DNA from: Pelagibacterium flavum
GTDB taxonomy: Bacteria; Pseudomonadota; Alphaproteobacteria; Rhizobiales; Devosiaceae
Assembly (NCBI RefSeq): GCF_025854335.1
Contig: NZ_CP107716.1
Location: 3,589,001 to 3,653,000, forward strand
Length of the DNA stretch: 64,000 nucleotides
Direction: 5' to 3'
The notes below the pieces were generated by a model. It was given only the letters and a program-made list of their open reading frames with translations, was not told where the DNA came from and made no database searches. The first letter of the stretch is position 1; every line of letters begins with the position of its first letter. This document shows, piece by piece, positions 1 to 64,000 of the stretch. Position numbers and translations under genes: made by a program.

Positions 1-155
1 GCTCGACCTACGCGATCCTGTCACGCGGCACGCCGAACCTTGAAAACGAAACCTGGAACGCTTCGGCCAATGTGATCAACGGCACCGAGACCCCCGAGGA
101 CGCTGCCGCGCGTCTGCAGGAAGGTCTCGACAGCTGGTACACGCCGGGCATGTAA
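1..155 (+). CDS. ABC sugar transporter substrate-binding protein, C-terminal end (partial)
   Basis: The reading frame is open from the left edge and stops at 153-155. The last residues (ending GLDSWYTPGM) have the Trp/Tyr-rich tail common in periplasmic sugar-binding proteins of the MalE/UgpB type. The only other support is context: two permeases, an oxidoreductase and an ATPase follow on the same strand, and such operons usually open with the binding protein. The protein would capture the sugar in the periplasm and deliver it to the permeases. Only about 50 codons are visible, so the ligand class cannot be judged. Confidence 0.7.
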   Translation, partial: STYAILSRGTPNLENETWNASANVINGTETPEDAAARLQEGLDSWYTPGM

Positions 156-161
156 GCACCG

Positions 162-217
162 GGCGCCCCCTCCCGGCCTGCCTTTCCCCCTGGGAGAGGA
201 CGGGGCAAGGGGGCGCC
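162..217 (+). terminator. Intercistronic inverted repeat after the binding-protein gene
   Basis: GGCGCCCCCT (162-171) and AGGGGGCGCC (208-217) form a perfect 10-bp stem with further pairing inside (TCCC/GGGA). No U-tract follows, so it is more likely a partial terminator or mRNA-stabilising hairpin that keeps binding-protein transcript above permease transcript. A similar hairpin sits at the same place in the polyol operon (13485-13512). Confidence 0.5.
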
Positions 218-283
218 AGACGTTCACGACCTGTTTCGGGCGGCCCTGCCGCCCGGCTTTTACAAGCCGAGGGGAAAATCATC

Positions 284-1219
284 ATGGCGGTGGATCAGGA
301 CAAAGTGTCCAAACCCGCGCGGCGCTGGCATATCGCCGTGTTTCTGACGCCGGCGGTGCTTGTTTATACCGCCATCATGATTGTCCCGCTGTTTTCGACG
401 CTGTTTCAGTCGCTGTTCAATACAGTGGACGGAGAGCGCGCCTTTGTGGGCCTTGGCAATTTCGGAACGCTGTTTTTCGATCCGCGCTGGGCGGCGAGCT
501 TCTGGAATGCGCTATCGAACAATTTCTGGTTCTTTGTGATCCACATGATCGTGCAGAACCCCATAGGGGTGTTGCTTGCGGCGATCCTGTCCAACCCCAA
601 TCTGCGGCTGCGGGGCTTTTACCGCACGGCGATCTTTATCCCCACCATCCTCTCTTTCGTGATCGTGGGGTTCGTCTGGAAGCTGATCCTGTCGCCGCTG
701 TGGGGGATTGCACCCAACATGCTCGACGCCATCGGGCTGCGGAGCCTTTTTGCGCCATGGCTGGGACAGGAGGGCGCGGCGCTGACCACGCTGGCGCTGG
801 TTTCTGTCTGGCAGTTCGTGGGCATTCCCATGATGCTGATTTACGCGGCGTTGCTCTCGATCCCTGATGAGGTGATCGAGGCGGCGGAAATCGACGGGGT
901 AACGGGGGCCAAGCAGTTCTTCAAGATCCAGCTGCCGCTGATCCTGCCGACTATCGGGATCATTTCGATTTTGACCTTTGTGGGCAATTTCAACGCATTC
1001 GACCTGATTTATGTGAGCCAGGGCGCGCAGGCAGGTCCGAATTTTTCGACCGACATTTTGGGCACCCTTCTCTATCGCACCTTCTTCGGCTTCCAGCTCC
1101 AACTGGGCGATCCGAACATGGGCTCAACGATTGCGACCATGATGTTCCTGATCATTCTCGTTGGGGTTTCGATCTATCTGTTCGGTATCCAGACGCGGCT
1201 TCGGAGGTATCAGTTCTGA
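284..1219 (+). CDS. Sugar ABC transporter permease (MalF/UgpA type)
   Basis: This 311-residue integral membrane protein has the first hydrophobic helix at about residues 17-40 and several more spread over its length. The cytoplasmic EAA loop is visible near residues 198-225 (AAEIDGVTGAKQFFKIQLP), with the invariant Gly that contacts the ATPase. It forms half of the transmembrane channel with the next gene. The ATG at 284 follows an AGGGG-like ribosome site near 270, and the stop overlaps the next start by one base (TGATG), which implies translational coupling. Family assignment is firm; the transported sugar is unknown. Confidence 0.93.
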   Translation: MAVDQDKVSKPARRWHIAVFLTPAVLVYTAIMIVPLFSTLFQSLFNTVDGERAFVGLGNFGTLFFDPRWAASFWNALSNNFWFFVIHMIVQNPIGVLLAAILSNPNLRLRGFYRTAIFIPTILSFVIVGFVWKLILSPLWGIAPNMLDAIGLRSLFAPWLGQEGAALTTLALVSVWQFVGIPMMLIYAALLSIPDEVIEAAEIDGVTGAKQFFKIQLPLILPTIGIISILTFVGNFNAFDLIYVSQGAQAGPNFSTDILGTLLYRTFFGFQLQLGDPNMGSTIATMMFLIILVGVSIYLFGIQTRLRRYQF

Positions 1220-2058
1220 TGAATACGGCACGCTCCTCCCTGCCCCGCGCCCTTGCCGCCCATGCGGTGCTGATCGCCTATACGCTGATCGCTCTGTTTC
1301 CGGTGTTCGTGATCGTTATCAACGCCTTCAAGGAACGCCGGGCGATCTTTTCCGATCCGCTGGCGGTGCCGACCCCTGAGAGTTTCTCGCTGATCGGGTT
1401 CGAGACGGTAACGAGCCAAGGCAATTTCCTGCTCTATTTTCAGAACTCGCTGATCGTGACGGTGGCGTCGCTGTTCTGCGTATTGCTGTTTGGCGCCATG
1501 GCGGCGTTTGCGCTGTCGGAATACAGGTTCAAGGGCAATCCGCTCATGGCGCTCTATCTGGCGCTGGGAATCATGATCCCCATCCGGCTGGGCACTGTGG
1601 CGATCCTGCAGATCATGGTGGCGACGGGGCTGGTCAATACCCATACAGCGCTGATCCTTGTTTACACGGCGCAGGGCCTGCCGCTGGCCATCTTCATTCT
1701 TTCCGAATTCATGCGGACCGTATCGGCGGATCTGAAAAACGCCGGGCGTGTGGACGGGCTATCGGAGTACCGGATTTTCTTCACGCTGGTTCTGCCGCTG
1801 GTGCGGCCGGCGATGGCGACGGTGGCGGTGTTTACCATGATCCCGATCTGGAACGATCTGTGGTTTCCACTGATCCTGGCGCCGGCCGAGGCGACCAAGA
1901 CCGTGACGCTGGGGGCGCAGGTGTTCATCGGGCAGTTCGTGACCAACTGGAACGCGGTGCTGGCGGCGCTGACCCTCGCCATCATTCCGGTTCTGGTTCT
2001 CTATCTCATCTTCTCGCGGCAATTGATCCGCGGCATCACTTCGGGAGCCGTCAAATGA
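1219..2058 (+). CDS. Sugar ABC transporter permease (MalG/UgpE type)
   Basis: A 279-residue inner-membrane permease, the second half of the channel. The EAA loop lies near residues 173-200 (NAGRVDGLSEYRIFFTLVLP), and the protein ends with the positively charged SRQLIRGITSGAVK tail typical of MalG-like proteins. Length and topology match the family. It overlaps the upstream permease by one base and the downstream dehydrogenase by four bases (ATGA), so the operon is tightly coupled. Confidence 0.93.
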   Translation: MNTARSSLPRALAAHAVLIAYTLIALFPVFVIVINAFKERRAIFSDPLAVPTPESFSLIGFETVTSQGNFLLYFQNSLIVTVASLFCVLLFGAMAAFALSEYRFKGNPLMALYLALGIMIPIRLGTVAILQIMVATGLVNTHTALILVYTAQGLPLAIFILSEFMRTVSADLKNAGRVDGLSEYRIFFTLVLPLVRPAMATVAVFTMIPIWNDLWFPLILAPAEATKTVTLGAQVFIGQFVTNWNAVLAALTLAIIPVLVLYLIFSRQLIRGITSGAVK

Positions 2059-3110
2059 GCCAACCTATTAAAGTGCTCGTTGCCGGGCTGGGCAATATGG
2101 GCCGGGCGCATGCCATGGCCTACCACAACCATCCCGGATACGAGATCGTCGGGGTCGTGACGCGCAGCAAGGATTCTGTGCCCGAAGGGCTCGGGGAGTA
2201 TAAGCACTGGAGCGATTTTTACGACGCGCTTGAGGCGACAAAGCCGGACCTTGCCTCGATCAACACCTATTCGGACAGCCATGCGGACTATGCGGTGGCG
2301 GCGATGGAGGCGGGCGCGCATGTGTTCATCGAAAAGCCGCTGGCAACCAGTGTGGCCGATGCGGAACGGGTCGTGGAGACGGCAATCCGGCTGAGCAAGA
2401 AACTGGTGGTTGGCTATATATTGCGCCACCATCCTTCCTGGGTGCGTCTGATCGCCGAGGCGCGGGCGCTGGGCGGACCGTACGTGTTTCGCATGAACCT
2501 CAACCAGCAATCGGCGGGGCGGTTCTGGCGCACGCACAAGACCTTGATGGAGACGACATCTCCGATCGTTGATTGCGGGGTGCATTATGTGGATGTGATG
2601 TGCCAGATCACCGACGCCAAACCCGTTCAGGTGCGCGGCATGGGGGTTCGGCTAACCGACGAGATTGCGCCCGAGATGTATAATTACGGGCATCTGCAGG
2701 TGATGTTCGATGACGGGTCGGTGGGCTGGTACGAGGCGGCGTGGGGGCCGATGATTTCGGAGACCGCGTTTTTCGTCAAAGACATCTTAACGCCGAAAGG
2801 CTCGGTGTCGATCGTCATGGACGAGGGCGCGAAATCGTCCGATCACGAGACCCACACCAAGACCGACCGCATCCGCATCCACCGGGCCGATCTGGGCGGC
2901 GATGGGGAATTCATCCATGAAGACGAGATGTTGTCGATGGAGGGGGAGCCGGGGCACGACGCCTTGTGCGCGCGGGAACAGGATTATGTCTATCGGGCGA
3001 TTGTCGAGGATGTCGATCTGGGCCGGCACATGAGCGATGCGATCCAGTCGCTGCGCATCTGCCTGGCCGCCGATGAATCGATTAGAACCGGCAAGCCGGT
3101 GGATTTGTGA
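2055..3110 (+). CDS. Gfo/Idh/MocA family NAD(P)-dependent oxidoreductase
   Basis: A 351-residue cytoplasmic dehydrogenase. The Rossmann motif AGLGNMGRAHA is at residues 9-19, and the EKP motif characteristic of the family (HVFIEKPLATS) is near residue 95. The C-terminal half is the alpha/beta domain that binds the sugar. The start at 2055 gives a four-base ATGA overlap with the permease stop; a longer in-frame reading from 1860 would run inside the permease gene and is rejected. Its place between permease and ATPase suggests that it oxidises the imported sugar, sugar acid or inositol-like polyol. The exact substrate is not readable. Confidence 0.9.
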   Translation: MSQPIKVLVAGLGNMGRAHAMAYHNHPGYEIVGVVTRSKDSVPEGLGEYKHWSDFYDALEATKPDLASINTYSDSHADYAVAAMEAGAHVFIEKPLATSVADAERVVETAIRLSKKLVVGYILRHHPSWVRLIAEARALGGPYVFRMNLNQQSAGRFWRTHKTLMETTSPIVDCGVHYVDVMCQITDAKPVQVRGMGVRLTDEIAPEMYNYGHLQVMFDDGSVGWYEAAWGPMISETAFFVKDILTPKGSVSIVMDEGAKSSDHETHTKTDRIRIHRADLGGDGEFIHEDEMLSMEGEPGHDALCAREQDYVYRAIVEDVDLGRHMSDAIQSLRICLAADESIRTGKPVDL

Positions 3111-3124
3111 AACGAGGATCAACA

Positions 3125-4141
3125 ATGACCGCTCTGGAACTTTCCGGCATCAAGAAGACCTTCGGGTCCACCGACGTTTTGCACGGCATCGATCTTTCGG
3201 TCGAAGAGGGCGAATTCGTCATTTTCGTCGGGCCGTCGGGCTGCGGAAAATCGACACTGTTGCGGATCATTGCCGGGCTGGAAGATGCGAGCGCAGGAAC
3301 CGTCAAGATCGATGGCAATGTGGTCAACGCCACCCCGCCCGCCAAGCGCGGCATCGCCATGGTGTTTCAGTCCTATGCGCTCTATCCGCACCTGACGGTG
3401 AAGGGAAACATGAGCCTCGCCATGAAGCAGGAAGGCGCGGCGAAATCGGAAATCGAGGATCGGGTGGGCGTGGCGAGCAAGATGCTGGGCCTCGATCCGC
3501 TGCTCGAGCGGCGGCCGGCCGAATTGTCGGGCGGGCAGCGCCAGCGGGTGGCCATCGGGCGGGCCGTAGTGCGCAAGCCCAAGCTGTTCTTGTTCGACGA
3601 GCCGCTGTCCAATCTCGATGCGGCGCTGCGGGTCAACACGCGGCTCGAAATCGCGCGGCTGCATCGCGAGCTTTCGGCCACCATGGTCTATGTCACCCAC
3701 GATCAGGTGGAGGCCATGACGCTGGCCGACAGGATCGTTGTAATGAATGCCGGGCGGATCGAGCAGATCGGCACACCCATGGAACTCTATAACCGGCCGG
3801 CCAATATGTTTGTTGCCGGTTTTATCGGCTCGCCGCAGATGAATTTCATCGATGCGGGCGCGCTGGGGGAAACTTCGGCCAAGACCATCGGCATCCGGCC
3901 CGAGCATATGAGCGTGTCAGAGAGTGCGGGCGATCTGGCCTGCGAGGTGGTGCATATCGAACAGCTTGGGGCCGATACCAACCTTTATCTGAAAAACGAG
4001 AAGGCGGGGCTTTTGACGGCGCGGCTGTTCGGTGAGCGTTATTTCGCGCCGGGCTCGAAGGTGTTCGTAACGTTCGAGAGGGCCAAGCGGCATTTGTTCG
4101 ATGGCGAGGGCAAGGCGGTGCGGGCGGACGCGCTGGTCTGA
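3125..4141 (+). CDS. ABC transporter ATP-binding protein (MalK/UgpC type)
   Basis: A 338-residue cytoplasmic ATPase that energises the permease pair encoded upstream. Walker A (GPSGCGKST) is at about residue 36, the signature LSGGQRQR near 133, Walker B (LFLFDEP) near 154 and the H-loop YVTHD near 189. A C-terminal TOBE/MalK regulatory domain follows (IGIRPEHM onwards). I chose ATG 3125, which has an ACGAGG ribosome site about eight bases upstream; a GTG at 3107 would overlap the preceding stop. It closes the operon. Confidence 0.94.
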   Translation: MTALELSGIKKTFGSTDVLHGIDLSVEEGEFVIFVGPSGCGKSTLLRIIAGLEDASAGTVKIDGNVVNATPPAKRGIAMVFQSYALYPHLTVKGNMSLAMKQEGAAKSEIEDRVGVASKMLGLDPLLERRPAELSGGQRQRVAIGRAVVRKPKLFLFDEPLSNLDAALRVNTRLEIARLHRELSATMVYVTHDQVEAMTLADRIVVMNAGRIEQIGTPMELYNRPANMFVAGFIGSPQMNFIDAGALGETSAKTIGIRPEHMSVSESAGDLACEVVHIEQLGADTNLYLKNEKAGLLTARLFGERYFAPGSKVFVTFERAKRHLFDGEGKAVRADALV

Positions 4142-4160
4142 CGACGGCCACTCGCGCTGC

Positions 4161-4190
4161 GGACTACCGGGTCTTCGCCCGGGATGACAG
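4161..4190. repeat. Interspersed palindromic repeat, copy 1
   Basis: CCGGGTCTTCGCCCGG with a flanking GATGACAG is a short palindrome of the same class as four other copies in the window (9025, 15113, 15191, 17658). It lies between the convergent ends of the ATPase and hydrolase genes, where it could also act as a bidirectional terminator. Confidence 0.55.
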
Positions 4191-4224
4191 TGAGGGGTGC
4201 TTTTTGGTCGTGGCCCGATGCGCC

Positions 4225-4785
4225 TTAAAGGCTCTTTAGAAACGCGCGCGAGCGGTCGAGGCAGAGTTTGGCGGCGGCCTCGTTGTAATCGTTCAAGCTG
4301 GGATCGAGGAAGTAGTGGCCCGCGCCTTCATAGCGGTGCAACGCGATATCGGCATCGCCTGCGGTTTTCAGCCAATCGAGGAAATAATCCTCATCGTCGA
4401 ACGGATCGGGCTTGGCCACGTGAGCCGAAACGGGCAGGCCGGCGCGCGGCTGAGCAAACCAGGGAGCGACACCGGCAAAGAACAGCAGGCCCGCAGTCTG
4501 CGGACGTTTGGCGGCGAAACGGCTGGCCATCATGGTGCCAAATGACACGCCCGAGAGCACGGCATCGTCAGGGACGCTTTCGAGCGCTGCCGTGGCGCGC
4601 GCGGAAATCTCCTCGTCGCTTATCTCGCGCTTGATCGCGAAACCGGCATCGTAATCGTCAGCTGACTTGCCGTTGTAAAGATCGGGCAGCGTGACGGTAT
4701 GACCATCGGCCTCGAACACGGCGGCGATTTCGCCCTCGACGGGCCGCAGCCCGAGGATGGAGTGAAACAGAACGATATGAGCCAT
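4225..4785 (-). CDS. Dienelactone hydrolase family protein
   Basis: A 186-residue alpha/beta hydrolase. The nucleophile elbow is GVSFGTM near residues 79-85, with Ser in place of the Cys found in classical dienelactone hydrolase. Asp in the FDDEDYF stretch and His in YEGAGHYF complete a plausible triad. No signal peptide is seen, so it should be cytoplasmic. A ribosome site AGGGAG precedes the ATG at 4785. The family covers lactones, esters and small carboxylates; the substrate here is unknown. Confidence 0.82.
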   Translation of the reverse strand: MAHIVLFHSILGLRPVEGEIAAVFEADGHTVTLPDLYNGKSADDYDAGFAIKREISDEEISARATAALESVPDDAVLSGVSFGTMMASRFAAKRPQTAGLLFFAGVAPWFAQPRAGLPVSAHVAKPDPFDDEDYFLDWLKTAGDADIALHRYEGAGHYFLDPSLNDYNEAAAKLCLDRSRAFLKSL

Positions 4786-4844
4786 GCTGCATCTCCCTGG
4801 ATTTCGGCCAGCATGTCGTTCTTATTTTGTTCTGTCAAGATGCG

Positions 4845-5825
4845 CTATTGCGGCATCCGCACCACGACGCTGCCGCGCTTGTGTTTGCTGTCGACGCGGG
4901 CGTGAGCCTGGGCAATATCATCGAAATCGAAGGTCTGATCGATGACCACCCGGTATTGACCTTTTGCTGCCAGATCGGCGAGGAAAGCGACGTCTTCGGG
5001 GTGCTCCGTGGCCATGCCCGCGATGGGGCGCTTGCCGTCTTTGGGCCGGGCCAGCATATCGCCGACGCCTCCGGCAATACCCAGGTAGCGGCCGCCAGGT
5101 TTGAGCGCTTTCAGGCAGCGCTGGAAACGGGTGGCGCCGACAGTATCGGCGATCACGTCGTAGGCCGAGGCGGTCGATGTGTAATCGGTGATCGCGTAAT
5201 CGATGAAGGCGTCGGCGCCGAGGCTGAGGGCCAAATTGGCGTTGGCGGCGCTGGCGACAGCGGTAACTTTGGCGCTGAAATGTTTCGCCAGTTGCACCAT
5301 GGCCGAGCCAACTGCGCCCGAGGCACCGATGACGAGGATATGTTCGCCCGCCTTGAGGTTTGCCTTGCGAAGGAAGTGCAAGGCCGTCGTGCCGCCAAAG
5401 CATAGGCCCGCAGCCTCTTCGAATGAAAGATTTTCGGGCCTTTTGGCGATGGGTTTGCGCTCGGAGACGGCGACATATTCGGCATGACATCTGAGCCCGA
5501 CGCCGGGAAAGGCGATAACCTCGTCGCCGATGGCGAAGCGCGAAACCCCGGGGCCGGCGGCGACCACGGTGCCGGCGATTTCGGTTCCGAAGATCGGCTG
5601 GCGCGGGCGGATGATGCCGATGGCGAGGCGCATGAGGGTCTTCATGCCCTGCGGCGCATCGAGGGCGCGCATGCGGGCGTCGCCGGAATTGACCGTGGTG
5701 GCGATTGTCTTGATGAGGATTTCATCGTCGCGCGGGATGGGAACCGGGCGGGACTGAATCTCGACCACTTCGGGCCCGCCATAGGCGGTGACGATGGCGG
5801 CTTTCATGGTGGTGGGGACTGTCAT
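4845..5825 (-). CDS. NAD(P)-dependent alcohol dehydrogenase / quinone oxidoreductase (MDR superfamily)
   Basis: A 326-residue medium-chain reductase. The N-terminal GroES-like domain starts MKAAIVTAYGGPE, and the nucleotide-binding motif GASGAVGSAMVQLAK is in the middle. Catalytic-zinc cysteines are not evident, which favours a zinc-free quinone-reductase type. The start at 5825 overlaps the upstream regulator's stop by four bases (ATGA), so the two are co-transcribed. A longer in-frame reading from 6116 overlaps two other genes and is discarded. It probably reduces quinones or alpha,beta-unsaturated carbonyls with NAD(P)H. Confidence 0.88.
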   Translation of the reverse strand: MTVPTTMKAAIVTAYGGPEVVEIQSRPVPIPRDDEILIKTIATTVNSGDARMRALDAPQGMKTLMRLAIGIIRPRQPIFGTEIAGTVVAAGPGVSRFAIGDEVIAFPGVGLRCHAEYVAVSERKPIAKRPENLSFEEAAGLCFGGTTALHFLRKANLKAGEHILVIGASGAVGSAMVQLAKHFSAKVTAVASAANANLALSLGADAFIDYAITDYTSTASAYDVIADTVGATRFQRCLKALKPGGRYLGIAGGVGDMLARPKDGKRPIAGMATEHPEDVAFLADLAAKGQYRVVIDQTFDFDDIAQAHARVDSKHKRGSVVVRMPQ

Positions 5826-6049
5826 TTTCGGGGTTCCTCGGCCTTCCAGAAAAACACCTCGCCAATGGGCACGCCGAAGGTTTCGGCGATGCGGAAGGCC
5901 GCTTCGAGGGAGGGGGAATACTTGTTGTGTTCGATCGATGCCACGGTCTGGCGGGTCATGCCGATGCGGTCGGCAAGTTCCTGCTGGGTCATCTCGTTGT
6001 GCTCGAAGCGCAGGCGGCGGATCTGATTGGTGATCGGGGGGCGGGCCAT
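5822..6049 (-). CDS. Small XRE-family transcriptional regulator
   Basis: A 75-residue DNA-binding protein made almost entirely of one Cro/C1 helix-turn-helix (TQQELADRIGMTRQTVASIEHNKYSPSLEAAFRIAETFG). This form, followed by an IGEVFFW tail, is typical of stand-alone small XRE proteins that pair with a short membrane protein. It overlaps the membrane-protein gene upstream by one base and the oxidoreductase downstream by four, so the three form one operon that it may regulate. Confidence 0.9.
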   Translation of the reverse strand: MARPPITNQIRRLRFEHNEMTQQELADRIGMTRQTVASIEHNKYSPSLEAAFRIAETFGVPIGEVFFWKAEEPRK

Positions 6050-6525
6050 CAGTCGAGCATCCTGAAATGGACGATCTGGATGATCTCGCGGACCAGCGCC
6101 GAGAACGCCAGGGCAAAAAGGGTAAGGTTTATAAAGATGATCGCCGTTGCTCCGGCCGGATCGGCTTCATAGACCCGGCGGGCGAAATCGGCGATAAGGC
6201 CGCTCGAGAGGACCATGCCGACCATGAGGATTTCAAGCAGGATCAGGCCGGCCCGGTTGGCCCTGGCATCGATTTCGCGCTCGCGCTCATCGGGCGGGGC
6301 ATCCATGTTCTGGCGGGCGAGGATGGCGGCGACGATGTTTATGGGCAGCATGATGGCTATGGAAATGCCAAGGCACCAGACGAAAAGCCAGAAGGTTGCA
6401 TCGCCATCGAGCGTGCCGGACAGAGCGGCGACGCCCACCTGCCAGAAATAGACTGTCCAGATGACCAGCGTGGTCAAAACGGCGATCCATGCGTTCTTTT
6501 CCCGAAAGCTCATCATATGCCCCAA
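6049..6525 (-). CDS. Hypothetical inner-membrane protein paired with an XRE regulator
   Basis: This 158-residue protein has about four hydrophobic helices (near residues 13-33, 42-64, 93-115 and 125-150). A charged loop, DEREREIDARANRAG, lies between helices 2 and 3. I do not recognise a named family with certainty; it resembles small proteins of the DUF2178 kind that are encoded just before a short XRE regulator. The start may be Met1, Met4 or Met5. Function is unknown; the operon suggests a membrane factor regulated by, or acting on, the XRE protein. Confidence 0.75.
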   Translation of the reverse strand: MGHMMSFREKNAWIAVLTTLVIWTVYFWQVGVAALSGTLDGDATFWLFVWCLGISIAIMLPINIVAAILARQNMDAPPDEREREIDARANRAGLILLEILMVGMVLSSGLIADFARRVYEADPAGATAIIFINLTLFALAFSALVREIIQIVHFRMLD

Positions 6526-6627
6526 TGGAAGATATTGTTGGCGCTATATCGTATATTTCTAACCTAATGTCAATTATATTTTACATGATGGCGCACATTT
6601 TTGGCACGATCGGATGTCGTGAGGTTA
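6526..6627. promoter_or_regulatory. AT-rich promoter gap upstream of the membrane protein/XRE operon
   Basis: The gap is markedly AT-rich compared with its surroundings (ATATCGTATATTTCTAACC, then TCAATTATATTTTACATG), as expected for a promoter of the minus-strand operon. It also holds the end of the kinase gene's transcription unit. I cannot assign exact -35 and -10 boxes. Confidence 0.4.
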
Positions 6628-8208
6628 TCAGAGCATGGATTCGATCTCCCGCCGGTGGGCGTGCATTTTCAAAAACACCGCATAATCGGTGTCGTAGCGC
6701 GCCTTGCGGGAGAGGTCGGGGGTGCGGGTGACCGAGGCGTGGCGCATAGTGTAGGCGGCGTCGGTGAGGCGGGGATAAAGTCCCGCCGCGGTGGCGGCGG
6801 CCATGGCGGTGCCAAGGATCATGGCGTCGGCATCGGGGAGCTCGTGGATGGTGCAGCCGGTGGCATCGGCATAGAGTTCCATCAGGAGCGGATTGCGGGT
6901 GTGGCCGCCGGTTACATGAAGCGTATCAATGGCATAGCCGGTGGCATTGAGGGTTTCCAGGATATGGCGCACACCCAGCGCTATGGCGACGGCGGTGCGC
7001 CAATAGAGCTTGCACAACCCGTCGAACGAGGAATCCAGGCTCATGCCGGAAATGACCCCGAGCGCTGCGGGATTGGCGAGGGGGGAGCGGTTGCCGTGGA
7101 AATCGGGGAGAATGTGGAGACGCGGGGCGAGATCGGGTTCGGTCTCGCGCAAGCGGTTGATGCGGTTGATGATTTCGGCGTGCATGATGGGGGTGGGCGC
7201 AGCACCCGAGGCATGGACGCGAATGATGTAATCGAGCGCGGCGCCCGAGGCGGACTGGCCGCCCTCGGTGAGCCAGAAGCCGGGGAGGACCGCCCCATGG
7301 TAAGGGCCCCACAAACCGGGGGTTGGGCGGGGGTCTTCGGCCAGAGCGGTGACGGCGCTGGAGGTGCCCGCGACCAGCCCCAAATGCCGATCGACGCCCA
7401 ATGGATCCTCGGTGTACTCGCCCAGCACGCCCAAAGCACCGGCGTGGGCATCGACCATTCCGGTGCCCACGACGACCGAACGGGGCAGACCGAGCTCGCG
7501 CGAGGCCTTTGCCGTCAGGGTTCCGAGCGGGGCGCCGATGGGGGACGCGGTGCGTGGCAGGCTGGCGCGAATGAGCAGGTCCTCGAGCCCGACCACTTCG
7601 AGGAAATCGGCCGACCAGCCATCGAGTTCGTGGGCAAGGAAGCTCCACTTGCTCGTAAGGGTCGATTGGGAGCGCTCGAGCGTGCCGCTCGACTTCCAGG
7701 CGAGGAAGTCAGCGAGGTCGAACATGTAGCCGGTCTTTTGCCAGATGGCAGGCAGGTTGCGCTTGAGCCAGAGCAGTTTGGGGATTTCCATTTCCGGGCT
7801 GAGCGCGCCGCCGGAAAACTGCAGGACGGCGTGGCCGGTGGCGTTGATCTCGCTGGTTTCGGCCATGGCGCGGTGATCGAGCCAGACGATCGTGTCCCAT
7901 CCCTCTTCGCCATCAGGGCCGACGGGGAGAGGGCCCCCGTCCCTGCCCCGAACCACCAGCGAGCAGGTGGCGGCATACGCGATGGCCTTGACCGAAAGCG
8001 GATCGGCATTGGCCGTGGTGAGCGCCTCTCGAACGGCGGTGCAGACAGCGGACCAGATGTTTTCCGAACGATGCTCGGCGCGGATGGCGCCCTCGCGGCG
8101 AATATCGATAGGCGCTTCGGCGCGGCCCAGAATATCGCCCTGCGCGGTTACAATCCCGGCCCTCGCACTGGTCGTCCCCACATCGACAGCAACCAGAAGG
8201 GCGGTCAT
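6628..8208 (-). CDS. FGGY-family carbohydrate kinase (pentulose/ribulokinase type)
   Basis: A 526-residue cytoplasmic sugar kinase. The N-terminal ATPase signature is VDVGTTSARAGI (residues 8-19), and the C-terminal adenosine-binding motif is GGHTRNPLLMELYADATG. The length and the DFLAWKSSGTLERSQSTLTSKW segment fit the FGGY pentulose-kinase subgroup better than glycerol kinase or classical XylB. It is the last gene of the polyol operon and would phosphorylate the ketose made by the dehydrogenase (for example ribulose or xylulose, if pentitols are used). The substrate is inferred from context only. Confidence 0.88.
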   Translation of the reverse strand: MTALLVAVDVGTTSARAGIVTAQGDILGRAEAPIDIRREGAIRAEHRSENIWSAVCTAVREALTTANADPLSVKAIAYAATCSLVVRGRDGGPLPVGPDGEEGWDTIVWLDHRAMAETSEINATGHAVLQFSGGALSPEMEIPKLLWLKRNLPAIWQKTGYMFDLADFLAWKSSGTLERSQSTLTSKWSFLAHELDGWSADFLEVVGLEDLLIRASLPRTASPIGAPLGTLTAKASRELGLPRSVVVGTGMVDAHAGALGVLGEYTEDPLGVDRHLGLVAGTSSAVTALAEDPRPTPGLWGPYHGAVLPGFWLTEGGQSASGAALDYIIRVHASGAAPTPIMHAEIINRINRLRETEPDLAPRLHILPDFHGNRSPLANPAALGVISGMSLDSSFDGLCKLYWRTAVAIALGVRHILETLNATGYAIDTLHVTGGHTRNPLLMELYADATGCTIHELPDADAMILGTAMAAATAAGLYPRLTDAAYTMRHASVTRTPDLSRKARYDTDYAVFLKMHAHRREIESML

Positions 8209-8277
8209 TTGATCCTCTAGGAACTTGGTTGGTCGCGAGATCGAACCGAAAAAGTCTGCGCCTTTTCTGATCTCACT

Positions 8278-8994
8278 TTAGGCCTGCGAGCTTTTTGCCG
8301 GGAGCGACCTTAAACAATTGGGCAGATTGTGCAAATCGTCGATCAGGACATCGGGGTTCAATGCGGCCAGTTGCGGCTTGAGGCCGGCGGGGCCGATATG
8401 GCTGCCGCCGGTGAAGGCGATGACGGCCATGCCCGCGGCCTTGGCTGCGGTAACGCCGGCGGGGCTGTCTTCAATGACCACGCAATCGGCGGGGGCAATG
8501 CCCATCTGCTGTGCGGCAAAAAGGAAGAGATCGGGCGCGGGCTTGCCGCGCGCGACCATGGTGGCCGAATAGATGTTGGGTGCAAAGCGGTCGTAAAGAC
8601 CGGTCAGTTTGAGGCTGATTTCGATGCGCTCGTAAACGCTGGACGAGGCGACGCAGGCGGGAACATCGAGGGTATCGAGGACGCCTGAAATGCCGGGCAT
8701 GGGCTTGAGCGCGCTTTCATAACGGGCATAGAGCCGGTGGCGCATATCGTCGAGCGCCGCAGCATCCATGGTGACGCCATGGTCGGTGGCAAGAGAGGCC
8801 GAGACCGTCTTGAGCGTGCGGCCGAGAAAATCGCGGTAGGCGATGTCGGTGGCGATGTGGACGCCAAGCGCGGCAACGGTTTCGACAAGCACGTCGATGG
8901 CGATGGGCTCTGAATCCACGAGAACGCCGTCGCAATCGAAGATGACGAGGTGGGGCGTTTTGGATTGCGGCTCGGGGGCGGCTGGGGAGATCAT
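8278..8994 (-). CDS. HAD-superfamily phosphatase / phosphoglucomutase-like hydrolase
   Basis: A 238-residue HAD hydrolase with all four motifs: FDCDGVLVDSE (I, nucleophile Asp), ASSS (II), Lys in ARGKPAPDLF (III) and IEDSPAG (IV). The helical cap is of the beta-phosphoglucomutase/DOG phosphatase type. I start it at Met 8994, because the longer frame would run through a palindromic repeat at 9025. It lies between the polyol dehydrogenase and the kinase. Rhizobial polyol operons often carry such a gene; it may remove dead-end sugar phosphates. Confidence 0.87.
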   Translation of the reverse strand: MISPAAPEPQSKTPHLVIFDCDGVLVDSEPIAIDVLVETVAALGVHIATDIAYRDFLGRTLKTVSASLATDHGVTMDAAALDDMRHRLYARYESALKPMPGISGVLDTLDVPACVASSSVYERIEISLKLTGLYDRFAPNIYSATMVARGKPAPDLFLFAAQQMGIAPADCVVIEDSPAGVTAAKAAGMAVIAFTGGSHIGPAGLKPQLAALNPDVLIDDLHNLPNCLRSLPAKSSQA

Positions 8995-9024
8995 TGATGC
9001 ACTGCCGGTTGTGAGGCTCGATGA

Positions 9025-9060
9025 TGGACCCCGGGAATAAATCCCGGGGTGACAGGGGGA
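9025..9060. repeat. Interspersed palindromic repeat, copy 2
   Basis: GGACCCCGGG, then AATAAAT, then CCCGGGGTGACAGGGGGA: a short stem-loop followed by the GTGACA tail shared with copies 1 and 5. It sits between the dehydrogenase and HAD genes and may modulate downstream transcript levels. Confidence 0.65.
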
Positions 9061-9157
9061 GTTTGGGGGGTGGCGTTTTTCCACTCACCGGGATTGTCAT
9101 TGCGGCATGTTCCGCAGGGTTGCAGGGGGTGGGTAAGGCGTGCGCCCTGCCCTGGCA

Positions 9158-10633
9158 TCAAAGCTTGCCCTGGATGTAGCGGGTGAGGGTGTCGCGGGTG
9201 CCCAATTGCCAGATCGTTCCCAGCGCGTTGGTGAAGGCGGCGACATAATCGGGGTTTTCGGCGGCGGCGCCAAAAATGTCTTTCATCTGCAGAAAGGCCT
9301 TTGCATCGTCCTTGGCACGGATCGCTGCGGTCTGGAGGCGGTCCCAGTTCGGGTCGTTGGGCGCAATCGGCGTGCCGGAATCGGTGACGCCATAGCAATA
9401 GCGGCACCAGAGGGCCGACACCAGTGCGAGGCCGGTGACCGGGGCGCCGGACCTAAGACGGTCTTCGACCGAGGGCAGGATGAATTTGGGCTGGCGGTTT
9501 GAGCCGTCAAGACACAGGCGCTGGATGGTGTCGCCGATCCTGGGGTTGGCGAAGCGCCCGGCGATCAGGCGCCGATAGTCGTCGAGATCGGTATCGGGCA
9601 CCGGGGGGACGACGGGGATGATCTCGTCTTTGGTGAGCTTTTCGAGATAGGCGGCGATCAGCGGGTGTTCCATGGCCTCATGGACAAAGTGGATATCCAT
9701 CAGTGCCGAAGGATAGGCAATGGCAGCGTGACCGCCATTGAGAATACGGATTTTCATCAGCTCCCAGGGGGAGACGTCACTAACGAAGGTGACGCCGACC
9801 TTTTCGAGCGCGGGCCGGCCGGTGGGGAAATTGTCTTCGAGCACCCATTGTTTGAAGGTTTCGCAAAACACCGGCCAGGCGTCGGCGATGCCGTATTCTT
9901 CCGAAACGATGGTGCGTTCGCGATCGGACGTCGCCGGGGTGATGCGGTCCACCATGCCATTGGGGAAGGCGACCGAGCGCCGGACCCAATCGGCCATTTC
10001 TCTATCGAACAGATCGGCCAGACCCGCCACCGCGTTGAGGGTCACCTTGCCGTTGTGGGGGATGTTGTCGCAGCACATGATGGTGAAGGGTTCGACCCCC
10101 GCCTGGCGGCGTGCCTTGAGCCCGGCAAGGATCAGGCCGAACACGGTGCTGGGCGTTTCGGGCCGAGCGGCATCGGCGACAATATCGGGATGGGTGGGGT
10201 TAAACGCGCCGGCGGCGTCAAGATAATAGCCACCCTCGGTGATGGTGAGCGAGACGATGCGAATGGCGGGATCGGCCAGTTTGGCGACAATCGTGGCCGG
10301 ATCGCCCGGATCGAGGAAATCGATCATGGGCGCGGTGATGCGCGCGTTTGTGCCCGAGGCTTCCTGTTCGACCACGGTGGTCAGATAATCCTGCGCGGCG
10401 AGGATCTTTCTCATTTCGGCATCATTGGCGCGCACGCCAGCCCCCACGATTCCCCAATCGTGGTCCTGCCCGAGATTGAAGAGATCATCGAGATAGACGG
10501 CCTGGTGGGCGCGATGGAAATTGCCAACGCCGAAATGGACGATCCCCGCCGCGAGATTCGAGTGATCGTAGCGCGGCACGGCGACCGAACCGGGCAAGGA
10601 GGAGAGAGAGTTTGCCGCTAGTCTGACACTCAT
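9158..10633 (-). CDS. mtlK: Mannitol 2-dehydrogenase / polyol dehydrogenase (long-chain)
   Basis: A 491-residue NAD-dependent enzyme that oxidises a hexitol or pentitol to the 2-ketose (mannitol to fructose in the best-known members). The N-terminal nucleotide-binding region reads GIVHFGVGNFHRAH. The catalytic K-x4-N-x2-H signature of polyol-specific long-chain dehydrogenases is visible as KIRILNGGH near residue 300. Length fits the family (about 490), and fructuronate/tagaturonate reductases are the main alternative. Position directly after the polyol transporter ATPase supports the mannitol/arabitol assignment. Confidence 0.85.
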   Translation of the reverse strand: MSVRLAANSLSSLPGSVAVPRYDHSNLAAGIVHFGVGNFHRAHQAVYLDDLFNLGQDHDWGIVGAGVRANDAEMRKILAAQDYLTTVVEQEASGTNARITAPMIDFLDPGDPATIVAKLADPAIRIVSLTITEGGYYLDAAGAFNPTHPDIVADAARPETPSTVFGLILAGLKARRQAGVEPFTIMCCDNIPHNGKVTLNAVAGLADLFDREMADWVRRSVAFPNGMVDRITPATSDRERTIVSEEYGIADAWPVFCETFKQWVLEDNFPTGRPALEKVGVTFVSDVSPWELMKIRILNGGHAAIAYPSALMDIHFVHEAMEHPLIAAYLEKLTKDEIIPVVPPVPDTDLDDYRRLIAGRFANPRIGDTIQRLCLDGSNRQPKFILPSVEDRLRSGAPVTGLALVSALWCRYCYGVTDSGTPIAPNDPNWDRLQTAAIRAKDDAKAFLQMKDIFGAAAENPDYVAAFTNALGTIWQLGTRDTLTRYIQGKL

Positions 10634-10666
10634 GATGCCGCTGATCCTCGAATGGTGTTCTTTGCG

Positions 10667-11665
<999 letters not shown>

Positions 11666-11698
11666 GGGACCAGTTCTCCTACCTTTTGTCGCGGTCGC

Positions 11699-11716
11699 GA
11701 ACCGGAAAACCGGTTC
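11699..11716. repeat. Short palindrome of a family common in Hyphomicrobiales
   Basis: GAACCGG AAAA CCGGTTC is a perfect 7-bp stem with a four-base loop, followed by CCACTTTTCC. This sequence form is a frequent intergenic repeat in the order. It lies between the second permease and the ATPase gene. Confidence 0.5.
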
Positions 11717-11737
11717 CCACTTTTCCTGCAACCGCTC

Positions 11738-12568
11738 CTATTTGACCGCGCCGAAGGTCAGGCCGCGGACCAATTGTTTCTGGCTGAACCAGCCCATGAT
11801 GAGGATGGGCGCAATGGCCATCATCGATGCTGCCGAAAGCTTGGCCCAGAACAGGCCCTCGGGCGAAGAATAGGCCGCGATGAACGCGGGGAGCGGGGTT
11901 GCCTGGGTGGTGGTCAGAACGATGGTCCAGAACGATTCATTCCAGGCCAGGATGATGTTGAGCAGCATGGTGGAGGCGATGCCGGGGATGGCCATGGGGG
12001 TGAGCACATAGATCACCTCCTGGCGGAGCGATGCGCCGTCCATGCGGGCCGCTTCGAGGATATCGACGGGGATTTCCTTGAAATAGGTGAACAGCATCCA
12101 GACGATGATAGGCAGATTGATGAGGGTGAGGACCAGGGTGAGCCCCAGATGGGTATCGGTGAGACCCGCCATGCGGAACAGCATGGTGATGGGCACCAGA
12201 ACGCCGACGGCGGGCAGCATCTTGGTCGATAACATCCACATCAGGATGTCCTTGGTGTGCTTGGTGGGCGAGAACGCCATGGCCCAGGCGGCGGGAATGG
12301 CGATGACCAGGCCTAAAAGGGTCGAGCCGACCGCTGTGATGATCGAATTGCCCAGGAACCGGAAATAGTTCGAGCGTTCGAGGACCGTTTCGTAATTTTC
12401 CAGCGTCCAGCTAAAGAACAGGAACTGGGGCGGGGTCGCAATGGCGGTGCCTTCGGTCTTGAAGCTGGTCAGGAACGTCCAGAGGATCGGGAAGAAGATC
12501 ACAAAGGCGATTGCCCAGGCGATGGCGGAAACGCCGAGTTTTCTTTGAGTGGAAATTGCGCGTGCCAT
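11738..12568 (-). CDS. Polyol ABC transporter permease (SmoG/MalG-like)
   Basis: A 276-residue inner-membrane permease. The EAA loop is AARMDGASLRQEVIYVLTPMAIPG near residues 172-195, and the protein ends in the conserved SQKQLVRGLTFGAVK tail. Six helices are expected. It lies five bases after the preceding permease gene in the operon and pairs with it. Confidence 0.93.
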   Translation of the reverse strand: MARAISTQRKLGVSAIAWAIAFVIFFPILWTFLTSFKTEGTAIATPPQFLFFSWTLENYETVLERSNYFRFLGNSIITAVGSTLLGLVIAIPAAWAMAFSPTKHTKDILMWMLSTKMLPAVGVLVPITMLFRMAGLTDTHLGLTLVLTLINLPIIVWMLFTYFKEIPVDILEAARMDGASLRQEVIYVLTPMAIPGIASTMLLNIILAWNESFWTIVLTTTQATPLPAFIAAYSSPEGLFWAKLSAASMMAIAPILIMGWFSQKQLVRGLTFGAVK

Positions 12569-12573
12569 GGTGG

Positions 12574-13440
12574 TTAGGCCTCCAGATTCTTGCCGACGAC
12601 GCGAAGCAGGAAGATCGCGACGATGTTGGCGAGGATGACGGCGACGATGCCGCCGGCCGAGGCCAGACCGAAATCATACTGGAACTGGGCCTGGAGATAG
12701 ATCAGGAACGGCAGATTGGTGGTGGCAACGCCCGGCCCGCCATTGGTGGTGACAAAGATTTCGGCAAACACCGAAAGCAGGAAGATGGTCTGGATGAGCA
12801 TGACCACCGTGAGCGCCCGGGACATGTGGGGCAGGATTATGTAGAAAAACAGCGATATGGGACCGGCGCCGTCCATGCCGGCGGCCTCGCGCTGCTCTTC
12901 ATCGAGCGATTGCAGCGCGGTCAGAAGGATCAGTGTTGCAAAGGGCAGCCATTGCCAGGCAACGATGATGATGACCGAAAACAGCGGCACGTGGGCAAAC
13001 CAATCGACCGGCTGGAACCCGAAGGTTCGCGCGATCCAGGCGAAGAGCCCGTTGACCGGATGCATGAGCATGTTCTTCCACACCAGCGCGGACACCGTGG
13101 GCATGACAAAGAAGGGAGCGATGACCAGAAGGCGCACGATGCCCTGCCCGAACATGGGCTGATCGAGCAACAGCGCCAGCAAGGTGCCGCCGACAAGGGT
13201 GATCGCCAGCACGCCACCAACGAGGATCAGGGTGTTTAGGAACACCGTCCAGATGTTGGGATTGGCAAAGAAGTAGGTGTAGTTGGCAAAGCCGGTGAAT
13301 TCGGGGGCGCGGAAGGCCGTGTACCACTGGAACGAGAACCAGACGGTCATCGAAAGCGGCACGATCATCCAGATCAGAAGCGCGATGACCGAGGGGGCCA
13401 TCATGAACCGGGCCGCTGTTTGGGTTTGAGCTGTTGCCAT
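12574..13440 (-). CDS. Polyol ABC transporter permease (SmoF/MalF-like)
   Basis: A 288-residue inner-membrane permease. The first helix is at about residues 13-33, and the EAA loop (EEQREAAGMDGAGPISLFFYIILP) is near residue 190. Length and hydrophobicity match SmoF/MalF. The gene follows the binding protein after a strong intercistronic hairpin (13485-13512), which would keep permease levels below those of the binding protein. Confidence 0.93.
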   Translation of the reverse strand: MATAQTQTAARFMMAPSVIALLIWMIVPLSMTVWFSFQWYTAFRAPEFTGFANYTYFFANPNIWTVFLNTLILVGGVLAITLVGGTLLALLLDQPMFGQGIVRLLVIAPFFVMPTVSALVWKNMLMHPVNGLFAWIARTFGFQPVDWFAHVPLFSVIIIVAWQWLPFATLILLTALQSLDEEQREAAGMDGAGPISLFFYIILPHMSRALTVVMLIQTIFLLSVFAEIFVTTNGGPGVATTNLPFLIYLQAQFQYDFGLASAGGIVAVILANIVAIFLLRVVGKNLEA

Positions 13441-13484
13441 TGTCCTCTCCCTGACCTTGGCGCGCGATTGGGGGATCGCGAAGT

Positions 13485-13512
13485 GAAGGGGCCGGCCTGA
13501 CCCGGCCCCTTC
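13485..13512 (-). terminator. Strong intercistronic hairpin after the polyol binding-protein gene
   Basis: GAAGGGGCCGG (13485-13495) and CCGGCCCCTTC (13502-13512) form a perfect 11-bp stem with a six-base loop. There is no T-tract on the minus strand, so it is better read as a stabiliser or attenuator inside the operon than as a full terminator. Confidence 0.6.
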
Positions 13513-13521
13513 AGTTAGGAG

Positions 13522-14832
13522 CTAGCGGTAGTAACCGGCGCGATCCATTTCCATGCGGGCTGTCTGCTGGGCCTGGTCGAGGGCCTGATCGACGCCGACC
13601 TGTCCGGCGAGGGCCGCCGAGAAGATCTGGCCGACCGACGTGCCGATGCCCTGGAATTCGGGGATCGCCACGAACTGGCCGCCGGCATAGGGCACATCCT
13701 GCACCGAGGAGTTGGTGGTGTTGGCCGATTGGATCGCCTCAAGGGTGATCTCGGCAAACGGGGCCGCCTCGATATAGGCCGGGTTTTCATAGAGCGAGGT
13801 GCGGGTTCCCGGAGGAACGTTGGCCCAGCCTTCTTCCTCTGCGACCATTTCGAGGTAGGCTTCGGACGTTGCCCATTCGATGAACTGCTTGGCTTCATCG
13901 ACGTTCTGCGAGCTTGCCGGAACGGCCAGCGACCAGACCCACAGCCAGTTGCCGTGGTTGTCGAACTCGCCATTGGTCGGGAACAGCGCATAGCCCACGC
14001 TGTCTGCAACCTGGCTTTCATCGGGGTTGGACACGAAGGACGCCGCGACGGTGGCATCCATCCACATGCCGCACTTGCCCTGCTGGAACAGCGCCAGATT
14101 TTCGTTGAACCCGTTGGACGAAGCGCCCGGAGGGCCTGCATCGGTCATCAGGTCGACGTAATAGGTGAGCGCCTCATTCCATTCGGGGCTGTCGAACTGG
14201 GGTTCCCAATCCATATCGAACCAACGGCCGCCCATGGAATTGGCAAGAGCGGTGATGAACGCCATGTTCTCGCCCCAGCCGGCCTTGCCGCGCAGGCAGA
14301 TGCCGTAGATTTCATTGTCGCGGTCGGTAATGGCCCGAGCCGCTTCGCCGATGAATTCCCAGGTGGGTTCTTGAGGCATTTCCAGACCGGCCTCTTCAAA
14401 GAGGTCGGTGCGGTACATGATCATGGCGCTTTCCGCATAGAACGGAGAGGCATACTGGGTGCCATCGACCGAAAGCGCCTCGCGCACGGCGGGGATCAGA
14501 TCGTCGGCATTGTAGTCGTCACCCAGATCGTCGAGCGGGGCAAGCCAGCCCTGAGCGGCCCAGATGGGGGTTTCGTAGGCGCCGATGGTCATGACGTCAT
14601 ACTGGCCACCGCCGGTGGCGATGTCGGTGGTGACGCGCTGGCGCAGAACGTTTTCTTCCAGCGTCACCCATTCCAGATCAATGCCGGTCTGTTCGGTGAA
14701 CCGGTCGGACAGACCCTGCATGCGGATCATATCGCCATTGTTGACCGTGGCGATGGTGAGCGATTGGGCCTGCGCGCCGGCTGCAAGGGCAAACAGCGAA
14801 CACGACCCGATGATGATCGAGCGTAACTTCAT
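13522..14832 (-). CDS. Polyol-binding periplasmic protein (SmoE-like)
   Basis: This 436-residue periplasmic binding protein opens the polyol operon. A clear Sec signal peptide (MKLRSIIIGSCSLFALAAGAQA) would be cleaved near residue 22. The mature part has the family-1 extracellular solute-binding pattern, including ARAITDRDNEIYGICLRGKAGWGENM and late Trp/Tyr ligand contacts. The ATG at 14832 has a GGAGG ribosome site; the longer frame from 14886 would run into the promoter. SmoE assignment rests on synteny with the SorC regulator and mannitol-type dehydrogenase. Confidence 0.9.
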   Translation of the reverse strand: MKLRSIIIGSCSLFALAAGAQAQSLTIATVNNGDMIRMQGLSDRFTEQTGIDLEWVTLEENVLRQRVTTDIATGGGQYDVMTIGAYETPIWAAQGWLAPLDDLGDDYNADDLIPAVREALSVDGTQYASPFYAESAMIMYRTDLFEEAGLEMPQEPTWEFIGEAARAITDRDNEIYGICLRGKAGWGENMAFITALANSMGGRWFDMDWEPQFDSPEWNEALTYYVDLMTDAGPPGASSNGFNENLALFQQGKCGMWMDATVAASFVSNPDESQVADSVGYALFPTNGEFDNHGNWLWVWSLAVPASSQNVDEAKQFIEWATSEAYLEMVAEEEGWANVPPGTRTSLYENPAYIEAAPFAEITLEAIQSANTTNSSVQDVPYAGGQFVAIPEFQGIGTSVGQIFSAALAGQVGVDQALDQAQQTARMEMDRAGYYR

Positions 14833-14849
14833 ATGGTAATCCTCCCATA

Positions 14850-14947
14850 TGCTCCAAGAATGAGCATTTGCTATACGCGTGGGCAATTACTCACTTTCTG
14901 CGACACAATGTCAAGGGGCTTTTGCTCACGGATGGGGAAATTGCTCA
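14850..14947 (-). promoter_or_regulatory. Promoter/operator region of the polyol operon with repeated TTGCTCA sites
   Basis: Upstream of the binding-protein gene, TGCTC (14850-14854) and GAGCA (14862-14866) form an inverted repeat. TTGCTCA recurs at 14922-14928 and 14941-14947. TTGC and GCAA halves also flank ACGCGT near 14868-14886. The clustering suggests operators for the SorC-type regulator encoded next door, but assignment to that regulator is inference. Confidence 0.45.
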
Positions 14948-15112
14948 AGGCGGCACACTGCAGCGGCCGTGTTTGCGGGGCAGCATCATGATGGATTGCG
15001 GCGATGACAGGGGGAGTGGATGGGGGCGAGGTCCTGCCCTCTCTATCGCTGTCCCGGACTTGATCGGAGACTCAGCAGCTTCGCCCAGCCCCTGGAGGGG
15101 ATGGCAACGGAC

Positions 15113-15137
15113 ATGGACCCCGGCTTTCGCCGGGGAA
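15113..15137. repeat. Interspersed palindromic repeat, copy 3
   Basis: GGACCCCGG CTTTCG CCGGGG with a short loop matches the consensus of the other copies, but the GTGACA tail is degenerate. Confidence 0.55.
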
Positions 15138-15190
15138 GCGAGGGTGGGGGTGGGAGCGGCTACGGCCGGAGCCGCCGGTGCTGGGGATAC

Positions 15191-15218
15191 TGGACCCCGG
15201 ATCAAGTCCGGGGGACCA
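15191..15218. repeat. Interspersed palindromic repeat, copy 4
   Basis: TGGACCCCGG ATCAAGT CCGGGGG: same stem and same TGGACC lead as copies 2 and 5, only 78 bp after copy 3. Confidence 0.6.
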
Positions 15219-15266
15219 AGGGTGGAGAGACGGGGCAAACGAATGGGAACGCTGGGCGCGGTGAGG

Positions 15267-16220
15267 TCAGGCCAGCAGCTTGGCGGCGGTGTCTTCGTCG
15301 GTGATGAGCCCGTTGACGAGGCCGCGGGCGACGGCGGCGTGGATGGCGGCGACCTTGTTGGGGCCGCGGGCTGCGGCGACCACGAGAGCCCTGTCGGCAG
15401 AGGGCAAGGGGGCCGAGGCCACGCGCTCATTGGTCATGCCCGGAACCAGCCCCCCGCTGGAATCAAAGACCCAGCCGAGCATTTCGCCTACGGCGCCGGC
15501 CTTTTGCAGGGCCTTGAGCTCGGCGCGGGTGACGAACCCATCCTCATAAAGCGGGGCGTTCGGCCCCAGATCGCCCACGCCAACGAACCAGACGCTGGCC
15601 TCTGCCGCGAGGGCGAGATTTTTTTCGATTCCCACCTGGCTGTGCAGCAATTGCCTGTCGCGCGCACTCGCGGCAATGACCGGCAGAGGCATTGGGAAGC
15701 TGGGCGCCTTGACCTTGTCGGCAATGGAAAAGATGACGTTATAAAACGCGGCCGAGCCATCGGGCGCGATATTGCCGGTGAGGGAAACGATACGGTGCTG
15801 GGGGCAATCCATGACCGGGAGCAGATCGACAGCGGCCTTGAGGGTGCGGCCGGTGCCCACGCCCATGATGACCGGGCTGGAGCCGGAGAGAATCTTTTCG
15901 ATCTCGAGCGCCGTCGCGTCGGCAACACCAAGGGTCGTATCGGGGTGACCGGGGTCTGAGGGGACGATTTCGGCAAGGCGCAGGCCGAAACGGTCTTTAA
16001 GTTTGGCGGCCAGTTCAAGGCAATTGGCAATGGGGTGATCGAGGCGGACCTTGATGAGCTTTTCGGAGATGGCCAGCGAGACGAGCCGCTGGGCGCTCTG
16101 GCGCGATACGCCGAGCTTTGCGGCAATCTCGTCCTGAGTGTTGCCGGCAACGTAATAGAGCCACCCGGCGCGGGCGGCATCGTCGAGCTTGTTGCGGCTG
16201 GCTTCCGAACGCGGCGGCAC
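15267..16220 (-). CDS. SorC/DeoR-family sugar-binding transcriptional regulator of the polyol operon
   Basis: A 317-residue cytoplasmic regulator. The N-terminal helix-turn-helix is NTQDEIAAKLGVSRQSAQRLVSLA (about residues 27-50). It is followed by a SorC sugar-phosphate-binding domain with the GTGRTLKAAVD loop near residue 120 and VGVGDLGPNAPLYEDGFV near 230. Genes of this family head sorbitol/mannitol ABC operons in rhizobia. It probably controls the operon starting at 14832 in response to a polyol or its phosphate. Confidence 0.9.
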   Translation of the reverse strand: MPPRSEASRNKLDDAARAGWLYYVAGNTQDEIAAKLGVSRQSAQRLVSLAISEKLIKVRLDHPIANCLELAAKLKDRFGLRLAEIVPSDPGHPDTTLGVADATALEIEKILSGSSPVIMGVGTGRTLKAAVDLLPVMDCPQHRIVSLTGNIAPDGSAAFYNVIFSIADKVKAPSFPMPLPVIAASARDRQLLHSQVGIEKNLALAAEASVWFVGVGDLGPNAPLYEDGFVTRAELKALQKAGAVGEMLGWVFDSSGGLVPGMTNERVASAPLPSADRALVVAAARGPNKVAAIHAAVARGLVNGLITDEDTAAKLLA

Positions 16221-16289
16221 CTGGCTTGTCTCCCTTTTTTCCTAGTGTAGATATACCAGCATCGGCTGGCATGGAAAGGATGAGGCAGC

Positions 16290-16571
16290 ATGGAGCCCGG
16301 CAAACCTGCCATAACCATAACCTATTGCACGCAATGCAACTGGCTGCTGCGTTCGGGCTGGATGGCCCAGGAGCTGCTCTCGACCTTCGGGACCGAACTG
16401 GCGGGGGTGACGCTGGTGCCGGGGACGGGCGGGATCTTTGCAATTGCCGCCGGAGACACTCTGATCTGGGAGCGCAAGCGCGATGGCGGCTTCCCCGACG
16501 TCAAGGCGCTCAAGCAAAGAGTGCGCGACCTGATTGATCCAAAGCGCGATCTGGGCCACATCGACCGCTGA
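16290..16571 (+). CDS. SelT/SelW/SelH (Rdx) family thioredoxin-like protein
   Basis: A 93-residue protein. The CxxC redox motif YCTQCNW is near residue 12, and the later GTGGIFAI and W-x-R-K...GGFPD-K-LKQ-VRD pattern is typical of bacterial SelW-like proteins. Cys replaces selenocysteine. The fold is thioredoxin-like with an unsettled redox role. The gene diverges from the SorC gene. Confidence 0.88.
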   Translation: MEPGKPAITITYCTQCNWLLRSGWMAQELLSTFGTELAGVTLVPGTGGIFAIAAGDTLIWERKRDGGFPDVKALKQRVRDLIDPKRDLGHIDR

Positions 16572-16601
16572 CCAACCGTTATTCGGCTGAAGGCGGCCTG
16601 C

Positions 16602-16678
16602 AAATGATGGTTTTCTGCACTTCCGGTGCTCACGTACCGAAAGGTACGCTCCGCTCCGGTTCCAGAAAACCACCATTT
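16602..16678. repeat. Large imperfect palindrome (about 36-bp arms)
   Basis: The left arm (16602-16638) and right arm (16643-16678) are imperfect reverse complements around a GAAA loop. Landmarks are ATGATGGTTTTCTG against CAGAAAACCACCAT and CACGTACC against GGTACG. This is the shape of a palindromic intergenic repeat unit. The flanking 16572-16871 stretch has no supported gene. Confidence 0.65.
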
Positions 16679-16871
16679 TCGACTCACCTTGAGCCGAATC
16701 TCGATCGGTCACAGAACGGCCCAAAGGCAAAGCCTTGCCCCCGGTCCGGGACAAATGGGCAAAACATTTCGCCTGCGCCCGGTTCAAGGCAACGCATTAA
16801 GGCCCATATTGAATTAGACGGTTTTTGATCCAATCACCCGATTTTTCGGGCACGGAAAAGGAGACATGCAC

Positions 16872-17504
16872 ATGGCTATTCTGATCGGCGATACGGCGCC
16901 CGATTTCACGGCGCAGACGACTGAAGGGGAAATCCGGTTTCACGATTATATCGATGGAAGCTGGGCGGTGCTGTTTTCGCACCCCAAGAACTATACCCCG
17001 GTCTGCACGACCGAACTTGGCTATACCGCAAAGCTGAAACCCGAGTTTGAAAAGCGCGGCGTCAAGGTTCTGGGCCTGTCGGTCGACAAGATCGAGGACC
17101 ATGAGGGCTGGGCCAAGGACATCGAGGAGACGCAAGGCTCGGCGCTGAATTTTCCGCTGATTGCCGATGACGGCTCCATCGCCCGCCTCTATGACATGAT
17201 CCACCCCAATGCCAGCGACACGCTGACCGTGCGGAGCGTGTTCGTGGTGGGGCCGGACAAGAAGGTCAAGCTCAAGCTCGAATACCCCGCTTCAACGGGG
17301 CGGAATTTCGACGAGGTCCTGCGCGTCATCGACAGCCTGCAGCTCACCGCCAACCATCAGGTGGCAACGCCGGTGAACTGGAAGAACGGCGAAGACGTCA
17401 TCATCGTCCCGGCCGTGACCAATGAGCAGGCCAAGGAAAAATTCCCCGATGGCTGGAACGAAGTGCGGCCCTATCTGCGCATCGTCAAGCAGCCGGGCGC
17501 CTGA
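16872..17504 (+). CDS. 1-Cys peroxiredoxin (Prx6/AhpC-TSA family)
   Basis: A 210-residue cytoplasmic peroxidase. The catalytic signature is HPKNYTPVCTTELG, with the peroxidatic Cys near residue 45, and the long Prx6-type C-terminal extension runs from VATPVNW to VRPYLRIVKQP. It reduces hydrogen peroxide and alkyl peroxides. Two in-frame ATGs are close together; the second (16872) has the better distance from AGGAG at 16859. A strong terminator follows, so it is probably monocistronic. Confidence 0.93.
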   Translation: MAILIGDTAPDFTAQTTEGEIRFHDYIDGSWAVLFSHPKNYTPVCTTELGYTAKLKPEFEKRGVKVLGLSVDKIEDHEGWAKDIEETQGSALNFPLIADDGSIARLYDMIHPNASDTLTVRSVFVVGPDKKVKLKLEYPASTGRNFDEVLRVIDSLQLTANHQVATPVNWKNGEDVIIVPAVTNEQAKEKFPDGWNEVRPYLRIVKQPGA

Positions 17505-17530
17505 ATTTCAGCCTCGAGAACCAATATCGG

Positions 17531-17557
17531 AAAGGGCCCTGAGGGGCCCTTTCTTTT
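17531..17557 (+). terminator. Rho-independent terminator of the peroxiredoxin gene
   Basis: AAAGGGCCC (17531-17539) pairs with GGGCCCTTT (17544-17552) across a TGAG loop, followed by CTTTT. It lies 26 bases after the stop codon. Confidence 0.85.
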
Positions 17558-17657
17558 GGACGCGGCCGAACCGAAAAGCCTGCATCTTTTGCCGGTCGCC
17601 CTGGTCCGTTCGAGCCAGTGGTGGCGAAGATTGCGGCGCTGCAAGCGGCGATGCTGC

Positions 17658-17690
17658 TGGACCCCGGGAACAAGTCCCGGGGTGACATGG
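17658..17690. repeat. Interspersed palindromic repeat, copy 5
   Basis: TGGACCCCGGG AACAAGT CCCGGGGTGACATGG: the longest stem of the family, with the GTGACA tail. It lies between the convergent ends of the peroxiredoxin and lipoprotein genes. Confidence 0.65.
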
Positions 17691-17726
17691 AGGGGTATGG
17701 AGACGGTGTCGCCTCTTCGATGCAGG

Positions 17727-18314
17727 CTAGTAGCCAATACCGGCCAGGGAGAGCCGGGCTTCTTCCTGGCGACGGAGCGCTGAGAGGCTTTGTTCGGCGG
17801 AACGCAAGCGCAGTTCGCGCACGCGGCGCTCGGTCTGCAGGATCGTCAATTCCCGCGTCAGTGTTGCGATCTGTTCGGGGGTGGGGTTGCCGCTTCGCAG
17901 TTCGGCCAGTTTGGCGTCGATTTCGCTATCGAGGCTATTGATCTCGGCTTGGAGATTGAAAACCTCCCTGCCCGCCTGATGAACACGGGCAAAGGCGACG
18001 CCCAGTTCGCCTTCGCAGACGCCGAAATAGCTTTCACCGGCCCGACCCTGCCGCTCGGCATTGCCAAGGCGACAATAGACCCTGAGACCCTCGGCGCGAC
18101 CGGACTGGTAGAGCGCGTTATCAACGGCAATGCCATATTCGGAACAGGCTTCGACATGGCTGGACAGCCGATCGGCCGGGCGCCCATCGGCACCATCGCT
18201 AAAGCCGATGGCGCGCCAGTCGCCCGCCTCGCACTGCTCCTGGGAAAGGGTTGCGCATGAGGCGAGAACAAGTGCCCCCAAAAGCGCGGCACAGATCAGC
18301 AACAGACGCGGCAT
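17727..18314 (-). CDS. DUF2799-like lipoprotein
   Basis: A 195-residue predicted lipoprotein. The signal [20 protein letters not shown] ends in the lipobox LASC, with Cys at residue 20. The mature part starts with the Cys-rich [19 protein letters not shown] stretch characteristic of DUF2799. A long amphipathic coiled-coil-like helix follows ([16 protein letters not shown] to [15 protein letters not shown]). Start 18314 is preceded by GGGGAG. It is probably membrane-anchored; the role is unknown. Confidence 0.85.
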
Positions 18315-18326
18315 TTCCCATCTCCC

Positions 18327-18355
18327 CAAAAAACAAGCCCGACAATAGGTCGGGC
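18327..18355 (-). terminator. Rho-independent terminator downstream of msrA
   Basis: On the minus strand, GCCCGAC (18355-18349) pairs with GTCGGGC (18343-18337) over a five-base loop, followed by TTGTTTTTT. It separates msrA from the lipoprotein gene. Confidence 0.8.
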
Positions 18356-18422
18356 CCGAGGGAATTGGCAATAAACCATTTGCTGGACGCGCTGGTTACT
18401 TTTCTGGTCGCGCTTCCAGCAA

Positions 18423-19073
18423 TCAGGCAGCCGGCAGCGGGCAGGAGACGCCGGTGCCCTTGAGGCCGCAATAGCCGTTGGGGTTCTTGGCCAGATATTG
18501 CTGGTGGTAGGTCTCGGCGAAATAGAACGGACCGGCGGGCTCGATTTCGGTGGTGATCTCTCCCCTGCCCGCTGCCTTGAGTTCGGCGGCGTAGCGATCA
18601 CGACTGGCGGCCACCGCCTCGGCCTGGGCCTGGGAGGTGGTGTAGATCGCCGAGCGGTACTGGGTGCCCACGTCATTGCCCTGCCGCATGCCCTGGGTGG
18701 GATCGTGCTCCTCCCAGAATGTCTTGAGCAGGGTATCGAGGGAGATCTTTTCGGGCTGGTACACAACCATGACCGCTTCGGTGTGGCCGGTGCGGCCCGA
18801 GCAGACTTCCTCATAGGTGGGGTTTTGCGTTTCCCCGCCCTGATAACCCACGGCGGTCACATAAACGCCCGGCAATTGCCAGAACAACCGCTCGGCGCCC
18901 CAAAAGCACCCCAGACCGAAATAGACGATCTCGCTGCCTTCGGGATAGGGGCCCTTGAGAGGATTGCCATTGACGAAGTGGTCGGCCGCCACGTCCATCT
19001 CGGTCGCGCGACCGGGAATTGCCGTGCCGGGGGCTGGCGTTGTGGTGGGCTTGGAAAACAGGGAAAAGATCAT
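18423..19073 (-). CDS. msrA: Peptide-methionine (S)-S-oxide reductase MsrA
   Basis: A 216-residue enzyme that repairs methionine-S-sulfoxide in proteins. The catalytic motif [13 protein letters not shown] is present near residue 50, and the family blocks [26 protein letters not shown] and [24 protein letters not shown] follow. The C-terminal [15 protein letters not shown] carries resolving cysteines. A TTG at 19079 is possible, but ATG 19073 has AGGAG at the right distance. A short hydrophobic N-terminus (MIFSLFSK) is not a convincing signal peptide. Confidence 0.96.
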
Positions 19074-19181
19074 GTGCAAACGCTCCTTGGGGAGGTAACG
19101 GCCACGCTCTGCGCCGGGACGCCAGCCCCTTCTTTGTCACGCTTCCGAACCGGATAAGTGGTGCCCATCCCCGATCGGGTC

Positions 19182-19197
19182 GAGGACATGCTTGTCC
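19182..19197. repeat. Short palindrome in an intergenic repeat
   Basis: AGGACA TGCT TGTCCT within a GC-rich gap that also holds CCCGATCGGG (19168 area). This resembles another common intergenic repeat of the order. No gene is visible here. Confidence 0.4.
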
Positions 19198-19207
19198 TGG
19201 AAGCACT

Positions 19208-19540
19208 CTAGAACTGGTCGATACTGACCATGCGCCGCCGGGACCGTGACCGCCCAAGCAGGGCGAGCAACAGGCCGATTGCGCCGATCACGGCCCAGCC
19301 GGGCCACGCCAGCAATGTGGTGAGCGTGGGCTCCCACAGCAAGGGATGCACATTATCTTGAACGGCCAGTTCGATGGATTCCAGCGTGCCCGGAAACAGG
19401 CTGGCGATCGTGGTGGCCAGCGGGGTGGCGATGAAGGCGTTTGCGGCCAGCATGGCGGTGCCATCGGCCACCAGAAGGACGACCGAAAGGGCCAAAAACG
19501 CAGCCGCCAGAATTCTCAGTACAACACGCATGATACTCAT
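19208..19540 (-). CDS. Hypothetical small inner-membrane protein
   Basis: A 110-residue protein with an N-terminal hydrophobic segment (about residues 5-30) and a second near residues 77-97 (WPGWAVIGAIGLLLALLG), then an arginine-rich tail (RSRSRRR). The loop between them contains PGTLESIE and LWEPTLTTLLAWP. Similar short proteins are widespread in Hyphomicrobiales without known function. The start could be Met1 or Met4. Confidence 0.7.
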   Translation of the reverse strand: MSIMRVVLRILAAAFLALSVVLLVADGTAMLAANAFIATPLATTIASLFPGTLESIELAVQDNVHPLLWEPTLTTLLAWPGWAVIGAIGLLLALLGRSRSRRRMVSIDQF

Positions 19541-19774
19541 CCCTGCCTATTCGGGCATGGTGCTATTGCTGCACCTCGATCTTTTCCGAAAGGCTTTGTT
19601 AACAATAGCATGGCGGGCGGGGGAAAGCGCAATCGGATTTTCAATATTTGATTAACCGCCGCGGATTGAACGCGCGGCCGGGGCCAAATGATCCCCTAAA
19701 AAGAAAGTTTTGCAGCTTTTTTGCCCCACGCCCCTTGGCAGCGACCGCAAAGCCGGATAATCGGGCTGCGACGC

Positions 19775-19864
19775 GGAGAGATGGCCGAGTGGTCGAAGGC
19801 GCACGCCTGGAAAGTGTGTAGGCGGGGAACCGTCTCGAGGGTTCGAATCCCTCTCTCTCCGCCA
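19775..19864 (+). tRNA. tRNA-Ser (anticodon GGA)
   Basis: A 90-base class II tRNA. The acceptor stem GGAGAGA pairs with TCTCTCC, then discriminator G and encoded CCA. The D-loop region reads GGCCGAGTGGTCGAAGGC, the anticodon loop CTGGAAA gives GGA, and the T-loop is GGTTCGAATCC. A long variable arm (TAGGCGGGGAACCGTCTC) is present, as expected for serine. Its 3' end is the integration site of the two downstream elements. Confidence 0.96.
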
Positions 19865-19865
19865 T
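19848..19865 (+). repeat. Attachment core 1 (tRNA-Ser 3' end)
   Basis: TCCCTCTCTCTCCGCCAT, overlapping the acceptor end of tRNA-Ser. The same 18 bases occur at 38090-38107 and 17-18 bases at 46861. This is the left boundary of element 1. Confidence 0.9.
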
Positions 19866-19951
19866 AATGCCCCACCAGATCGATGAGTACGCCGAGATGC
19901 CCGGAAACCAAGGGGTCTGACGGTAGTCCAGTTCCAGACTCTCTGCAAGTT

Positions 19952-19983
19952 GTGCCCCCGAAAGTGCCCCCATGTGTGCCCCC
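19952..19983 (+). repeat. Three GTGCCCCC repeats at 12-bp spacing (candidate integrase arm sites, left end)
   Basis: GTGCCCCC starts at 19952, 19964 and 19976, exactly 12 bp apart and about 90 bp inside the left core. Matching GTGCCCC sites at 38006 and 38018, also 12 bp apart, and an inverted copy at 38071 lie at the other end. This is the arrangement of arm-type sites for a tyrosine integrase. Confidence 0.65.
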
Positions 19984-20053
19984 GTGAGGGGACTAGACGT
20001 GCTTCGATTGGGGTGTCAGAGATGTGTGGCATGTGACTTGGAGGGGCTAGTCG

Positions 20054-20359
20054 ATGCCAGCAACCGCCCGCGTTCTGACCATCATTTGTCTTGCGCTAGT
20101 GTTGATAGCGGGGAGTGCTACGGCCTGGGCCACTCGCTATTCCGTCGAGAACGTCGCGACGAACGGCTTGATGTTTTTGGTGGTGGATCGATGGATGCAC
20201 ACCGCGTCACTCTGCACCTTCAAATCGGGCGGCGGGACTTCATGCCTACCGCCAGGAGAGTTGGCACCATGTCCAGGCCCACCTGGTCCCGACTTCCTAG
20301 ATGAGGTGGACCGTCGCATTGCGGAGGAAAGGGGCATCGTTCTAAGCGAGTGTCGATAG
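20054..20359 (+). CDS. Hypothetical exported or membrane-anchored protein
   Basis: A 101-residue protein. Its N-terminal hydrophobic helix (TARVLTIICLALVLIAGSATAWA) ends like a signal peptide. The soluble part has two cysteines (LCTF and SCLPP) and a final SECR. A GGAGGGG ribosome site precedes ATG 20054. I do not recognise a family. It is the first gene inside the left end of element 1, a position often used for cargo. Confidence 0.6.
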   Translation: MPATARVLTIICLALVLIAGSATAWATRYSVENVATNGLMFLVVDRWMHTASLCTFKSGGGTSCLPPGELAPCPGPPGPDFLDEVDRRIAEERGIVLSECR

Positions 20360-20394
20360 AGTCGATGGCGTCGCCTGAGCTTATTAATTCCCTC

Positions 20395-20470
20395 CACTAG
20401 ACACGATATAGGATCAACCATTAAGTGGTTAAATTCGTAATGTGCTAACATAACAAATTGACTGGTCCAC
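20395..20470 (+). promoter_or_regulatory. AT-rich promoter gap with a small inverted repeat
   Basis: The gap before the winged-helix gene is AT-rich. It contains AACCA TTAAG TGGTT, a 5-bp inverted repeat at about 20417-20431, which could be the operator of the regulator that follows. Confidence 0.35.
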
Positions 20471-20824
20471 ATGTCTCATTTCCCCGTTCTGCTCCGTCTC
20501 ATTCGTGCCAACCACCTTTTCATGGACCAGCAACGCGAGATCAACGCGGCATTGATGAATACCTTCTTGGGCGTCGCCACCTATTGCAGCGATCCTGACA
20601 TCACCACCCCATTGTCCCTCAAGGAGCTTGCAAAGCGCTTGGACCTGGCACCGTCCACAGTGTCGCGACATCTGAGGTACTTGGGGCACTGGCAGCGCAA
20701 AGGTGTGCCGGGTATGGGCCTAGTCGAGACCCATCGATCCCCGCTTGATGATAGGGCAAAGCTTGTACGTTTGACGCCAGAAGGTGAGGCGCTATTGGTC
20801 CGCCTAATGCGGATACTCGATTGA
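20471..20824 (+). CDS. Winged-helix MarR-like regulator
   Basis: A 117-residue protein with a clear winged helix: LSLKELAKRLDLAPSTVSRHLRYLGHW (recognition helix near residues 50-64) and the wing GLVETHRSPLDDRAKLVRLTPEGEALLVRLMRIL. The DDRA-K-LTPEG motif is the MarR wing signature. It sits at the left end of element 1, upstream of the convergent recombinase gene, and may control element gene expression or excision. No ligand pocket is obvious at this length. Confidence 0.82.
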   Translation: MSHFPVLLRLIRANHLFMDQQREINAALMNTFLGVATYCSDPDITTPLSLKELAKRLDLAPSTVSRHLRYLGHWQRKGVPGMGLVETHRSPLDDRAKLVRLTPEGEALLVRLMRILD

Positions 20825-20897
20825 CCATGCAAAAGGCCCCCAAGGCGGGAGAACCTTGAGGGCCACAATGTGTGGTGGGGATGTGGTCGTCTATGCG

Positions 20898-21527
20898 TCA
20901 GTCCTTCCCCTCCTCCGACTTCTTCTTGAGGCGCGACAAGGTACTCTTGGAGGCTCCAGTATCCTTTTCGATCTGGCTCCACGTCTTCCCCTCGCGAAAC
21001 ATTCGCATGATGCGTTCGTTGCGTTCGGTATTCTCGGGGCGGCCCTTATAGCGGCCAGCAGCCTTGGCTTTTGCTATGCCCTCTTCCTGCCTACGCTTAC
21101 GGTCCTCATAGTCCTTACGTGCCATAGCGGCCAGCATGTCGAGCATCATACTGTTGATGGAGTCGAATATCCGGGCTGTGGTATCGTCGCCGTTGACCTT
21201 CGTGAACTGGTGGGAGGTTGGAAGGTCCAGGGCAACCACCTTCACCTTGCGGTCCCTGATCTCCGCTTTGAGGGCCTCCCAATCGTCGGCATTGAGGCGG
21301 CTAAGTCGGTCCACCTGCTCGACCAATAGAATGTCGCCAGCCTTGCAGTCATCGAGGAGGCGTCGGAGTTCTGGACGCGATGCCCAATCCTTCGCGCCGC
21401 TCTCGTTCTCAATGTAGGTGGAGGCGATAGTAAGCCCATTGTCCTTGGCGAACCGCTCTAGTGCAGCCTTGGCGCGAGTGGCGTCCTGCTCCTTTGTGGA
21501 GGCCCTGAGGTATGCCCTAACAAACAT
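20898..21527 (-). CDS. Small serine recombinase (resolvase/invertase family)
   Basis: This 209-residue protein opens with the resolvase N-terminal domain: YLRASTKEQD with the nucleophilic Ser near residue 9, and VEQVDRLSRLNADDWEAL near residue 67. The E-helix region LAAMARKDYEDRKRRQEEGIAKAKAAGRYKGRP is followed by a helix-turn-helix (KTWSQIEKDTGASKSTLSRLKK). It could invert or resolve DNA within the element. I start it at Met 21527, since the longer frame would run into the upstream gene; the remaining overlap is 11 bases. Confidence 0.9.
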   Translation of the reverse strand: MFVRAYLRASTKEQDATRAKAALERFAKDNGLTIASTYIENESGAKDWASRPELRRLLDDCKAGDILLVEQVDRLSRLNADDWEALKAEIRDRKVKVVALDLPTSHQFTKVNGDDTTARIFDSINSMMLDMLAAMARKDYEDRKRRQEEGIAKAKAAGRYKGRPENTERNERIMRMFREGKTWSQIEKDTGASKSTLSRLKKKSEEGKD

Positions 21528-21834
21528 GGTCCATCTCCACCTCCCGTGCTTTGCGCCAAGCGTCAAACCTCATGCGCTCCTTGGCGATTGCCTCCAGGCG
21601 TTCCCCGTAGGGCAGCCCGAAACACCCTGATGGCACACAGAGGTTGTCGTTAAAGATGGCCTCTTGCCACGTCTCGTCTGCCTTAACGTACCAATCCCAC
21701 AAGGTCCCGCCTTGTCTGTGGTGCTCAAGGTAGGCTTCGAACTTCTTGGGCTCTAGGTATCGTTCAGCGAACAGCGCAGCCTCCTCGATAGTCTTAGGGG
21801 CCAGCCCGTTAAGTCTCATAAGGTCATCGGTCAC
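21517..21834 (-). CDS. Hypothetical phage-type protein upstream of the recombinase
   Basis: A 105-residue soluble protein, acidic at its N-terminus, with aromatic stretches (LWDWYVKADETWQEAIF). I recognise no domain. A GTG start at 21834 has GAGGAG at the right distance; a TTG at 21849 is the alternative. It overlaps the recombinase gene by 11 bases, so the two are probably translated together. Confidence 0.6.
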   Translation of the reverse strand: MTDDLMRLNGLAPKTIEEAALFAERYLEPKKFEAYLEHHRQGGTLWDWYVKADETWQEAIFNDNLCVPSGCFGLPYGERLEAIAKERMRFDAWRKAREVEMDHVC

Positions 21835-21915
21835 CGTGCGTCTCCTCAAAGGGCGAAAACAAATTGATGGCCCAAGGGGCAGGACATTCCCCGCCCCTTA
21901 GAGTTGTGCATCGTG

Positions 21916-22131
21916 TTACTGACCAGAGTGGGCAGCAACTTTAGGCAGGACACACGCTTGGAAGGTGAAGGGGCCAGCCGATACAGTGAGCGGCGCTGTT
22001 TTGTACTGTGCAGGTTCAATGCGCCACTGGTAGCTGTCCACCTCGGTCAAGCGGCGGGTCTGCTCAAAATAGAAGTCCAAGCGGAAAGGACGGCCCAAGA
22101 CGTTGGCGATGGTTTCGAGTGCGATAAGCAT
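21916..22131 (-). CDS. Hypothetical small protein
   Basis: A 71-residue protein (MLIALETIANVLGRPFRLDFYFEQTRRL) with a good AGGAG ribosome site before ATG 22131. No recognised family. It heads the minus-strand run 22131-20898 that ends in the serine recombinase. Confidence 0.55.
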   Translation of the reverse strand: MLIALETIANVLGRPFRLDFYFEQTRRLTEVDSYQWRIEPAQYKTAPLTVSAGPFTFQACVLPKVAAHSGQ

Positions 22132-22506
22132 GGTGTTGCTCCTGGTTGAGTGGTTGCCCTACATGTTCGTTTAGGGTGGTGTCATTTATAGAACTTCTAT
22201 TTGGGCCCGTCAACCCCATTTATCGAACCTAATTTTCGTCCTTCTCTTAGGGTGTACCTTATGGAACCCCGCAAGAGTGCGCGAGGAGGGGCAGACAGAG
22301 TGGTGACATTGAGGAATGTGTGAGAGCCAAATGGGCAAGTAGGCGGTGGATACCGGGCGGGGTCTCCAAGTTTAGGGCCACTCACCAGACGTGATTTATG
22401 CGGGCGCACCACCCCCACCGGGGGGAAACGCGAACGTCCCCACGTTTATACTAGACTTCACGTGATCGACCCTTAAACTTGATCCGGTAAGTCGAAAGGC
22501 GGTTTA
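22132..22506. promoter_or_regulatory. Divergent intergenic region with three TTATNGAAC repeats
   Basis: No gene is visible in this 375-base gap between the minus-strand recombinase block and the plus-strand cargo genes. TTATAGAAC (22186-22194), TTATCGAAC (22220-22228) and TTATGGAAC (22259-22267) recur in the same direction at 34-39 bp spacing. The first and third are preceded by TTAGGGTG. That arrangement (TTAGG upstream, then TAT-GAA) recalls SP6-type phage promoters, so these may be promoters for the element's RNA polymerase; repressor operators are the alternative. Confidence 0.45.
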
Positions 22507-22674
22507 ATGACGTTTGAACTTTGGATAGCTTTAGCCGGAGTGATTGTGACGGGGATCGTTGGGTTTGGTGGTTGGTTTATTTCGAAAGGCAAGGGAAAAG
22601 CTCAGCATCAAAAGGTTGGAAAAGGAGGAACTGGCATCCAAGCCGGAAGAGACATCAATCTCAAAGACAAATGA
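22507..22674 (+). CDS. Small membrane-anchored ORF ending in an IQAGRDIN motif
   Basis: A 55-codon frame from ATG 22507 to TGA 22674. An N-terminal hydrophobic helix (LWIALAGVIVTGIVGFGGWF) is followed by a basic linker and GGTGIQAGRDINLKDK. The IQAGRDIN motif is typical of the region just before the conserved domain in LPO_1073-type proteins. The larger gene below overlaps it in another frame. It may be a separate anchor peptide, or the true 5' end of that gene joined by frameshift. Confidence 0.5.
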   Translation: MTFELWIALAGVIVTGIVGFGGWFISKGKGKAQHQKVGKGGTGIQAGRDINLKDK

Positions 22675-23710
22675 TCAGGCTCAACAAGCTGGCCCTGGGG
22701 CTGTAGCTATTCAAGCAAACGGTTCTGTTAATTTCGGCATTAGCAAGCAGGATATGGCCGAGATACTTGCGGAAGTCGTTCAGCTTCAGGTGCGTTATCA
22801 GGCAGAGGCCGAGCGAAAGGTCGAAGACAGGCTTTCAGAAATTAGGGAAGACCTGCTGCTGACCTTTGCTGATGAGAAGAAGGCAAACTCTGAGGCCTTC
22901 CGCGACCCCGATTTCCAGTACATGCTCGGAGAGACCCAGGCGGCATATGCGAGGTCCGGAAACCAGACAGTAAAAAACACCTTGGTGGACATCATCGCTC
23001 GTCGCTCCAAGGCCGCGCCTCAATCACGAGAAGCACTCACGCTCAATGAAGCTTCGTTAGTCGCACCTCGTCTGAGTGAGGCAGACTATGCCGTGCTCTC
23101 GCTCTGCTACATGCTTCGATACACTGTCCACACCGGGATTCAAACGCCCCATGAGTTACAACAGTACCTGAGGACCATGGTGATGCCCCATGTGGGGATT
23201 GCTACGAGCAGCCAATCTACGTTCTGGTTCTTGGAGGCTCAACGCTGCGGAACGCTTCAAATAGACCAACTGGAGCTTAGAAAGTCGTTCGTAAGGAAAT
23301 ATCCCACCACCGTTGCGCTAGGTGCCAAAGAGGAGGAGTTTCTAAAGTTGGTGGACGAGACAAAGCAAGATATTGTGCGTTCGCTCCTCCGACCTTCCCG
23401 CAGAGATCGGACGCTGCGTCAGCCGCGAAATGCTTCTAAGGATGAGTTCTTAGACCACGCTAAACGAGCTGGACTAAATGATCAAGAAGCTGCGAATATC
23501 TGGGCCTGCTATGTTGCAACTATACCTTCTGGCGACGATTTTGTGGCGATGCTGGAGCAAGACGTTCCAGGAATAGGCAGATTGTTCGAGCTGTGGGAAA
23601 ACAGTCCCATGAAGCAGTTTGCCCTTAATGCAACCGGCATCGCGATTGGTCATGCCAACGCAGTGCAGGCAACCGGTCTAGACGCAGAGTTGTCCGTTTG
23701 GATTAATTGA
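22559..23710 (+). CDS. LPO_1073/Vpar_1526-like hypothetical protein (cargo, possible defence)
   Basis: A frame of up to 383 residues. A short N-terminal region with GPGAVAIQANGSVNFGI is followed by a helical region (DMAEILAEVVQLQVRYQAEAERKVEDRL) and the block FRDPDFQYMLGETQAAYARSGNQTVKNTLVDIIARRSK that I associate with the LPO_1073/Vpar_1526 family of unknown function. There is no ATG near the start: TTG 22559 or GTG 22568 are the options, both inside the 55-codon ORF. AAGGAGG at 22622 precedes only a CTG. Start and possible frameshift are unresolved. It is the only large plus-strand gene of element 1, as expected for cargo. Confidence 0.7.
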   Translation: MGLVVGLFRKAREKLSIKRLEKEELASKPEETSISKTNDQAQQAGPGAVAIQANGSVNFGISKQDMAEILAEVVQLQVRYQAEAERKVEDRLSEIREDLLLTFADEKKANSEAFRDPDFQYMLGETQAAYARSGNQTVKNTLVDIIARRSKAAPQSREALTLNEASLVAPRLSEADYAVLSLCYMLRYTVHTGIQTPHELQQYLRTMVMPHVGIATSSQSTFWFLEAQRCGTLQIDQLELRKSFVRKYPTTVALGAKEEEFLKLVDETKQDIVRSLLRPSRRDRTLRQPRNASKDEFLDHAKRAGLNDQEAANIWACYVATIPSGDDFVAMLEQDVPGIGRLFELWENSPMKQFALNATGIAIGHANAVQATGLDAELSVWIN

Positions 23711-23756
23711 ACACGAGGCGGCCACCATGTGCCGCCCCATGGTTCGCGGGGCTCGG
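23711..23756 (+). terminator. Hairpin between convergent genes
   Basis: GGCGGC CACCATGT GCCGCC (about 23718-23737) forms a 6-bp stem between the stop of the cargo gene and the stop of the 1205-residue gene. The T-tract is weak; it could serve both directions. Confidence 0.4.
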
Positions 23757-26700
23757 CTAGTAACCCATCGACCTCAGTAGCTCCTCAAGGTTACCTTCAG
23801 GCCGCGACTGCTCCTGCTTGGCCTGGAGTTGGGACCTCACATCCATCTGAGATTGGGCCAATTGCTGGCGAAGCTCGGGGTAGTTCCTCAGCAACATCGC
23901 CTTCCCCGCTTGGCGGAACTGGGAGACCACCGACATGATGGCCGCGATCTTTGTGCCACGCACACTGGGGTCACCGTCCACGAGCCGCTGATAGGTTTCG
24001 GACGCGATGAGCCTCGCCAAGGCTTCCTTCAGGGTAGTCCCCGTGCCCGGATCGGCCACAAGCTGCTGATACACATCGTAGGCATTGCGGCCATCGGAGA
24101 GTGTCACCTTCCGAAAGTCCACCCCGTTGTGGTGGGGAGATGGGGGTCTAATGCCATTCCCGGTCTCGAAGATCAGTCGGTTGTGTTCCGACTCCACCAG
24201 GTCCACGTCTCCATCGGTCATGAGGCCGCGCTTCCTCCAGATGGGGTCACCAAAGGAGTCGCGCTGAGGAGGGATCGTCTCTGAGTAACCGGGCATCCCA
24301 GCCATCAGCCGGTCCAGCCACTCGCGGGCATCTCGCATGTATGGGTCTTGATTGGCATAGTTGCGCCAAGCCGAGGAGCCGGGGATGAGATTGCTCCCCA
24401 AGTTGCCGAACCACTTCGAGATGTTCTGACCATCGGTGCCAGGATTGCTCAGGGCATCGAGCGCCTGGTTGACGTTCATCAGGAAGGTCTTCTCCGAGAA
24501 TGAGTTTGCCAAGGCAACGGCCACAGCCACCGTTCCTCCTTCAGCCTTTCGGCTGCCTGGGTTGGTCACCATCATGTCCACAAGGTCCGCAACCATGGCG
24601 AACGGCATTCCTATGGGGTCGAACCGCCCGATAGGGAAGTAGGTCTTCTCCCCGTTGGCACCATCGAGCACGATGCTGTAGGGCTGCCATCCCGTAGCCA
24701 TGAGCTGCTTCTTGAGTTCGTAGTCGGTGGGACCAGACCCCGTGATCCGACCGCTCAGCGCAAGGTTGGCTGCGGTGGCCATGAACATCGAGCCAAGCGC
24801 CATCTGTCCCATGGCGTGGGCTTGTGCTTCTGACCCCATCTTGCCCCTGAGCATCTGCACGTACTCCTTCTGGAGCAGGTTCAGTGCGGGCGTCATCTTG
24901 GTGGCATACCGCAACACGTTGATTGGGGTCTTCACGAACGGGAGGATGAGCGCCAGAGGCGGATAGTTGTGACGAGCGTTCTGGATCGTCTTCCCCACAG
25001 ACTGGAAGTTGCCCCAGGTCGGCACACTGAGGTCCTGCTGGAACGTGGTCACCTGAGCTTCCAACAGAGCCTTGTCGTCTATCGCCCTCCCGTCTGGCGT
25101 GAAGGCTTCCTTGAGGCGCTTCTCGATGTGCCGATGGAGGTCTGCCCCGGCAAGTCCGGCATCGACGCCCTCGACTGAAGCTCGGGCCTGAACGACCGCC
25201 CGGTAGCGGAGCTGCTTGATGAACTCATCGACCGCACCGAGTGAACGCGTAGGAAGACCCACAGCGGTTCGGTAGCCTGCCTTGGCTCCTTGTGCCGCTG
25301 CAATCCCGGCCTGCTTGTAGTTGGCCGCCACCAGCCCGTTGTAGAAGAGGTCCCAGGTGTCTTTGATCGGCTTCATTGCGATCTGCGGCTGCTGGACCCG
25401 TGATGCCACCTCAAAGTACTCGTTGGAGTAAGGGGCCAACACCGAGTCAGCCTTGAGGAAGGCGTCCACCAATCCCTTCCAGGCGTCGGACACCGAGTAG
25501 AACGTATAGGCAAACTCTTGGGCGGCCTGCCGTCTAACAGCGGACCCACGGGAGCCCTGAAGCATCGACCCGATCATCTTCTCCACGGGACGCGCCACCA
25601 GCATGTAGAGGTTGGTGGAGGTGTTCACCGCGTGGGTCGTCCAGTTCCACAGGAGGTTGTTGGTGAGGAGGAACGTGCCCTCATCTACCACCTTTCGCCA
25701 GAACGCAGGGTTGGCAGTCTCGCGGAGCTTCTTGAGGTCCCCACCGGTAGAGCTGAGCACCTCGGCCAGCTTCTCGGGAGGGATGTCTTTGAACCTTGCT
25801 ACGTCCTCAGGCGTGATGGCGAACTCTCTGCGGTTGCGACGAAGAGCGCGGCCCGAAGCTGAGCGAATGGCGTTGCCTTGGGCCATCATGTCGGCTGCTG
25901 CCTGGAACCGTCGCTTCAGCTCGGCATTTGCGGCCTCACGGCTTCCTCCGAACTCATCGAGCATTCCGGCCCTGATCTTGGTGCCCAGTGCAGCCGCGTC
26001 CTCAAAGAGCTTCTTGGAGATGATGTAGGCGGCCTCCATGTCTGCCACCATGTGCGTGGCCCGTTCACCAGACCTCGCAATCTCTCCCATGACAATCTCT
26101 GGGTCGTGTCCGAACAGCTCGGCGCTCTCTTCCACCATCAAGCGGTGCTTGGCGTCAGTCAGAACGGTACTACCCTTGGCCAATCCCATCTGTTCTTGGA
26201 GTGACCGCGAGACGTTTCGCACTAGGGTCTCGACATCTTCGGTGGAGTTGAGCTTCTGCCATGGGAGGTTGGCCCGAGCGAAAGCGTGACCCGCCTGCTG
26301 TGCGACCTCACGAGACCCGTATTGCCGAACAGCCGCCACGTCTGCCTCAGTACCGCGAATGATCTCTTCGATGTCGATGTCTTCGGCCTTGACCGTGGGC
26401 TGATACCTTTGGTCCTGGGGCCGCAGGGGGACCGCCTGAGCATCGGAGCGTACTGGTTCGATCTCGACCTCAGCGACATTCCGTGTGCCTGTGGGGACAT
26501 CCACCCCGTCCTGCATCCCATCCCCAGCCCTGACTGTGATCTGGGGAATACCTTCGGGCATCTCCACGTCAGTCCTTGGAGCCGAGCCTGGGCCATCCTG
26601 CACCTGACGGCCTTCGATGGCATCCATGGCGCTCTGGTCATCGGTACCGCGCTGGGCCTGAAGCTCTTCCACCTCACGCATGGCCTCTTGGGCTGCCGCT

Positions 26701-27374
26701 TCGTCACCTCGACGCAATGCCTTGATGACCCGGAGGCTGCCCTCGAAGATGCCCACCAGAGCGAGGTCCATGCCGATGCCTTCGAGGGCGTTCTTGAAGC
26801 GTCCCTCAATGGCTGAGTCCCCTTCCTCGGCTGCGAGATACTCCGTCACCGGGTTCCTGAGGAACTCGTGCTGTTGGATGAGGTTGGAGAGGCGCTCCTC
26901 GTGAGGGTCGAGGGCGAGGAACCCAGCGAGGGCACCCCGGCCCACCTCCCAAGCACCTCGGGCAACACCGCCTGTGGCCTTGAGAGGTGCCATGAGCTTT
27001 CCAGCCCCGACGAGCCCAGCGCTAAACTGCGAGATGTCGCCCACCACCGAGTTGACCACACTGGCCTCATCGAGCTGCTGGGTGAACGCCTCGTGCTGCT
27101 GGCGGAGCCACGACTTGTCCTCTTGGGCAGGCTCCCCGAAGAAGAAGTCCTTGGTCTGGAAACCCGCCTCCACGACACCCGAGAGGAGCGAATTAGTGAG
27201 CCCAGAAAGACCTCCTGTTCCGATCTCTGGTGTCTCGGTCTCTTGCTCCTCCGTTGGCGCGGTGGCCACGGGTGCGGGCTGCACTGAGGGGCTGCTTGGT
27301 TGAGAGGGAGGAGTGATGCCCTTTGACTGGGCAATCTGCTGGTCGATCTGATCCAGCATCGCTTCGTTAAGCAT
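23757..27374 (-). CDS. Giant phage internal-virion-like protein (1205 aa)
   Basis: A 1205-residue protein. The N-terminus is low-complexity (Pro/Ser/Thr/Glu-rich to about residue 55). The middle is largely helical, with acidic linkers around residues 250-340. Near residues 570-640, KVVDEGTFLLTNNLLWNWTTHAVNTSTNLYMLVARPVEKMIGSMLQ is a long amphipathic to hydrophobic stretch, and another is near 860-900. Size, helical content and position last in a T7-type gene order suggest a gp16-like ejection protein. I see no transglycosylase motif here; that activity lies in the neighbouring gene. A membrane-active ejection role is inference. Confidence 0.65.
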   Translation of the reverse strand: MLNEAMLDQIDQQIAQSKGITPPSQPSSPSVQPAPVATAPTEEQETETPEIGTGGLSGLTNSLLSGVVEAGFQTKDFFFGEPAQEDKSWLRQQHEAFTQQLDEASVVNSVVGDISQFSAGLVGAGKLMAPLKATGGVARGAWEVGRGALAGFLALDPHEERLSNLIQQHEFLRNPVTEYLAAEEGDSAIEGRFKNALEGIGMDLALVGIFEGSLRVIKALRRGDEAAAQEAMREVEELQAQRGTDDQSAMDAIEGRQVQDGPGSAPRTDVEMPEGIPQITVRAGDGMQDGVDVPTGTRNVAEVEIEPVRSDAQAVPLRPQDQRYQPTVKAEDIDIEEIIRGTEADVAAVRQYGSREVAQQAGHAFARANLPWQKLNSTEDVETLVRNVSRSLQEQMGLAKGSTVLTDAKHRLMVEESAELFGHDPEIVMGEIARSGERATHMVADMEAAYIISKKLFEDAAALGTKIRAGMLDEFGGSREAANAELKRRFQAAADMMAQGNAIRSASGRALRRNRREFAITPEDVARFKDIPPEKLAEVLSSTGGDLKKLRETANPAFWRKVVDEGTFLLTNNLLWNWTTHAVNTSTNLYMLVARPVEKMIGSMLQGSRGSAVRRQAAQEFAYTFYSVSDAWKGLVDAFLKADSVLAPYSNEYFEVASRVQQPQIAMKPIKDTWDLFYNGLVAANYKQAGIAAAQGAKAGYRTAVGLPTRSLGAVDEFIKQLRYRAVVQARASVEGVDAGLAGADLHRHIEKRLKEAFTPDGRAIDDKALLEAQVTTFQQDLSVPTWGNFQSVGKTIQNARHNYPPLALILPFVKTPINVLRYATKMTPALNLLQKEYVQMLRGKMGSEAQAHAMGQMALGSMFMATAANLALSGRITGSGPTDYELKKQLMATGWQPYSIVLDGANGEKTYFPIGRFDPIGMPFAMVADLVDMMVTNPGSRKAEGGTVAVAVALANSFSEKTFLMNVNQALDALSNPGTDGQNISKWFGNLGSNLIPGSSAWRNYANQDPYMRDAREWLDRLMAGMPGYSETIPPQRDSFGDPIWRKRGLMTDGDVDLVESEHNRLIFETGNGIRPPSPHHNGVDFRKVTLSDGRNAYDVYQQLVADPGTGTTLKEALARLIASETYQRLVDGDPSVRGTKIAAIMSVVSQFRQAGKAMLLRNYPELRQQLAQSQMDVRSQLQAKQEQSRPEGNLEELLRSMGY

Positions 27375-27389
27375 GGATGTTCCTTGAAG

Positions 27390-30341
27390 TTACGCCCTGA
27401 CGGCGAAGTGTGGGAGGTCTTGGAAGGACTGCCAGTCGGCCCCGATGTCGAGTTCAACACCAAGTTCCGCTGCGGCAGTCCGCATGGCCTCCACGATCTG
27501 CATCTGAAGGTTTCGGTCGAACTTGACGGCACCATTCGGGTCGAGCGGCCAGAGGTCTACGGCATCAGAGTGCCCTTCCTCAGTGGCGAGGTGGTCGCTG
27601 TCCATCGTCTTCGACCAGCCCCACTCCATGGCCTTACGCTGGAGGTCCTCATCACGGAGCCCAGAGCCGACCACGAAGTCCACCCCAGCAATCTCCTGAG
27701 CCCTACGGACCACCGAGGCCAGCGTGGGGTTGATGGTCGCAAGGTTGGCCTCGTGGTTGCCGACCGGATCGTGGTTCCATTCAAGGAAACGGGGCCGCTC
27801 CCAGTCCTCAATGTTGGCATAGGCCACGTTGGGTTCGGAGGTCACTTGGTCGATGGCATCAAGGGCTGCATTGCCGGACCCGTTACGCATGGCCGCGAAG
27901 GCTGACATCAGGCCGTTGGTATCGGTCCCGACTCGCTGTCCCTCGTAGGCCCCCATTCCGGTGGCGAGGGGGAGTGACGCCCACTCGTAGGCGAGGTTGT
28001 CTTGGAACTGCTCATCGCTGAGCCTCCCTGCCTCCCATTCGGAAAGCCCACGCCGTTCGAGGAGGACGAGCGCAAGCCGATCCTGAAGCTCGGGGTTGAA
28101 CTTCATGTCATCGGTTAGGCCCAGCTCACGCTTCAGCCCCCGAAGGGTCGTCCTGATGATTTGGTAGCGACCAACAGCCGAGGAGTCCCATTCGTTGTCG
28201 GGATCGCGGAGCATCTGGGTCTGGAGCTGATCGATCTCCCCAAGCGTCATGTTCGTCAGGTCTACGTCAGCGCCTCGGCCTCCCGAGCGTACACCATCCA
28301 CCAAGATGCCGTAGCCGAGGGTCTCGTTGTAGGCGTCTTGCCGGTCTGTCCCCTCAGTGTGGCCGATAAGGTCGAGGAGTGGTGCTCTGCTTTGGACCTC
28401 TGGTGTTTGAGAATAGGTACTTGAGCTGGTCGGCTGGAAGATGTCCGGGTTGGCCTGAGATTGTGGTGCTGGAGGAGGAGGGGGCGTGGGAAGGTCGGAC
28501 GGAAGGTCCAGGCTGCGCCTTGTGTACTGCCAAACAAAGTCCCGATATTGCTCCGGTGTTACGCCAGCGTCTTCCGCCCGCTGCTCGATGATGAGCCGAG
28601 ATGTCTCGTCAATCTGATCGAGGTCAGGGGGAGCCTCTCCCGAGAAGATGGTTACCGTGCGCTGTGCTTCCTCCGCCATTTCACCCACGGTTCTTCCGGC
28701 CTGGACACCTGGTTCCTCGGCTTGCGGCTCAGTGGGGGATGCTGGCTGGGGGTCCTGAAGCATTTCTGACGCTGTACCGGCCATCTCGTTGGCTGCTGCT
28801 TCCTGCTCGGCCCTTTGGGCATCGGCATCTGCTTGCGAGGTATAGGTACGCTCTTGCTGGTCGATACGTCTGAAGATGATCTCTGCGACCTCGTTAATGC
28901 GCTGCTCCCGCTCGAAAGCTGTGGCATCGGGATTGTCGATGACCCATTCAAGCAGCATGTTCTCGAAGTCTCTGGTCGCCTCGATCCCCTCATCCGTGAG
29001 ACCATCGGGCGCAAACATCTCATCCCAGTCCGTGGGCATTGTCCTTTCTTTGATTGTCGCAAGGTAGCGACGTGCGGTCTGGGTCCCGAGGATACCCGCC
29101 AGTGCTTCCTCTCGCCGGTTCGCTCGGTCTAGGAGGGTCCTGAAAGTCTGGGGGTCCTTGATAATCCCGTCCGCTGCCCACTCCAGAATATCCGAGGCAG
29201 TTGCTCCTTCCTGAATTGCTCTTTCGATTATGAGCAAGTCCGCAGGGTCTTCCCGTGTCGAGTCGTTGAGGAGGGTGTTCCGCGCTTGGGCCAACTTGGT
29301 GCGGGCTTCAGGATCATAGATGGACCACTGCTGGATGACCTCTTCGGGAATTTCCGCGTTGGGGTCCTCCGCAAGGGCATCCATCACGCCTCGGACAATG
29401 GCGTTCTCGTGAGCCTCATCCTCCGCCTCCTGACGGGCCGCCTCATCGGTCATGCGACGACGAGCTTCGACTTCAAGTGCGTCTATGGTGTTGGCCTTGA
29501 TGTCCCGATACTCAGGGAGCGAGGAAAGGGCCACATCGTAGCCGGGGAGCGTCTCGTCCAACAGCTCAAGGAGCATCGGGTCGCCGTGCTCGATGGCCTT
29601 CGCCGCGATGGCTGCCACGAGTTGCTTGTCGTAGTCGTTCCGCCTGATGCCCGAGCCAAGTGCCTGCTCACGCTCAGCCAAGATGTCAGACATCAAGGCG
29701 TCATAGTCGGTGCCCGTTTCGAGGGTCACACCTTGGATGGAGGCGTGGTCGATCATATCCCCGACGACTGCCGCACGGGTGCCCACGTGGTCGTTGTAGA
29801 TCGTGTTGGCGCGGTCGGTGGAGTACGTCTGGTAGGCCGACTCCGTGAGGGCCTCAATGTGGGGGTTTAGTCCAGCCAGAATGTAGGGATCATCGGTGGT
29901 GATGTGGGTAGAGATGAAGTCGGACAGGAAGGTATCGAACGCCTCGGGGTCATCGCTGTTGCGACCTTCCCAGGTGGCGTACTCGGTGTTGAACTGCTCC
30001 CGGAGCCGGACCCCCATGTGGTTGCCCTGGGTAGTCTTGTAGCTCTCCATGAAGATCGGAGAGGCATTGGCGGGGACCGCACCAGTGGCTACGGCCTCGG
30101 CCCAGCCCGCTTGGTTATTGCGGTTGAACGCTGCCTCGCCTCGAACGGCATCGGCCTTGTCCTGCTCCTGCTCACGCTTCTGGAGCCACGTCTTGAGCCC
30201 AGTGTCGAACGCTGCGAGACCCTGAGCGACATCGTGTAGCGAGGAGCGGGAAGGCTCGGCGGGGCGGACATAACTCTCGACGGGAGAGGCTACCGGGCGA
30301 AGTGGTGTTGCTTGAATTTCGGGTGTGGGTGTTCTGGCCAT
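27390..30341 (-). CDS. Internal-virion-like protein with C-terminal muramidase-like and M15 peptidase domains (983 aa)
   Basis: The first 600 residues are helical and Glu/Gln/Ala-rich, like an inner-core protein (MARTPTPEIQATPLR, later TYTSQADADAQRAEQEAAANEMAG). A muramidase-like domain starts near residue 655: LLDLIGHTEGTDRQDAYNETLGYG, then SAVGRYQII. From about residue 875, VVGSGLRDEDLQ, DSDHLATEEGHSDAVDLWP and DLPHFAV carry the His/Asp/His zinc ligands of M15 (VanY/CwlK-like) peptidases. One protein could therefore cut both glycan strands and peptide stems during DNA entry. ATG 30341 has AAGG upstream; the next gene starts 15 bases after its stop. Confidence 0.78.
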   Translation of the reverse strand: MARTPTPEIQATPLRPVASPVESYVRPAEPSRSSLHDVAQGLAAFDTGLKTWLQKREQEQDKADAVRGEAAFNRNNQAGWAEAVATGAVPANASPIFMESYKTTQGNHMGVRLREQFNTEYATWEGRNSDDPEAFDTFLSDFISTHITTDDPYILAGLNPHIEALTESAYQTYSTDRANTIYNDHVGTRAAVVGDMIDHASIQGVTLETGTDYDALMSDILAEREQALGSGIRRNDYDKQLVAAIAAKAIEHGDPMLLELLDETLPGYDVALSSLPEYRDIKANTIDALEVEARRRMTDEAARQEAEDEAHENAIVRGVMDALAEDPNAEIPEEVIQQWSIYDPEARTKLAQARNTLLNDSTREDPADLLIIERAIQEGATASDILEWAADGIIKDPQTFRTLLDRANRREEALAGILGTQTARRYLATIKERTMPTDWDEMFAPDGLTDEGIEATRDFENMLLEWVIDNPDATAFEREQRINEVAEIIFRRIDQQERTYTSQADADAQRAEQEAAANEMAGTASEMLQDPQPASPTEPQAEEPGVQAGRTVGEMAEEAQRTVTIFSGEAPPDLDQIDETSRLIIEQRAEDAGVTPEQYRDFVWQYTRRSLDLPSDLPTPPPPPAPQSQANPDIFQPTSSSTYSQTPEVQSRAPLLDLIGHTEGTDRQDAYNETLGYGILVDGVRSGGRGADVDLTNMTLGEIDQLQTQMLRDPDNEWDSSAVGRYQIIRTTLRGLKRELGLTDDMKFNPELQDRLALVLLERRGLSEWEAGRLSDEQFQDNLAYEWASLPLATGMGAYEGQRVGTDTNGLMSAFAAMRNGSGNAALDAIDQVTSEPNVAYANIEDWERPRFLEWNHDPVGNHEANLATINPTLASVVRRAQEIAGVDFVVGSGLRDEDLQRKAMEWGWSKTMDSDHLATEEGHSDAVDLWPLDPNGAVKFDRNLQMQIVEAMRTAAAELGVELDIGADWQSFQDLPHFAVRA

Positions 30342-30440
30342 ATGAAACCTTGATTGGACAAAGCGGTATCGCCTCCCGGCCCGTGCAGGCGGACTGGGAG
30401 TGGTGCTGCTTGATGTTTGAGGGTGGGGGAGCTGTTGAGC

Positions 30441-30989
30441 CTAGAAGGACTCGGTGTCGTCGCTTGGAAGGCCGACCTTCAGCTCTTGAACGTGGGGATC
30501 GAGGATGGGCTGACCGGAGGCAACCACCTCCATGGCCCAACCCCCGGAGAGTGTCTGGGCGAACTCGGACGTTTGACGTGCGCGGCGGTGGCCCCACGGG
30601 GATTTCGAGGCCGCTTCAGGGTGGATCGTGATACGGCCATCCTCCTGAGCCTGCTTCAAATGCTCCAGCATCATCCGCGCTTCAGGTGTGCTTGCACGTG
30701 GCCATCCTGCATGGAGCCGATCCGCGTAAACGATCAGTTTCTTTTCACCAAGGCGCTGGTCGATGACGAATTGCAACAAGGCGGCCTCCAACAGGCGGCA
30801 GTCGGTGGAGTATCCGGCCAGCCAAAGGTCGATAACACCGTTGCCTCCCCACAGGACGGCCCCCACGCCACCGGGGTAAACCGGGCTGACCGTTTCGTCT
30901 GGCCGAAGGTGAGTGGACTCGATGATTACGCGGAGGGTGTCGGCGCTTCGTATTTCGTTGGGGTCTAGTTCGATGGGTTGGCGGCTCAA
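30441..30989 (-). CDS. Hypothetical protein, paralogue of the 33182-33745 gene (RNase H-like fold?)
   Basis: A 182-residue soluble protein with a TTG start supported by AAAGGA six bases upstream. The core GAVLWGGNGVIDLWLAGYSTDCRLLEAALLQFVIDQRLGEKKLIVYADRL matches, block for block, GAIVWGSG, LWLGGY, LIDHHARGSKLVVHTKGL in the gene at 33182. The pattern of a beta-hairpin, an acidic helix and a beta-strand ending in an acidic residue resembles RNase HI, but the catalytic set looks incomplete. The two paralogues bracket the polymerase-like gene. Confidence 0.6.
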   Translation of the reverse strand: MSRQPIELDPNEIRSADTLRVIIESTHLRPDETVSPVYPGGVGAVLWGGNGVIDLWLAGYSTDCRLLEAALLQFVIDQRLGEKKLIVYADRLHAGWPRASTPEARMMLEHLKQAQEDGRITIHPEAASKSPWGHRRARQTSEFAQTLSGGWAMEVVASGQPILDPHVQELKVGLPSDDTESF

Positions 30990-31025
30990 GGTTGGTTGTC
31001 CTTTCGTGTTTGGGAGGGGTGGCGA

Positions 31026-31340
31026 TCAGTCGTCGCCCAGCATTGTGTTCCTCCAGGTTTGGGTGACCTTGAGCGGGCCGGGACGGCGGACCTTTATGCA
31101 GCCGACATCGCCTGGACTTGGCGTCACAGTCTCCACGCGGATGAAGTCATCACTACTGCACCGAGAGCATGGGAAGGGGACCGCAAGGGCTGGTCGGGAT
31201 TCGCCCAATAGTTTCGCCAGGTCGGACGCTAGGTAGAAGATCGTACGGTTACAGCTTCCACAGCGCACCTTGATGAGCTGCCCATCGGCGGCAGCCTGGC
31301 CCAGTGAGTAATATTCGTTGGAACGGCGTCGGGCTCCCAT
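31026..31340 (-). CDS. Small zinc-ribbon protein
   Basis: A 104-residue protein with two CxxC pairs (RCGSCNRT near residue 28 and PCSRCSSD near residue 58), the spacing of a zinc ribbon. The rest is basic and beta-rich (CIKVRRPGPLKVTQTWRN). ATG 31340 has an AAAGGAG site; a longer frame to 31637 lacks coding character. Such proteins in phages often bind DNA or RNA polymerase. Function is unknown. Confidence 0.72.
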   Translation of the reverse strand: MGARRRSNEYYSLGQAAADGQLIKVRCGSCNRTIFYLASDLAKLLGESRPALAVPFPCSRCSSDDFIRVETVTPSPGDVGCIKVRRPGPLKVTQTWRNTMLGDD

Positions 31341-31856
31341 CAGAGACTCCTTTCTGCTACCTTTTACGAGGAGAACGAAAAGAGAACAATGGGTGACGGC
31401 GTGGACGGAATGCTTGGAGTTGGCATCAGGTTGTATCGTGGGGCTGGGGCATGTTGTTCTGGCCTGCATGTTGGCATTGCGTTTTCCATCGGACTTAAAA
31501 ACCAATGGGAGGAGACCCCAAAACACCCCCGTTACCTCCTCAACCAATAACGGAAACCCTGAGATCGGTAACAGAAGTCTGGCCCCAGGTTTCGCGACTT
31601 GGAGAGTGGGGAGGAGTGGGACGTGAGGTGGTGACATCGAGGAAGGGAGAGGTTCACAGACCCCTCATCCCCTATCAGCTCAAAGGAGGAGCTTGGTGTC
31701 TTACCGGTACAGGTAGTCAGTCACTCTGAGCACAGACGTAGAGCTGAGCATTAAGCTATGTGCTTCAAGTGATGGAGGAGATGGAGGTCTAAACAATCCT
31801 CCCATCCTTCAGGTCTTAACACTTGGAGGGACACAGAGAGGGGCATAGGGGGGGAG
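31341..31856. other. 516-base gene-free stretch between zinc-ribbon and polymerase-like genes
   Basis: No convincing coding frame is visible on either strand. It contains GTTACC/GGTAAC inverted copies (31531 and 31566 areas), several GGAGG-like runs, and the sequence GTGGTGACATCGAGGAA (near 31630), which nearly repeats GTGGTGACATTGAGGAA near 22300. It may hold phage promoters, a transcript leader or an origin. Confidence 0.45.
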
Positions 31857-33185
31857 TTAGCGAACATAGTTCTTTATCGATACGATAAGCGGCTTCCCTA
31901 GGACATGTTCCGACACTTCGCCCATCGTTGCTGCACACTCCTCAATGCATTTCGACTGGGCGATCAGACCGTCATGAAGCGGCAGTGCAACCACACCGCG
32001 AGAGATGAGGCGGAGCAATACCTCGACCATGATGCTGCTCTCGATGAACATCAGCTTCATGCCGGTCCCACGGCCAAACAGGTGGGCAATAGCAGGATGC
32101 TTCCGTGACATCGCCTCTTGGACCTTACGACCTGTCCAGCCCTCCAGGCGGAGATGCTCCAAGGACTCGGGCAGTTGACGCATTGGGCCGTTCTTGCAGA
32201 GCAGCGCCGACATGGCTGCCTTCGTGTCCTCCCGCGCGAGACCATCCACTGAGTATGGGTCGCCAGGTGGCAACTCGATGCCAGCCTCAGCGTAACAAGC
32301 CTGAACGAAAAAGCCGCTGAAGTCGGCCTCGGCTACAGGGTGACTATCGATTGTGATACGTCCCCGCTGCTCCTTGCGGAGATATTCCCAGAAGCCATCA
32401 TATAGCCGACCGTGACGATCAAACCTTGGCGGGTCCTGTGGATGCTCGATCTGAAAACGCCGGGTGAGATGGACGAGCGGCTGCTGCTTGCCGTCGAACT
32501 TAATGTCCACTGAGCCAAGAGCTGTGTTGATGGCTGCCATCTCTGTTCGCATCAGTCTGGTTTCATCGGTGTCCTCGTACTCGACCAGAACCTTGGGCTT
32601 TTTCTCCCAATGTCGCCGTTTGTTAGTGGTCGGCTCAGGGGCTTTCAGGATGACCGTCTCGGCACCGGGGAGCCTCGTCAGCGGCAGCGGCACACCACCC
32701 GGAGCAAGGTCCCGAGCCAATGAAAAGGTCGGCCATATGGTCGTCCTACCGCCTCTGCGAGACCCTCGCTGTCTGGTAATCAATCCGAGGCTCTCCATCT
32801 CGTCCACGACCTTGAGGAGAACCTCTTGGGGCTGGGCCTGCCTATGGTAGCGGGTGGGGCGGAGCTTGCCGTTTATGTAGACCCTCGTACCCGTCTTCTT
32901 GGCTGATATTGCGATGCCCGCTTCGTTCCGTCCCAATGATTGGAGCACTGCGAGGTTTGCCATAACGTTGGCCAGGGTGTCGCGGCGACGTTGCGTGGCG
33001 TCTGAGCGTTGCCGCTTTGGACGAGGGCATGATGCCTCCATCAGTTCGAAGACCTCGTTGACCAGAGCCTCGAAGTCCTCACCCAATGGCACGAGCCAGG
33101 GATCATGATGCAGGTCGTCCCGCCGTTGGGAGGGTACCGAGGCCACCCGACGTTTGGTCCTAGGTGGAGCCTCAAGGGTTGTCAT
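31857..33185 (-). CDS. Compact protein with family-A polymerase-like palm motifs
   Basis: A 442-residue protein. The N-terminal 200 residues are basic, with a possible winged helix (VLLKVVDEMESLGLITRQRGSRRGGRTTIWPTF). The C-terminal half shows the ordered motifs of the PolA/T7-RNAP palm: motif A EADFSGFF (near 283), DPYSVDG, motif B-like R-x3-K-x10-NG (EDTKAAMSALLCKNG, near 320-331), KHPAIAHLF, and motif C LPLHDGLI (near 400). No exonuclease domain is seen. ATG 33185 overlaps the upstream stop by four bases (ATGA). I infer a nucleic-acid polymerase or primase-like replication protein. Confidence 0.55.
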   Translation of the reverse strand: MTTLEAPPRTKRRVASVPSQRRDDLHHDPWLVPLGEDFEALVNEVFELMEASCPRPKRQRSDATQRRRDTLANVMANLAVLQSLGRNEAGIAISAKKTGTRVYINGKLRPTRYHRQAQPQEVLLKVVDEMESLGLITRQRGSRRGGRTTIWPTFSLARDLAPGGVPLPLTRLPGAETVILKAPEPTTNKRRHWEKKPKVLVEYEDTDETRLMRTEMAAINTALGSVDIKFDGKQQPLVHLTRRFQIEHPQDPPRFDRHGRLYDGFWEYLRKEQRGRITIDSHPVAEADFSGFFVQACYAEAGIELPPGDPYSVDGLAREDTKAAMSALLCKNGPMRQLPESLEHLRLEGWTGRKVQEAMSRKHPAIAHLFGRGTGMKLMFIESSIMVEVLLRLISRGVVALPLHDGLIAQSKCIEECAATMGEVSEHVLGKPLIVSIKNYVR

Positions 33186-33745
33186 GCAACAGGTTCCTCT
33201 TCCCAGCTCCTCACGACCACATGCCAATCTGGATGGTCATCCCTGAGGTCGAGGAAATGGTCCCTGAGCCTAGCCACCTCGGGCAGACCTGCTCGGGCAA
33301 CTTCTCGTGCTGCCTGAAGGCCGCCGTATACCCAGTCCACCGGGTTGACGACGAGCTGCTTTTCGCGCCTCGCCTCCGCTAGGGGCTTCATCAAGTGAAA
33401 GCCCTTCATCGGCTTTCCGGCGCTGGTGAGGCCTCCACGTTTGGCAGCCTGGATGGTATGGTTCAAAGGCGCTTGTAGCCCCTTGGTGTGGACAACGAGC
33501 TTGCTCCCACGGGCATGGTGGTCGATGAGGTGCTGGACCATCTCAGCACGAAGGAAGTCATCAACGGAAGCGTAGCCGCCGAGCCATAGAGCGTCCTTTC
33601 GGCCACTCCCCCATACGATGGCTCCAACGCATATTGCGTCACCGTCATGCTCGGTGGTCAGGATGGCGCGGGCCTTGGTCTCATCAGCCACGTCAGGTGG
33701 CGTGAAGTCTTCAGGGACTTGTGGTGGCATCATATCCTCAGTCAT
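33182..33745 (-). CDS. Hypothetical protein, paralogue of the 30441-30989 gene (RNase H-like fold?)
   Basis: A 187-residue protein sharing the G-x-WG, LWL-GY, LID and KL-V blocks with the 182-residue gene (here GAIVWGSGRKDALWLGGYAS). A C-terminal extension (WVYGGLQAAREVARAGLPEVARLRDHFLDLRDDHPDW) is unique. ATG 33745 is chosen, though Met5 or Met6 (33733, 33730) have a slightly better GAGGA spacing. It is translationally coupled to the palm protein by a four-base overlap, which hints at a joint role in nucleic-acid processing. Confidence 0.62.
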   Translation of the reverse strand: MTEDMMPPQVPEDFTPPDVADETKARAILTTEHDGDAICVGAIVWGSGRKDALWLGGYASVDDFLRAEMVQHLIDHHARGSKLVVHTKGLQAPLNHTIQAAKRGGLTSAGKPMKGFHLMKPLAEARREKQLVVNPVDWVYGGLQAAREVARAGLPEVARLRDHFLDLRDDHPDWHVVVRSWEEEPVA

Positions 33746-33881
33746 CGCGTTGTGGTTGCGCAAGCAATTCGGAGGCGGCCATTGATGGGATACGACGCTC
33801 GACACCTCAAACAATAGCGCAGCGTAACTCGCCCCCAAATGACCGACGACTTGTTGCGAACGGTTCTCGTTTATCCTTTGG

Positions 33882-33892
33882 GAGGGAGTTAG
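33882..33892 (-). promoter_or_regulatory. GAGGGAGTTAG motif between RNA polymerase and next gene
   Basis: Minus-strand CTAACTCCCTC is identical to the copy at 36487-36497 upstream of the RNA polymerase gene. Both are preceded on the minus strand by GCCACAC. A near copy (GGGGGAGTTAG) ends at 31860. It is a candidate promoter, terminator or processing site of the element. Confidence 0.4.
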
Positions 33893-33909
33893 TGTGGCGA
33901 GTGGCCGGA

Positions 33910-36426
33910 TCAGGCGAAGAAGTAGGACGCCTCGGTCACTTCCTCGATGTTGAGAGACCCCATGTCGGGCAGTGCAGGCCAAGCCGTTCCGGGCTCCCCC
34001 ACCTCCATGCAGGCTTCGAGGAACTGCTCAAGGACCGGCCACCTGTACGTCTCCACGAAAGCGTGGCGAATGCACCGAGTAAGCGTCTCCATGTCCCCGG
34101 CGAGGGTTCCGTAAGCATCGTGGATGACGGTCATCGACCTCACACCCTCTCGTTTCATCAACGTTGCGCAAGTCATGAGTGCCGAGGCGTCCATCGAGTG
34201 GACGAAGTTGGGGGCGATACCTCGTGCTGCGGCCTTGGTGTCTAGCGTCGGCTGGTGCTCCCAGTTGGTGAGCTGAATACGTTGGCCGTCGATCCTCGTC
34301 TCGATCTTCTTCTGCTCACGTTCACCGTAAAAGTGTCGGACGACAAAGCCTGCGGGAGTCTTCCAGTAGATCGGCCTGCCCGACTGGGACGCAATCTTGG
34401 AGCATTGCTGAAGCCACTTCATGACCTCCCGCGCTTTCGACAGCTTCCTTTCCACTGCCGTCCACATCAGCCCCACCAGGAAGCCCAGTGCCGGATAGCG
34501 GTGCTCTTTGGGGATGACCTGGTGCTTGGGGTCCACCTTGTCGAGCCACTCCTTGGTGTATTCCCTGTATGCCTGCCGAGTTCCTCCATAGGGCAGGATC
34601 ATCACAGGACGCTTCGTGACTTCGCGAGGCACCTTGCCGTTGAAGAGAGCCAGCCACATGTCAGCGTGTTGATCTCCCTGACGTTCCAGCAACATGTCCA
34701 TCAGCTCCTCGGCCACCTCCATGTAGATGTCCCTAGGGCTGGCACCATTCACAAGGTTCACTGAGGTTCCGCCTATGTGGTCCCGAACCATGGCCGATAA
34801 GTGCTGGAGCCCGTTGCAGGTCCCATCGACCCGGACTGGAAGGTGGCTCACGAAGTCCGGACCCTCACGTAGATACCCCGCGTACTCAAGGACTGCCGCG
34901 AGGGCCTGCCACGCAGAGTCCCCATCGTCAGCATCGGCCCACCTTCGGTCGGACATCGGGTCCTTCGCGATGGACAACCACATGTCCTTGCGTTCGGTGA
35001 CCCACGCCACGCGGTCCTCAAAGCTCTCCTTGTCGAGGCCGAATTGGTTGGCGAGGTGGATGGCAAGCCAAGTTCCCCCGTGTTCCCCAACTGGCTTTCC
35101 TTCGGAGAAGGTAAGGAGCCCTCGGTGCAGGTCATTACCTTGTGGGCTGAGGTCCGACACGATGGGATACATCCGGCTCCGGAAGTCGAGCATATGAGGA
35201 AACCAAAACTCTGGCTCTTGGTTCATCCTCTCTGCGGTGTTGAGGGTCCGTTGGGCCGCAAGGCACTGGGAGACACGCTTGGCGTTTCTGGTGTTGGTCT
35301 CTGAGGCATCTTCGCGCCATTCCTTCAGGGCAGCTTCGTCCTCAGTGTCAGGCCTAGGGTCTACCTTCTCTGGTTCCTTTCTTGGGAGCCCAGCGATGGC
35401 GAGGTCCTTCTCCCAGACCTCCTGTGCGACCTCCAGAACCCGCTCGTTGACTGCCCATCCGGTATCCTGAATGTAGTTCAGCGCCTCGTAGACTAAAGGC
35501 ATATCGAGCGCGGTGTACTCATCGATTGCCTTCTGGCGCTGCTCCTCGTGTTGGGCCTTGAACCTGATGAGGAAGGGTGAGCGGGCGAAGGGGGTCCAGT
35601 ATCCGCCATCCTTAGGTCCGTCCCAAGGCTTGGGCTTGATGACAGTCGGTAGGTATGCTGGCCAAAAGACGAGTTCATCATCCATGGCATTGCCCAGCCA
35701 AGTGATTATTTCCGGGTCTGCCTGAAGCTCCATCGGCCACGTTTTGTTGGCGCTAAAGCCACGGGGCTTCTGTTGCCCTTTCACAATGCGAAACCGCCCT
35801 GTGCCTTGGATCACACAGTCGATCATCTGCAGGCCAACCCGCCGCCTCTCCTCTTCGGTCCACGCCTGATAACCGATCCGTTCGGCAACGTGCTTGTTGA
35901 AGACCGTCACTCGGGAGCGCCTCATGTGGGCGGCGTTGGAGCCCCGAGTTTTGAAGATGTGGGTCATGGCTTTCCACGAGTCCTCATCCTCCTCCATCCA
36001 AAGGGCGGCTTGAGCTTCGTGCTCGATCCAAGTGCCGATCTCTAGGGCCATTCCCAAGACTAACCTCCGCTCGACCCCGAGCATCCTGAGGATTGCTCTC
36101 AAAGCGACCAGTGCTGAGGTTTCAGGTGGGACCTGCTTAAGCCGTGCCAGCGCAATGGGCTTCGTGCCTCTACGTGATGAGGCCAGTTCGATCCACTTCT
36201 CCAAGTTCTCCGCTACGGGTTCGATGAACTCCTTTAGGAGGGACCGATACGGACGGAGCCTCGTCATGTCCTTCTTCTCGTGGGCCTTGTTGACGCGGGA
36301 CTGCATCCTGTTCCGTCCCTGCGCCAGCATCTCCTGTTCGATGTTCATCTGGTCCTCCCATCTGTCCTCCAGATAGGGACCTTCAAGTAGTCCATCAGTT
36401 GTTGGTGTCGGTGCGATTTGCGACAT
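33910..36426 (-). CDS. T7-type single-subunit DNA-directed RNA polymerase
   Basis: An 838-residue phage RNA polymerase. Palm motif A VRVDGTCNGLQHLSA is near residue 530 and motif B VTKRPVMILPYGGTRQAY near 602, with the catalytic Lys and Tyr-Gly. GIAPNFVHSMDASALM and motif C VIHDAYGT near 764 carry the second metal-binding Asp. The C-terminus ends SYFFA, recalling the essential FAFA foot of T7 polymerase. Length fits (T7 883). It should transcribe the element from its own promoters, independently of host RNA polymerase. ATG 36426 has GGGAGG; the gene is intact. Confidence 0.96.
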   Translation of the reverse strand: MSQIAPTPTTDGLLEGPYLEDRWEDQMNIEQEMLAQGRNRMQSRVNKAHEKKDMTRLRPYRSLLKEFIEPVAENLEKWIELASSRRGTKPIALARLKQVPPETSALVALRAILRMLGVERRLVLGMALEIGTWIEHEAQAALWMEEDEDSWKAMTHIFKTRGSNAAHMRRSRVTVFNKHVAERIGYQAWTEEERRRVGLQMIDCVIQGTGRFRIVKGQQKPRGFSANKTWPMELQADPEIITWLGNAMDDELVFWPAYLPTVIKPKPWDGPKDGGYWTPFARSPFLIRFKAQHEEQRQKAIDEYTALDMPLVYEALNYIQDTGWAVNERVLEVAQEVWEKDLAIAGLPRKEPEKVDPRPDTEDEAALKEWREDASETNTRNAKRVSQCLAAQRTLNTAERMNQEPEFWFPHMLDFRSRMYPIVSDLSPQGNDLHRGLLTFSEGKPVGEHGGTWLAIHLANQFGLDKESFEDRVAWVTERKDMWLSIAKDPMSDRRWADADDGDSAWQALAAVLEYAGYLREGPDFVSHLPVRVDGTCNGLQHLSAMVRDHIGGTSVNLVNGASPRDIYMEVAEELMDMLLERQGDQHADMWLALFNGKVPREVTKRPVMILPYGGTRQAYREYTKEWLDKVDPKHQVIPKEHRYPALGFLVGLMWTAVERKLSKAREVMKWLQQCSKIASQSGRPIYWKTPAGFVVRHFYGEREQKKIETRIDGQRIQLTNWEHQPTLDTKAAARGIAPNFVHSMDASALMTCATLMKREGVRSMTVIHDAYGTLAGDMETLTRCIRHAFVETYRWPVLEQFLEACMEVGEPGTAWPALPDMGSLNIEEVTEASYFFA

Positions 36427-36486
36427 TGATCCTCCCAAGTAAAGGCTGGTGGATCGTGCAAATGGGCCGAATTAATTGTTGTTCAA

Positions 36487-36497
36487 GAGGGAGTTAG
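36487..36497 (-). promoter_or_regulatory. GAGGGAGTTAG motif upstream of the RNA polymerase gene
   Basis: See the copy at 33882. Here it lies about 60 bp upstream of the polymerase start, in a 214-base gap (36427-36640) with no gene. A host promoter for the polymerase gene is expected somewhere in this gap (AACAACAATTAATTCGG near 36468-36484 is AT-rich). Confidence 0.4.
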
Positions 36498-36640
36498 ATC
36501 GTCGTGTGGCGCATTGAGAAGACGTGGGAGATTTGTGATCTGGAGCCTGACTAGGTAGCCAAAGACTTGGCGTGGACGCGTCGCCACAAATAAACCGAAG
36601 GCAGGTTGAGCGGGTGCCACAAACTTTTTTTCGTGTGTGA

Positions 36641-38026
36641 CTAGCTTTTTGCCTCGTTTGGTAGCTGAACCGCTTCCACACACGCCTTGAGGGCGGCGAT
36701 GGGCGACTTCCCTGGATAGGTCTTCATGGTCAACTCTAGAGGTCCAGCGTCCTTTGTCCCGTGTCCGACCAGCTCAGATAGGGTCCATGCCGTGAAACCC
36801 TGAGCCCCAGCATTGAGGGCGTCCCGTGCCTTGGCGTGAAACCACCTTCGGAAACTATGAAAGTCCACGTTGGATTGTCGCTTGCCGTTGGGCCGCTCAT
36901 CGATACCGAGACCCCTTCGGTAGTGGCCGAAGGCCTTGCTTGCGGCCTGAGACCTAAGGTCCGTCTTTTCCAGTAGCTCAGCCTGGGGGTCTATCAGGTA
37001 GTCCAGCGCGTCCTTCCCCTCGGAGAGCCTTGCGACGGTTGCCTCCAGCGCCGAGTGTATGGGCACCCTACGGACTGCATTGACGGTCTTCCCTGCTCGG
37101 ATACTGAAAATGCCGTTCGCAGTGTCTTGCACTCTGAGGAGATAGCACTCTTCGATCCTCATCCCACTGAGAGCGGCTATCGTCATGAGGTCCACCATGT
37201 GAGGACTGTTGGGGTTCCCGGTCAGAAGTCTCAAAACCTCGTCGTCGGTGAACGGGCGCTTACCCTCGTCAGGCTCTAGCACTGTGCCGCGTGGCGGTGG
37301 CTTTGCCTTGGGAAGCCGTCCCAGCCAAGGGGATGAGTTGCGAGGTCTATGTCCATGCTCTTCGAGCCAGACCCAATATCCCCGCACAAAGGAAAGATAC
37401 TTGCTGGCCGCCTTCCTGCTCAGGCTCCGAGTGTTGACCATATACCTCATGAAGTCGCCAGCTACGGGCTGCGTAACTGAGTCGAGGGTGGGAGGCAGAC
37501 GCTTCCGCATCATCCATTCCTCAAGCCAGCCCATGACCCTCTTGAGGTCAGACGCGGACTTTGGACGATATGCCGTGTCCTCAATGTAGGCATCGAGGTA
37601 GTCGTTGATGGGGATGGAAGTGCCCTGTGCCGCCGAGACAAAGGGCTTCGCCAAGTGGGTGCTCTCGCCCTTCGACAGTTCCTCGGCCCGGTGGATCATC
37701 TCATAGAGTAGGTCGTCCCGTTCTTCGGGGGCAGCTTGGGAGTACCGATTACGCAACACGCGAGCCTCCTCCCAGACCGTCGCGTCGGGTGAGACACTAG
37801 CAACTGCCTCGGCAATCATCCTCTTGAACCGCGAGACGTGCTCCCCCTTCAGGAGGTTCGCTGTCTTGAGGTTGCCCGTCCCTAGCGTCTGCCTCAGGTA
37901 GAGCTTGTTGTCGAAGAGATGGCGGACCTTCTCAGGTATTCTGACCCTCACGCGCCACTGGTTGTGGTGCATCTCTAAATATTTTTTGTCGTCTGCCAAG
38001 CCGTTGTGCCCCGTATTGTGCCCCAC
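36641..38026 (-). CDS. Tyrosine recombinase / phage integrase of element 1
   Basis: Up to 461 residues. An N-terminal DUF6538-like segment (YLEMHHNQWRVRVRIPEKVRHLF) is followed by a SAM-like core-binding domain (residues 135-250) and a catalytic domain with Arg in SGMRIEE (near 288), Lys in RAGKT, HSFRRWF (H-x2-R), VGHGTKD and nucleophile Tyr in MKTYPGK (near 434). The GTG at 38026 makes the first ten codons coincide with the arm-site repeats; TTG 37999 or ATG 37972 are plausible real starts. It sits about 65 bp from the right core and should catalyse integration into tRNA-Ser. Confidence 0.92.
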   Translation of the reverse strand: MGHNTGHNGLADDKKYLEMHHNQWRVRVRIPEKVRHLFDNKLYLRQTLGTGNLKTANLLKGEHVSRFKRMIAEAVASVSPDATVWEEARVLRNRYSQAAPEERDDLLYEMIHRAEELSKGESTHLAKPFVSAAQGTSIPINDYLDAYIEDTAYRPKSASDLKRVMGWLEEWMMRKRLPPTLDSVTQPVAGDFMRYMVNTRSLSRKAASKYLSFVRGYWVWLEEHGHRPRNSSPWLGRLPKAKPPPRGTVLEPDEGKRPFTDDEVLRLLTGNPNSPHMVDLMTIAALSGMRIEECYLLRVQDTANGIFSIRAGKTVNAVRRVPIHSALEATVARLSEGKDALDYLIDPQAELLEKTDLRSQAASKAFGHYRRGLGIDERPNGKRQSNVDFHSFRRWFHAKARDALNAGAQGFTAWTLSELVGHGTKDAGPLELTMKTYPGKSPIAALKACVEAVQLPNEAKS

Positions 38027-38078
38027 AAAGTAGGCGCTTACCCCTGTGTTTCAAGGTTTCCGGGCCTACTGGGGGCAC
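38006..38078. repeat. Candidate integrase arm sites, right end of element 1
   Basis: GTGCCCC at 38006-38012 and 38018-38024 (12-bp spacing) and inverted GGGGGCAC at 38071-38078, close to the core at 38090. They match the triple repeat at the left end in sequence and spacing. Confidence 0.6.
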
Positions 38079-38089
38079 TAGGCGTGCCG

Positions 38090-38107
38090 TCCCTCTCTCT
38101 CCGCCAT
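38090..38107 (+). repeat. Attachment core 2 (junction of elements 1 and 2)
   Basis: TCCCTCTCTCTCCGCCAT, identical to the tRNA-Ser end at 19848-19865. It serves as right end of element 1 and left end of element 2; the following T is shared with core 3. Confidence 0.9.
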
Positions 38108-38138
38108 TCCCATTATATTATTCAACATTTTCAACCTC

Positions 38139-39227
38139 TTAGCGGTCATTTTGTCTAACCTTTTTGGTTTGGTTAGACACGGTTGTTCCCTTTTTGCGCC
38201 CTCTTGAGAGTGCCCGCATCGCCTGCTTGGCCAGAACCTCTTGCTCAGCGGCGCGCGTGTAGCGTGCGACTTCCGCCTCTGTCTGGTGGCCAGTGATAGA
38301 TTTGATCTGCTGGTTGGAGCAGCCAGCCTCAGCGAGTCGGCGTGCCGCCGCCTTACGCAGCCCATGAGCGCTGCACTGGGGCAAGCCCGCGTCGTCGCAG
38401 CACTCGCGAAACCAGTTGCCAAAGCCTGCCGCACTGAACGGCTTGCCCTGCGCTGTGGTGACGAATGTGAGGTTGGTCCGAGGCGTGGCGGCGATGATCG
38501 CCACCAGATCGGGGTGGATTGGTATCCACAGGCCCGCCCCAGTCTTTTGCTGGCGCACCTGAATTCGCCCCTTGCTCACATGCTGATGACCCATGCGGAT
38601 GACGTCAGAGCGCCGCTGGCCCGTGTAGAGCAGCAGCGCCATGGCCAGGCGCGCCCTGGAGCCAGTCGCGTGCGCTGCCTCGAACCTCGAAATTTCGTCA
38701 TCTGTCCAGGAGTGGAAGCCGTCGCCCTTGGCCTTGAAGCCGCGCACACCCAAGGCGGGATTGTCACGGCGCATGCCTTCCTCGATAGCGAATTTCATCA
38801 GAAGCTTGATACGCGCGAGCAGGCTGTTTGCCGCTCCCGGCCTGTCTGCCATACCGCCAATGATCGCCTTGATATGACGGCGCTCGATGAGGCGCACAGG
38901 CTTGGTGCCGTGCTGCTCACGGAAGCGGTCCAGTTGGTTTCGGTAGGTCGATTTGGTGCTGTCGGCCAGCCCCATGAATTCCGGAGCCGCGTAGTACCGC
39001 CGAATCAGGTCGGCAATGGTGCCGGGCTTGATCCGACCCTTGCCAACTTCGATCTTGGGTGCAGACTCGCCCCGGAGGCAAGCGTCATACTCCGCCTCGA
39101 ATTCAGCGCTGCCAAATTCGGCCTGAATGTATCGAGCGGTTTGCCCTTTTTTGCGAAAGCGATAGCGCGGCTTGCCGTGCCGATCGACAAACCGCGTGAC
39201 GTATTTGGGCAGGGCCGTGCGCTTCAC
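38139..39227 (-). CDS. Tyrosine recombinase / phage integrase of element 2
   Basis: A 362-residue integrase, unrelated in detail to the one of element 1. The N-terminal arm-binding part (KPRYRFRKKGQTARYIQ) is followed by a core-binding domain (residues 75-165). The catalytic domain has Arg in YTGQRRSD (near 205), HGLRKAAARRLAE, ITGHQTEAEVARYTRAAE and Tyr near 320. The gene ends about 30 bp from core 2, the classical place for an integrase. GTCTAACC/GGTTAGAC copies at 38153 and 38171 lie within its 3' end. Confidence 0.94.
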   Translation of the reverse strand: MKRTALPKYVTRFVDRHGKPRYRFRKKGQTARYIQAEFGSAEFEAEYDACLRGESAPKIEVGKGRIKPGTIADLIRRYYAAPEFMGLADSTKSTYRNQLDRFREQHGTKPVRLIERRHIKAIIGGMADRPGAANSLLARIKLLMKFAIEEGMRRDNPALGVRGFKAKGDGFHSWTDDEISRFEAAHATGSRARLAMALLLYTGQRRSDVIRMGHQHVSKGRIQVRQQKTGAGLWIPIHPDLVAIIAATPRTNLTFVTTAQGKPFSAAGFGNWFRECCDDAGLPQCSAHGLRKAAARRLAEAGCSNQQIKSITGHQTEAEVARYTRAAEQEVLAKQAMRALSRGRKKGTTVSNQTKKVRQNDR

Positions 39228-39412
39228 GGCAGCACCTCATCCCAGGGGTTCTCATCCCTGTCGGCTTCGACTGGGCGAACAAAGGGACGAACCAAAATGC
39301 CGGTAGGTGTGATCACCACTTCGACCTGCTCCGGAGCAATGCCAGCCGCCGCGATACCCTTGTAAACGCGGGTGAGATCGGCCTGCTTGAATGTCTGCGC
39401 TGCTCTGGGCAT
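39224..39412 (-). CDS. Small phage protein coupled to integrase
   Basis: A 62-residue protein (PRAAQTFKQADLTRVYKGIAAAG) whose stop overlaps the integrase start by four bases. Small genes at this place are often excisionase-like or integrase cofactors. The TFKQADLTRVYKGIAAAG segment could be a helix-turn-helix, but this is not certain. Common beside integrases in rhizobial prophages. Confidence 0.7.
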   Translation of the reverse strand: MPRAAQTFKQADLTRVYKGIAAAGIAPEQVEVVITPTGILVRPFVRPVEADRDENPWDEVLP

Positions 39413-39536
39413 GGATGGTCATCCTTGAAACTTTGCGGCGTCCGCCACCGGGTAGAGATTCCGACCATCAGGGCCCGGTGGCGGTTGCAACCCGTTCCGC
39501 CGCGCCGCGCGGCAGTCGTGCTCCCCTGATGGAATT

Positions 39537-39995
39537 CTAATTGATGGTGTCGAGTTTGGCCGTCACGCGATGCCAGATTGCCTCGGCGTCAACCACTGTC
39601 ACGGCGTGGCCATTGGCGCTGGCGACGAACGCCCGCACGCGGTCAAAGTCGTTTGTGATGAGAAAGCCGCCATCGGCTGTCGCTGCCACATAGGTGGTGC
39701 CCGCCTTGAAGGGATGACCCACGTCTCGACCTTCGCCGCCAGCGTAGGCAAATGCCTTGGCGGCCAGAAACGCCGCCTCACGATGATCGCTGTGCATCAA
39801 GGCGCTGGCAACGGCCACGGCAAGCACAGTGTGTCCAGTGACGCGGCGTGTGCTGCCGGGCACGACTGTGGCAATGTCGCCATCACCAAAGGTTAGCTCT
39901 TTGCGCTGCGCCCAGCCGCGAATGGTGCCCACAAGCACTCCGGTCGCTTCTGCCACATCGGACAAAGCATATTTAGGGGTTCTGAGGTCGGTCAT
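39537..39995 (-). CDS. MerR-like helix-turn-helix protein
   Basis: A 152-residue protein. The N-terminus reads YALSDVAEATGVLVGTIRGWAQRKELTFGDGD, a MerR-type winged helix. The C-terminal domain (GTTYVAATADGGFLITNDFDRVRAFVASANGHAVTVVDAEAIWHRV) is of unknown function. It is probably a phage regulator controlling element 2 lysogeny or excision. Confidence 0.72.
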   Translation of the reverse strand: MTDLRTPKYALSDVAEATGVLVGTIRGWAQRKELTFGDGDIATVVPGSTRRVTGHTVLAVAVASALMHSDHREAAFLAAKAFAYAGGEGRDVGHPFKAGTTYVAATADGGFLITNDFDRVRAFVASANGHAVTVVDAEAIWHRVTAKLDTIN

Positions 39996-40050
39996 GATTC
40001 GTACCTAAAAGTTGTCGTTTAGGTTTATTACCTTGAATCCATGTTTTAGG

Positions 40051-40479
40051 TCAACTCGAAATCTTTGATCTTTCCCAGTCCGCGTAGGCCGTGGTGCCGG
40101 TTATATCGTCGGCCCTTAACGGCCCATCATCATCGCGGATGATCAGCGCATAGGCGTGGTCGGTATCGAGGTTGAACCGCCAGCGGCCTGGCTGGAGGCG
40201 CTCGAGTGCCTGTTGAGCATCAGCAAGCGCCTGCCGGGCTTCGCGTTCCGGATCGCCCACCGTGCGCAACTCCGACGCCTCATCGGGCGCGGCGGCGCCA
40301 CGCACCCGCATTTCCCACTGGCCGGGCATGCGTCCCAGGGCTTCGGCCAGAGCGCGACTGTGGAATTCAATCCGCTCCTGGACGCCCATGGTCGAAGCGT
40401 GCGCCGGAAGTGCCAGAGCGGCAGGGGCGGCGGCGATGGCGATCAGCGCATTGCGGCGCGTAGGATCAAAAGAAGTCAT
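40051..40479 (-). CDS. Hypothetical protein with Tat-like signal
   Basis: A 142-residue protein starting MTSFDPTRRNALIAIAAAPAALALPAHA, a twin-arginine-like signal peptide (RRNALIA) with a likely cleavage after AHA. The mature part has a helical stretch (EREARQALADAQQALERLQPG), and WRFNLDTDHAYALIIRDDD follows. ATG 40479 is chosen because the frame above it overlaps the next gene. Its start lies inside the 3' end of the upstream gene (14-base overlap). Function unknown. Confidence 0.65.
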   Translation of the reverse strand: MTSFDPTRRNALIAIAAAPAALALPAHASTMGVQERIEFHSRALAEALGRMPGQWEMRVRGAAAPDEASELRTVGDPEREARQALADAQQALERLQPGRWRFNLDTDHAYALIIRDDDGPLRADDITGTTAYADWERSKISS

Positions 40480-40723
40480 GATCGACCTCCAGATCATCGG
40501 TGCTGCCCAGCGAAATCGAGCCGAACGCTCCAGCGATCCAGCCCAGGCTTGGTTCGTCATCGCCACCGGGCTCGCGGTCGGCGCACTCCAGGTCTGGATC
40601 GCCATCCATATCATCGAGCAGATCAATCAGATGCGCGATGAGGTTTTCAATATCGGTGCGGGAGTAATTTTGTGTCGGGACGTGCGCAGGCGCACGCCGC
40701 GTGATAGGCATCACGTTAGCCAT
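40466..40723 (-). CDS. Hypothetical acidic phage protein
   Basis: An 85-residue, very acidic protein (DIENLIAHLIDLLDDMDGDPDLECADREPGGDDEPSLGW), with ATG near 40723. Similar small acidic proteins occur in integrative elements of Hyphomicrobiales without known function. It is co-transcribed with the Tat-signal gene. Confidence 0.65.
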   Translation of the reverse strand: MANVMPITRRAPAHVPTQNYSRTDIENLIAHLIDLLDDMDGDPDLECADREPGGDDEPSLGWIAGAFGSISLGSTDDLEVDHDFF

Positions 40724-40806
40724 TATCGATCCCCTTAAGATCGGTTGCGGTTAGAACTGGCGCAGGGCAGCCACCTTGCGCCAGTTCGATAATAAGGATA
40801 TGCTTT

Positions 40807-40838
40807 ATATCGGGATTGTCAATAACGCATATCGGGAT
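40807..40838. promoter_or_regulatory. Direct-repeat operator upstream of the ribbon-helix-helix gene
   Basis: ATATCGGGAT occurs at 40807-40816 and 40829-40838, 22 bp apart, or two helical turns. Such pairs are typical of operators bound by ribbon-helix-helix dimers. It lies in the divergent gap between 40723 (minus) and 40846 (plus), so it could control both sides. Confidence 0.55.
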
Positions 40839-40845
40839 ATTTGTT

Positions 40846-41013
40846 TTGGCCAAGCCGCTGACTTACACGAACAAGGTGTTGATCGGCTTCACTGATGAGC
40901 AGATTGCATCTGTAGATGCTTGGCGTCGTGCCCAGTCCGATCTGCCGAACCGCTCTGAGGCGATCAGGCGTCTTGTCGAGAAAGCGCTCGATGGCGGACA
41001 AACCTCAAACTGA
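40846..41013 (+). CDS. Ribbon-helix-helix DNA-binding protein
   Basis: A 55-residue protein. The beta-strand KVLIGFTDEQIASVDAWRRAQSDLPNRSEAIRRLVEKALDGG is a standard Arc/CopG-type fold, with the conserved NRSEAIR helix. TTG 40846 places the operator repeats outside the gene; a TTG at 40816 is the alternative. It overlaps the next gene by 23 bases and probably represses the divergent genes. Confidence 0.8.
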   Translation: MAKPLTYTNKVLIGFTDEQIASVDAWRRAQSDLPNRSEAIRRLVEKALDGGQTSN

Positions 41014-41290
41014 ACCGACGCTTTCGGAGATCGACCTCGATGCGATTTCACCGGCAAGCCTGCGCGCCGAATTTAGGCGGGGGCGGTTGGAAATGGAGCG
41101 TGTGGGCCGAACCGACTTCACGACACTGCGCGCCATCAATGAAATGCGCAAAAAGTGCACAGTGCCTTCGCCCGTCCAGGAGCGCAGCGGCAATGCCACA
41201 CCGTCCGAATCGGATGCCGAGCAAGCCCTTCACGCCGCCAGACTCCGGCTCGCGCGCGCAAAGCAACACGCCAAAGCGAAAGGCCGGTAA
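40991..41290 (+). CDS. Hypothetical small phage protein
   Basis: A 99-residue charged protein (LSEIDLDAISPASLRAEFRRGRLEMERVGRTDF) with a helical, Ala/Arg-rich C-terminus (AEQALHAARLRLARAKQHAKAKGR). No known domain. It lies in a plus-strand operon with the ribbon-helix-helix gene and the zinc protein. Confidence 0.6.
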   Translation: MADKPQTEPTLSEIDLDAISPASLRAEFRRGRLEMERVGRTDFTTLRAINEMRKKCTVPSPVQERSGNATPSESDAEQALHAARLRLARAKQHAKAKGR

Positions 41291-41295
41291 CAGAC

Positions 41296-41526
41296 ATGCC
41301 GAAATGCCCGGACACCACCTGCAAGCGACGCGATGTGGCCCAGGACAAACTGTCAGATCACCAGCTACTGCGGATAGCGGAGGCGGATCGGCGCGCGATC
41401 ACGCTTGTTGCCGGTCCTGCCTATCAGTGCACTTATTGCGGCGCGGTCTATACGCTCGATGACGCCTTACACGGCTGGCTCGATAGCGAAATGCTGGGGC
41501 AAGGTTGGCACCCGAAATCGAAGTGA
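41296..41526 (+). CDS. Small cysteine-rich (zinc-binding) protein
   Basis: A 76-residue protein with MPKCPDTTCKRRD at the start and YQCTYCGAVYTLDDAL in the middle: two cysteine pairs that could bind one zinc. The gene starts five bases after the preceding stop, and a perfect palindrome follows its stop codon. Confidence 0.65.
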   Translation: MPKCPDTTCKRRDVAQDKLSDHQLLRIAEADRRAITLVAGPAYQCTYCGAVYTLDDALHGWLDSEMLGQGWHPKSK

Positions 41527-41529
41527 TGC

Positions 41530-41553
41530 AAACCCTGCACATGTGCAGGGTTT
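41530..41553. terminator. Perfect 24-bp palindrome after the small plus-strand operon
   Basis: Half-site AAACCCTGCACA (41530-41541) followed directly by its exact complement (41542-41553). With A/T ends on both sides it can work as a terminator in both directions; it could also be a protein-binding site. Confidence 0.6.
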
Positions 41554-41620
41554 GGGGGCGTGATGGCGTATGAGGGGGTAACGGGGGTGCTCGCGCTTCT
41601 GGAGCGTGATGGCATCACGC

Positions 41621-41647
41621 AAAAAGGGCACCCTCATCAGGTGCCCC
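41621..41647 (-). terminator. Rho-independent terminator of the structural operon
   Basis: On the minus strand, GGGCACC and GGTGCCC pair around TGATGA-like loop bases, followed by TTTTT (41625-41621). It lies about 45 bases after the tape-measure stop. Confidence 0.82.
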
Positions 41648-41690
41648 CATTGGCAAACCGGAAACTGATTCCGTTTAACAGTTGTGGATT

Positions 41691-43541
41691 TTAAGAAAGG
41701 CGCGGATTGAAGACCCCGCCAATGCGCTTTTGCTCGACCAGTTCGCGGCGCACCATGTTCTTGAACGCGCCCTCCAATTGCTGGATGTAATTGGCGTCTT
41801 TCTGCGAGTCGCCGGATGATCCATCGATTGCAAAGTTGAACGTGTTGTTGACCACACCACCGGCCCCGGTTTCGATCTTGGAGTTGGGGATCACTTGCGA
41901 TCCGCGCGGAAGGTTCACAAGCTCGCGCCCTCGCTCACCCACCCAGGCCAGACCACCTGGAGCCGACCGCGTGCCGTTGGCAAAGCCGGGAACGGAAGGA
42001 CCACCAAAGATCGAACTGAGAAAGCCGCCAGCCGGACCAGCAAATATGCCACCAATCAGCGTCTGGAAAAGGTTGTTGAGCGCGAGGCTGGCCAATTGTT
42101 TGAGCAACCCCGAGATCGCATCCCCAACACTTTTGGTGCCGTCGATCACGCTCATGAAGGCATTGGACACATTAGAAGCGATGCTGCTGGCGATGCTCTG
42201 CACGCCATTGCGCATGCTCTCCATACCATTGCCCAGGCCCTCCATGACGTTGACGCCAAGGCGGTGCATGACGCGCGAGGGGGAGTGGATATCTAGATCC
42301 CGCTCCGGTATTCCGGGAATCATGCCGACGACACCGGACCACCAGGCGGTAAACTCACCCCACTTGGCCTGCATACCTTCCCACAGGCCATCAATGATGT
42401 CACCGCCGATTGCGATCATTTGACCTGGGATGGCCGCAAAGATGCCGGGAAGCTCGGCCGCAAAGTTGATGATCGAATCTTTGACCTCGTGGACCTTGGT
42501 CACCATGCCATCCCACGCGGCCTCAAACGAAGCCCATGCGCCCGAGAGGAATTCCCCGATGACAGTGCCCAGTTGCTGAATTTCCGGCCAGAATGCCACG
42601 ACTGCCCCGGTCAGGAGTCCTATACCAAGCACGGCCAGCGTCACCGGCCAGCCGATGGCGGCAATCGCACCAGCAAGTGTCCCCAGGACGATCAGGGTGG
42701 GACCGACAGCGGCGGCAATGCCCCCCGCGATGATGCTGAATTTAACCACCTCGGGATTCACTTCGGCAAAATGGCGCAGCAGCTCAGATATCTTGCTGAC
42801 AAAGCTGGTCGCCCATTCGAGAATGCCGCTCGTGGCCAGTGCGATCCCAACAGACTTGAAAGCAGCGTCCAGTTCGCGCAGCCCATCGCGGTATTTGAGC
42901 AATCCCGATGCATCGCCATCTGAAATCACGGCAGCGCTTTCGCCCAACTCCCGAAACGCTTGCCCGTTGTCTCGCAGCAGCGGAATCAGGGCCGTGGCAT
43001 CGCTTGCGATGGCCTCCATGTAGAATGTCATATCCGCGTGACTGAGATCGGCATCCTCGAGCGCATTGAAATAGGCTTGCAGCGCTTCGGGGCCGGAGAG
43101 ATCGCGGAAGGCGTCCGCAGTGAGGCCGACCTGCGGCGCGATGTTTTCAAAAAAGTCTGCCAGGGGACCGGCACCCGTCTGGGTGAAATCACCGATCCGG
43201 TCGTTCATGTCTTTGTAGATGTCGGCAAGCTTGTCGCCCTCGACGCCCACTGATCGGGCAGCATGAGCGAGGCGCTGGAATTCTTCGAAACCGGCACCGG
43301 CCAGTTGGGCAGAGCGGTGCATTTCCTCGGCGTCCTGCGTGATGCCGTGGACTGCCGCGCCCATGGCTACACCCAAACCGACAAGCGGTGCGGTTACAGT
43401 CGCAGAGAGCGACCGCCCCATGGACTGCATTTGCTTGCCTGCGTTGGACAATCCCCGCCTGACACCCTCCAGGCCGCGCGTGAAATCTGCCGAATTGAGG
43501 CCCAGGTTAACCCGCAAGCTCCCGATAACTGCGCTACTCAC
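41691..43541 (-). CDS. Phage tail tape-measure protein
   Basis: A 616-residue tape-measure protein (GTG start at 43541 with AAGGGG upstream). The N-terminus VIGSLRVNLGLNSADFTRGLEGVRRGLSNAGKQM is the usual lambda-like beginning. Hydrophobic helices lie near residues 260-330 (SIIAGGIAAAVGPTLIVLGTLAGAIAAIGW), and the C-terminus contains GLAWVGERGRELVNLPRGSQVIPN, a widespread tape-measure motif. It sets tail length in long-tailed phages. Here there is no tail tube, so its present role is doubtful unless it works with a helper phage. Confidence 0.9.
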   Translation of the reverse strand: MSSAVIGSLRVNLGLNSADFTRGLEGVRRGLSNAGKQMQSMGRSLSATVTAPLVGLGVAMGAAVHGITQDAEEMHRSAQLAGAGFEEFQRLAHAARSVGVEGDKLADIYKDMNDRIGDFTQTGAGPLADFFENIAPQVGLTADAFRDLSGPEALQAYFNALEDADLSHADMTFYMEAIASDATALIPLLRDNGQAFRELGESAAVISDGDASGLLKYRDGLRELDAAFKSVGIALATSGILEWATSFVSKISELLRHFAEVNPEVVKFSIIAGGIAAAVGPTLIVLGTLAGAIAAIGWPVTLAVLGIGLLTGAVVAFWPEIQQLGTVIGEFLSGAWASFEAAWDGMVTKVHEVKDSIINFAAELPGIFAAIPGQMIAIGGDIIDGLWEGMQAKWGEFTAWWSGVVGMIPGIPERDLDIHSPSRVMHRLGVNVMEGLGNGMESMRNGVQSIASSIASNVSNAFMSVIDGTKSVGDAISGLLKQLASLALNNLFQTLIGGIFAGPAGGFLSSIFGGPSVPGFANGTRSAPGGLAWVGERGRELVNLPRGSQVIPNSKIETGAGGVVNNTFNFAIDGSSGDSQKDANYIQQLEGAFKNMVRRELVEQKRIGGVFNPRLS

Positions 43542-43746
43542 GATGCATCCCCTTCGCCAAATCTTGAGCGACCATTTCGCCCAGCATTTTGATAAATCCG
43601 TCAGGATCGCCGTTCCGGTCAGAGATCGTGACAACTGCGGTCAATGCGGCGCGTGCCAGGTCGCGTTCTGAAATGCCCAGGGTGACACCCAAGGCCATGC
43701 TATGCGCCAGCAGATCGGTCGCGCGTTTGTCGATTTTCTTGCCCAT
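43534..43746 (-). CDS. Small phage tail-assembly-like protein
   Basis: A 70-residue protein (MGKKIDKRATDLLAHSMALGVTLGISERDLARAALTAVVTISD) that overlaps the tape-measure start by eight bases. The position just before the tape measure is that of tail assembly chaperones. The ATG at 43746 has AAAGGA at a good distance; Met 43752 has none. No catalytic motif. Confidence 0.7.
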   Translation of the reverse strand: MGKKIDKRATDLLAHSMALGVTLGISERDLARAALTAVVTISDRNGDPDGFIKMLGEMVAQDLAKGMHRE

Positions 43747-43809
43747 GGCCATTCCTTTGTGTTTGTGAAGCTGCCCGCACAATCTGGCGGGCAGCTTTTG
43801 AATGGTGGA

Positions 43810-45150
43810 TTAGGCCGGAAGGGTGAGGCCTGAGAGCTTGGTAAACGCCGCCTCATGTTCGGCTGCGATGTCTGCCCTGAGGTGGGCCACAAACGCATAC
43901 TGGTGTTTGGTGGCGAACGCCTCGCGCAGCACCTCGATCTGGAGCTCAGACCGGATGCCTATCATCAGACGCGACCACTCCCCTGCAAGGATGATCGATT
44001 CATCTTCTCCGACACCCAAATTGGTGGGAACCTTGCTGGTAACAAGCATAGGCGTCCTGGCAATTGCAGGAGGCATGTTGATCGGCTGGCCGGTGGTATC
44101 GACCAGTTCGGCAAGCTGCCCATCGTCGCGTGGCGACATGATGTAGGCCGTCACGTCGCTGTTAACTGTGCGCAACGCCGTCCGGGCTTTGATCAGTGGC
44201 GCATAGCTGGTCAGCGGGCCACCCGCAAAAGCGTTCGATGTCAGGCCAGCAAAGTTCGCTACGCCGCGCGGTTCTGCGCCAGTGCCCGAACCGAACAGCG
44301 ACACGCGGTCAATTTCCTGCGCCATTGCCGACGCAAGAATATCTGGCAGTATCAAACCGATATTGAGACTATCTTGCAGAAGCTCGCGGCTCACCGTGAT
44401 CATGACTGCAAGGCTTTTCGGGGTAAATGTAACCCGAGTAAATGTCGGTTCAGTTTCGCTGACGGTGCTGTTTTCCAACCGCCAGGTTGGCACTGGATCG
44501 GTTGCGACCTTGGCGATGTGGTTCACGTTGGATTCGAGCGGAACGGTCAGTGCACCCGCCCGGAATACCGATGACGCGGCACGCATCCGGTCGATCCATT
44601 GTGCCGAAAGAGCCTCAGGAACCGTGTAACCGCCAGCGCTGTCACTGCCTTCGGCCAGCGCTCTGCGCTCAACATCTGTCTTGGCACCAAGAAACATCGA
44701 GCGGAGATAGCCGCCAGTGGTCAGGCCGCGAAGATCCTTTTCTTCGTCATAATCAAACCCACGCTTTTCGCGGAGATATTTGCCAAAAGACTGGCCGCTG
44801 CGCAGAGCGGGAACCGTGTCGGCGTCAGCGGCCTCTACATCTGAAAAGCCATTGTCGATACCGTAGGCCTCACCATCACCTGCGTTCGGTCGCAAGCGGG
44901 CGCGCCGCTCATCCTCGTCGCGGTCGAGAAATCCGGAGCGATAGCTGCCCTCGACGCGCTCGGCCATGCCGGTGCGTTCATGGCGGCGAATTTGCGCATC
45001 AATATCATCGAATTCCGACATGAGAGCGTCGTGCCGCTTCTCCAGTTCGGAGGCTCGCTTCTCATCGGTGTTGCTCTGGATTTCAGAAAGCGCCTTGCGT
45101 GCCTTGGCGACGATCTGGCTGCGCTTCTCGCGCAGTTCGGTCATATTCAT
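43810..45150 (-). CDS. HK97-type phage major capsid protein
   Basis: A 446-residue protein of the HK97 fold. The N-terminal 100 residues are a charged coiled coil (delta-domain-like, EKRASELEKRHDALMSEFDDIDAQIRR). The capsid domain starts near GGYTVPEALSAQWIDRMRAASSVFRAGA, with SETEPTFTRVTFTPKSLAVMITVSRELLQDS and FGSGTGAEPRGVAN. Phages of this kind usually encode a maturation protease just upstream; none is seen here. The start could also be ATG 45144. The frame is intact. Confidence 0.93.
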   Translation of the reverse strand: MNMTELREKRSQIVAKARKALSEIQSNTDEKRASELEKRHDALMSEFDDIDAQIRRHERTGMAERVEGSYRSGFLDRDEDERRARLRPNAGDGEAYGIDNGFSDVEAADADTVPALRSGQSFGKYLREKRGFDYDEEKDLRGLTTGGYLRSMFLGAKTDVERRALAEGSDSAGGYTVPEALSAQWIDRMRAASSVFRAGALTVPLESNVNHIAKVATDPVPTWRLENSTVSETEPTFTRVTFTPKSLAVMITVSRELLQDSLNIGLILPDILASAMAQEIDRVSLFGSGTGAEPRGVANFAGLTSNAFAGGPLTSYAPLIKARTALRTVNSDVTAYIMSPRDDGQLAELVDTTGQPINMPPAIARTPMLVTSKVPTNLGVGEDESIILAGEWSRLMIGIRSELQIEVLREAFATKHQYAFVAHLRADIAAEHEAAFTKLSGLTLPA

Positions 45151-45791
45151 TGGATTACCCCAAAGTTGGCCGCTGTCCATAAGGGGAGCGGCTGCTCATT
45201 GGGCTTCAAGGCTTCATGCTTGAGCTTTACTCCCGGAGCATTCCAACTGCGGCGCTCTACGGGGTACTCCCGCCACTGGCGGGGTAGGCACTGACCAGAT
45301 CAGTGTGGTTTAACACTGACCCGTCCAGAGTGAGTCTGTCAACGCGAGCCGTTCCGCCCAACCCGGTTTTCCCGAATTTTCAGATCGAGGCTCATTTTCA
45401 TCCGCAACCGGATCGCCGCCGCCTCGAAGTTCTTTCGACGCTCGACCTTTGCCGGGCCGGTTTCCGCGCGGCTCCGCTTTCGGTTACCCATGCCGCACCT
45501 CACTCGGATTGTGCTGGCAAAAATAATTCCCACTTCCAGCAAGTTTGGAGGCTGCGATCTGGCGCGTTCTGGGTAGCAGCGGAAACGACGCCAATAACCC
45601 ATTGCAAACACTTATATTTTTTCCGCACCCCACTGTTGGCAACATATCCCGGAGCGGCATAACCTGTTGTTCCGCCGCATTATTCTTTGCCAAACCCGAA
45701 ATCTCAGGCCATCGGCAAAAAAAATCCGCGCGTGACGGGGATGCGCCGGTGGAGGTGGTGGCCCTCTCCAAAGTTTGACCCTCCCCCTGCA
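45151..45791. other. Weakly coding stretch upstream of the capsid gene
   Basis: A 641-base stretch with one possible small gene (45339-45491) and no other convincing frame. This is where portal, protease or terminase genes would be expected; nothing of that size is present. GTAGAGCGC and CCCGCCAGTGGCGGG (minus-strand hairpin near 45270-45284) are visible. Confidence 0.5.
45339..45491 (-). CDS. Possible small basic protein
   Basis: A 50-residue, strongly basic frame (MGNRKRSRAETGPAKVERRKNFEAAAIRLRMKM) with GAGGTG upstream of its ATG. No known family. It may be a real phage gene or a chance frame in GC-rich DNA. Confidence 0.4.
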   Translation of the reverse strand: MGNRKRSRAETGPAKVERRKNFEAAAIRLRMKMSLDLKIRENRVGRNGSR

Positions 45792-46073
45792 TCATGACAG
45801 CACCGATCCGCGCCGCACTGGATCGTCGCATCCATCGGTGCTTTCGCCTGATTGTTCCAGCCTCTCTCTCGCCTTGCCCAGCAGTTCAACTGGCACCGTG
45901 ACCGCAGAGTGCTGGAGCATCCATCGGCGCTCCCGGCCATCAGCTTCGGTCATCAGTTCCAAGCATGCGGCAGCAAAGGCGCGGTGCTTGCGCGTCAGGA
46001 TGGAGACATACTCCTTCCCATCCTCGCCCTGGAAACGCTGGGACAGGGCACCATGGTGGGGCTTATGCAGCAT
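45792..46073 (-). CDS. Hypothetical phage protein
   Basis: A 93-residue protein (MLHKPHHGALSQRFQGEDGKEYVSILTRKHRAFAAACLELM) with a strong GGGAGG site before ATG 46073. The start overlaps the 3' end of the upstream helix-turn-helix gene by 11 bases, so translation is coupled. No recognised domain. Confidence 0.65.
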   Translation of the reverse strand: MLHKPHHGALSQRFQGEDGKEYVSILTRKHRAFAAACLELMTEADGRERRWMLQHSAVTVPVELLGKARERLEQSGESTDGCDDPVRRGSVLS

Positions 46074-46746
46074 GGCCACCTCCCGATAGCTGGGTTGCGC
46101 CCGAGCGTGGCCATCGCTTCCTTTCCAGAGCCCTTTGCAAGCTCTCCTGCGGCACAGCGCTAGAGATAGAATATGACTGGTTTTCCGTGGTGGGACGCAA
46201 ATGTCCCCCAGTGCGATGCGTCGGCTTTGGCCCCATCTTGATCCAGGCCACCCATTCTTTGGCCACCACCTCAACGATGTTCGATAGGTTCTTGCGGCCC
46301 TTCACTGGCCGCTGCACCACCTTCACCCAGCCCAATTCAGCCAACCGCCACTGGGCGCGCTTTGCTGTCTTGCGGCACATGCCGCCCCGAGCGGCGATCT
46401 CATCGAGCGTCAGCCGACAATCCCCGGAACGCTTGACCTCATCATAGACAATTCGGGCATAAGCCATTTGGCTGGTCGTCAGCATACTGGCCATGCTGGG
46501 AGGCATGGGCCAGGTCGCTGCCAATGTCCGACGCCTGCGAATGGAGCGCTCGCGGTCGGGCGACCGTTGAGGGCGGGGACGGGCAAACCGGCTTCCGTAT
46601 CGCGCAATGGGCCGCGTGGGCTGTGCCCGTGCGGGACGGCTGGCGATGTCGCCGGAGAGATAGCCTTGCACCAACTCAGGATTGCGCATCGGCTTTTGAA
46701 GCGTGCGCAGCAGGCTTTCAGAAACTGGGACTGCTGCGGCGCTCAT
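46063..46746 (-). CDS. Helix-turn-helix protein (replication-initiation or regulator type)
   Basis: A 227-residue protein. The N-terminus is basic and disordered (IASRPARAQPTRPIARYGSRFARPRPQRSPDRERSIRRRR). The central region SMLTTSQMAYARIVYDEVKRSGDCRLTLDEIAARGGMCRKTAKRAQWRLAELGWVKVVQRPVKGRKNLSNIVEVV is a clear winged helix-turn-helix of the kind found in small integrative elements of alphaproteobacteria. It may start replication of element 2 or regulate it. Confidence 0.75.
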   Translation of the reverse strand: MSAAAVPVSESLLRTLQKPMRNPELVQGYLSGDIASRPARAQPTRPIARYGSRFARPRPQRSPDRERSIRRRRTLAATWPMPPSMASMLTTSQMAYARIVYDEVKRSGDCRLTLDEIAARGGMCRKTAKRAQWRLAELGWVKVVQRPVKGRKNLSNIVEVVAKEWVAWIKMGPKPTHRTGGHLRPTTENQSYSISSAVPQESLQRALERKRWPRSGATQLSGGGHAA

Positions 46747-46817
46747 GGCGACACGCGCACAGCCGGGTTAGCCATACCCCAAAAAAGCGCTTTGATTTCA
46801 ATAGGGGGACAAGGGGT

Positions 46818-46825
46818 GGTTAGAC
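46818..46825 (+). repeat. GGTTAGAC, candidate arm site of element 2 near its right end
   Basis: The same octamer occurs at 38171-38178 and, inverted, at 38153-38160, near the other end of element 2. Placement about 35-65 bp from each core fits arm-type integrase sites. Confidence 0.4.
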
Positions 46826-46860
46826 GCGCCAAGCCATTGGCGGAAAAGGACAAGGGCAGG

Positions 46861-46878
46861 CCCTCTCTCTCCGCCATT
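46861..46878 (+). repeat. Attachment core 3 (right end of element 2)
   Basis: CCCTCTCTCTCCGCCATT, identical to 38091-38108. The base before it is G instead of T, so 17 bases are common to all three cores. GGTGCCCCAAAAGG follows at about 46952, outside the element, and resembles the element 1 arm sites. Confidence 0.88.
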
Positions 46879-46978
46879 AACTATCTATATGCCTAACGAT
46901 TTGAAATAGAATCGACTTTCCGGTTGCTTATTGTGGCTCGGCGCCCCAAGCCGGTGCCCCAAAAGGATTTTTGGCCAG

Positions 46979-47882
46979 TCACTTCCTACGCCCTGCGTTT
47001 CTAAGGTCCAGCATTTCGCGCAGCTTCGTAATGTGCATGGAAGCGCGGTCTTTCGCTTCTATTGGTTTAAAGCCTTCGCGCCTCAGCCTTTTTGCAATCA
47101 GGTTGGGATACATGCGCTGCCAAACTTCGTAAAACTCACCACGAGGTATCTCAACTGTCATCGTGGGGCGGTCCATCGTTCTGGATATCACGTCTCCCGG
47201 CCTGCCAGCCCGAAGCGCCAAGCCTTCAGCCAGCAGTATTTGATCTATGATGGAACTATGTTCTTCGAGGTCGAAGGCAATTAGTAGCGCCATGCTCGTT
47301 GGTGATAGTGATTCCAGTATCAGCGCCACATCCGTAATATCCTTTATCGCACACCACCTGCTCCGGATCGTGCCAAGGCCGGAGTCGGCGTGCAACACAA
47401 TGTGATCATCAATGTCGGATCGACCTGCCGTATCGAGGATCAAAAGGGGGATCGTGCGACCTTCCGCGACCCTTAGAGACGCAGCCCCGCCAGGAGTGGG
47501 GAAATGCACCATCCGGACGCCATTTGCGTCGGCTGAAGAAGCACTTCTGTAGCCTGTAGCGTCATTGTCGTCTCGGGGCCATCTGCCGATGAGTAGCTGA
47601 TCACAAATTCAGCGTTCAGAACGGAGGTGCTGGATGCCGATTCATTGACCACGTCCACTTGGAAACAGTAATCCCTGCTCCGGTCCAGCTGATCGAAGAG
47701 CCTATAATCTCTGAATCCAGGACTAGCTTCGGCTTGGCATCTTTGAGCTGTTGCCGTGCTATGACCTTCGCGTCTCGGGCATAGAGTAGACTTACGACCG
47801 ACACAATCGCCGCAAGCACGCTTCCGCCACCTGAAAGCCAGTCGGAGTTTATGCTGCTTAGCGCCTTCCAAAAGTCATTCAC
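46979..47882 (-). pseudogene. Frameshifted host gene (membrane-anchored hypothetical)
   Basis: Three overlapping minus-strand frames continue one another. 47882-47616 encodes MNDFWKALSSINSDWLSGGGSVLAAIVSVVSLLY (membrane helix) and KPKLVLDSEIIGSSISW. The next frame gives VDVVNESASSTSVLNAEFVISYSS, ending near 47473. The third (47512-46979) continues with VHFPTPGGAASLRVAEGRTIPLLI. Together they form a plausible beta-sandwich domain plus a C-terminal helical part. The shifts lie near 47670 and 47500. Decay is most likely; sequencing errors are possible. Confidence 0.55.
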
Positions 47883-47999
47883 GCGAACTCTCCTGACCCA
47901 TCGGTCATACTATGGAGAGCCAAAGGCGATCTGTCCAAGCGCAGTAGTCACATTGTTCCCCGTCAGCGCCTATGGCACAGATTTGAGGTTGTGATTTAA

Positions 48000-48056
48000 G
48001 GAGGATTTGGGTCTCATCGTAGTGACGAAGGAACGAAGATGAGACCCAAATCCTCC
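48000..48056 (+). promoter_or_regulatory. 19-bp stem-loop over the orfA start codon
   Basis: GGAGGATTTGGGTCTCATC (48000-48018) is the exact reverse complement of 48038-48056. The 19-base loop contains the orfA ribosome site (AAGGAACG), and the right arm contains its ATG (48039). In a transcript read from outside, the fold would hide the start codon, a known way to limit transposase made from read-through. Confidence 0.7.
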
Positions 48057-48425
48057 AATGCAAAATCGCGGACCAAGGCCCCTGCGGAAGCCGTGGTAAA
48101 GGACATCCGCCGGGCCACCCGGCGGCATTTTTCGGCGGAAGACAAGATCAGGATCGTCCTGGAAGGCTTGCGCGGCGATGACAGCATCGCCGAGTTGTGC
48201 CGCAAGGAAGGCATCGCCCAGAGCCTGTATTACACCTGGTCGAAGGAATTCATGGAAGCGGGAAAGCGTCGGCTTTCTGGCGATACAGCCCGGGCCGCCA
48301 CCAGCGACGAGGTCAAGGATCTGCGCCGTGAGGCCGGAGCGCTCAAGGAATGTGTTGCCGATCTGACGCTGGAAAACCGTCTGCTTAAAAAAAGCATGAT
48401 CGCGGATGGGGACGACGACGCATGA
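48039..48425 (+). CDS. IS3-family transposase OrfA
   Basis: A 128-residue helix-turn-helix protein: RRHFSAEDKIRIVLEGLRGDDSIAELCRKEGIAQSLYYTWSKEFMEAGK, then a leucine-zipper-like tail (LRREAGALKECVADLTLENRLLKKS). A7G at 48387-48394 is a slippery site for -1 frameshifting into orfB, whose ATG overlaps the OrfA stop. OrfA itself is intact, but without OrfB it cannot transpose. Confidence 0.9.
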   Translation: MRPKSSNAKSRTKAPAEAVVKDIRRATRRHFSAEDKIRIVLEGLRGDDSIAELCRKEGIAQSLYYTWSKEFMEAGKRRLSGDTARAATSDEVKDLRREAGALKECVADLTLENRLLKKSMIADGDDDA

Positions 48426-49095
48426 GGTATCCATCATCCGAGAAGCTCGAGATCATCAGGCTGGTCGAGCAATCCCATCTGCCAGCAACACGAACGCTCG
48501 ATAAACTGGGAATCCCACGCCGGACCTTCTACCGCTGGTATGACCGCTACCTCGAAGGCGGCCCAGAGGCGCTGAAAGATCGGCCATCGGCACCAAGCCG
48601 GGTGTGGAACCGTATCCCGCCTGACATCCGCGACCAGATCATCGAGCTGGCGCTGGAACAGTCCGAGCTGAGCCCGAGAGAACTGGCCGTGCGCTTCACC
48701 GATGAGAAGCGCTACTTCGTGTCGGAGGCCACGGTTTACCGCCTGCTGAAGGCCCAGGACCTGATCACCAGCCCGGCCTATGTGGTGATCAAGGCCGCCG
48801 ATCGCTTCCATACCCAGACCACGCGGCCCAACGAGATGTGGCAGACCGATTTTACCTACTTCAAGATCATCGGCTGGGGTTGGATGTATCTGTCGACTGT
48901 GCTCGACGATTACTCGCGCTACATCATCAGCTGGAAGCTGTGCAGCACGATGCGCGCCGAGGACGTCACCGACACGCTGGATCTGGCGCTCGCGGCCTCG
49001 GGCTGCGATCAGGCCCATGTGTGCCACAAACCCCGGCTGCTCAGCGACAACGTCCTATGTCGGGAATTTTTTGCAGCGTAGGTCAACAGGTCATG

Positions 49096-49119
49096 GGGCA
49101 CCCGGCGTTCCGGGTGCCC
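49096..49119. terminator. Hairpin in the non-coding end of the IS110 element
   Basis: GGGCACCCGG (49096-49105) pairs with CCGGGTGCCC (49110-49119) over a CGTT loop. It could be a terminator for the transposase gene or a structural part of a non-coding RNA. Confidence 0.6.
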
Positions 49120-49261
49120 TTATAAAGTTGCCCAGACGGGCTCTGCCGTCAAGAAATGATCTCTTCCATAGCAAACACAGGGTACGCGCTGTGGCGGCCC
49201 TCACCGTCCTTAATACGAGATCCCAAATCCCAAGCAGAAGGCCCGAACATTATCTACGAGG

Positions 49262-50551
49262 TCAGCGAACTGCCTCACTGCCTCCACGGCTCCGACAGAT
49301 GGAGGTCCTTCCGCCTGGGCTCGCCCCCTCAAAAAAGGGGCGATAGGGTTCGCCACGCTTAAGCACGGCGTGAACGGTGCGCGCCATCTTGGCTGCAATG
49401 GCAGTATAGGCCTTGCGGCGCAGATGGGCGTTGTGCCGATCCTTGGAGATGTATCGCTCGAATTTATCCCGGAAGCTATTGGTCCGTTTGAGAACTGCGG
49501 TTTGGCCAGCCATCCAGAGCGTTCGCCGCAATCGGGCATTACCGTATTTTGAGATGCGGCTGCTTCCACGAAACATGCCCGACTGAACTGTGGCGAGGTC
49601 CATGCCGCAGAACTTAAGAAACTGACGGTGGTGACGAAAACGACGCAGATCGCCGGCTTCGGCGAGGATGGTCATTGCGTTGATTGGCCCGATCCCGGGA
49701 ATGGTCGTCAGCAACTGATAGTCAGGGTTATCCGATAGTAGCGCGACAGCACGGGCTTCAATCTCATCGCGTTGCCGGATCAGGCTACGACCTTCTGCAA
49801 GCACGAGCCGGAACATGCGGACAGCATCAGATTCTGGATGGACAGGCAGACCCACCGATCCGGTCGCCGTGGCGTAAATATCGGAAAGCAGGCGTTCTTT
49901 GGAGACCTTGCGGCCAACGACCTCCCAGGCATCCGCGATGAATGCATCGCGGTCCATGGCCGTGATCATGGATGGTGAGGGATACTTCTCCAGAAATGCA
50001 AGGAACCAATCTGTCCGTGAGCTTCGGTGGAATCGTTCGGCTTCGGGGAAATACAGCGGCAGGTAGTGGGTCAGAATACGGTGCCAGAGCTCAGTCTTGG
50101 AGCGGGAAACGATCTCGTGGGTCTTCGACAGTTCCTGGATATCGGCGGTCCCGGACACCAGCGGATCATGGAAGAACTGAACGGCCCCGATCTCGAGCAT
50201 GTGCAGGATGACCTGGGCATCCTTCGGATCGTTCTTGTCCCAGCTATTGTGCAGCGCCTCACGTGTTCGCGCCAATCCGACAGATGACACAAGCTTGAGC
50301 TCGAAACCGGCCCGTCCAAGATGATGGGCCAGGGTCCGATGATAATTACCAGTCGCCTCGAACCCGATTCGCACCGGGAGATCATAAGCCGCAAGAACAC
50401 CAGTCAGGCGTTCAAAATCTTCGAGCGTATTGGTGACTGTCAAACGACGACGGCGCTTTTTGCAAGGTATCCCGATCAGGACCTCATGGCGATGCTTGGA
50501 AATATCGATAGCGACCAACAAGGTGGACGCAATAGGATAGGTAGCGGTCAT
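49262..50551 (-). CDS. IS110-family transposase (DEDD recombinase)
   Basis: A 429-residue recombinase. The N-terminal RuvC-like DEDD domain has Asp in LLVAIDISKHRHEV, Glu in GFEATGNYH, and Asp in WDKNDPKDAQV. The C-terminal transposase_20 domain has TTIPGIGPINAMTILAEAGDLRRFRHHRQFLKFCGMD with the catalytic Ser in SGMFRGSSRISKYGN. ATG 50551 is preceded by GGAGACGG; a longer frame to 50587 is less likely. It is intact and may still be active. Confidence 0.95.
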   Translation of the reverse strand: MTATYPIASTLLVAIDISKHRHEVLIGIPCKKRRRRLTVTNTLEDFERLTGVLAAYDLPVRIGFEATGNYHRTLAHHLGRAGFELKLVSSVGLARTREALHNSWDKNDPKDAQVILHMLEIGAVQFFHDPLVSGTADIQELSKTHEIVSRSKTELWHRILTHYLPLYFPEAERFHRSSRTDWFLAFLEKYPSPSMITAMDRDAFIADAWEVVGRKVSKERLLSDIYATATGSVGLPVHPESDAVRMFRLVLAEGRSLIRQRDEIEARAVALLSDNPDYQLLTTIPGIGPINAMTILAEAGDLRRFRHHRQFLKFCGMDLATVQSGMFRGSSRISKYGNARLRRTLWMAGQTAVLKRTNSFRDKFERYISKDRHNAHLRRKAYTAIAAKMARTVHAVLKRGEPYRPFFEGASPGGRTSICRSRGGSEAVR

Positions 50552-50604
50552 AGCCGTCTCCTCAGCGGTGTGGTTCAGCAAAACCACTGTTGAGACCTGA
50601 GACC

Positions 50605-50655
50605 GGTTATGGCCACCCGCTGCGCTATGTGGAGGCTACGCGCGTGGCCATAACC
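50605..50655. repeat. 12-bp inverted repeat upstream of the IS110 transposase
   Basis: GGTTATGGCCAC (50605-50616) and GTGGCCATAACC (50644-50655) are exact complements with a 27-base loop. It lies in the 5' non-coding end, about 90 bases long, and could be a recognition structure or part of an element RNA. Confidence 0.6.
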
Positions 50656-51076
50656 TAGCTGCAGCGCTTATTCCTGACGTGCTACGGCCCCAGCTACATC
50701 GCCGGCGACCTGGCCGAATATATTGAGGCCCAAGCCATGAGCCATGTGCGCGGCGCTCCAATGCATCCCCAGACCCAGGGCAAGATCGAGCGTTGGCATC
50801 AGACGCTGAAGAACCGCATCCTGCTGGAAAACTACTTCCTGCCGGGCGATCTCGAGGCCCAGATCGAGGCGTTCGTCGAGCACTATAACCACCGGCGCTA
50901 TCACGAGAGCCTGCGCAATGTGACCCCCGCCGACGCCTACTTCGGCAGAGCCGCCGCCATCATCGAACAGCGAGAAAGGATCAAACGCAAGACAATCGAA
51001 CATCGGCGCTTGCAGCACCGCAAGCTCGCCGCTTAATATTAACCCCCAGATGAGGCCAATGCTCCGCTAATCTACA

Positions 51077-51467
51077 CCGCGAGTTGCGCCAAATGTTCTG
51101 ACGACGGACAATATGTAGTCCTTGGCGTTGCGTTCAGCTGCGCTGTTGCGTCGCGTCGCATGGCGTCGAGCAGATCGAGATAGTTCACGCCATTGCCGAC
51201 AAGGAACTTGTAATCGTCGGCTATGTCCTGGCCGCCCATGACCTGAGGAAATTCCGGCACCAGGAGGGTCACGGTGTCACCGAGGGCATCAAAACCCCCA
51301 AGCAGCCCGGCGGTATCGCGATCGCTGCCATGCACGGCAATCACCATGGGAGCGTCGGCCTCGCGCCCTGGCCGCAAGGCAAAGCGCCATTGGCCCGCGA
51401 ACGTCGTGGACAGCCAAGCACTCCCGTTTGTGGCTTTGATCTGTGCTGTGGGTGGCAACAGGGTCAT
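51077..51467 (-). pseudogene. Alpha/beta hydrolase, truncated by the IS3 end
   Basis: About 130 codons remain, from ATG 51467: WRFALRPGREADAPMVIAVHGSDRDTAGLLGGFDALGDTVTLLVPEFPQVMGG matches the first half of polyhydroxybutyrate-depolymerase-like hydrolases, with the HGSDR oxyanion region. The catalytic Ser, Asp and His would have been in the lost part. The missing 3' half does not appear on the other side of the IS, so a deletion accompanied or followed the insertion. Confidence 0.75.
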
Positions 51468-51519
51468 TGGATATCTTCTGGCTGCTGACCGGCCAGCCCT
51501 ACGGAGGCCGAGACCACCA

Positions 51520-51564
51520 TTGGCGCAATGTTTGGCGCTAAAATTGGCGCCAATTTTAGCCAAA
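51520..51564. promoter_or_regulatory. Operator-like palindrome with three phased TTGGCGC repeats
   Basis: TTGGCGC starts at 51520, 51532 and 51544 (12-bp steps). The last is the centre of a perfect 24-bp palindrome (51537-51560) whose core is AATTGGCGCCAATT. It lies in the 129-base gap between the nitrilase gene and the truncated hydrolase and was probably the operator of the latter. Confidence 0.6.
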
Positions 51565-51596
51565 GCACGTACCCTGTAAATCCCCTTCGGGTCATG

Positions 51597-52469
51597 TCAG
51601 GCCTCGGCCTCGTGCATCAAGTCGTCCACATGAGGCGTAACATACTGAATAGTTTCGATATTTCTGGTTTGCATCAAGACGGGCAGTTTCCTGCGGACGT
51701 CGTCGACCGTGTCGGTATAGATATCGGCCATGAGCACATCTGGATCATCCCCAGCCGCCGCGATCACCTCACCCATTGGCGAAATGATCCGGGACTGGCC
51801 GAAAGTTCGTACGCCATCCCTCGTCCCGCACTGTCCTGGCGCAATCACATAACACCCGGTTTCGATCGCCCGCGCCTTGAGCAGGGTTTCCCAATGCAGC
51901 GGGCCGGTTACCGGTGAAAACGATGCGGGGATCGTAAGGACCTGCGCTCCAGCCATCGCCAGCGCCCGGAAGAGGTAAGGAAAACGGATATCGTAGCAGA
52001 TGGACAGGCCGAACCCGATTCCCTCCGCCTCCACGACAATTCCGCCCCCCCTGCCCGGCGCGACAGCCAGGGATTCGGTGAAATCGTTCTTTCCGCCCAG
52101 CGCGACATCGAAGGTATGGAGCTTGTCGTAGCGCGCAACGATATCGCCGGAAGGCGCGATCACATGGCTGCGGTTCCACACCCGCGCGCCATCTTCGGTG
52201 CGCACGAGAAGCGAGCCGGTATGGAGCCAAACGCCACGCTCCCGAGCCAGGCTGCGGCAGAGCGCCAGTGTCTCGTCACCCTCCTCGGGCCGGCAGATGC
52301 GCGGATAATCCAGATTATTTGACAGAAGAATGTTGGCCGCCTCGGGCAGGCAGATAAGCTGCGCACCCCTGCCCGCCGCTTCGTGAACGGCATCGGCAAT
52401 GGCCAGGTTGTTTCGATCCACATCAGCGGTCGAACACATCTGAATAGCGGCAACTTTCATTGTGGCCAT
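51597..52469 (-). CDS. Carbon-nitrogen hydrolase (nitrilase family, Nit2/omega-amidase type)
   Basis: A 290-residue cytoplasmic amidohydrolase with the Glu-Lys-Cys triad: LICLPEAANIL (Glu near 43), YDKLHTFDV (Lys near 115) and LSICYDIRFPYLFRALA (Cys near 158). These motifs fit the branch of Nit1/Nit2 and omega-amidases rather than true nitrilases. It would hydrolyse a linear amide such as an omega-amidocarboxylate. It is last in a two-gene unit with the amidase upstream. Confidence 0.9.
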   Translation of the reverse strand: MATMKVAAIQMCSTADVDRNNLAIADAVHEAAGRGAQLICLPEAANILLSNNLDYPRICRPEEGDETLALCRSLARERGVWLHTGSLLVRTEDGARVWNRSHVIAPSGDIVARYDKLHTFDVALGGKNDFTESLAVAPGRGGGIVVEAEGIGFGLSICYDIRFPYLFRALAMAGAQVLTIPASFSPVTGPLHWETLLKARAIETGCYVIAPGQCGTRDGVRTFGQSRIISPMGEVIAAAGDDPDVLMADIYTDTVDDVRRKLPVLMQTRNIETIQYVTPHVDDLMHEAEA

Positions 52470-52478
52470 GAGCTTTCC

Positions 52479-53420
52479 TCAGTCGTTGCGCGCCAGAAAG
52501 TCCGAGACCACCGCCATGCAGAGGGCGTGCTCCTCGACATGGGGCATGTGGCTCGATTTGCCCAGGATGATCCATTCGGCACCCGGTATGTTGTTGGCAT
52601 AGGCCTCGACGGTGCGCGGTGTCGCCTCATCATAAAGACCGGAAAGAACCAGCGTGGGCACGGCCACGGCATGCAACCTGTCTTCGATGGTCCAGCCTTT
52701 GAGCGTGCCGATCACATGGAACTCGGTTGGGCCATTCATCGTGCGATAAACTGTGGTGTCCTCGTCCATGGCAGCAAAAGTGCGCTTTACCTCGTCCGGC
52801 CATTCTGCCATCCGGCACACATGGGCGCGGTAAAAAGTGTCAGCGGCTTCACGATAGGCCGGATCGTCGTAGGCCCCTATCTCTTCGTACTTCAAAAGCG
52901 TTTCGTGAACCCCGTCCGGCAGCGCCCGGCGCAGCCGGTTCGCCTCCTCGACCCAGAGTTTGAGCGAAGCCGGCGAATTTGCAATTACCACAGCGTTGAG
53001 CCCAGCCGGCCGCCGCACTGCGTGCTCGGCGGCCAGCATGCCGCCCCAGGATTGTCCCAGAAGGTTATAGCGCCCGGCGATGCCCAGATGCCGCGTCAGG
53101 TTTTCCAGTTCCGTCAGAAAGAGATCGACTGTCCAGAAGTCGGCGGGCGCGTCGGGCAGATGCGAAGAACGGCCGTTGCCGATCTGGTCATAGTGCACGA
53201 CGGCGCGACCGGATGCGGCGAGGGCTTGGTAGGCATCGACATAGTCATGCGTACACCCGGGGCCACCATGTGCGATCACGACCGGCGCAAGACCGGACGA
53301 GACGTCTCCCGTTATCCGATACCAGGTTTGGTGGTCCCCGAAGGCGCAAAAGCCCTCGTGAATATCCATCGCATTCGTCACTGTCGAAAGGTCTCCGGGC
53401 AACTTGTTCGAATTCAGCAT
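52479..53420 (-). CDS. Proline iminopeptidase / L-amino-acid amidase family hydrolase
   Basis: A 313-residue alpha/beta hydrolase. The oxyanion motif [14 protein letters not shown] is near residue 50, the nucleophile elbow [15 protein letters not shown] near 121, Asp in [10 protein letters not shown] near 262, and His in [13 protein letters not shown] near 292. The cap domain is of the S33 peptidase type. It probably releases amino acids from small amides or peptides. It lies nine bases upstream of the nitrilase gene, in one operon, and diverges from the aldolase gene. Confidence 0.9.
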
Positions 53421-53515
53421 GCCCCAAGATGGGCGGGCCCGTAAGCTGTAAGATGTTGCACGGTGCGTGGCCTAACGCTGCGACCTAGATTGCTTCCGGC
53501 AATAAAGGAACCAGT

Positions 53516-54283
53516 ATGACGGTCCGCCCTTCGAACCTGCGCGAAACGCTGCTCGGCGGCGCACAAACCCTCGGCGCTTTTCTTTTTCTCGGCTCTCCGG
53601 ACGTGGCAGAAGTGATGGCTGTGGCAGGCTTTCCAATATTGATCGTCGATCGCGAACACGTTGCAGCCGACAATGCGACCGCGTTGGCCGAACTGCGCGC
53701 AATCCGGAGCGTTAGCGACGCCTTCGCCATGGTCCGCACGCGCGATAACACTCCGGGCGCAATCAAGCCGATGCTCGATGCGGGGTTCGATGGCATCATG
53801 GTGGCCGACATACGCGCGGCGGAGGAAGCTCGCGCGATCGCCGAAGCGGCGCGGTACGCGCCGATGGGACGCAGAGGTGCCCATTTCACCGTATCCCGCG
53901 CCGCACGCTATGGGTTTGACGTGGCGCGGCATCCCGAAAATGCAAACCGAAATATTCTCGTTTGCGCCATGATCGAGTCGCGAGAAGGGCTCGAAAATAT
54001 CGACGCGATTGCCGCTGTCGAGGGTATCGACATGCTGTTTCTTGGCCCTCTCGATCTGACCGCGGACTACGGGACCTTTGGCGACCTCGCCTCGCCCGAA
54101 CTCAGCGATGCCCTTCGCAAGGCCGAGGCAAAGATCACACAATGCAGGAAACTCCTCGGCGGCGCCGCGTTGCCCGGTGACACCCCTGCCGAGCTTTTTG
54201 CGCGCGGCTACAGCTTGGTCACCGGCGCGAGCGACGTCGGCATTCTGCGCGAGGGCGCGCTCAAATACATTCAATGTAAATAG
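53516..54283 (+). CDS. HpcH/HpaI-family aldolase
   Basis: A 255-residue class II aldolase. The expected pattern TLGAFLFLGSPDVAEVMAVAGFPILIVDREH is at the N-terminus. The metal site follows in AMIESREGLENIDAIAAVEGIDMLFLGPLDLTADYG, with Glu and Asp ligands, and RRGAHFTVSRAARYG is the substrate loop. It would cleave a 2-keto-hydroxy acid to pyruvate plus an aldehyde. AAAGGAACC precedes ATG 53516. It overlaps the convergent LuxR gene by 13 bases. Confidence 0.9.
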   Translation: MTVRPSNLRETLLGGAQTLGAFLFLGSPDVAEVMAVAGFPILIVDREHVAADNATALAELRAIRSVSDAFAMVRTRDNTPGAIKPMLDAGFDGIMVADIRAAEEARAIAEAARYAPMGRRGAHFTVSRAARYGFDVARHPENANRNILVCAMIESREGLENIDAIAAVEGIDMLFLGPLDLTADYGTFGDLASPELSDALRKAEAKITQCRKLLGGAALPGDTPAELFARGYSLVTGASDVGILREGALKYIQCK

Positions 54284-54975
54284 CCATAACGAGCGGCCAG
54301 CGCTACGCTGTGCGGACGGTTGCGCGCACCGAGCTTTCGCGCCGCCGACTGCAAATGCTTGACGACCATCGATTCCGAGCGGCCGAGTTCGAACGCGATC
54401 TGCTTGGCTGAAAGCCCCTGCCCCGTCATCTGGACGCATTCGCGCTCGCGGGGAGACAGCCGGGGCACTGCCGGCTCGAGCATCGGGGCAATCCGATCCT
54501 GCAGCTCATGGGCCACGTAGGCGAACTGGGCGAGTATGGAGCGCGAGGGCACTTTCCCACCCAGGAAACCGGTCGCCGTTGCGAACCCGCCTCCCGGCAG
54601 ATGAATCGGAACGGTTATGCCGCGCGCAAGACCCCACGCCATAAGCTTTTCCGAAACCAGAGCACCCCCGTCGGCGATAAGCTCGGGTGTGATCATAGAG
54701 GCTTCGCCGGGATGGTAGGTCCAGTAGAATGGGCGGGTGATCCGGCTCGCGCAGCGTTGCACCGGGTCGAGCCGATAGAGCCCGTGTTCGCACCAGTCGA
54801 TCAGCATTTCGTCTGGAATTCCGCGCGCCTCAATGTGCGTGGGTAGGCAAAACACGCTTTCGTCCGCGCTGAACGGCACCGGGGAAAAATCGTAGAAGAG
54901 CGCCTCGATCCCCCCTCCCCTCAAATCGACGTAAATTTCGTCCACGACCCCCGCGATGGCGTCATGCTGTTTCAT
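54271..54975 (-). CDS. LuxR-family regulator with autoinducer-binding-like domain (LuxR solo)
   Basis: A 234-residue regulator. The N-terminal domain has the Trp/Tyr/Asp pattern of acyl-homoserine-lactone receptors (LIDWCEHGLYRLDPVQRCASRITRPFYWTYHPG and AWGLARGITVPIHLPGGGFATATG). The C-terminal helix-turn-helix is LSPRERECVQMTGQGLSAKQIAFELGRSESMVVKHLQSAARKLGARNR. GGAGG precedes ATG 54975. No luxI-type synthase is in the window. It is co-transcribed with the RraA-like gene 26 bases upstream. Confidence 0.92.
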   Translation of the reverse strand: MKQHDAIAGVVDEIYVDLRGGGIEALFYDFSPVPFSADESVFCLPTHIEARGIPDEMLIDWCEHGLYRLDPVQRCASRITRPFYWTYHPGEASMITPELIADGGALVSEKLMAWGLARGITVPIHLPGGGFATATGFLGGKVPSRSILAQFAYVAHELQDRIAPMLEPAVPRLSPRERECVQMTGQGLSAKQIAFELGRSESMVVKHLQSAARKLGARNRPHSVALAARYGYLH

Positions 54976-55001
54976 GTTGCCCTCCTTTTCCAGTAACGCA
55001 C

Positions 55002-55667
55002 TCAACAGAGCTTGGCCGCGACGATCGCGGTGGCGCCAGAAAGCGCACCGATCCGTTCGCCTGCCTCCACCCCGGCAATCGTCCGGTCGGTGACTTCCTT
55101 GAGCGCTTCGGCTCGTGCGAGAACAGCCCCAAGTTCACCGCGCGGGATCACCACAACCCCATGCTCGTCGGCCAACACCGCATCGCCGGCGATGACCGGC
55201 ACACCGCCGCAACTCACAGGAACGTTCATCGCCCCGCCAATGCCCTGAATTCGTGTGGTAAGCGCCGAGGAGCCGCGCGACCAGACGGGCATACCGATCT
55301 CGACCAGTTCGCGCGTATCGGTGTGGCGTCCGTGGATCACCACGCCAGCCGCCTTGCTGTTAGCCAGCGCAAGCGCCACACCCCCACCGAGGCAGGCATG
55401 GGTGTCGTCGCCGCGCCGATCGATGATCAGAACGTCGCCTGACCGCAACAGCCCGGCCGCATGGTGCAACATCGTGGAGTCCTGGGCCGGAAGCGAGAGC
55501 GTCACCGCTGTTCCGCAAGCGCGCAATTCAGCTAACACTGGCCCGATTCCGGGCGACAATATCCCCCGCTGCAGGAAGTGTCCCAAAAGCACGGTCTCGA
55601 GCTGGGCGAGCCGTGCCAAGTGTTTGGCAGCCACAGGTTCGGGCATGACATTGATCTGGAAGTCCAT
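55002..55667 (-). CDS. RraA-like protein / 4-hydroxy-4-methyl-2-oxoglutarate aldolase family
   Basis: A 221-residue protein of the RraA/dimethylmenaquinone-methyltransferase-like fold: DVLIIDRRGDDTHACLGGGVALALANSKAAGVVIHGRHTDT, then MPVWSRGSSALTTRIQGIGGAMNVPVSCGGVPVIAGDAVLADEHGVVVIP. The GG-x(n)-A-x-G-V-x-G-R-D signature is slightly altered here to VVIHGRHTD. Enzymatic members split 4-carboxy-2-hydroxy-2-oxo acids to pyruvate, in line with the aldolase gene nearby. ATG 55667 follows GGGAGAG. Confidence 0.85.
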   Translation of the reverse strand: MDFQINVMPEPVAAKHLARLAQLETVLLGHFLQRGILSPGIGPVLAELRACGTAVTLSLPAQDSTMLHHAAGLLRSGDVLIIDRRGDDTHACLGGGVALALANSKAAGVVIHGRHTDTRELVEIGMPVWSRGSSALTTRIQGIGGAMNVPVSCGGVPVIAGDAVLADEHGVVVIPRGELGAVLARAEALKEVTDRTIAGVEAGERIGALSGATAIVAAKLC

Positions 55668-55738
55668 GATCTCTCCCATTTTTCCGAAAGAATTAATCGC
55701 CAGCTCTGGCCCTCTGTCCACTTGATCGTTTTAATAAG

Positions 55739-55759
55739 CTTATAAAGAACCTTTATAAG
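55739..55759. promoter_or_regulatory. 21-bp perfect palindrome in the RraA-LysR divergent gap
   Basis: CTTATAAAG and CTTTATAAG flank AAC (55739-55759). It contains T-N11-A, the LysR-box form, and lies between the divergent starts at 55667 and 55846. It is probably the recognition site of the adjacent LysR protein, which would control the RraA-LuxR operon and itself. Confidence 0.75.
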
Positions 55760-55845
55760 ACTCCATCCGGCTTGACGTTCGGACCTTGTACTACCGCCTA
55801 CAAAGCCTACACATAGATACCCGAGAATCTTCCGAAAGAGGGCAA

Positions 55846-56730
55846 ATGAACGTCAAGGGCATTGAGACCTTTTATTGGGTAACGCAGCTACGGAGCTTCC
55901 AGCGCGCCGCAACACAGCTCAACATTTCGCAGCCCGCCGTAAGCAGTCGCATCCGCGCGCTCGAAGAGGAACTCCGTGTGCGCCTGTTTGTCCGCGACAA
56001 GGGCGTCGCGCTCACCGAGCAGGGGACAGAATTTTTCGATTATGCCCAGCGGGTTCTTCAGCTGACACGAGATCTGTCGTTCAGCGCGATGGCCGATGCC
56101 GAGCCCGATCGTCTGCGTGTCGGAGCATGCGGTCCGGTTGCCATGTCCTGGCTCACGGAACTGTGCAACAACCTGCAGGATCATTACCCTGGTCTACGGC
56201 TGGAAATTGACATCGAGAAATCGGCCAACCTTCTCCAGCGGCTGCTCTCGGGCCAACTCAATATCGCCTTTGTCGCCGACAGCTCCCATGAACCACGGCT
56301 CCGCATCGAAAAGATTGCTGAGCTTCCCATGCAATGGATTTGTCATCCCGATGTCGTAGGCGGACGCAGGCAGATTGGCGCGCAAGAGCTCGATACCCTG
56401 CCGGTTATCGGATATGGCTGGGATTCACCGTTGCACGAAGTCACCCATGCGCCGGTTTTCGGCCCCGGGCGTCGCAATCGGTTCACGACGAGCGACAGCC
56501 TGTACATGATGGTGCGGATGGCGATCGAGGGCATGGGGTTGATTTGCATCCCCCGCTCGGCGGTCGCACCTGAACTCGCTGCGGGCATGCTTGTGGCCAT
56601 CGACGTGGACGAGCCCCAGGCCACCTTGCCTCTTTTTGTCGCGACGACCCGCGAACGCATGCCAGGAGTCCTACAAGCCGCCCGGGATCTTGCAAAGCAA
56701 TTGGCGGCCCGCGACGAAACGGCCGCCTGA
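55846..56730 (+). CDS. LysR-family transcriptional regulator
   Basis: A 294-residue regulator. The N-terminal winged helix MNVKGIETFYWVTQLRSFQRAATQLNISQPAVSSRIRALEEELRVRLFVRD is classic. The effector domain (from about residue 85) runs through LRVGACGPVAMSWLTEL and TTSDSLYMMVRMAIEGMGLICIPRS. ATG 55846 has AGAGGG upstream; a frame from 55786 would run into the operator region. It diverges from the RraA-like gene. Confidence 0.93.
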   Translation: MNVKGIETFYWVTQLRSFQRAATQLNISQPAVSSRIRALEEELRVRLFVRDKGVALTEQGTEFFDYAQRVLQLTRDLSFSAMADAEPDRLRVGACGPVAMSWLTELCNNLQDHYPGLRLEIDIEKSANLLQRLLSGQLNIAFVADSSHEPRLRIEKIAELPMQWICHPDVVGGRRQIGAQELDTLPVIGYGWDSPLHEVTHAPVFGPGRRNRFTTSDSLYMMVRMAIEGMGLICIPRSAVAPELAAGMLVAIDVDEPQATLPLFVATTRERMPGVLQAARDLAKQLAARDETAA

Positions 56731-57223
56731 GAGTCGGCGGGGCCGGGCGATCTCAGAGGCAAAAGCGGGCCCAAGCGGTAGGCGATCGCGCCCGTTTCCT
56801 GGTAACCCTATCCACATCGGTGTTTGTGGACCACCATGACGCGTTCGAACATGACGTTGGTGGCGGATTGGGGGCCGTTTTCGATCTGTCCGGTTTCAGC
56901 CAACCAATAAGGATAAATGCCATCCGCAACATGACTCCAGTCTCCCGATCAGCCCGAATTTGCAGATTTGAGGGGCACCGATTTGACGTCGTTCTTTTTT
57001 GCCAAGGACAGCCAATGCTGCGATGTCCAAATTCACCTTCCTCCATGCGCCAGGCCGAGTCTTTGACGACCATGTCTTCAGCTGCGCGCTTGACCTGAAG
57101 TGGCAGAGCGGGGTTGTTTAGGCACGTGACCTCACCACACCGAGTCGGGACAACCAACTCCCTCGCACGAGGTAGAAGGTGCGATAGCAACGGTTGGCTC
57201 ACGGGTCCGATTGGGAGAGACTG
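56731..57223. other. Gene-free stretch with possible relic
   Basis: No supported gene. A long minus-strand frame (57202-56753) has an unusual composition and no recognisable domain; fragments such as MFERVMVVHKHRCG in another minus frame (about 56815-56855) may be the remains of a decayed gene. The last 30 bases hold the leader of the LacI-type gene. Confidence 0.45.
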
Positions 57224-58348
57224 TTGAGCAAAAAGAAGACAGGCGTAACCATCACCGATGTTGCACGTCTCGCTGGAGTCAGCACAGCTACAGCTGGGCG
57301 AGTGCTCGGTGACTATGGATACTCAAGCCGAGAAAAGCGCGAGAAGGTACTCTCGGCCGCCCAGGCGCTCGGCTATCGCCCGAACCTTCTCGCCCGCAGC
57401 CTGATCACGGGGCGAACCAAAACCATCGGGGTCGTTGCCGGCGACATCCAAAGCCCTTTTTACGCCAGCATTCTGCGAGGGATCTCCAATGTAGCGGAAC
57501 GCAATGATTTCGGGTTGATCATCACAAATAGTGACGAAAATATCGAACACGAAATCCGCTCAGTCCGCCTGCTTCTGGAAAAGCAGGTCGATGGGATGAT
57601 CGTGTCTCCATGCGATCCGGAAGGTGGAGAGCACCTGGTTTCCGTCGTCGCGGCGGGCATCCCAATCGTCCAGATCGACCGTCAGGTGCACAGCCTTGGC
57701 GCCGATTTCGTGGGAGTGGACAACAAGCAGGGCGCTCACGATGCGGTAGCAAGGCTCCTGGCGCAGGGCCATCGCCGAATTGGGATGATCGGCGAACTTG
57801 GGTACGGTGACTGGAGCATCGAGGAGTTCTTTGCTCTTGCCAGCGCACCTTCTTATGCTTCGGACTCCCTCTACCCCAGTTGGCAGCGGCTGCATGGGTA
57901 TGTTGAAGCGCATCGAGAAGCTGGGGTACCGCTCGATCCAATGCTCATTGGGCGATCCCGCAGTTATTCTGCTCAAGGGGCGCAGCATCAGGCCCAAATG
58001 CTGCTTTCAAACAAGAGTAGACCGACCGCTTTGTTTACCGCCGATGGACTGATGACTGAGGGGACAATGGCGGCGGTGGCCGAGAGCGATCTGGCGCTGC
58101 CCGATGATCTTTCCGTCATATGTTTTGACGATCTCGATTGGATGGGGTTCGTGAGACCCCGGCTCGATGCCGTGGCGCAACCGCGAGGTGCAATGGGCGA
58201 GGCCGCTGCCCAACTCCTGCTCGACCGGATCGCGGGAAATGACGAACCTGAAAAACGCATCGTCATGCGCACGCGTCAGATAGTCCGCGGATCGGTAGCA
58301 CCACCGCGCGCGCTTCCCGGTCAGGCTGTTTCGGTGACCGGGCAATAA
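57224..58348 (+). CDS. LacI-family transcriptional regulator
   Basis: A 374-residue repressor. The N-terminal helix-turn-helix VTITDVARLAGVSTATAGRVLGDYGYSSREKREKVLSAAQALGYRPNLLARSL includes the hinge. The periplasmic-binding-like domain follows (IGVVAGDIQSPFYASILRGI, DGMIVSPCDPEGGEHLV, VGVDNKQGAHDAVARLLAQGHRRIGMIGE, ICFDDLDWMGFVRPRLDAVAQP). TTG 57224 is chosen, as GGGAGAG lies seven bases upstream. The Gly-Arg-Val helix residues (TAGRVL) differ from the common S-R-V-L. It probably regulates the oxidase gene downstream. Confidence 0.92.
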   Translation: MSKKKTGVTITDVARLAGVSTATAGRVLGDYGYSSREKREKVLSAAQALGYRPNLLARSLITGRTKTIGVVAGDIQSPFYASILRGISNVAERNDFGLIITNSDENIEHEIRSVRLLLEKQVDGMIVSPCDPEGGEHLVSVVAAGIPIVQIDRQVHSLGADFVGVDNKQGAHDAVARLLAQGHRRIGMIGELGYGDWSIEEFFALASAPSYASDSLYPSWQRLHGYVEAHREAGVPLDPMLIGRSRSYSAQGAQHQAQMLLSNKSRPTALFTADGLMTEGTMAAVAESDLALPDDLSVICFDDLDWMGFVRPRLDAVAQPRGAMGEAAAQLLLDRIAGNDEPEKRIVMRTRQIVRGSVAPPRALPGQAVSVTGQ

Positions 58349-58484
58349 CGAGGCTGTACACCACCTCCGATCACAGTGCCCAGGCCCGCTCTGCAACCGA
58401 GGTGAATGAAGTCAAAACCAATGGTTTGTTGCGCGCCATCGCATGCTCGCTAAAGCTGACGGTTCAACCAGGATGATCTGAACC

Positions 58485-59771
58485 GTGCTTGACGACCATA
58501 ACCACAACAATCTCTGGGCCGACACCGCCAGCGTGCCACCTGCGACCACGGTGCTTTCACGCGATCATGTCGCAGATGTCGCCATCATCGGTGGTGGTTT
58601 CACCGGGCTGTCGGCGGCGCTTCACCTCGCTGAACTCGATCAGCACGCCATTGTTCTTGAGGCCAGGGATATCGGGCATGGAGGGTCTGGTCGCAACGTG
58701 GGGCTGGTTAACGCGGGCATGTGGGTTATGCCCAACGACCTAATCGATGCACAGGGTCTCGAGTGGGGCACGCGACTGATCCAGGCGCTGGGCGATGGGC
58801 CCGCGCTGGTATTCGACCTCATAGCGCGCTTCGGCATCGAGTGCGAGGCAGTGCGCAATGGCACGCTCCATCTGGGCGTGGGTTCAGCGGGCGATAAAGA
58901 ACTCGGTGAGCGCGAAGCCCAGTGGCAGGCGCTAGGCGCCCCTGTTCGACGCCTGAATCGAGCAGACGCGGAAGTTTTGACGGGGACAAGTGCTTTTTCC
59001 TCCGCCCTTCTGGACGAACGGGCCGGCACGCTACAGCCCCTGTCCTACGCACGGGGACTGGCGGCGGCCGCGCAAGCTGCAGGTGCAACCATCTTCACTC
59101 ACTCGCCTGTCACGTCGGCTCATCACGAGAACGACCACTGGACGCTGGAAACACCGGGCGGAACCGTGAGAGCAAAGTGGATCATCGTTGCCAGCAACGC
59201 CTATTCAGGGCTCGAAAAGCGCTATGCCTTCGTGCGACAGCAAGATGAGCTGACCCTCCTGCCCTTCTTTCAATTTGCAACCGAAGTGCTGCCCGAGGAG
59301 ATTGCGGCACGCATCCTGCCCCAGGGTCACGGATGCTGGGATACCCGCACTGTGATGACAGCATTCCGCAAGGACAATGCTGGCCGGCTGATCTTTGGGA
59401 GCGTCGGCGCACTCGACCCGATATCGCTGGGTGCTCAACGGGCCTTCGCCCAACGCTCGATCGCCAGGCTCTTTCCCTTCCTTTCCAAAGTGCGGCTGGA
59501 TCACTGCTGGCACGGACAAATCGGAATGACCGACAACGCGCTGCCAAAGTTCCATCACCATGGCCCCAAAGCGATTGGCGTGAACGGCTTCAACGGGCGC
59601 GGCATCGCGCCGGGAACGGTCTTTGGCCGAGCCATGGCGCGACACATTGTGCTGGGAGAGCAAATGTTGCTCCCCCAGAACCCTGTTGGCCGTGCCAGAC
59701 TGGGAAGGGTGAGGACGAGAGCCTACAAGCTGGGCAGCCACCTTTTGCATCTCGCCTCGTCGCGGTTCTAG
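58485..59771 (+). CDS. FAD-dependent oxidoreductase (DadA / gamma-glutamylputrescine oxidase type)
   Basis: A 428-residue flavoenzyme of the D-amino-acid oxidase family. The N-terminal dinucleotide motif VADVAIIGGGFTGLSAALHLAELDQHAIVLEARDIGHGGSGRNVGLVNAG is close to that of PuuB-like oxidases. The substrate domain has GTLQPLSYARGLAAAAQAAGATIF, and the C-terminal FAD loop is IGVNGFNGRGIAPGTVFGRAMA. GTG 58485 is the start. It would oxidise an amine or amino acid to the imine, then aldehyde or keto acid. It converges with the next gene by a four-base overlap. Confidence 0.9.
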   Translation: MLDDHNHNNLWADTASVPPATTVLSRDHVADVAIIGGGFTGLSAALHLAELDQHAIVLEARDIGHGGSGRNVGLVNAGMWVMPNDLIDAQGLEWGTRLIQALGDGPALVFDLIARFGIECEAVRNGTLHLGVGSAGDKELGEREAQWQALGAPVRRLNRADAEVLTGTSAFSSALLDERAGTLQPLSYARGLAAAAQAAGATIFTHSPVTSAHHENDHWTLETPGGTVRAKWIIVASNAYSGLEKRYAFVRQQDELTLLPFFQFATEVLPEEIAARILPQGHGCWDTRTVMTAFRKDNAGRLIFGSVGALDPISLGAQRAFAQRSIARLFPFLSKVRLDHCWHGQIGMTDNALPKFHHHGPKAIGVNGFNGRGIAPGTVFGRAMARHIVLGEQMLLPQNPVGRARLGRVRTRAYKLGSHLLHLASSRF

Positions 59772-60700
59772 ATTCGCGACGCGAGATATCGGGCGGTATA
59801 CAAGTCGAGGTGTCCGCCCCCGACATTCTTATAGATCGTGATTTCGTCGTCAGCGCTGCGACCTGCATGCACGCCTTGGCACAGCTCGAATGCGTCCGCC
59901 TGCACAGCGTCCCAGCCGATGACGCCGGCGTTGACAGGCTGGATGAGGTCTCCGGCTCCCTCCATTCCGTTTCGGGTATCGACGAACAGCGATCCGCGTC
60001 TGATCGCTTCATCATCGGCTTCGCGCATGGTCGGAAGATAGGCGCCGACGAGATCAAGATGAGCGCCGGGTTTGAGACAGCGCCCTTTCACCAGAGGCCG
60101 GTCCGACATGGTCACGCAACTGACGATATCGGCTTGAGCCACCGCATCATCGAGATCAAGAACAGCGGTGACCACGTAGCGGTCGGCCAGACGCTCAGCC
60201 AGCGCGGTGGCCCGTTCAGGAGTGCGATTCCAGATCATCACCCGCTCGATTGATGGCCGCGCGGCGACGTGGGCATCTATCATGTGAGGTGCCAGCCCTC
60301 CTGCGCCAAGGACCAGCAGTGTCTTGGCATCCGGTCGTGCGAGCAACCTGCTGCCAAGCCCGGAATCCCCCGCTGTCTTGCGGAAAGTCATGGCGGCTCC
60401 GTCCGCGATAAGAGTGGGAGCTCCGGTCGTGGCGTCAAATACTACCACCAGCCCCTGGACGGATGGCTCAGCGGGCTGGCGCTTGAGGTTGGTTGGAAAC
60501 ACGCCCACAAGCTTGGCGGCAACGACATCATTCCTGGCCCACCCAAGGAGCGAAACAAACTTGTTGCTCCCCCCCTCAGGCTCATCCATCACCATATGCT
60601 GCGCCTCGGGCATGCCAGCCTTGTGGGCTTCCTCCAACGCAGCGATGAGTCCTGGATAGTCAACCAACTTCTCCACCGCCGCTACATCAAAGCTTTTCAT
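59768..60700 (-). CDS. Ornithine cyclodeaminase / mu-crystallin family protein
   Basis: A 310-residue NAD-binding enzyme. The substrate side is at the N-terminus (SNKFVSLLGWARNDVVAAKLVGVFPTN), and the Rossmann motif LVLGAGGLAPHMIDAHVAARP is near residue 125. MTFRKTAGDSGLGSRLLAR and DIVSCVTMSDRPLVKGRCLKPGAHLDLVGAY are family blocks. Members deaminate ornithine, reduce imines or act as alanine/ketimine reductases. Reduction of a cyclic imine coming from the neighbouring oxidase is plausible. ATG 60700 has GGAGACAAC upstream. It diverges from the MarR gene. Confidence 0.88.
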   Translation of the reverse strand: MKSFDVAAVEKLVDYPGLIAALEEAHKAGMPEAQHMVMDEPEGGSNKFVSLLGWARNDVVAAKLVGVFPTNLKRQPAEPSVQGLVVVFDATTGAPTLIADGAAMTFRKTAGDSGLGSRLLARPDAKTLLVLGAGGLAPHMIDAHVAARPSIERVMIWNRTPERATALAERLADRYVVTAVLDLDDAVAQADIVSCVTMSDRPLVKGRCLKPGAHLDLVGAYLPTMREADDEAIRRGSLFVDTRNGMEGAGDLIQPVNAGVIGWDAVQADAFELCQGVHAGRSADDEITIYKNVGGGHLDLYTARYLASRI

Positions 60701-60775
60701 TGTTGTCTCCACTTGGCATCTTGGCCTTGCGCCGTTCGGTGCCCGCGTATGAGCACCAATATCGCGCTGTTATTG

Positions 60776-60789
60776 GTTCCATATGGAAC
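60776..60789. promoter_or_regulatory. 14-bp perfect palindrome in the divergent gap before MarR
   Basis: GTTCCATATGGAAC lies between the cyclodeaminase start (60700) and the MarR start (60847), as expected for a MarR-type operator controlling both directions. Confidence 0.7.
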
Positions 60790-60846
60790 TTTGTCAAGGC
60801 GACCGACTGGTCCTATTGTCGGTAATGGGCTAGGAAGCTGCAGGCG

Positions 60847-61380
60847 ATGAGCGGAACAAATGAAATGAACGATCGATTTGATGACGTCGGGGGCAGTCAC
60901 GTAGCGACGCCCAAAGGAATCCTCGACAAAGTGCTGTCCAACCCTGACATCGACCGTGACGGACTGCGCCTGAGTTTGTGGTCTGGCTTTTACACAGGGC
61001 CCGTCTTTGCTGAAATCGAGAAGCGCTTCGGGCTCTATCGCGACGAAAACAACGTCCTCTTTGCCTTGGCAACCTATGGGCAACTGACGGCCAAATCGAT
61101 CAGCGAGTTCCTCGGCCGTCCCAAGAACTCAATCAGTCGAGCCATCGATCGGCTCCTGAAAAAAGGGCTCGTCCATACGGAAGTGGATCCAGCCGATCGC
61201 CGCCGCGTGCTCCTCACCATAGAGCCGGCCGGCCGGGAGTTGCATGAACAGACCCTCGCTATCCATAAGGCACGAGAAGCCTATATGCTAAAGAACCTCA
61301 GCCCGGTGGAACGTACGGCACTCGATGCCATACTCGCTAAACTGATCGAAGACGCTGATGACTGGATCGAGCCTTTCTAG
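60847..61380 (+). CDS. MarR-family transcriptional regulator
   Basis: A 177-residue regulator. The winged helix GQLTAKSISEFLGRPKNSISRAIDRLLKKGLVHTEVDPADRRRVLLTIEPAGRELHEQTL has the D-x-R-R-x3-L-T wing motif. The N-terminal extension (SGTNEMNDRFDDVGG) is unusual, and the helical ends form the dimer. The regulated genes are probably the cyclodeaminase and perhaps the TRAP genes that converge on it from the right. Confidence 0.92.
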   Translation: MSGTNEMNDRFDDVGGSHVATPKGILDKVLSNPDIDRDGLRLSLWSGFYTGPVFAEIEKRFGLYRDENNVLFALATYGQLTAKSISEFLGRPKNSISRAIDRLLKKGLVHTEVDPADRRRVLLTIEPAGRELHEQTLAIHKAREAYMLKNLSPVERTALDAILAKLIEDADDWIEPF

Positions 61381-61458
61381 GGACCTCCTCTCCCCCGCGC
61401 CTTCACTGGTCGTTCGCTGCTCTGCAGCGCAAAGATCGTTCCGCCCGGAGATTGCCGG

Positions 61459-62733
61459 TCAGAACACGAGATCGGGCAGGAATGTCACCAGCGGGGGCAC
61501 AAAGGTCAACAGCAGCAGAACCGAAACGAGAACTGCCAAATAAGGCAAGAATTCCCTGGTGAATTCCTCGATGGAGCATCGGGTAATCGTGCACACCGTG
61601 AACATGACTGTACCCACGGGCGGCGTCATCGATCCGATGGCCGTATTGAACACCAGAACAACCCCGAGATGAACAGGATCTATTCCCAACTCTGTCGCCA
61701 CCTCGATCAGGAGGGGGCCCAGTATGACGACCAGGGCCAATCCTTCAAAGACCGTCCCGAGCAGCAGCAGAGCGATGTTTATGACCAGCATCACGACGTA
61801 TTTGTTGTCCGAGATACCAAGCAGCCCGCTCACCAACATCTGCGGCACCTGCTCAAGGCTCAGGATGAGCGAGAAAACGGCCGCCGCGGCGACGATGAAC
61901 ATAACGCTTGCCGTTGTGTGAGCAGATTCACGCAGAAGCCCATAGACATCACCCCAGCCGATGCCACGATAGACGAATACGCCCACCAGGAAGGCGTACA
62001 GGGCGGCAATGGCACCCAATTCGGTGGGCGTGAAAAGCCCTATCCGCAGGCCAAACAGCAGCATGACCGGCATTGCGAGTGCCCACAACGCCGCCCAGCC
62101 ATTCCGGCCGATCTCGCCGAGGCTGGCACGCGTTGAACGCGATGGAGCATAATTGCGCCGCCCCGCGGTCCAGCGAACCATCAGCATCAGTGCGATACCG
62201 ATAATGATTGCCGGTACCACGCCGCCCATGAACAGCCGGCCGATAGAGGTATTCGTCAACAGACCGTAAACGATCAGCGCAATTGACGGTGGCATGATAG
62301 GCGCGATGATCGAGGACGCAGCGCTGACCACTGAACCATAAGCGTTGGAATAGCCCCTCTGGCGCATCACCGGCACAATCGTGCGCGCATCGATGGCGGC
62401 ATCGGCATTGGCCGATCCCGACATCGCTCCCATGAACACCGAATTGAGCACCGCTACCTGCGCCAGTCCGCCCTTCCAGTGGCCCACGAGGCTTTCGGCG
62501 AACCCGTAGAGCTTTTCTGCTATTCCTCCTCGCGCCATCGCGCAGCCAGCCACGACAAACAGGGGAATGGCCAGCAAGGGAAACGATTCCATGCTCGACC
62601 CCATGCGCTGAGCGAGGATACTCGCCATCATCGGGTTCAACGCGAAATAGGCCGCTGAGGCACCCAGCATGGTAAATCCGATGGGAACGCGCAGGATGAT
62701 AAGCGCCACAAAAGCGATTACGGCAACGGTCAT
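61459..62733 (-). CDS. TRAP transporter large permease (DctM family)
   Basis: A 424-residue membrane protein with about 12 helices, such as VAVIAFVALIILRVPIGFTMLG at the start. Family blocks are FPLLAIPLFVVAGCAMARGGIAEKLYGFAESLVGHWKGGLAQVAVLNSVFMGAMSGSANADAAIDARTIVPVM and IMPPSIALIVYGLLTNTSIGRLFMGGVVPAI. Start 62733 overlaps the DctQ stop by four bases. It carries out Na+-driven uptake of an organic acid or amino-acid-like ligand together with DctQ and DctP. Confidence 0.95.
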   Translation of the reverse strand: MTVAVIAFVALIILRVPIGFTMLGASAAYFALNPMMASILAQRMGSSMESFPLLAIPLFVVAGCAMARGGIAEKLYGFAESLVGHWKGGLAQVAVLNSVFMGAMSGSANADAAIDARTIVPVMRQRGYSNAYGSVVSAASSIIAPIMPPSIALIVYGLLTNTSIGRLFMGGVVPAIIIGIALMLMVRWTAGRRNYAPSRSTRASLGEIGRNGWAALWALAMPVMLLFGLRIGLFTPTELGAIAALYAFLVGVFVYRGIGWGDVYGLLRESAHTTASVMFIVAAAAVFSLILSLEQVPQMLVSGLLGISDNKYVVMLVINIALLLLGTVFEGLALVVILGPLLIEVATELGIDPVHLGVVLVFNTAIGSMTPPVGTVMFTVCTITRCSIEEFTREFLPYLAVLVSVLLLLTFVPPLVTFLPDLVF

Positions 62734-63206
62734 GATCTTGCCTTGGCCTCTCTCACTTCCTCGACTATTGCCAGAACCTGCACGACGATGATCCCGCCCA
62801 TGCCGACGGCAAGCAACGCGGCCATGATCCACTTGGGCCAGCCCAAGGCAAGAAATGTCGTGAACCGGGCCGTCGATATCTGGGCGATGGCAGCCTGAAT
62901 GACCGACACCGATATGGCTATGACAAGCAAATGAGAGACAATTGAAGCTGGCGTTCTGGCTCGTCTCGGCAAAAGCTCGACAAAAAAGCCGATGCCGAAG
63001 AGCTGACCATAGAGCGCAGCGCCAACCAGCCCCAGCCACACAGTCGCAGAAAAGGCCAATATGGCCAGGTCGTGGGCGGCATAAAAGGGAACGCGCAGCA
63101 CGTTGCGCGCAATGACGTCAGCTGAGACAACGATAACAAGACAGGCGATAAACAGCGCGGGCAAGACCGAGCCTGTTAGCTCGACCACGCGTCGGATCGT
63201 TACCAT
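62730..63206 (-). CDS. TRAP transporter small permease (DctQ family)
   Basis: A 158-residue protein with four hydrophobic helices (LPALFIACLVIVVSADVIARN, HDLAILAFSATVWLGLVGAALY, ASIVSHLLVIAISVSVIQAAIA, WIMAALLAVGMGGIIVVQVLAIVEEV). ATG 63206 has GGGGTGAG upstream. It stabilises the DctM subunit. Coupled by ATGA overlap to DctM. Confidence 0.93.
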   Translation of the reverse strand: MVTIRRVVELTGSVLPALFIACLVIVVSADVIARNVLRVPFYAAHDLAILAFSATVWLGLVGAALYGQLFGIGFFVELLPRRARTPASIVSHLLVIAISVSVIQAAIAQISTARFTTFLALGWPKWIMAALLAVGMGGIIVVQVLAIVEEVREAKARS

Positions 63207-63262
63207 TGACTCACCCCTGTGTGTGCGCCGCCCGGTTTGACAGGGCGGCGCTGATCCTTGTC

Positions 63263-64000
63263 TTATTCGCCTGTGGCAGCAGCGCGAACCTGATCGTAAA
63301 GCCCTTCGGGCCAATCAGGAAAGCTTGTGTAAAAGCTCGCCGTCTGGTCTCTGTAAGCTTGAACGTCCGCTTCGTGGAAGGTCACGCCCTGCTCTTCAAA
63401 TTCGGCCCGAACCTCATCTTCGAGACCCTTGGACAGCGCTGTAAGGTCCTGGCCGCCTACACGGAACTCTTCCATCAAAATGGCTCGGTCCTCTTCGCTG
63501 AGAGCCTGATAGGTCTCTTCGCTCATCACCCAGCCGAGAAACAGATTGAAGTGCCCGGTCAGCGTAATGTGCTTGGCCACTTCCTGCCAGCCGCTCGCAC
63601 GCAGCCCCGTCAACGGGGCTTCTGCCGCCGACACCACACCCTGAGATAGAGCGGAATAGACTTCAGCGGCCTCGACGGTCGTTGCCAACACGTCGAGAGG
63701 TTCAAAAGTCTTGATCCAGGTTTCGACCGGCGGCACACGCATGCGCACGCCTTCAAGATCATCGGGGTGAGGATAGCCAGCATTGCCAATCATATGCCGG
63801 GGTCCATCAAACCAGTTCAGCGCTACAACGCGAATTCCTGCAGTCTGTGCAAGATCATCGTAGTAGCCCATCATGAGATCGGAAAACGCCAGTCGTTCGG
63901 CTTCCTCGGTGTTTTCAACAATAAAGGGACCTTCCACGATCGCGAGCTCCGGCACACCAAAACCGGCCAGAAAGGACGCCGAAGTGAACGTCATCACGGG
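63263..64000 (-). CDS. TRAP transporter substrate-binding protein (DctP family, partial)
   Basis: The frame is open to the right edge; about 245 C-terminal residues are visible. They show DctP blocks: VEGPFIVENTEEAERL, GIRVVALNWFDGPRHMIGNAGYPHPDDLEGVRMRVPPVETWIKTFEPLDVLATTVEAAEVYSALSQGVVSAAEAPL, with the conserved Arg that fixes the ligand carboxylate (RMRVPP). The signal peptide lies outside the window. The ligand-contact positions GFGVPEL and WFDGPRHM do not identify a known substrate. Confidence 0.93.
   Translation of the reverse strand, partial: PVMTFTSASFLAGFGVPELAIVEGPFIVENTEEAERLAFSDLMMGYYDDLAQTAGIRVVALNWFDGPRHMIGNAGYPHPDDLEGVRMRVPPVETWIKTFEPLDVLATTVEAAEVYSALSQGVVSAAEAPLTGLRASGWQEVAKHITLTGHFNLFLGWVMSEETYQALSEEDRAILMEEFRVGGQDLTALSKGLEDEVRAEFEEQGVTFHEADVQAYRDQTASFYTSFPDWPEGLYDQVRAAATGE

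Follow-up and report, generated by a model that had tools for sequence, protein, structure and literature searches.

A tRNA-integrated, shell-less element with a T7-type RNA polymerase and ejection proteins, probably a satellite of T7-like phages

In published descriptions, phage satellites remodel capsids, fill them or make their own. The P4-like satellites carry a primase-helicase, alpha, together with Sid/Psu/delta genes, and VEIMEs and tycheposons are marine integrated elements that are moved in particles. In the abstract of a 2026 study, satellites are defined as lacking viral structural genes (PMC13376191). The abstract and introduction of a second source (PMC10803314) give average sizes of 9.5-18 kb for the P4-like, PICI, cf-PICI and PLE satellites, some of which have defence cargo, name VEIMEs and tycheposons, and portray PICMIs as small elements next to fis in Vibrionaceae with three core proteins; ejection proteins of PICMIs receive no mention in these two sections. 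Our own literature searches found no satellite with internal virion or ejection proteins.

Here we describe an element of 18,242 bp at positions 19866-38107 of the window, that is, of the whole 64,000-nucleotide stretch of Pelagibacterium flavum DNA that was analysed. It is integrated at tRNA-Ser(GGA) (19775-19864, + strand, ARAGORN) and flanked by 18-bp cores of sequence TCCCTCTCTCTCCGCCAT, both on the + strand, the left copy, which overlaps the tRNA at its 3' end, at 19848-19865 and the right copy at 38090-38107. The two copies matched exactly (0 mismatches), at the very positions given in a preliminary description of this DNA, and 100 shuffles yielded a mean of 0.00 matches even with 2 mismatches permitted. 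The integrase announced in that description was recovered as a tyrosine integrase (36641-38026, - strand; Pfam E 1e-6, phrog_1 E 2e-21). Its own integrase, its discrete extent between attL and attR and its want of genes for building a virion, two ejection proteins apart, are features of phage satellites in general. As far as the abstract and introduction of PMC10803314 describe them, P4-like, PICI, cf-PICI and PLE satellites share with it site-specific integration and an integrase, and have replication of their own, a function that p456 is predicted to supply here, and PICMIs resemble it as integrated elements without capsid-remodelling genes. The fis-adjacent integration of PICMIs is not seen here, however, the element sitting at tRNA-Ser(GGA), and the likeness to VEIMEs and tycheposons is one of description only. 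While cf-PICIs make their own capsid, the element has no capsid or terminase family in its 14 genes. The core genes of P4-like, PICI, cf-PICI and PLE satellites differ from those of the element, and Pfam and PHROG scans of the 14 genes gave no P4-like alpha or Sid/Psu/delta family. We consider it fairly probable that the element is a tRNA-integrated satellite of T7-like phages, some of them at least temperate, with ejection proteins of its own that replace those of the helper.

A second integrated element adjoins the first in tandem (38108-46877), and a third copy of the core, with one mismatch, marks its far end at 46860-46877. This neighbour lies outside the shell-less element, is not of T7 type, and carries an HK97-type major capsid gene, a tape-measure gene and its own integrase. 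That a capsid gene had been overlooked was considered and rejected: the HK97-type capsid gene (43810-45180) belongs to the neighbour, and none lies inside the element. HK97-type capsid genes stand near two islands of the family described below (the window's and G498), which we count against the satellite reading.

The absence of capsid, portal, packaging and tail genes, already suspected from the bare sequence, held when all 14 called genes were scanned with the Pfam and PHROG profiles, none of which returned a capsid, portal, terminase or tail family. A marker screen with 109 sequences (BLASTP, E 1e-4; T7-type phages only, small terminase not among the markers) likewise found 0 markers of a DNA polymerase, primase, portal, capsid, tail and terminase module in the element, and the same set was positive in two loci of T7-like phages, G399 and G481. 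A further profile screen covered frames of at least 100 residues in 16 loci, chosen by a longest-frame rule; core families, antisense-shadow-like frames, families already covered and frames already scanned were left out, and the input came to 116 proteins (43 of 59 and 69 of 121 listed frames, plus four picked by eye). Forty-five of these had no structural family (all 14 PHROG and 14 Pfam families), and for 71 there was no structural family among the matches listed (25 of 50 PHROG and 25 of 26 Pfam families). No packaging or capsid-size gene was recognised in the element either, a second point that we count against the satellite reading.

Of the two giant genes thought to resemble internal virion genes, one is gp16-like and the other probably gp15-like. 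The first (23757-27374, - strand, 1205 aa) matched the PHROG 'internal virion protein' (phrog_6651, E 1e-46) and, by tblastn, phage proteins annotated as 'internal virion protein D'; it is 59% identical to gp16 of phage G497, and its gp16-type assignment follows from this annotated internal-virion homology and from the gp14-gp15-gp16 gene order in relatives. The second (27390-30341, - strand, 983 aa) matched endolysin-type PHROGs towards its C-terminus, which is L-Ala-D-Glu peptidase-like. Since its homologues in related phages stand between gp14 and gp16, gene order supports its identity as gp15; Foldseek comparisons of the gp15 model with the T7 core are consistent with this (9jyy, E 0.006, prob 0.99; 6ysz, T7 gp15, E 0.06, prob 0.99), at low TM-scores and a mean pLDDT of 66.5. 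No gp14-like match appeared in the element in the BLASTP marker screen, which also weighs against the satellite reading. Large proteins delivered along with DNA occur in other mobile elements, and the giant proteins might be such non-virion escorts in a transfer that relies on a conjugative helper or a gene transfer agent. This route is very improbable, however, for the 14 genes include no relaxase or mating-pair family, the modelled gp15 appears to resemble the T7 core protein, and the nearest gp16 relatives found belong to T7-like phages and islands.

The intact single-subunit RNA polymerase (RNAP) of 838 residues in the preliminary description stood up equally well. The gene (33910-36438, - strand) encodes 842 aa from a TTG, or 838 from the next ATG, matched PHROG RNA polymerase (E 4e-231) and Pfam RNA_pol (E 4e-95), and in an alignment with three phage RNAPs contains the motifs that we take to be catalytic. 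The element thus possesses the T7-type RNAP by which T7-like prophages are recognised. A single phage-type promoter-like site lies at the 3' end of the RNAP gene (33889-33911, - strand), directly after it, as in phage G497. This one site scored 22.3 with a position weight matrix derived from a single phage; the highest score among 100 random sequences was 20.2. In the part of the Devosia island that lies in L007, the part searched, the best score for a G497-type promoter was 10.4, not above chance.

T7-like phages of 45-47 kb form the donor lineage, with RNAPs 54-65% and gp16 proteins 44-59% identical to those of the element. Three viral contigs (L097, L099 and L100) and a prophage of Nitratireductor sp. 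B36 (L002) together span 54-65% identity to the element in RNAP and 42-59% in gp16, have homologous gp15 proteins, and share with it the regulator p117 (20471-20824, + strand; a winged-helix protein, phrog_9665 transcriptional regulator); L097 also shares the promoter motif and its place. Homologues of p117 were found in five islands (the window's included), in 3/3 donor-lineage viral contigs and in the stretch that holds the Nitratireductor prophage, with no match in G490 and the F19-type islands; in phage G497 an integrase adjoins p117 and the RNAP. Rhizobium phage RHEph01, for which an integrase is annotated, is a more distant T7-like relative. The longest exact DNA shared with four phage sequences was 44 bp inside gp16 (G497), the next 22 bp, and no shared packaging signal was recognised; some viral-contig searches found no relative.

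Phages that combine such genes with a capsid block do exist, which goes half way towards the refutation named in the preliminary description, and we weighed whether the element is a defective T7-like prophage that lost its capsid, tail and packaging genes and whose remainder persists by chance. T7-like phages have homologues of its RNAP, promoter, gp15, gp16 and p117, and among its relatives gp16 is broken (G477) or reduced to a 50-residue remnant (G494). But these phages have the DNA polymerase, primase, portal, capsid, tail and terminase that the element lacks, and they lack p456 (31857-33227, - strand), the small polymerase that the element carries, along with the p456/resolvase backbone as a whole, so that the element is not such a phage minus a piece. 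Among viral contigs that carry structural genes of phages, three from the donor lineage and one other, p456 was found in 0/4, though these contigs may be fragments, while the backbone recurs in islands at many tRNAs. The long frames are moreover unbroken here, a Devosia island lacks both gp15 and RNAP but has gp16, and T7-type structural matches in 13 islands are limited to gp14, gp15 and gp16. A simple deletion was therefore rejected as the main account, and a defective prophage is rather improbable.

Described at first as a polymerase-like gene, p456 has a family-A polymerase palm and a predicted replication function; when p456 and gp16 were compared by profile with solved structures, nothing scored below E 0.03. 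As the hallmark of an island family it occurred in 36 of 397 genomes of the order (~9%) and in 19 of 289 genomes of the class, the window's genome included in both, typically within tRNA-integrated islands carrying an integrase and a serine resolvase. Such islands recur at many tRNAs, with a tRNA-anchored repeat around the island in 27 of the 45 loci read, and the element conforms to this plan, having integrase, serine resolvase (20898-21566, - strand; Pfam Resolvase E 2e-25) and p456 between tRNA-anchored repeats. The resolvase is a common gene of the family (BLAST family F2, 31/35 loci). Comparison with these relatives, which repeatedly bring integrases and ejection proteins of their own, upheld the earlier view that this is no product of random decay but an organised mobile element without a shell.

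Proteins of the gp14/15/16 type were present in 13 of the 27 bounded islands (10/24 once the window's island and two others detected solely via gp16 are set aside), and BLAST found other T7-type structural or replication markers in 0/27. Because 14/27 had no ejection match, the ejection proteins are not a core island function. Islands with them had a median size of 18.3 kb vs 13.5 kb for those without (p 0.0004), extra genes accounting for part of the difference. An RNAP is exceptional, being found in 1/27. A tree of 21 gp16 proteins did not separate islands from phages: the two were intermixed, with 5 label changes, of which supported branches require at least 4. In it the gp16 of the Devosia island is the sister of phage G497 gp16 (83-84% identical).

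These islands could also be satellites or defence islands that use gp15 and gp16 as a weapon, poisoning helper virions or blocking superinfection instead of equipping particles of the island itself. Defence genes are common cargo, as usual in satellites; 10 of the 13 ejection-bearing islands have one full ejection protein only, either gp16 or gp15, and a lone misfit part could poison as readily as it could replace; and gp14 was seen in one island only. Yet the element's gp15 and gp16 are full length, gp15 retains wall-degrading-type domains, and dN/dS is well below 1 (0.24 for the element's gp16; range 0.19-0.30 over 6 comparisons); G490 keeps gp14, gp15 and gp16 side by side, these being of another phage lineage. 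We regard a weapon as unlikely.

The donor-lineage phages could serve as helpers for the satellite that we favour. A resident helper in the same genome was rejected, as the 3.93-Mb host genome has no RNA_pol match besides the element's own. With a T7-type RNAP match in 0/35 other p456-positive genomes (of 397), helpers do not as a rule reside alongside such islands, which counts against the satellite reading. Nitratireductor sp. B36 holds both a T7-like prophage and a p456 island (9.7 kb, tRNA-Thr), the latter with no ejection match.

From these comparisons we infer packaging, helper use and induction of the element. Upon induction or helper infection it would excise and be copied by p456, perhaps together with helper proteins, and p117, common to the donor phages, may couple its switch to that of the helper. 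Its RNAP, once made, would fire the promoter at 33889-33911 and transcribe downstream genes on the same strand, including p456, gp15 and gp16. Heads, portals, tails and terminase of the helper would package it, and its gp15 and gp16 would fill or replace the inner core, such that the stolen particle opens cells through the satellite's ejection channel. A wider reading is possible but tentative: satellites throughout the Alphaproteobacteria may steal T7-like shells and, on several occasions, have acquired an ejection machine of their own from those same phages. The member described here would add a private RNAP and promoter, by which the stolen particle and the first transcription in the newly entered cell would come under satellite control. 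If true, a satellite that swaps the entry part would uncouple shell production from the opening of the cell, which could explain satellites reaching hosts, or surviving conditions, beyond the range of the helper. It would also provide natural helper/satellite pairs of ejection proteins for studying the T7 ejection channel, and a setting for p456, an unannotated polymerase in ~9% of the sampled genomes of the order.

A 383-aa cargo gene (22559-23710, + strand) belongs to phrog_19542, of unknown function, and had no PADLOC match, as was the case for all five window proteins scanned with PADLOC; p203 (31026-31637, - strand) had no match in Pfam, PHROG, phmmer or PADLOC scans. The gene p110 (21517-21849, - strand), with no function assigned, has a homologue in the Devosia island, as does p266 (33182-33982, - strand), whose true start is probably the ATG at 33745, giving 187 aa. 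Within the small set compared, p182 (30441-30989, - strand) was similar to p266 (phmmer E 9e-7).

The element (19866-38107, 18,242 bp) lies in a host genome of one contig (3.93 Mb) that contains the window. As the preliminary description had proposed, it is integrated at tRNA-Ser between 18-bp cores, the left of which overlaps the 3' end of tRNA-Ser(GGA). On the minus strand the genes read, in order, integrase, T7-type RNA polymerase (RNAP), p266, p456 (a small polymerase with a family-A palm), p203, p182, and the gp15-like and gp16-like ejection protein genes, beyond which lie a 383-aa gene (plus strand), small genes, a serine resolvase and the regulator p117 (plus strand). All 14 called genes were scanned against Pfam and PHROGs, and none matched the capsid, portal, terminase or tail families, in agreement with the absence of structural genes first noticed by reading. 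The RNAP had likewise been called intact, and its catalytic motifs are covered in an alignment with three phage enzymes. p203 (31026-31637) had no match among the libraries and neighbouring island proteins searched. The gp15 peptidase domain (27390-27750) carries a five-residue insertion that is absent from both aligned homologues having that domain.

A second integrated element with its own integrase adjoins in tandem (38108-46877); its far end is marked by a third copy of the core, at 46860-46877, which differs at one position. It is separate from the first, has an HK97-type major capsid gene (43810-45180) beside one for a tape-measure protein (41691-43634), and resembles what is left of a siphophage.

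Relatives bearing p456 form a family of tRNA-integrated islands. Among the 45 loci read (44 from searches plus the window), a repeat of a tRNA 3' end, 16-50 bp long, bounds the island in 26, and extra sequence fetched for the Devosia island (72-bp repeat, 13,927-bp unit) brought these to 27. All island counts use these 27, which measure 8.1-21.8 kb, and exclude the other 18 loci, including the gp16-bearing G266, G387 and G477. BLAST clustering of 35 loci placed p456 in 32, one integrase family in 32 and one resolvase family in 31. Ejection proteins were found in 13 of the 27 bounded islands (window, G062, G169, G205, G238, G331, G484a, G494a, G490, G216, G355, G484b and G494b) and RNAP in one, while markers for portal, scaffold, capsid, tail tube A and B, fibre, large terminase, DNA polymerase and primase were found in none of the 27, the left end of the Devosia island being screened separately for the same markers. 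In G490 the genes for gp14, gp15 and gp16 are adjacent, and their PHROG matches are internal virion proteins. The shell-less anatomy is real and recurrent.

Could chance retention of phage genes give this pattern? After removal of the window and two islands found via gp16 only, ejection proteins remained in 10 of 24 islands. If each island had retained a single gene, picked in proportion to gene length from the T7-type structural genes (of which ejection genes make up a share of 0.40), all 10 islands would end up with an ejection gene with a chance of about 1e-4. Because some islands are related (for example G355/G484b/G494b, G484a/G494a and G169/G205/G238), the chance is nearer 0.002, with an estimated seven or so independent lineages.

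By tblastn, gp16 had 93 matches among 50,697 phage records, all below 60% identity and chiefly in marine phages, and a scan of genome contigs gave a single locus, a T7-like prophage of Nitratireductor sp. B36. A search of 201 genomes added two matches beyond the window's own, in a genome taken as Devosia beringensis and in G169; each locus has p456, gp16 and a resolvase, and RNAP, gp15 and other structural markers were looked for there with no match. When 397 genomes of the order, with that of the window among them, were searched with profiles, 36 had p456 and 13 had gp16. Two of the 13 (G399 and G481) are loci of T7-like phages that include structural genes, one (G232) is a 20.7-kb contig with gp16 as sole marker, placed neither as phage nor as island, and 10, including the window, lack T7-type structural markers except ejection proteins, two of these being degraded (a 50-residue remnant in G494 and a broken copy in G477). 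Across the class p456 occurs in 19 of 289 genomes, a minority of whose loci were read.

Candidate donors are T7-like phages, represented by the viral contigs L097 (45.2 kb; identity to the element 65% for RNAP, 59% for gp16 and 49% for p117), L099 (47.3 kb; 54%, 53% and 46%) and L100 (46.1 kb; 56%, 44% and 35%), and by the Nitratireductor prophage (55% and 42%, with p117 at 43% in the stretch holding the prophage). All four carry portal, capsid, tail, large-terminase, primase and DNA polymerase genes, and in L097 the p117 homologue immediately precedes integrase and RNAP. No p456 was found in the Nitratireductor prophage or in L097, L099, L100 and the more distant L101, the four viral contigs that carry structural genes and that may be fragments. 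Protein searches also brought out two closer combinations of RNAP and gp16: one at 75% and 77%, both proteins lying on 44,978-bp contigs, a length that would fit a phage, and another at 93% and 98%, where the contigs measure 19,197 bp. The two proteins of each combination are presumed to share one contig. Nitratireductor sp. B36 (L116-L117) also has a bounded p456 island at tRNA-Thr, with its T7-like prophage on another contig of the same genome.

On a tree of 21 gp16 proteins (14 island, with five of these labels depending on a p456 homologue on an equal-sized, presumably identical, contig, and 7 phage, including two outgroup phages on long branches), the island and phage labels require five changes, at least four of them forced by well supported branches. 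Equally few were needed in 112 of 500 label shuffles, which means that the tree shows hardly any clustering by label. The Devosia island gp16 is sister, with full support, to that of G497, the phage on L097. dN/dS was 0.19-0.30 in six comparisons of gp16, gp15 and RNAP, values that span phage and island branches and in five cases come with high dS (1.35-1.67).

On its coding strand, G497 repeats a motif resembling AATnCnGCCACnTGACACACTAA about ten times. A promoter matrix built on eight of these sites gave one strong match in the element (33889-33911, minus strand; score 22.3, next best 11.0), with a maximum of 20.2 over 100 first-order random sequences. The site and the end of the RNAP gene overlap, an arrangement shared by one G497 copy; in reading order the site is followed by p266, p456, p203, p182, gp15 and gp16.

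These islands are best read as a putative satellite family that exploits T7-like phages and acquires its ejection proteins from them; the mechanism, beyond the sequence itself, is one we infer. The literature matches listed include no phage satellite equipped with internal virion, ejection, core or gp16 proteins; as the scope of the search left out bioRxiv and most subscription papers, this does not establish absence in print.

An RNase H gene was seen in three islands checked (L063:19150-19674, L067:18465-19004 and L045:5322-5720). In two of them it directly follows p456, which suggests that it may be the primer-removal partner of this polymerase. Cargo at other loci includes antirepressors and the defence genes AbiU2, AbiTii, AbiJ, MmeI, Old, PD-T7-4, Drt6, and type I and IIG restriction. 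One gp15-bearing island (L033) encodes a type IIG restriction enzyme and an anti-phage Drt6-type reverse transcriptase (397-3327 and 6812-8524). In G498 an island (L111, 1-10000) has p456, gp16 and gp15 in swapped order, and the same viral contig carries HK97-type capsid and terminase genes.
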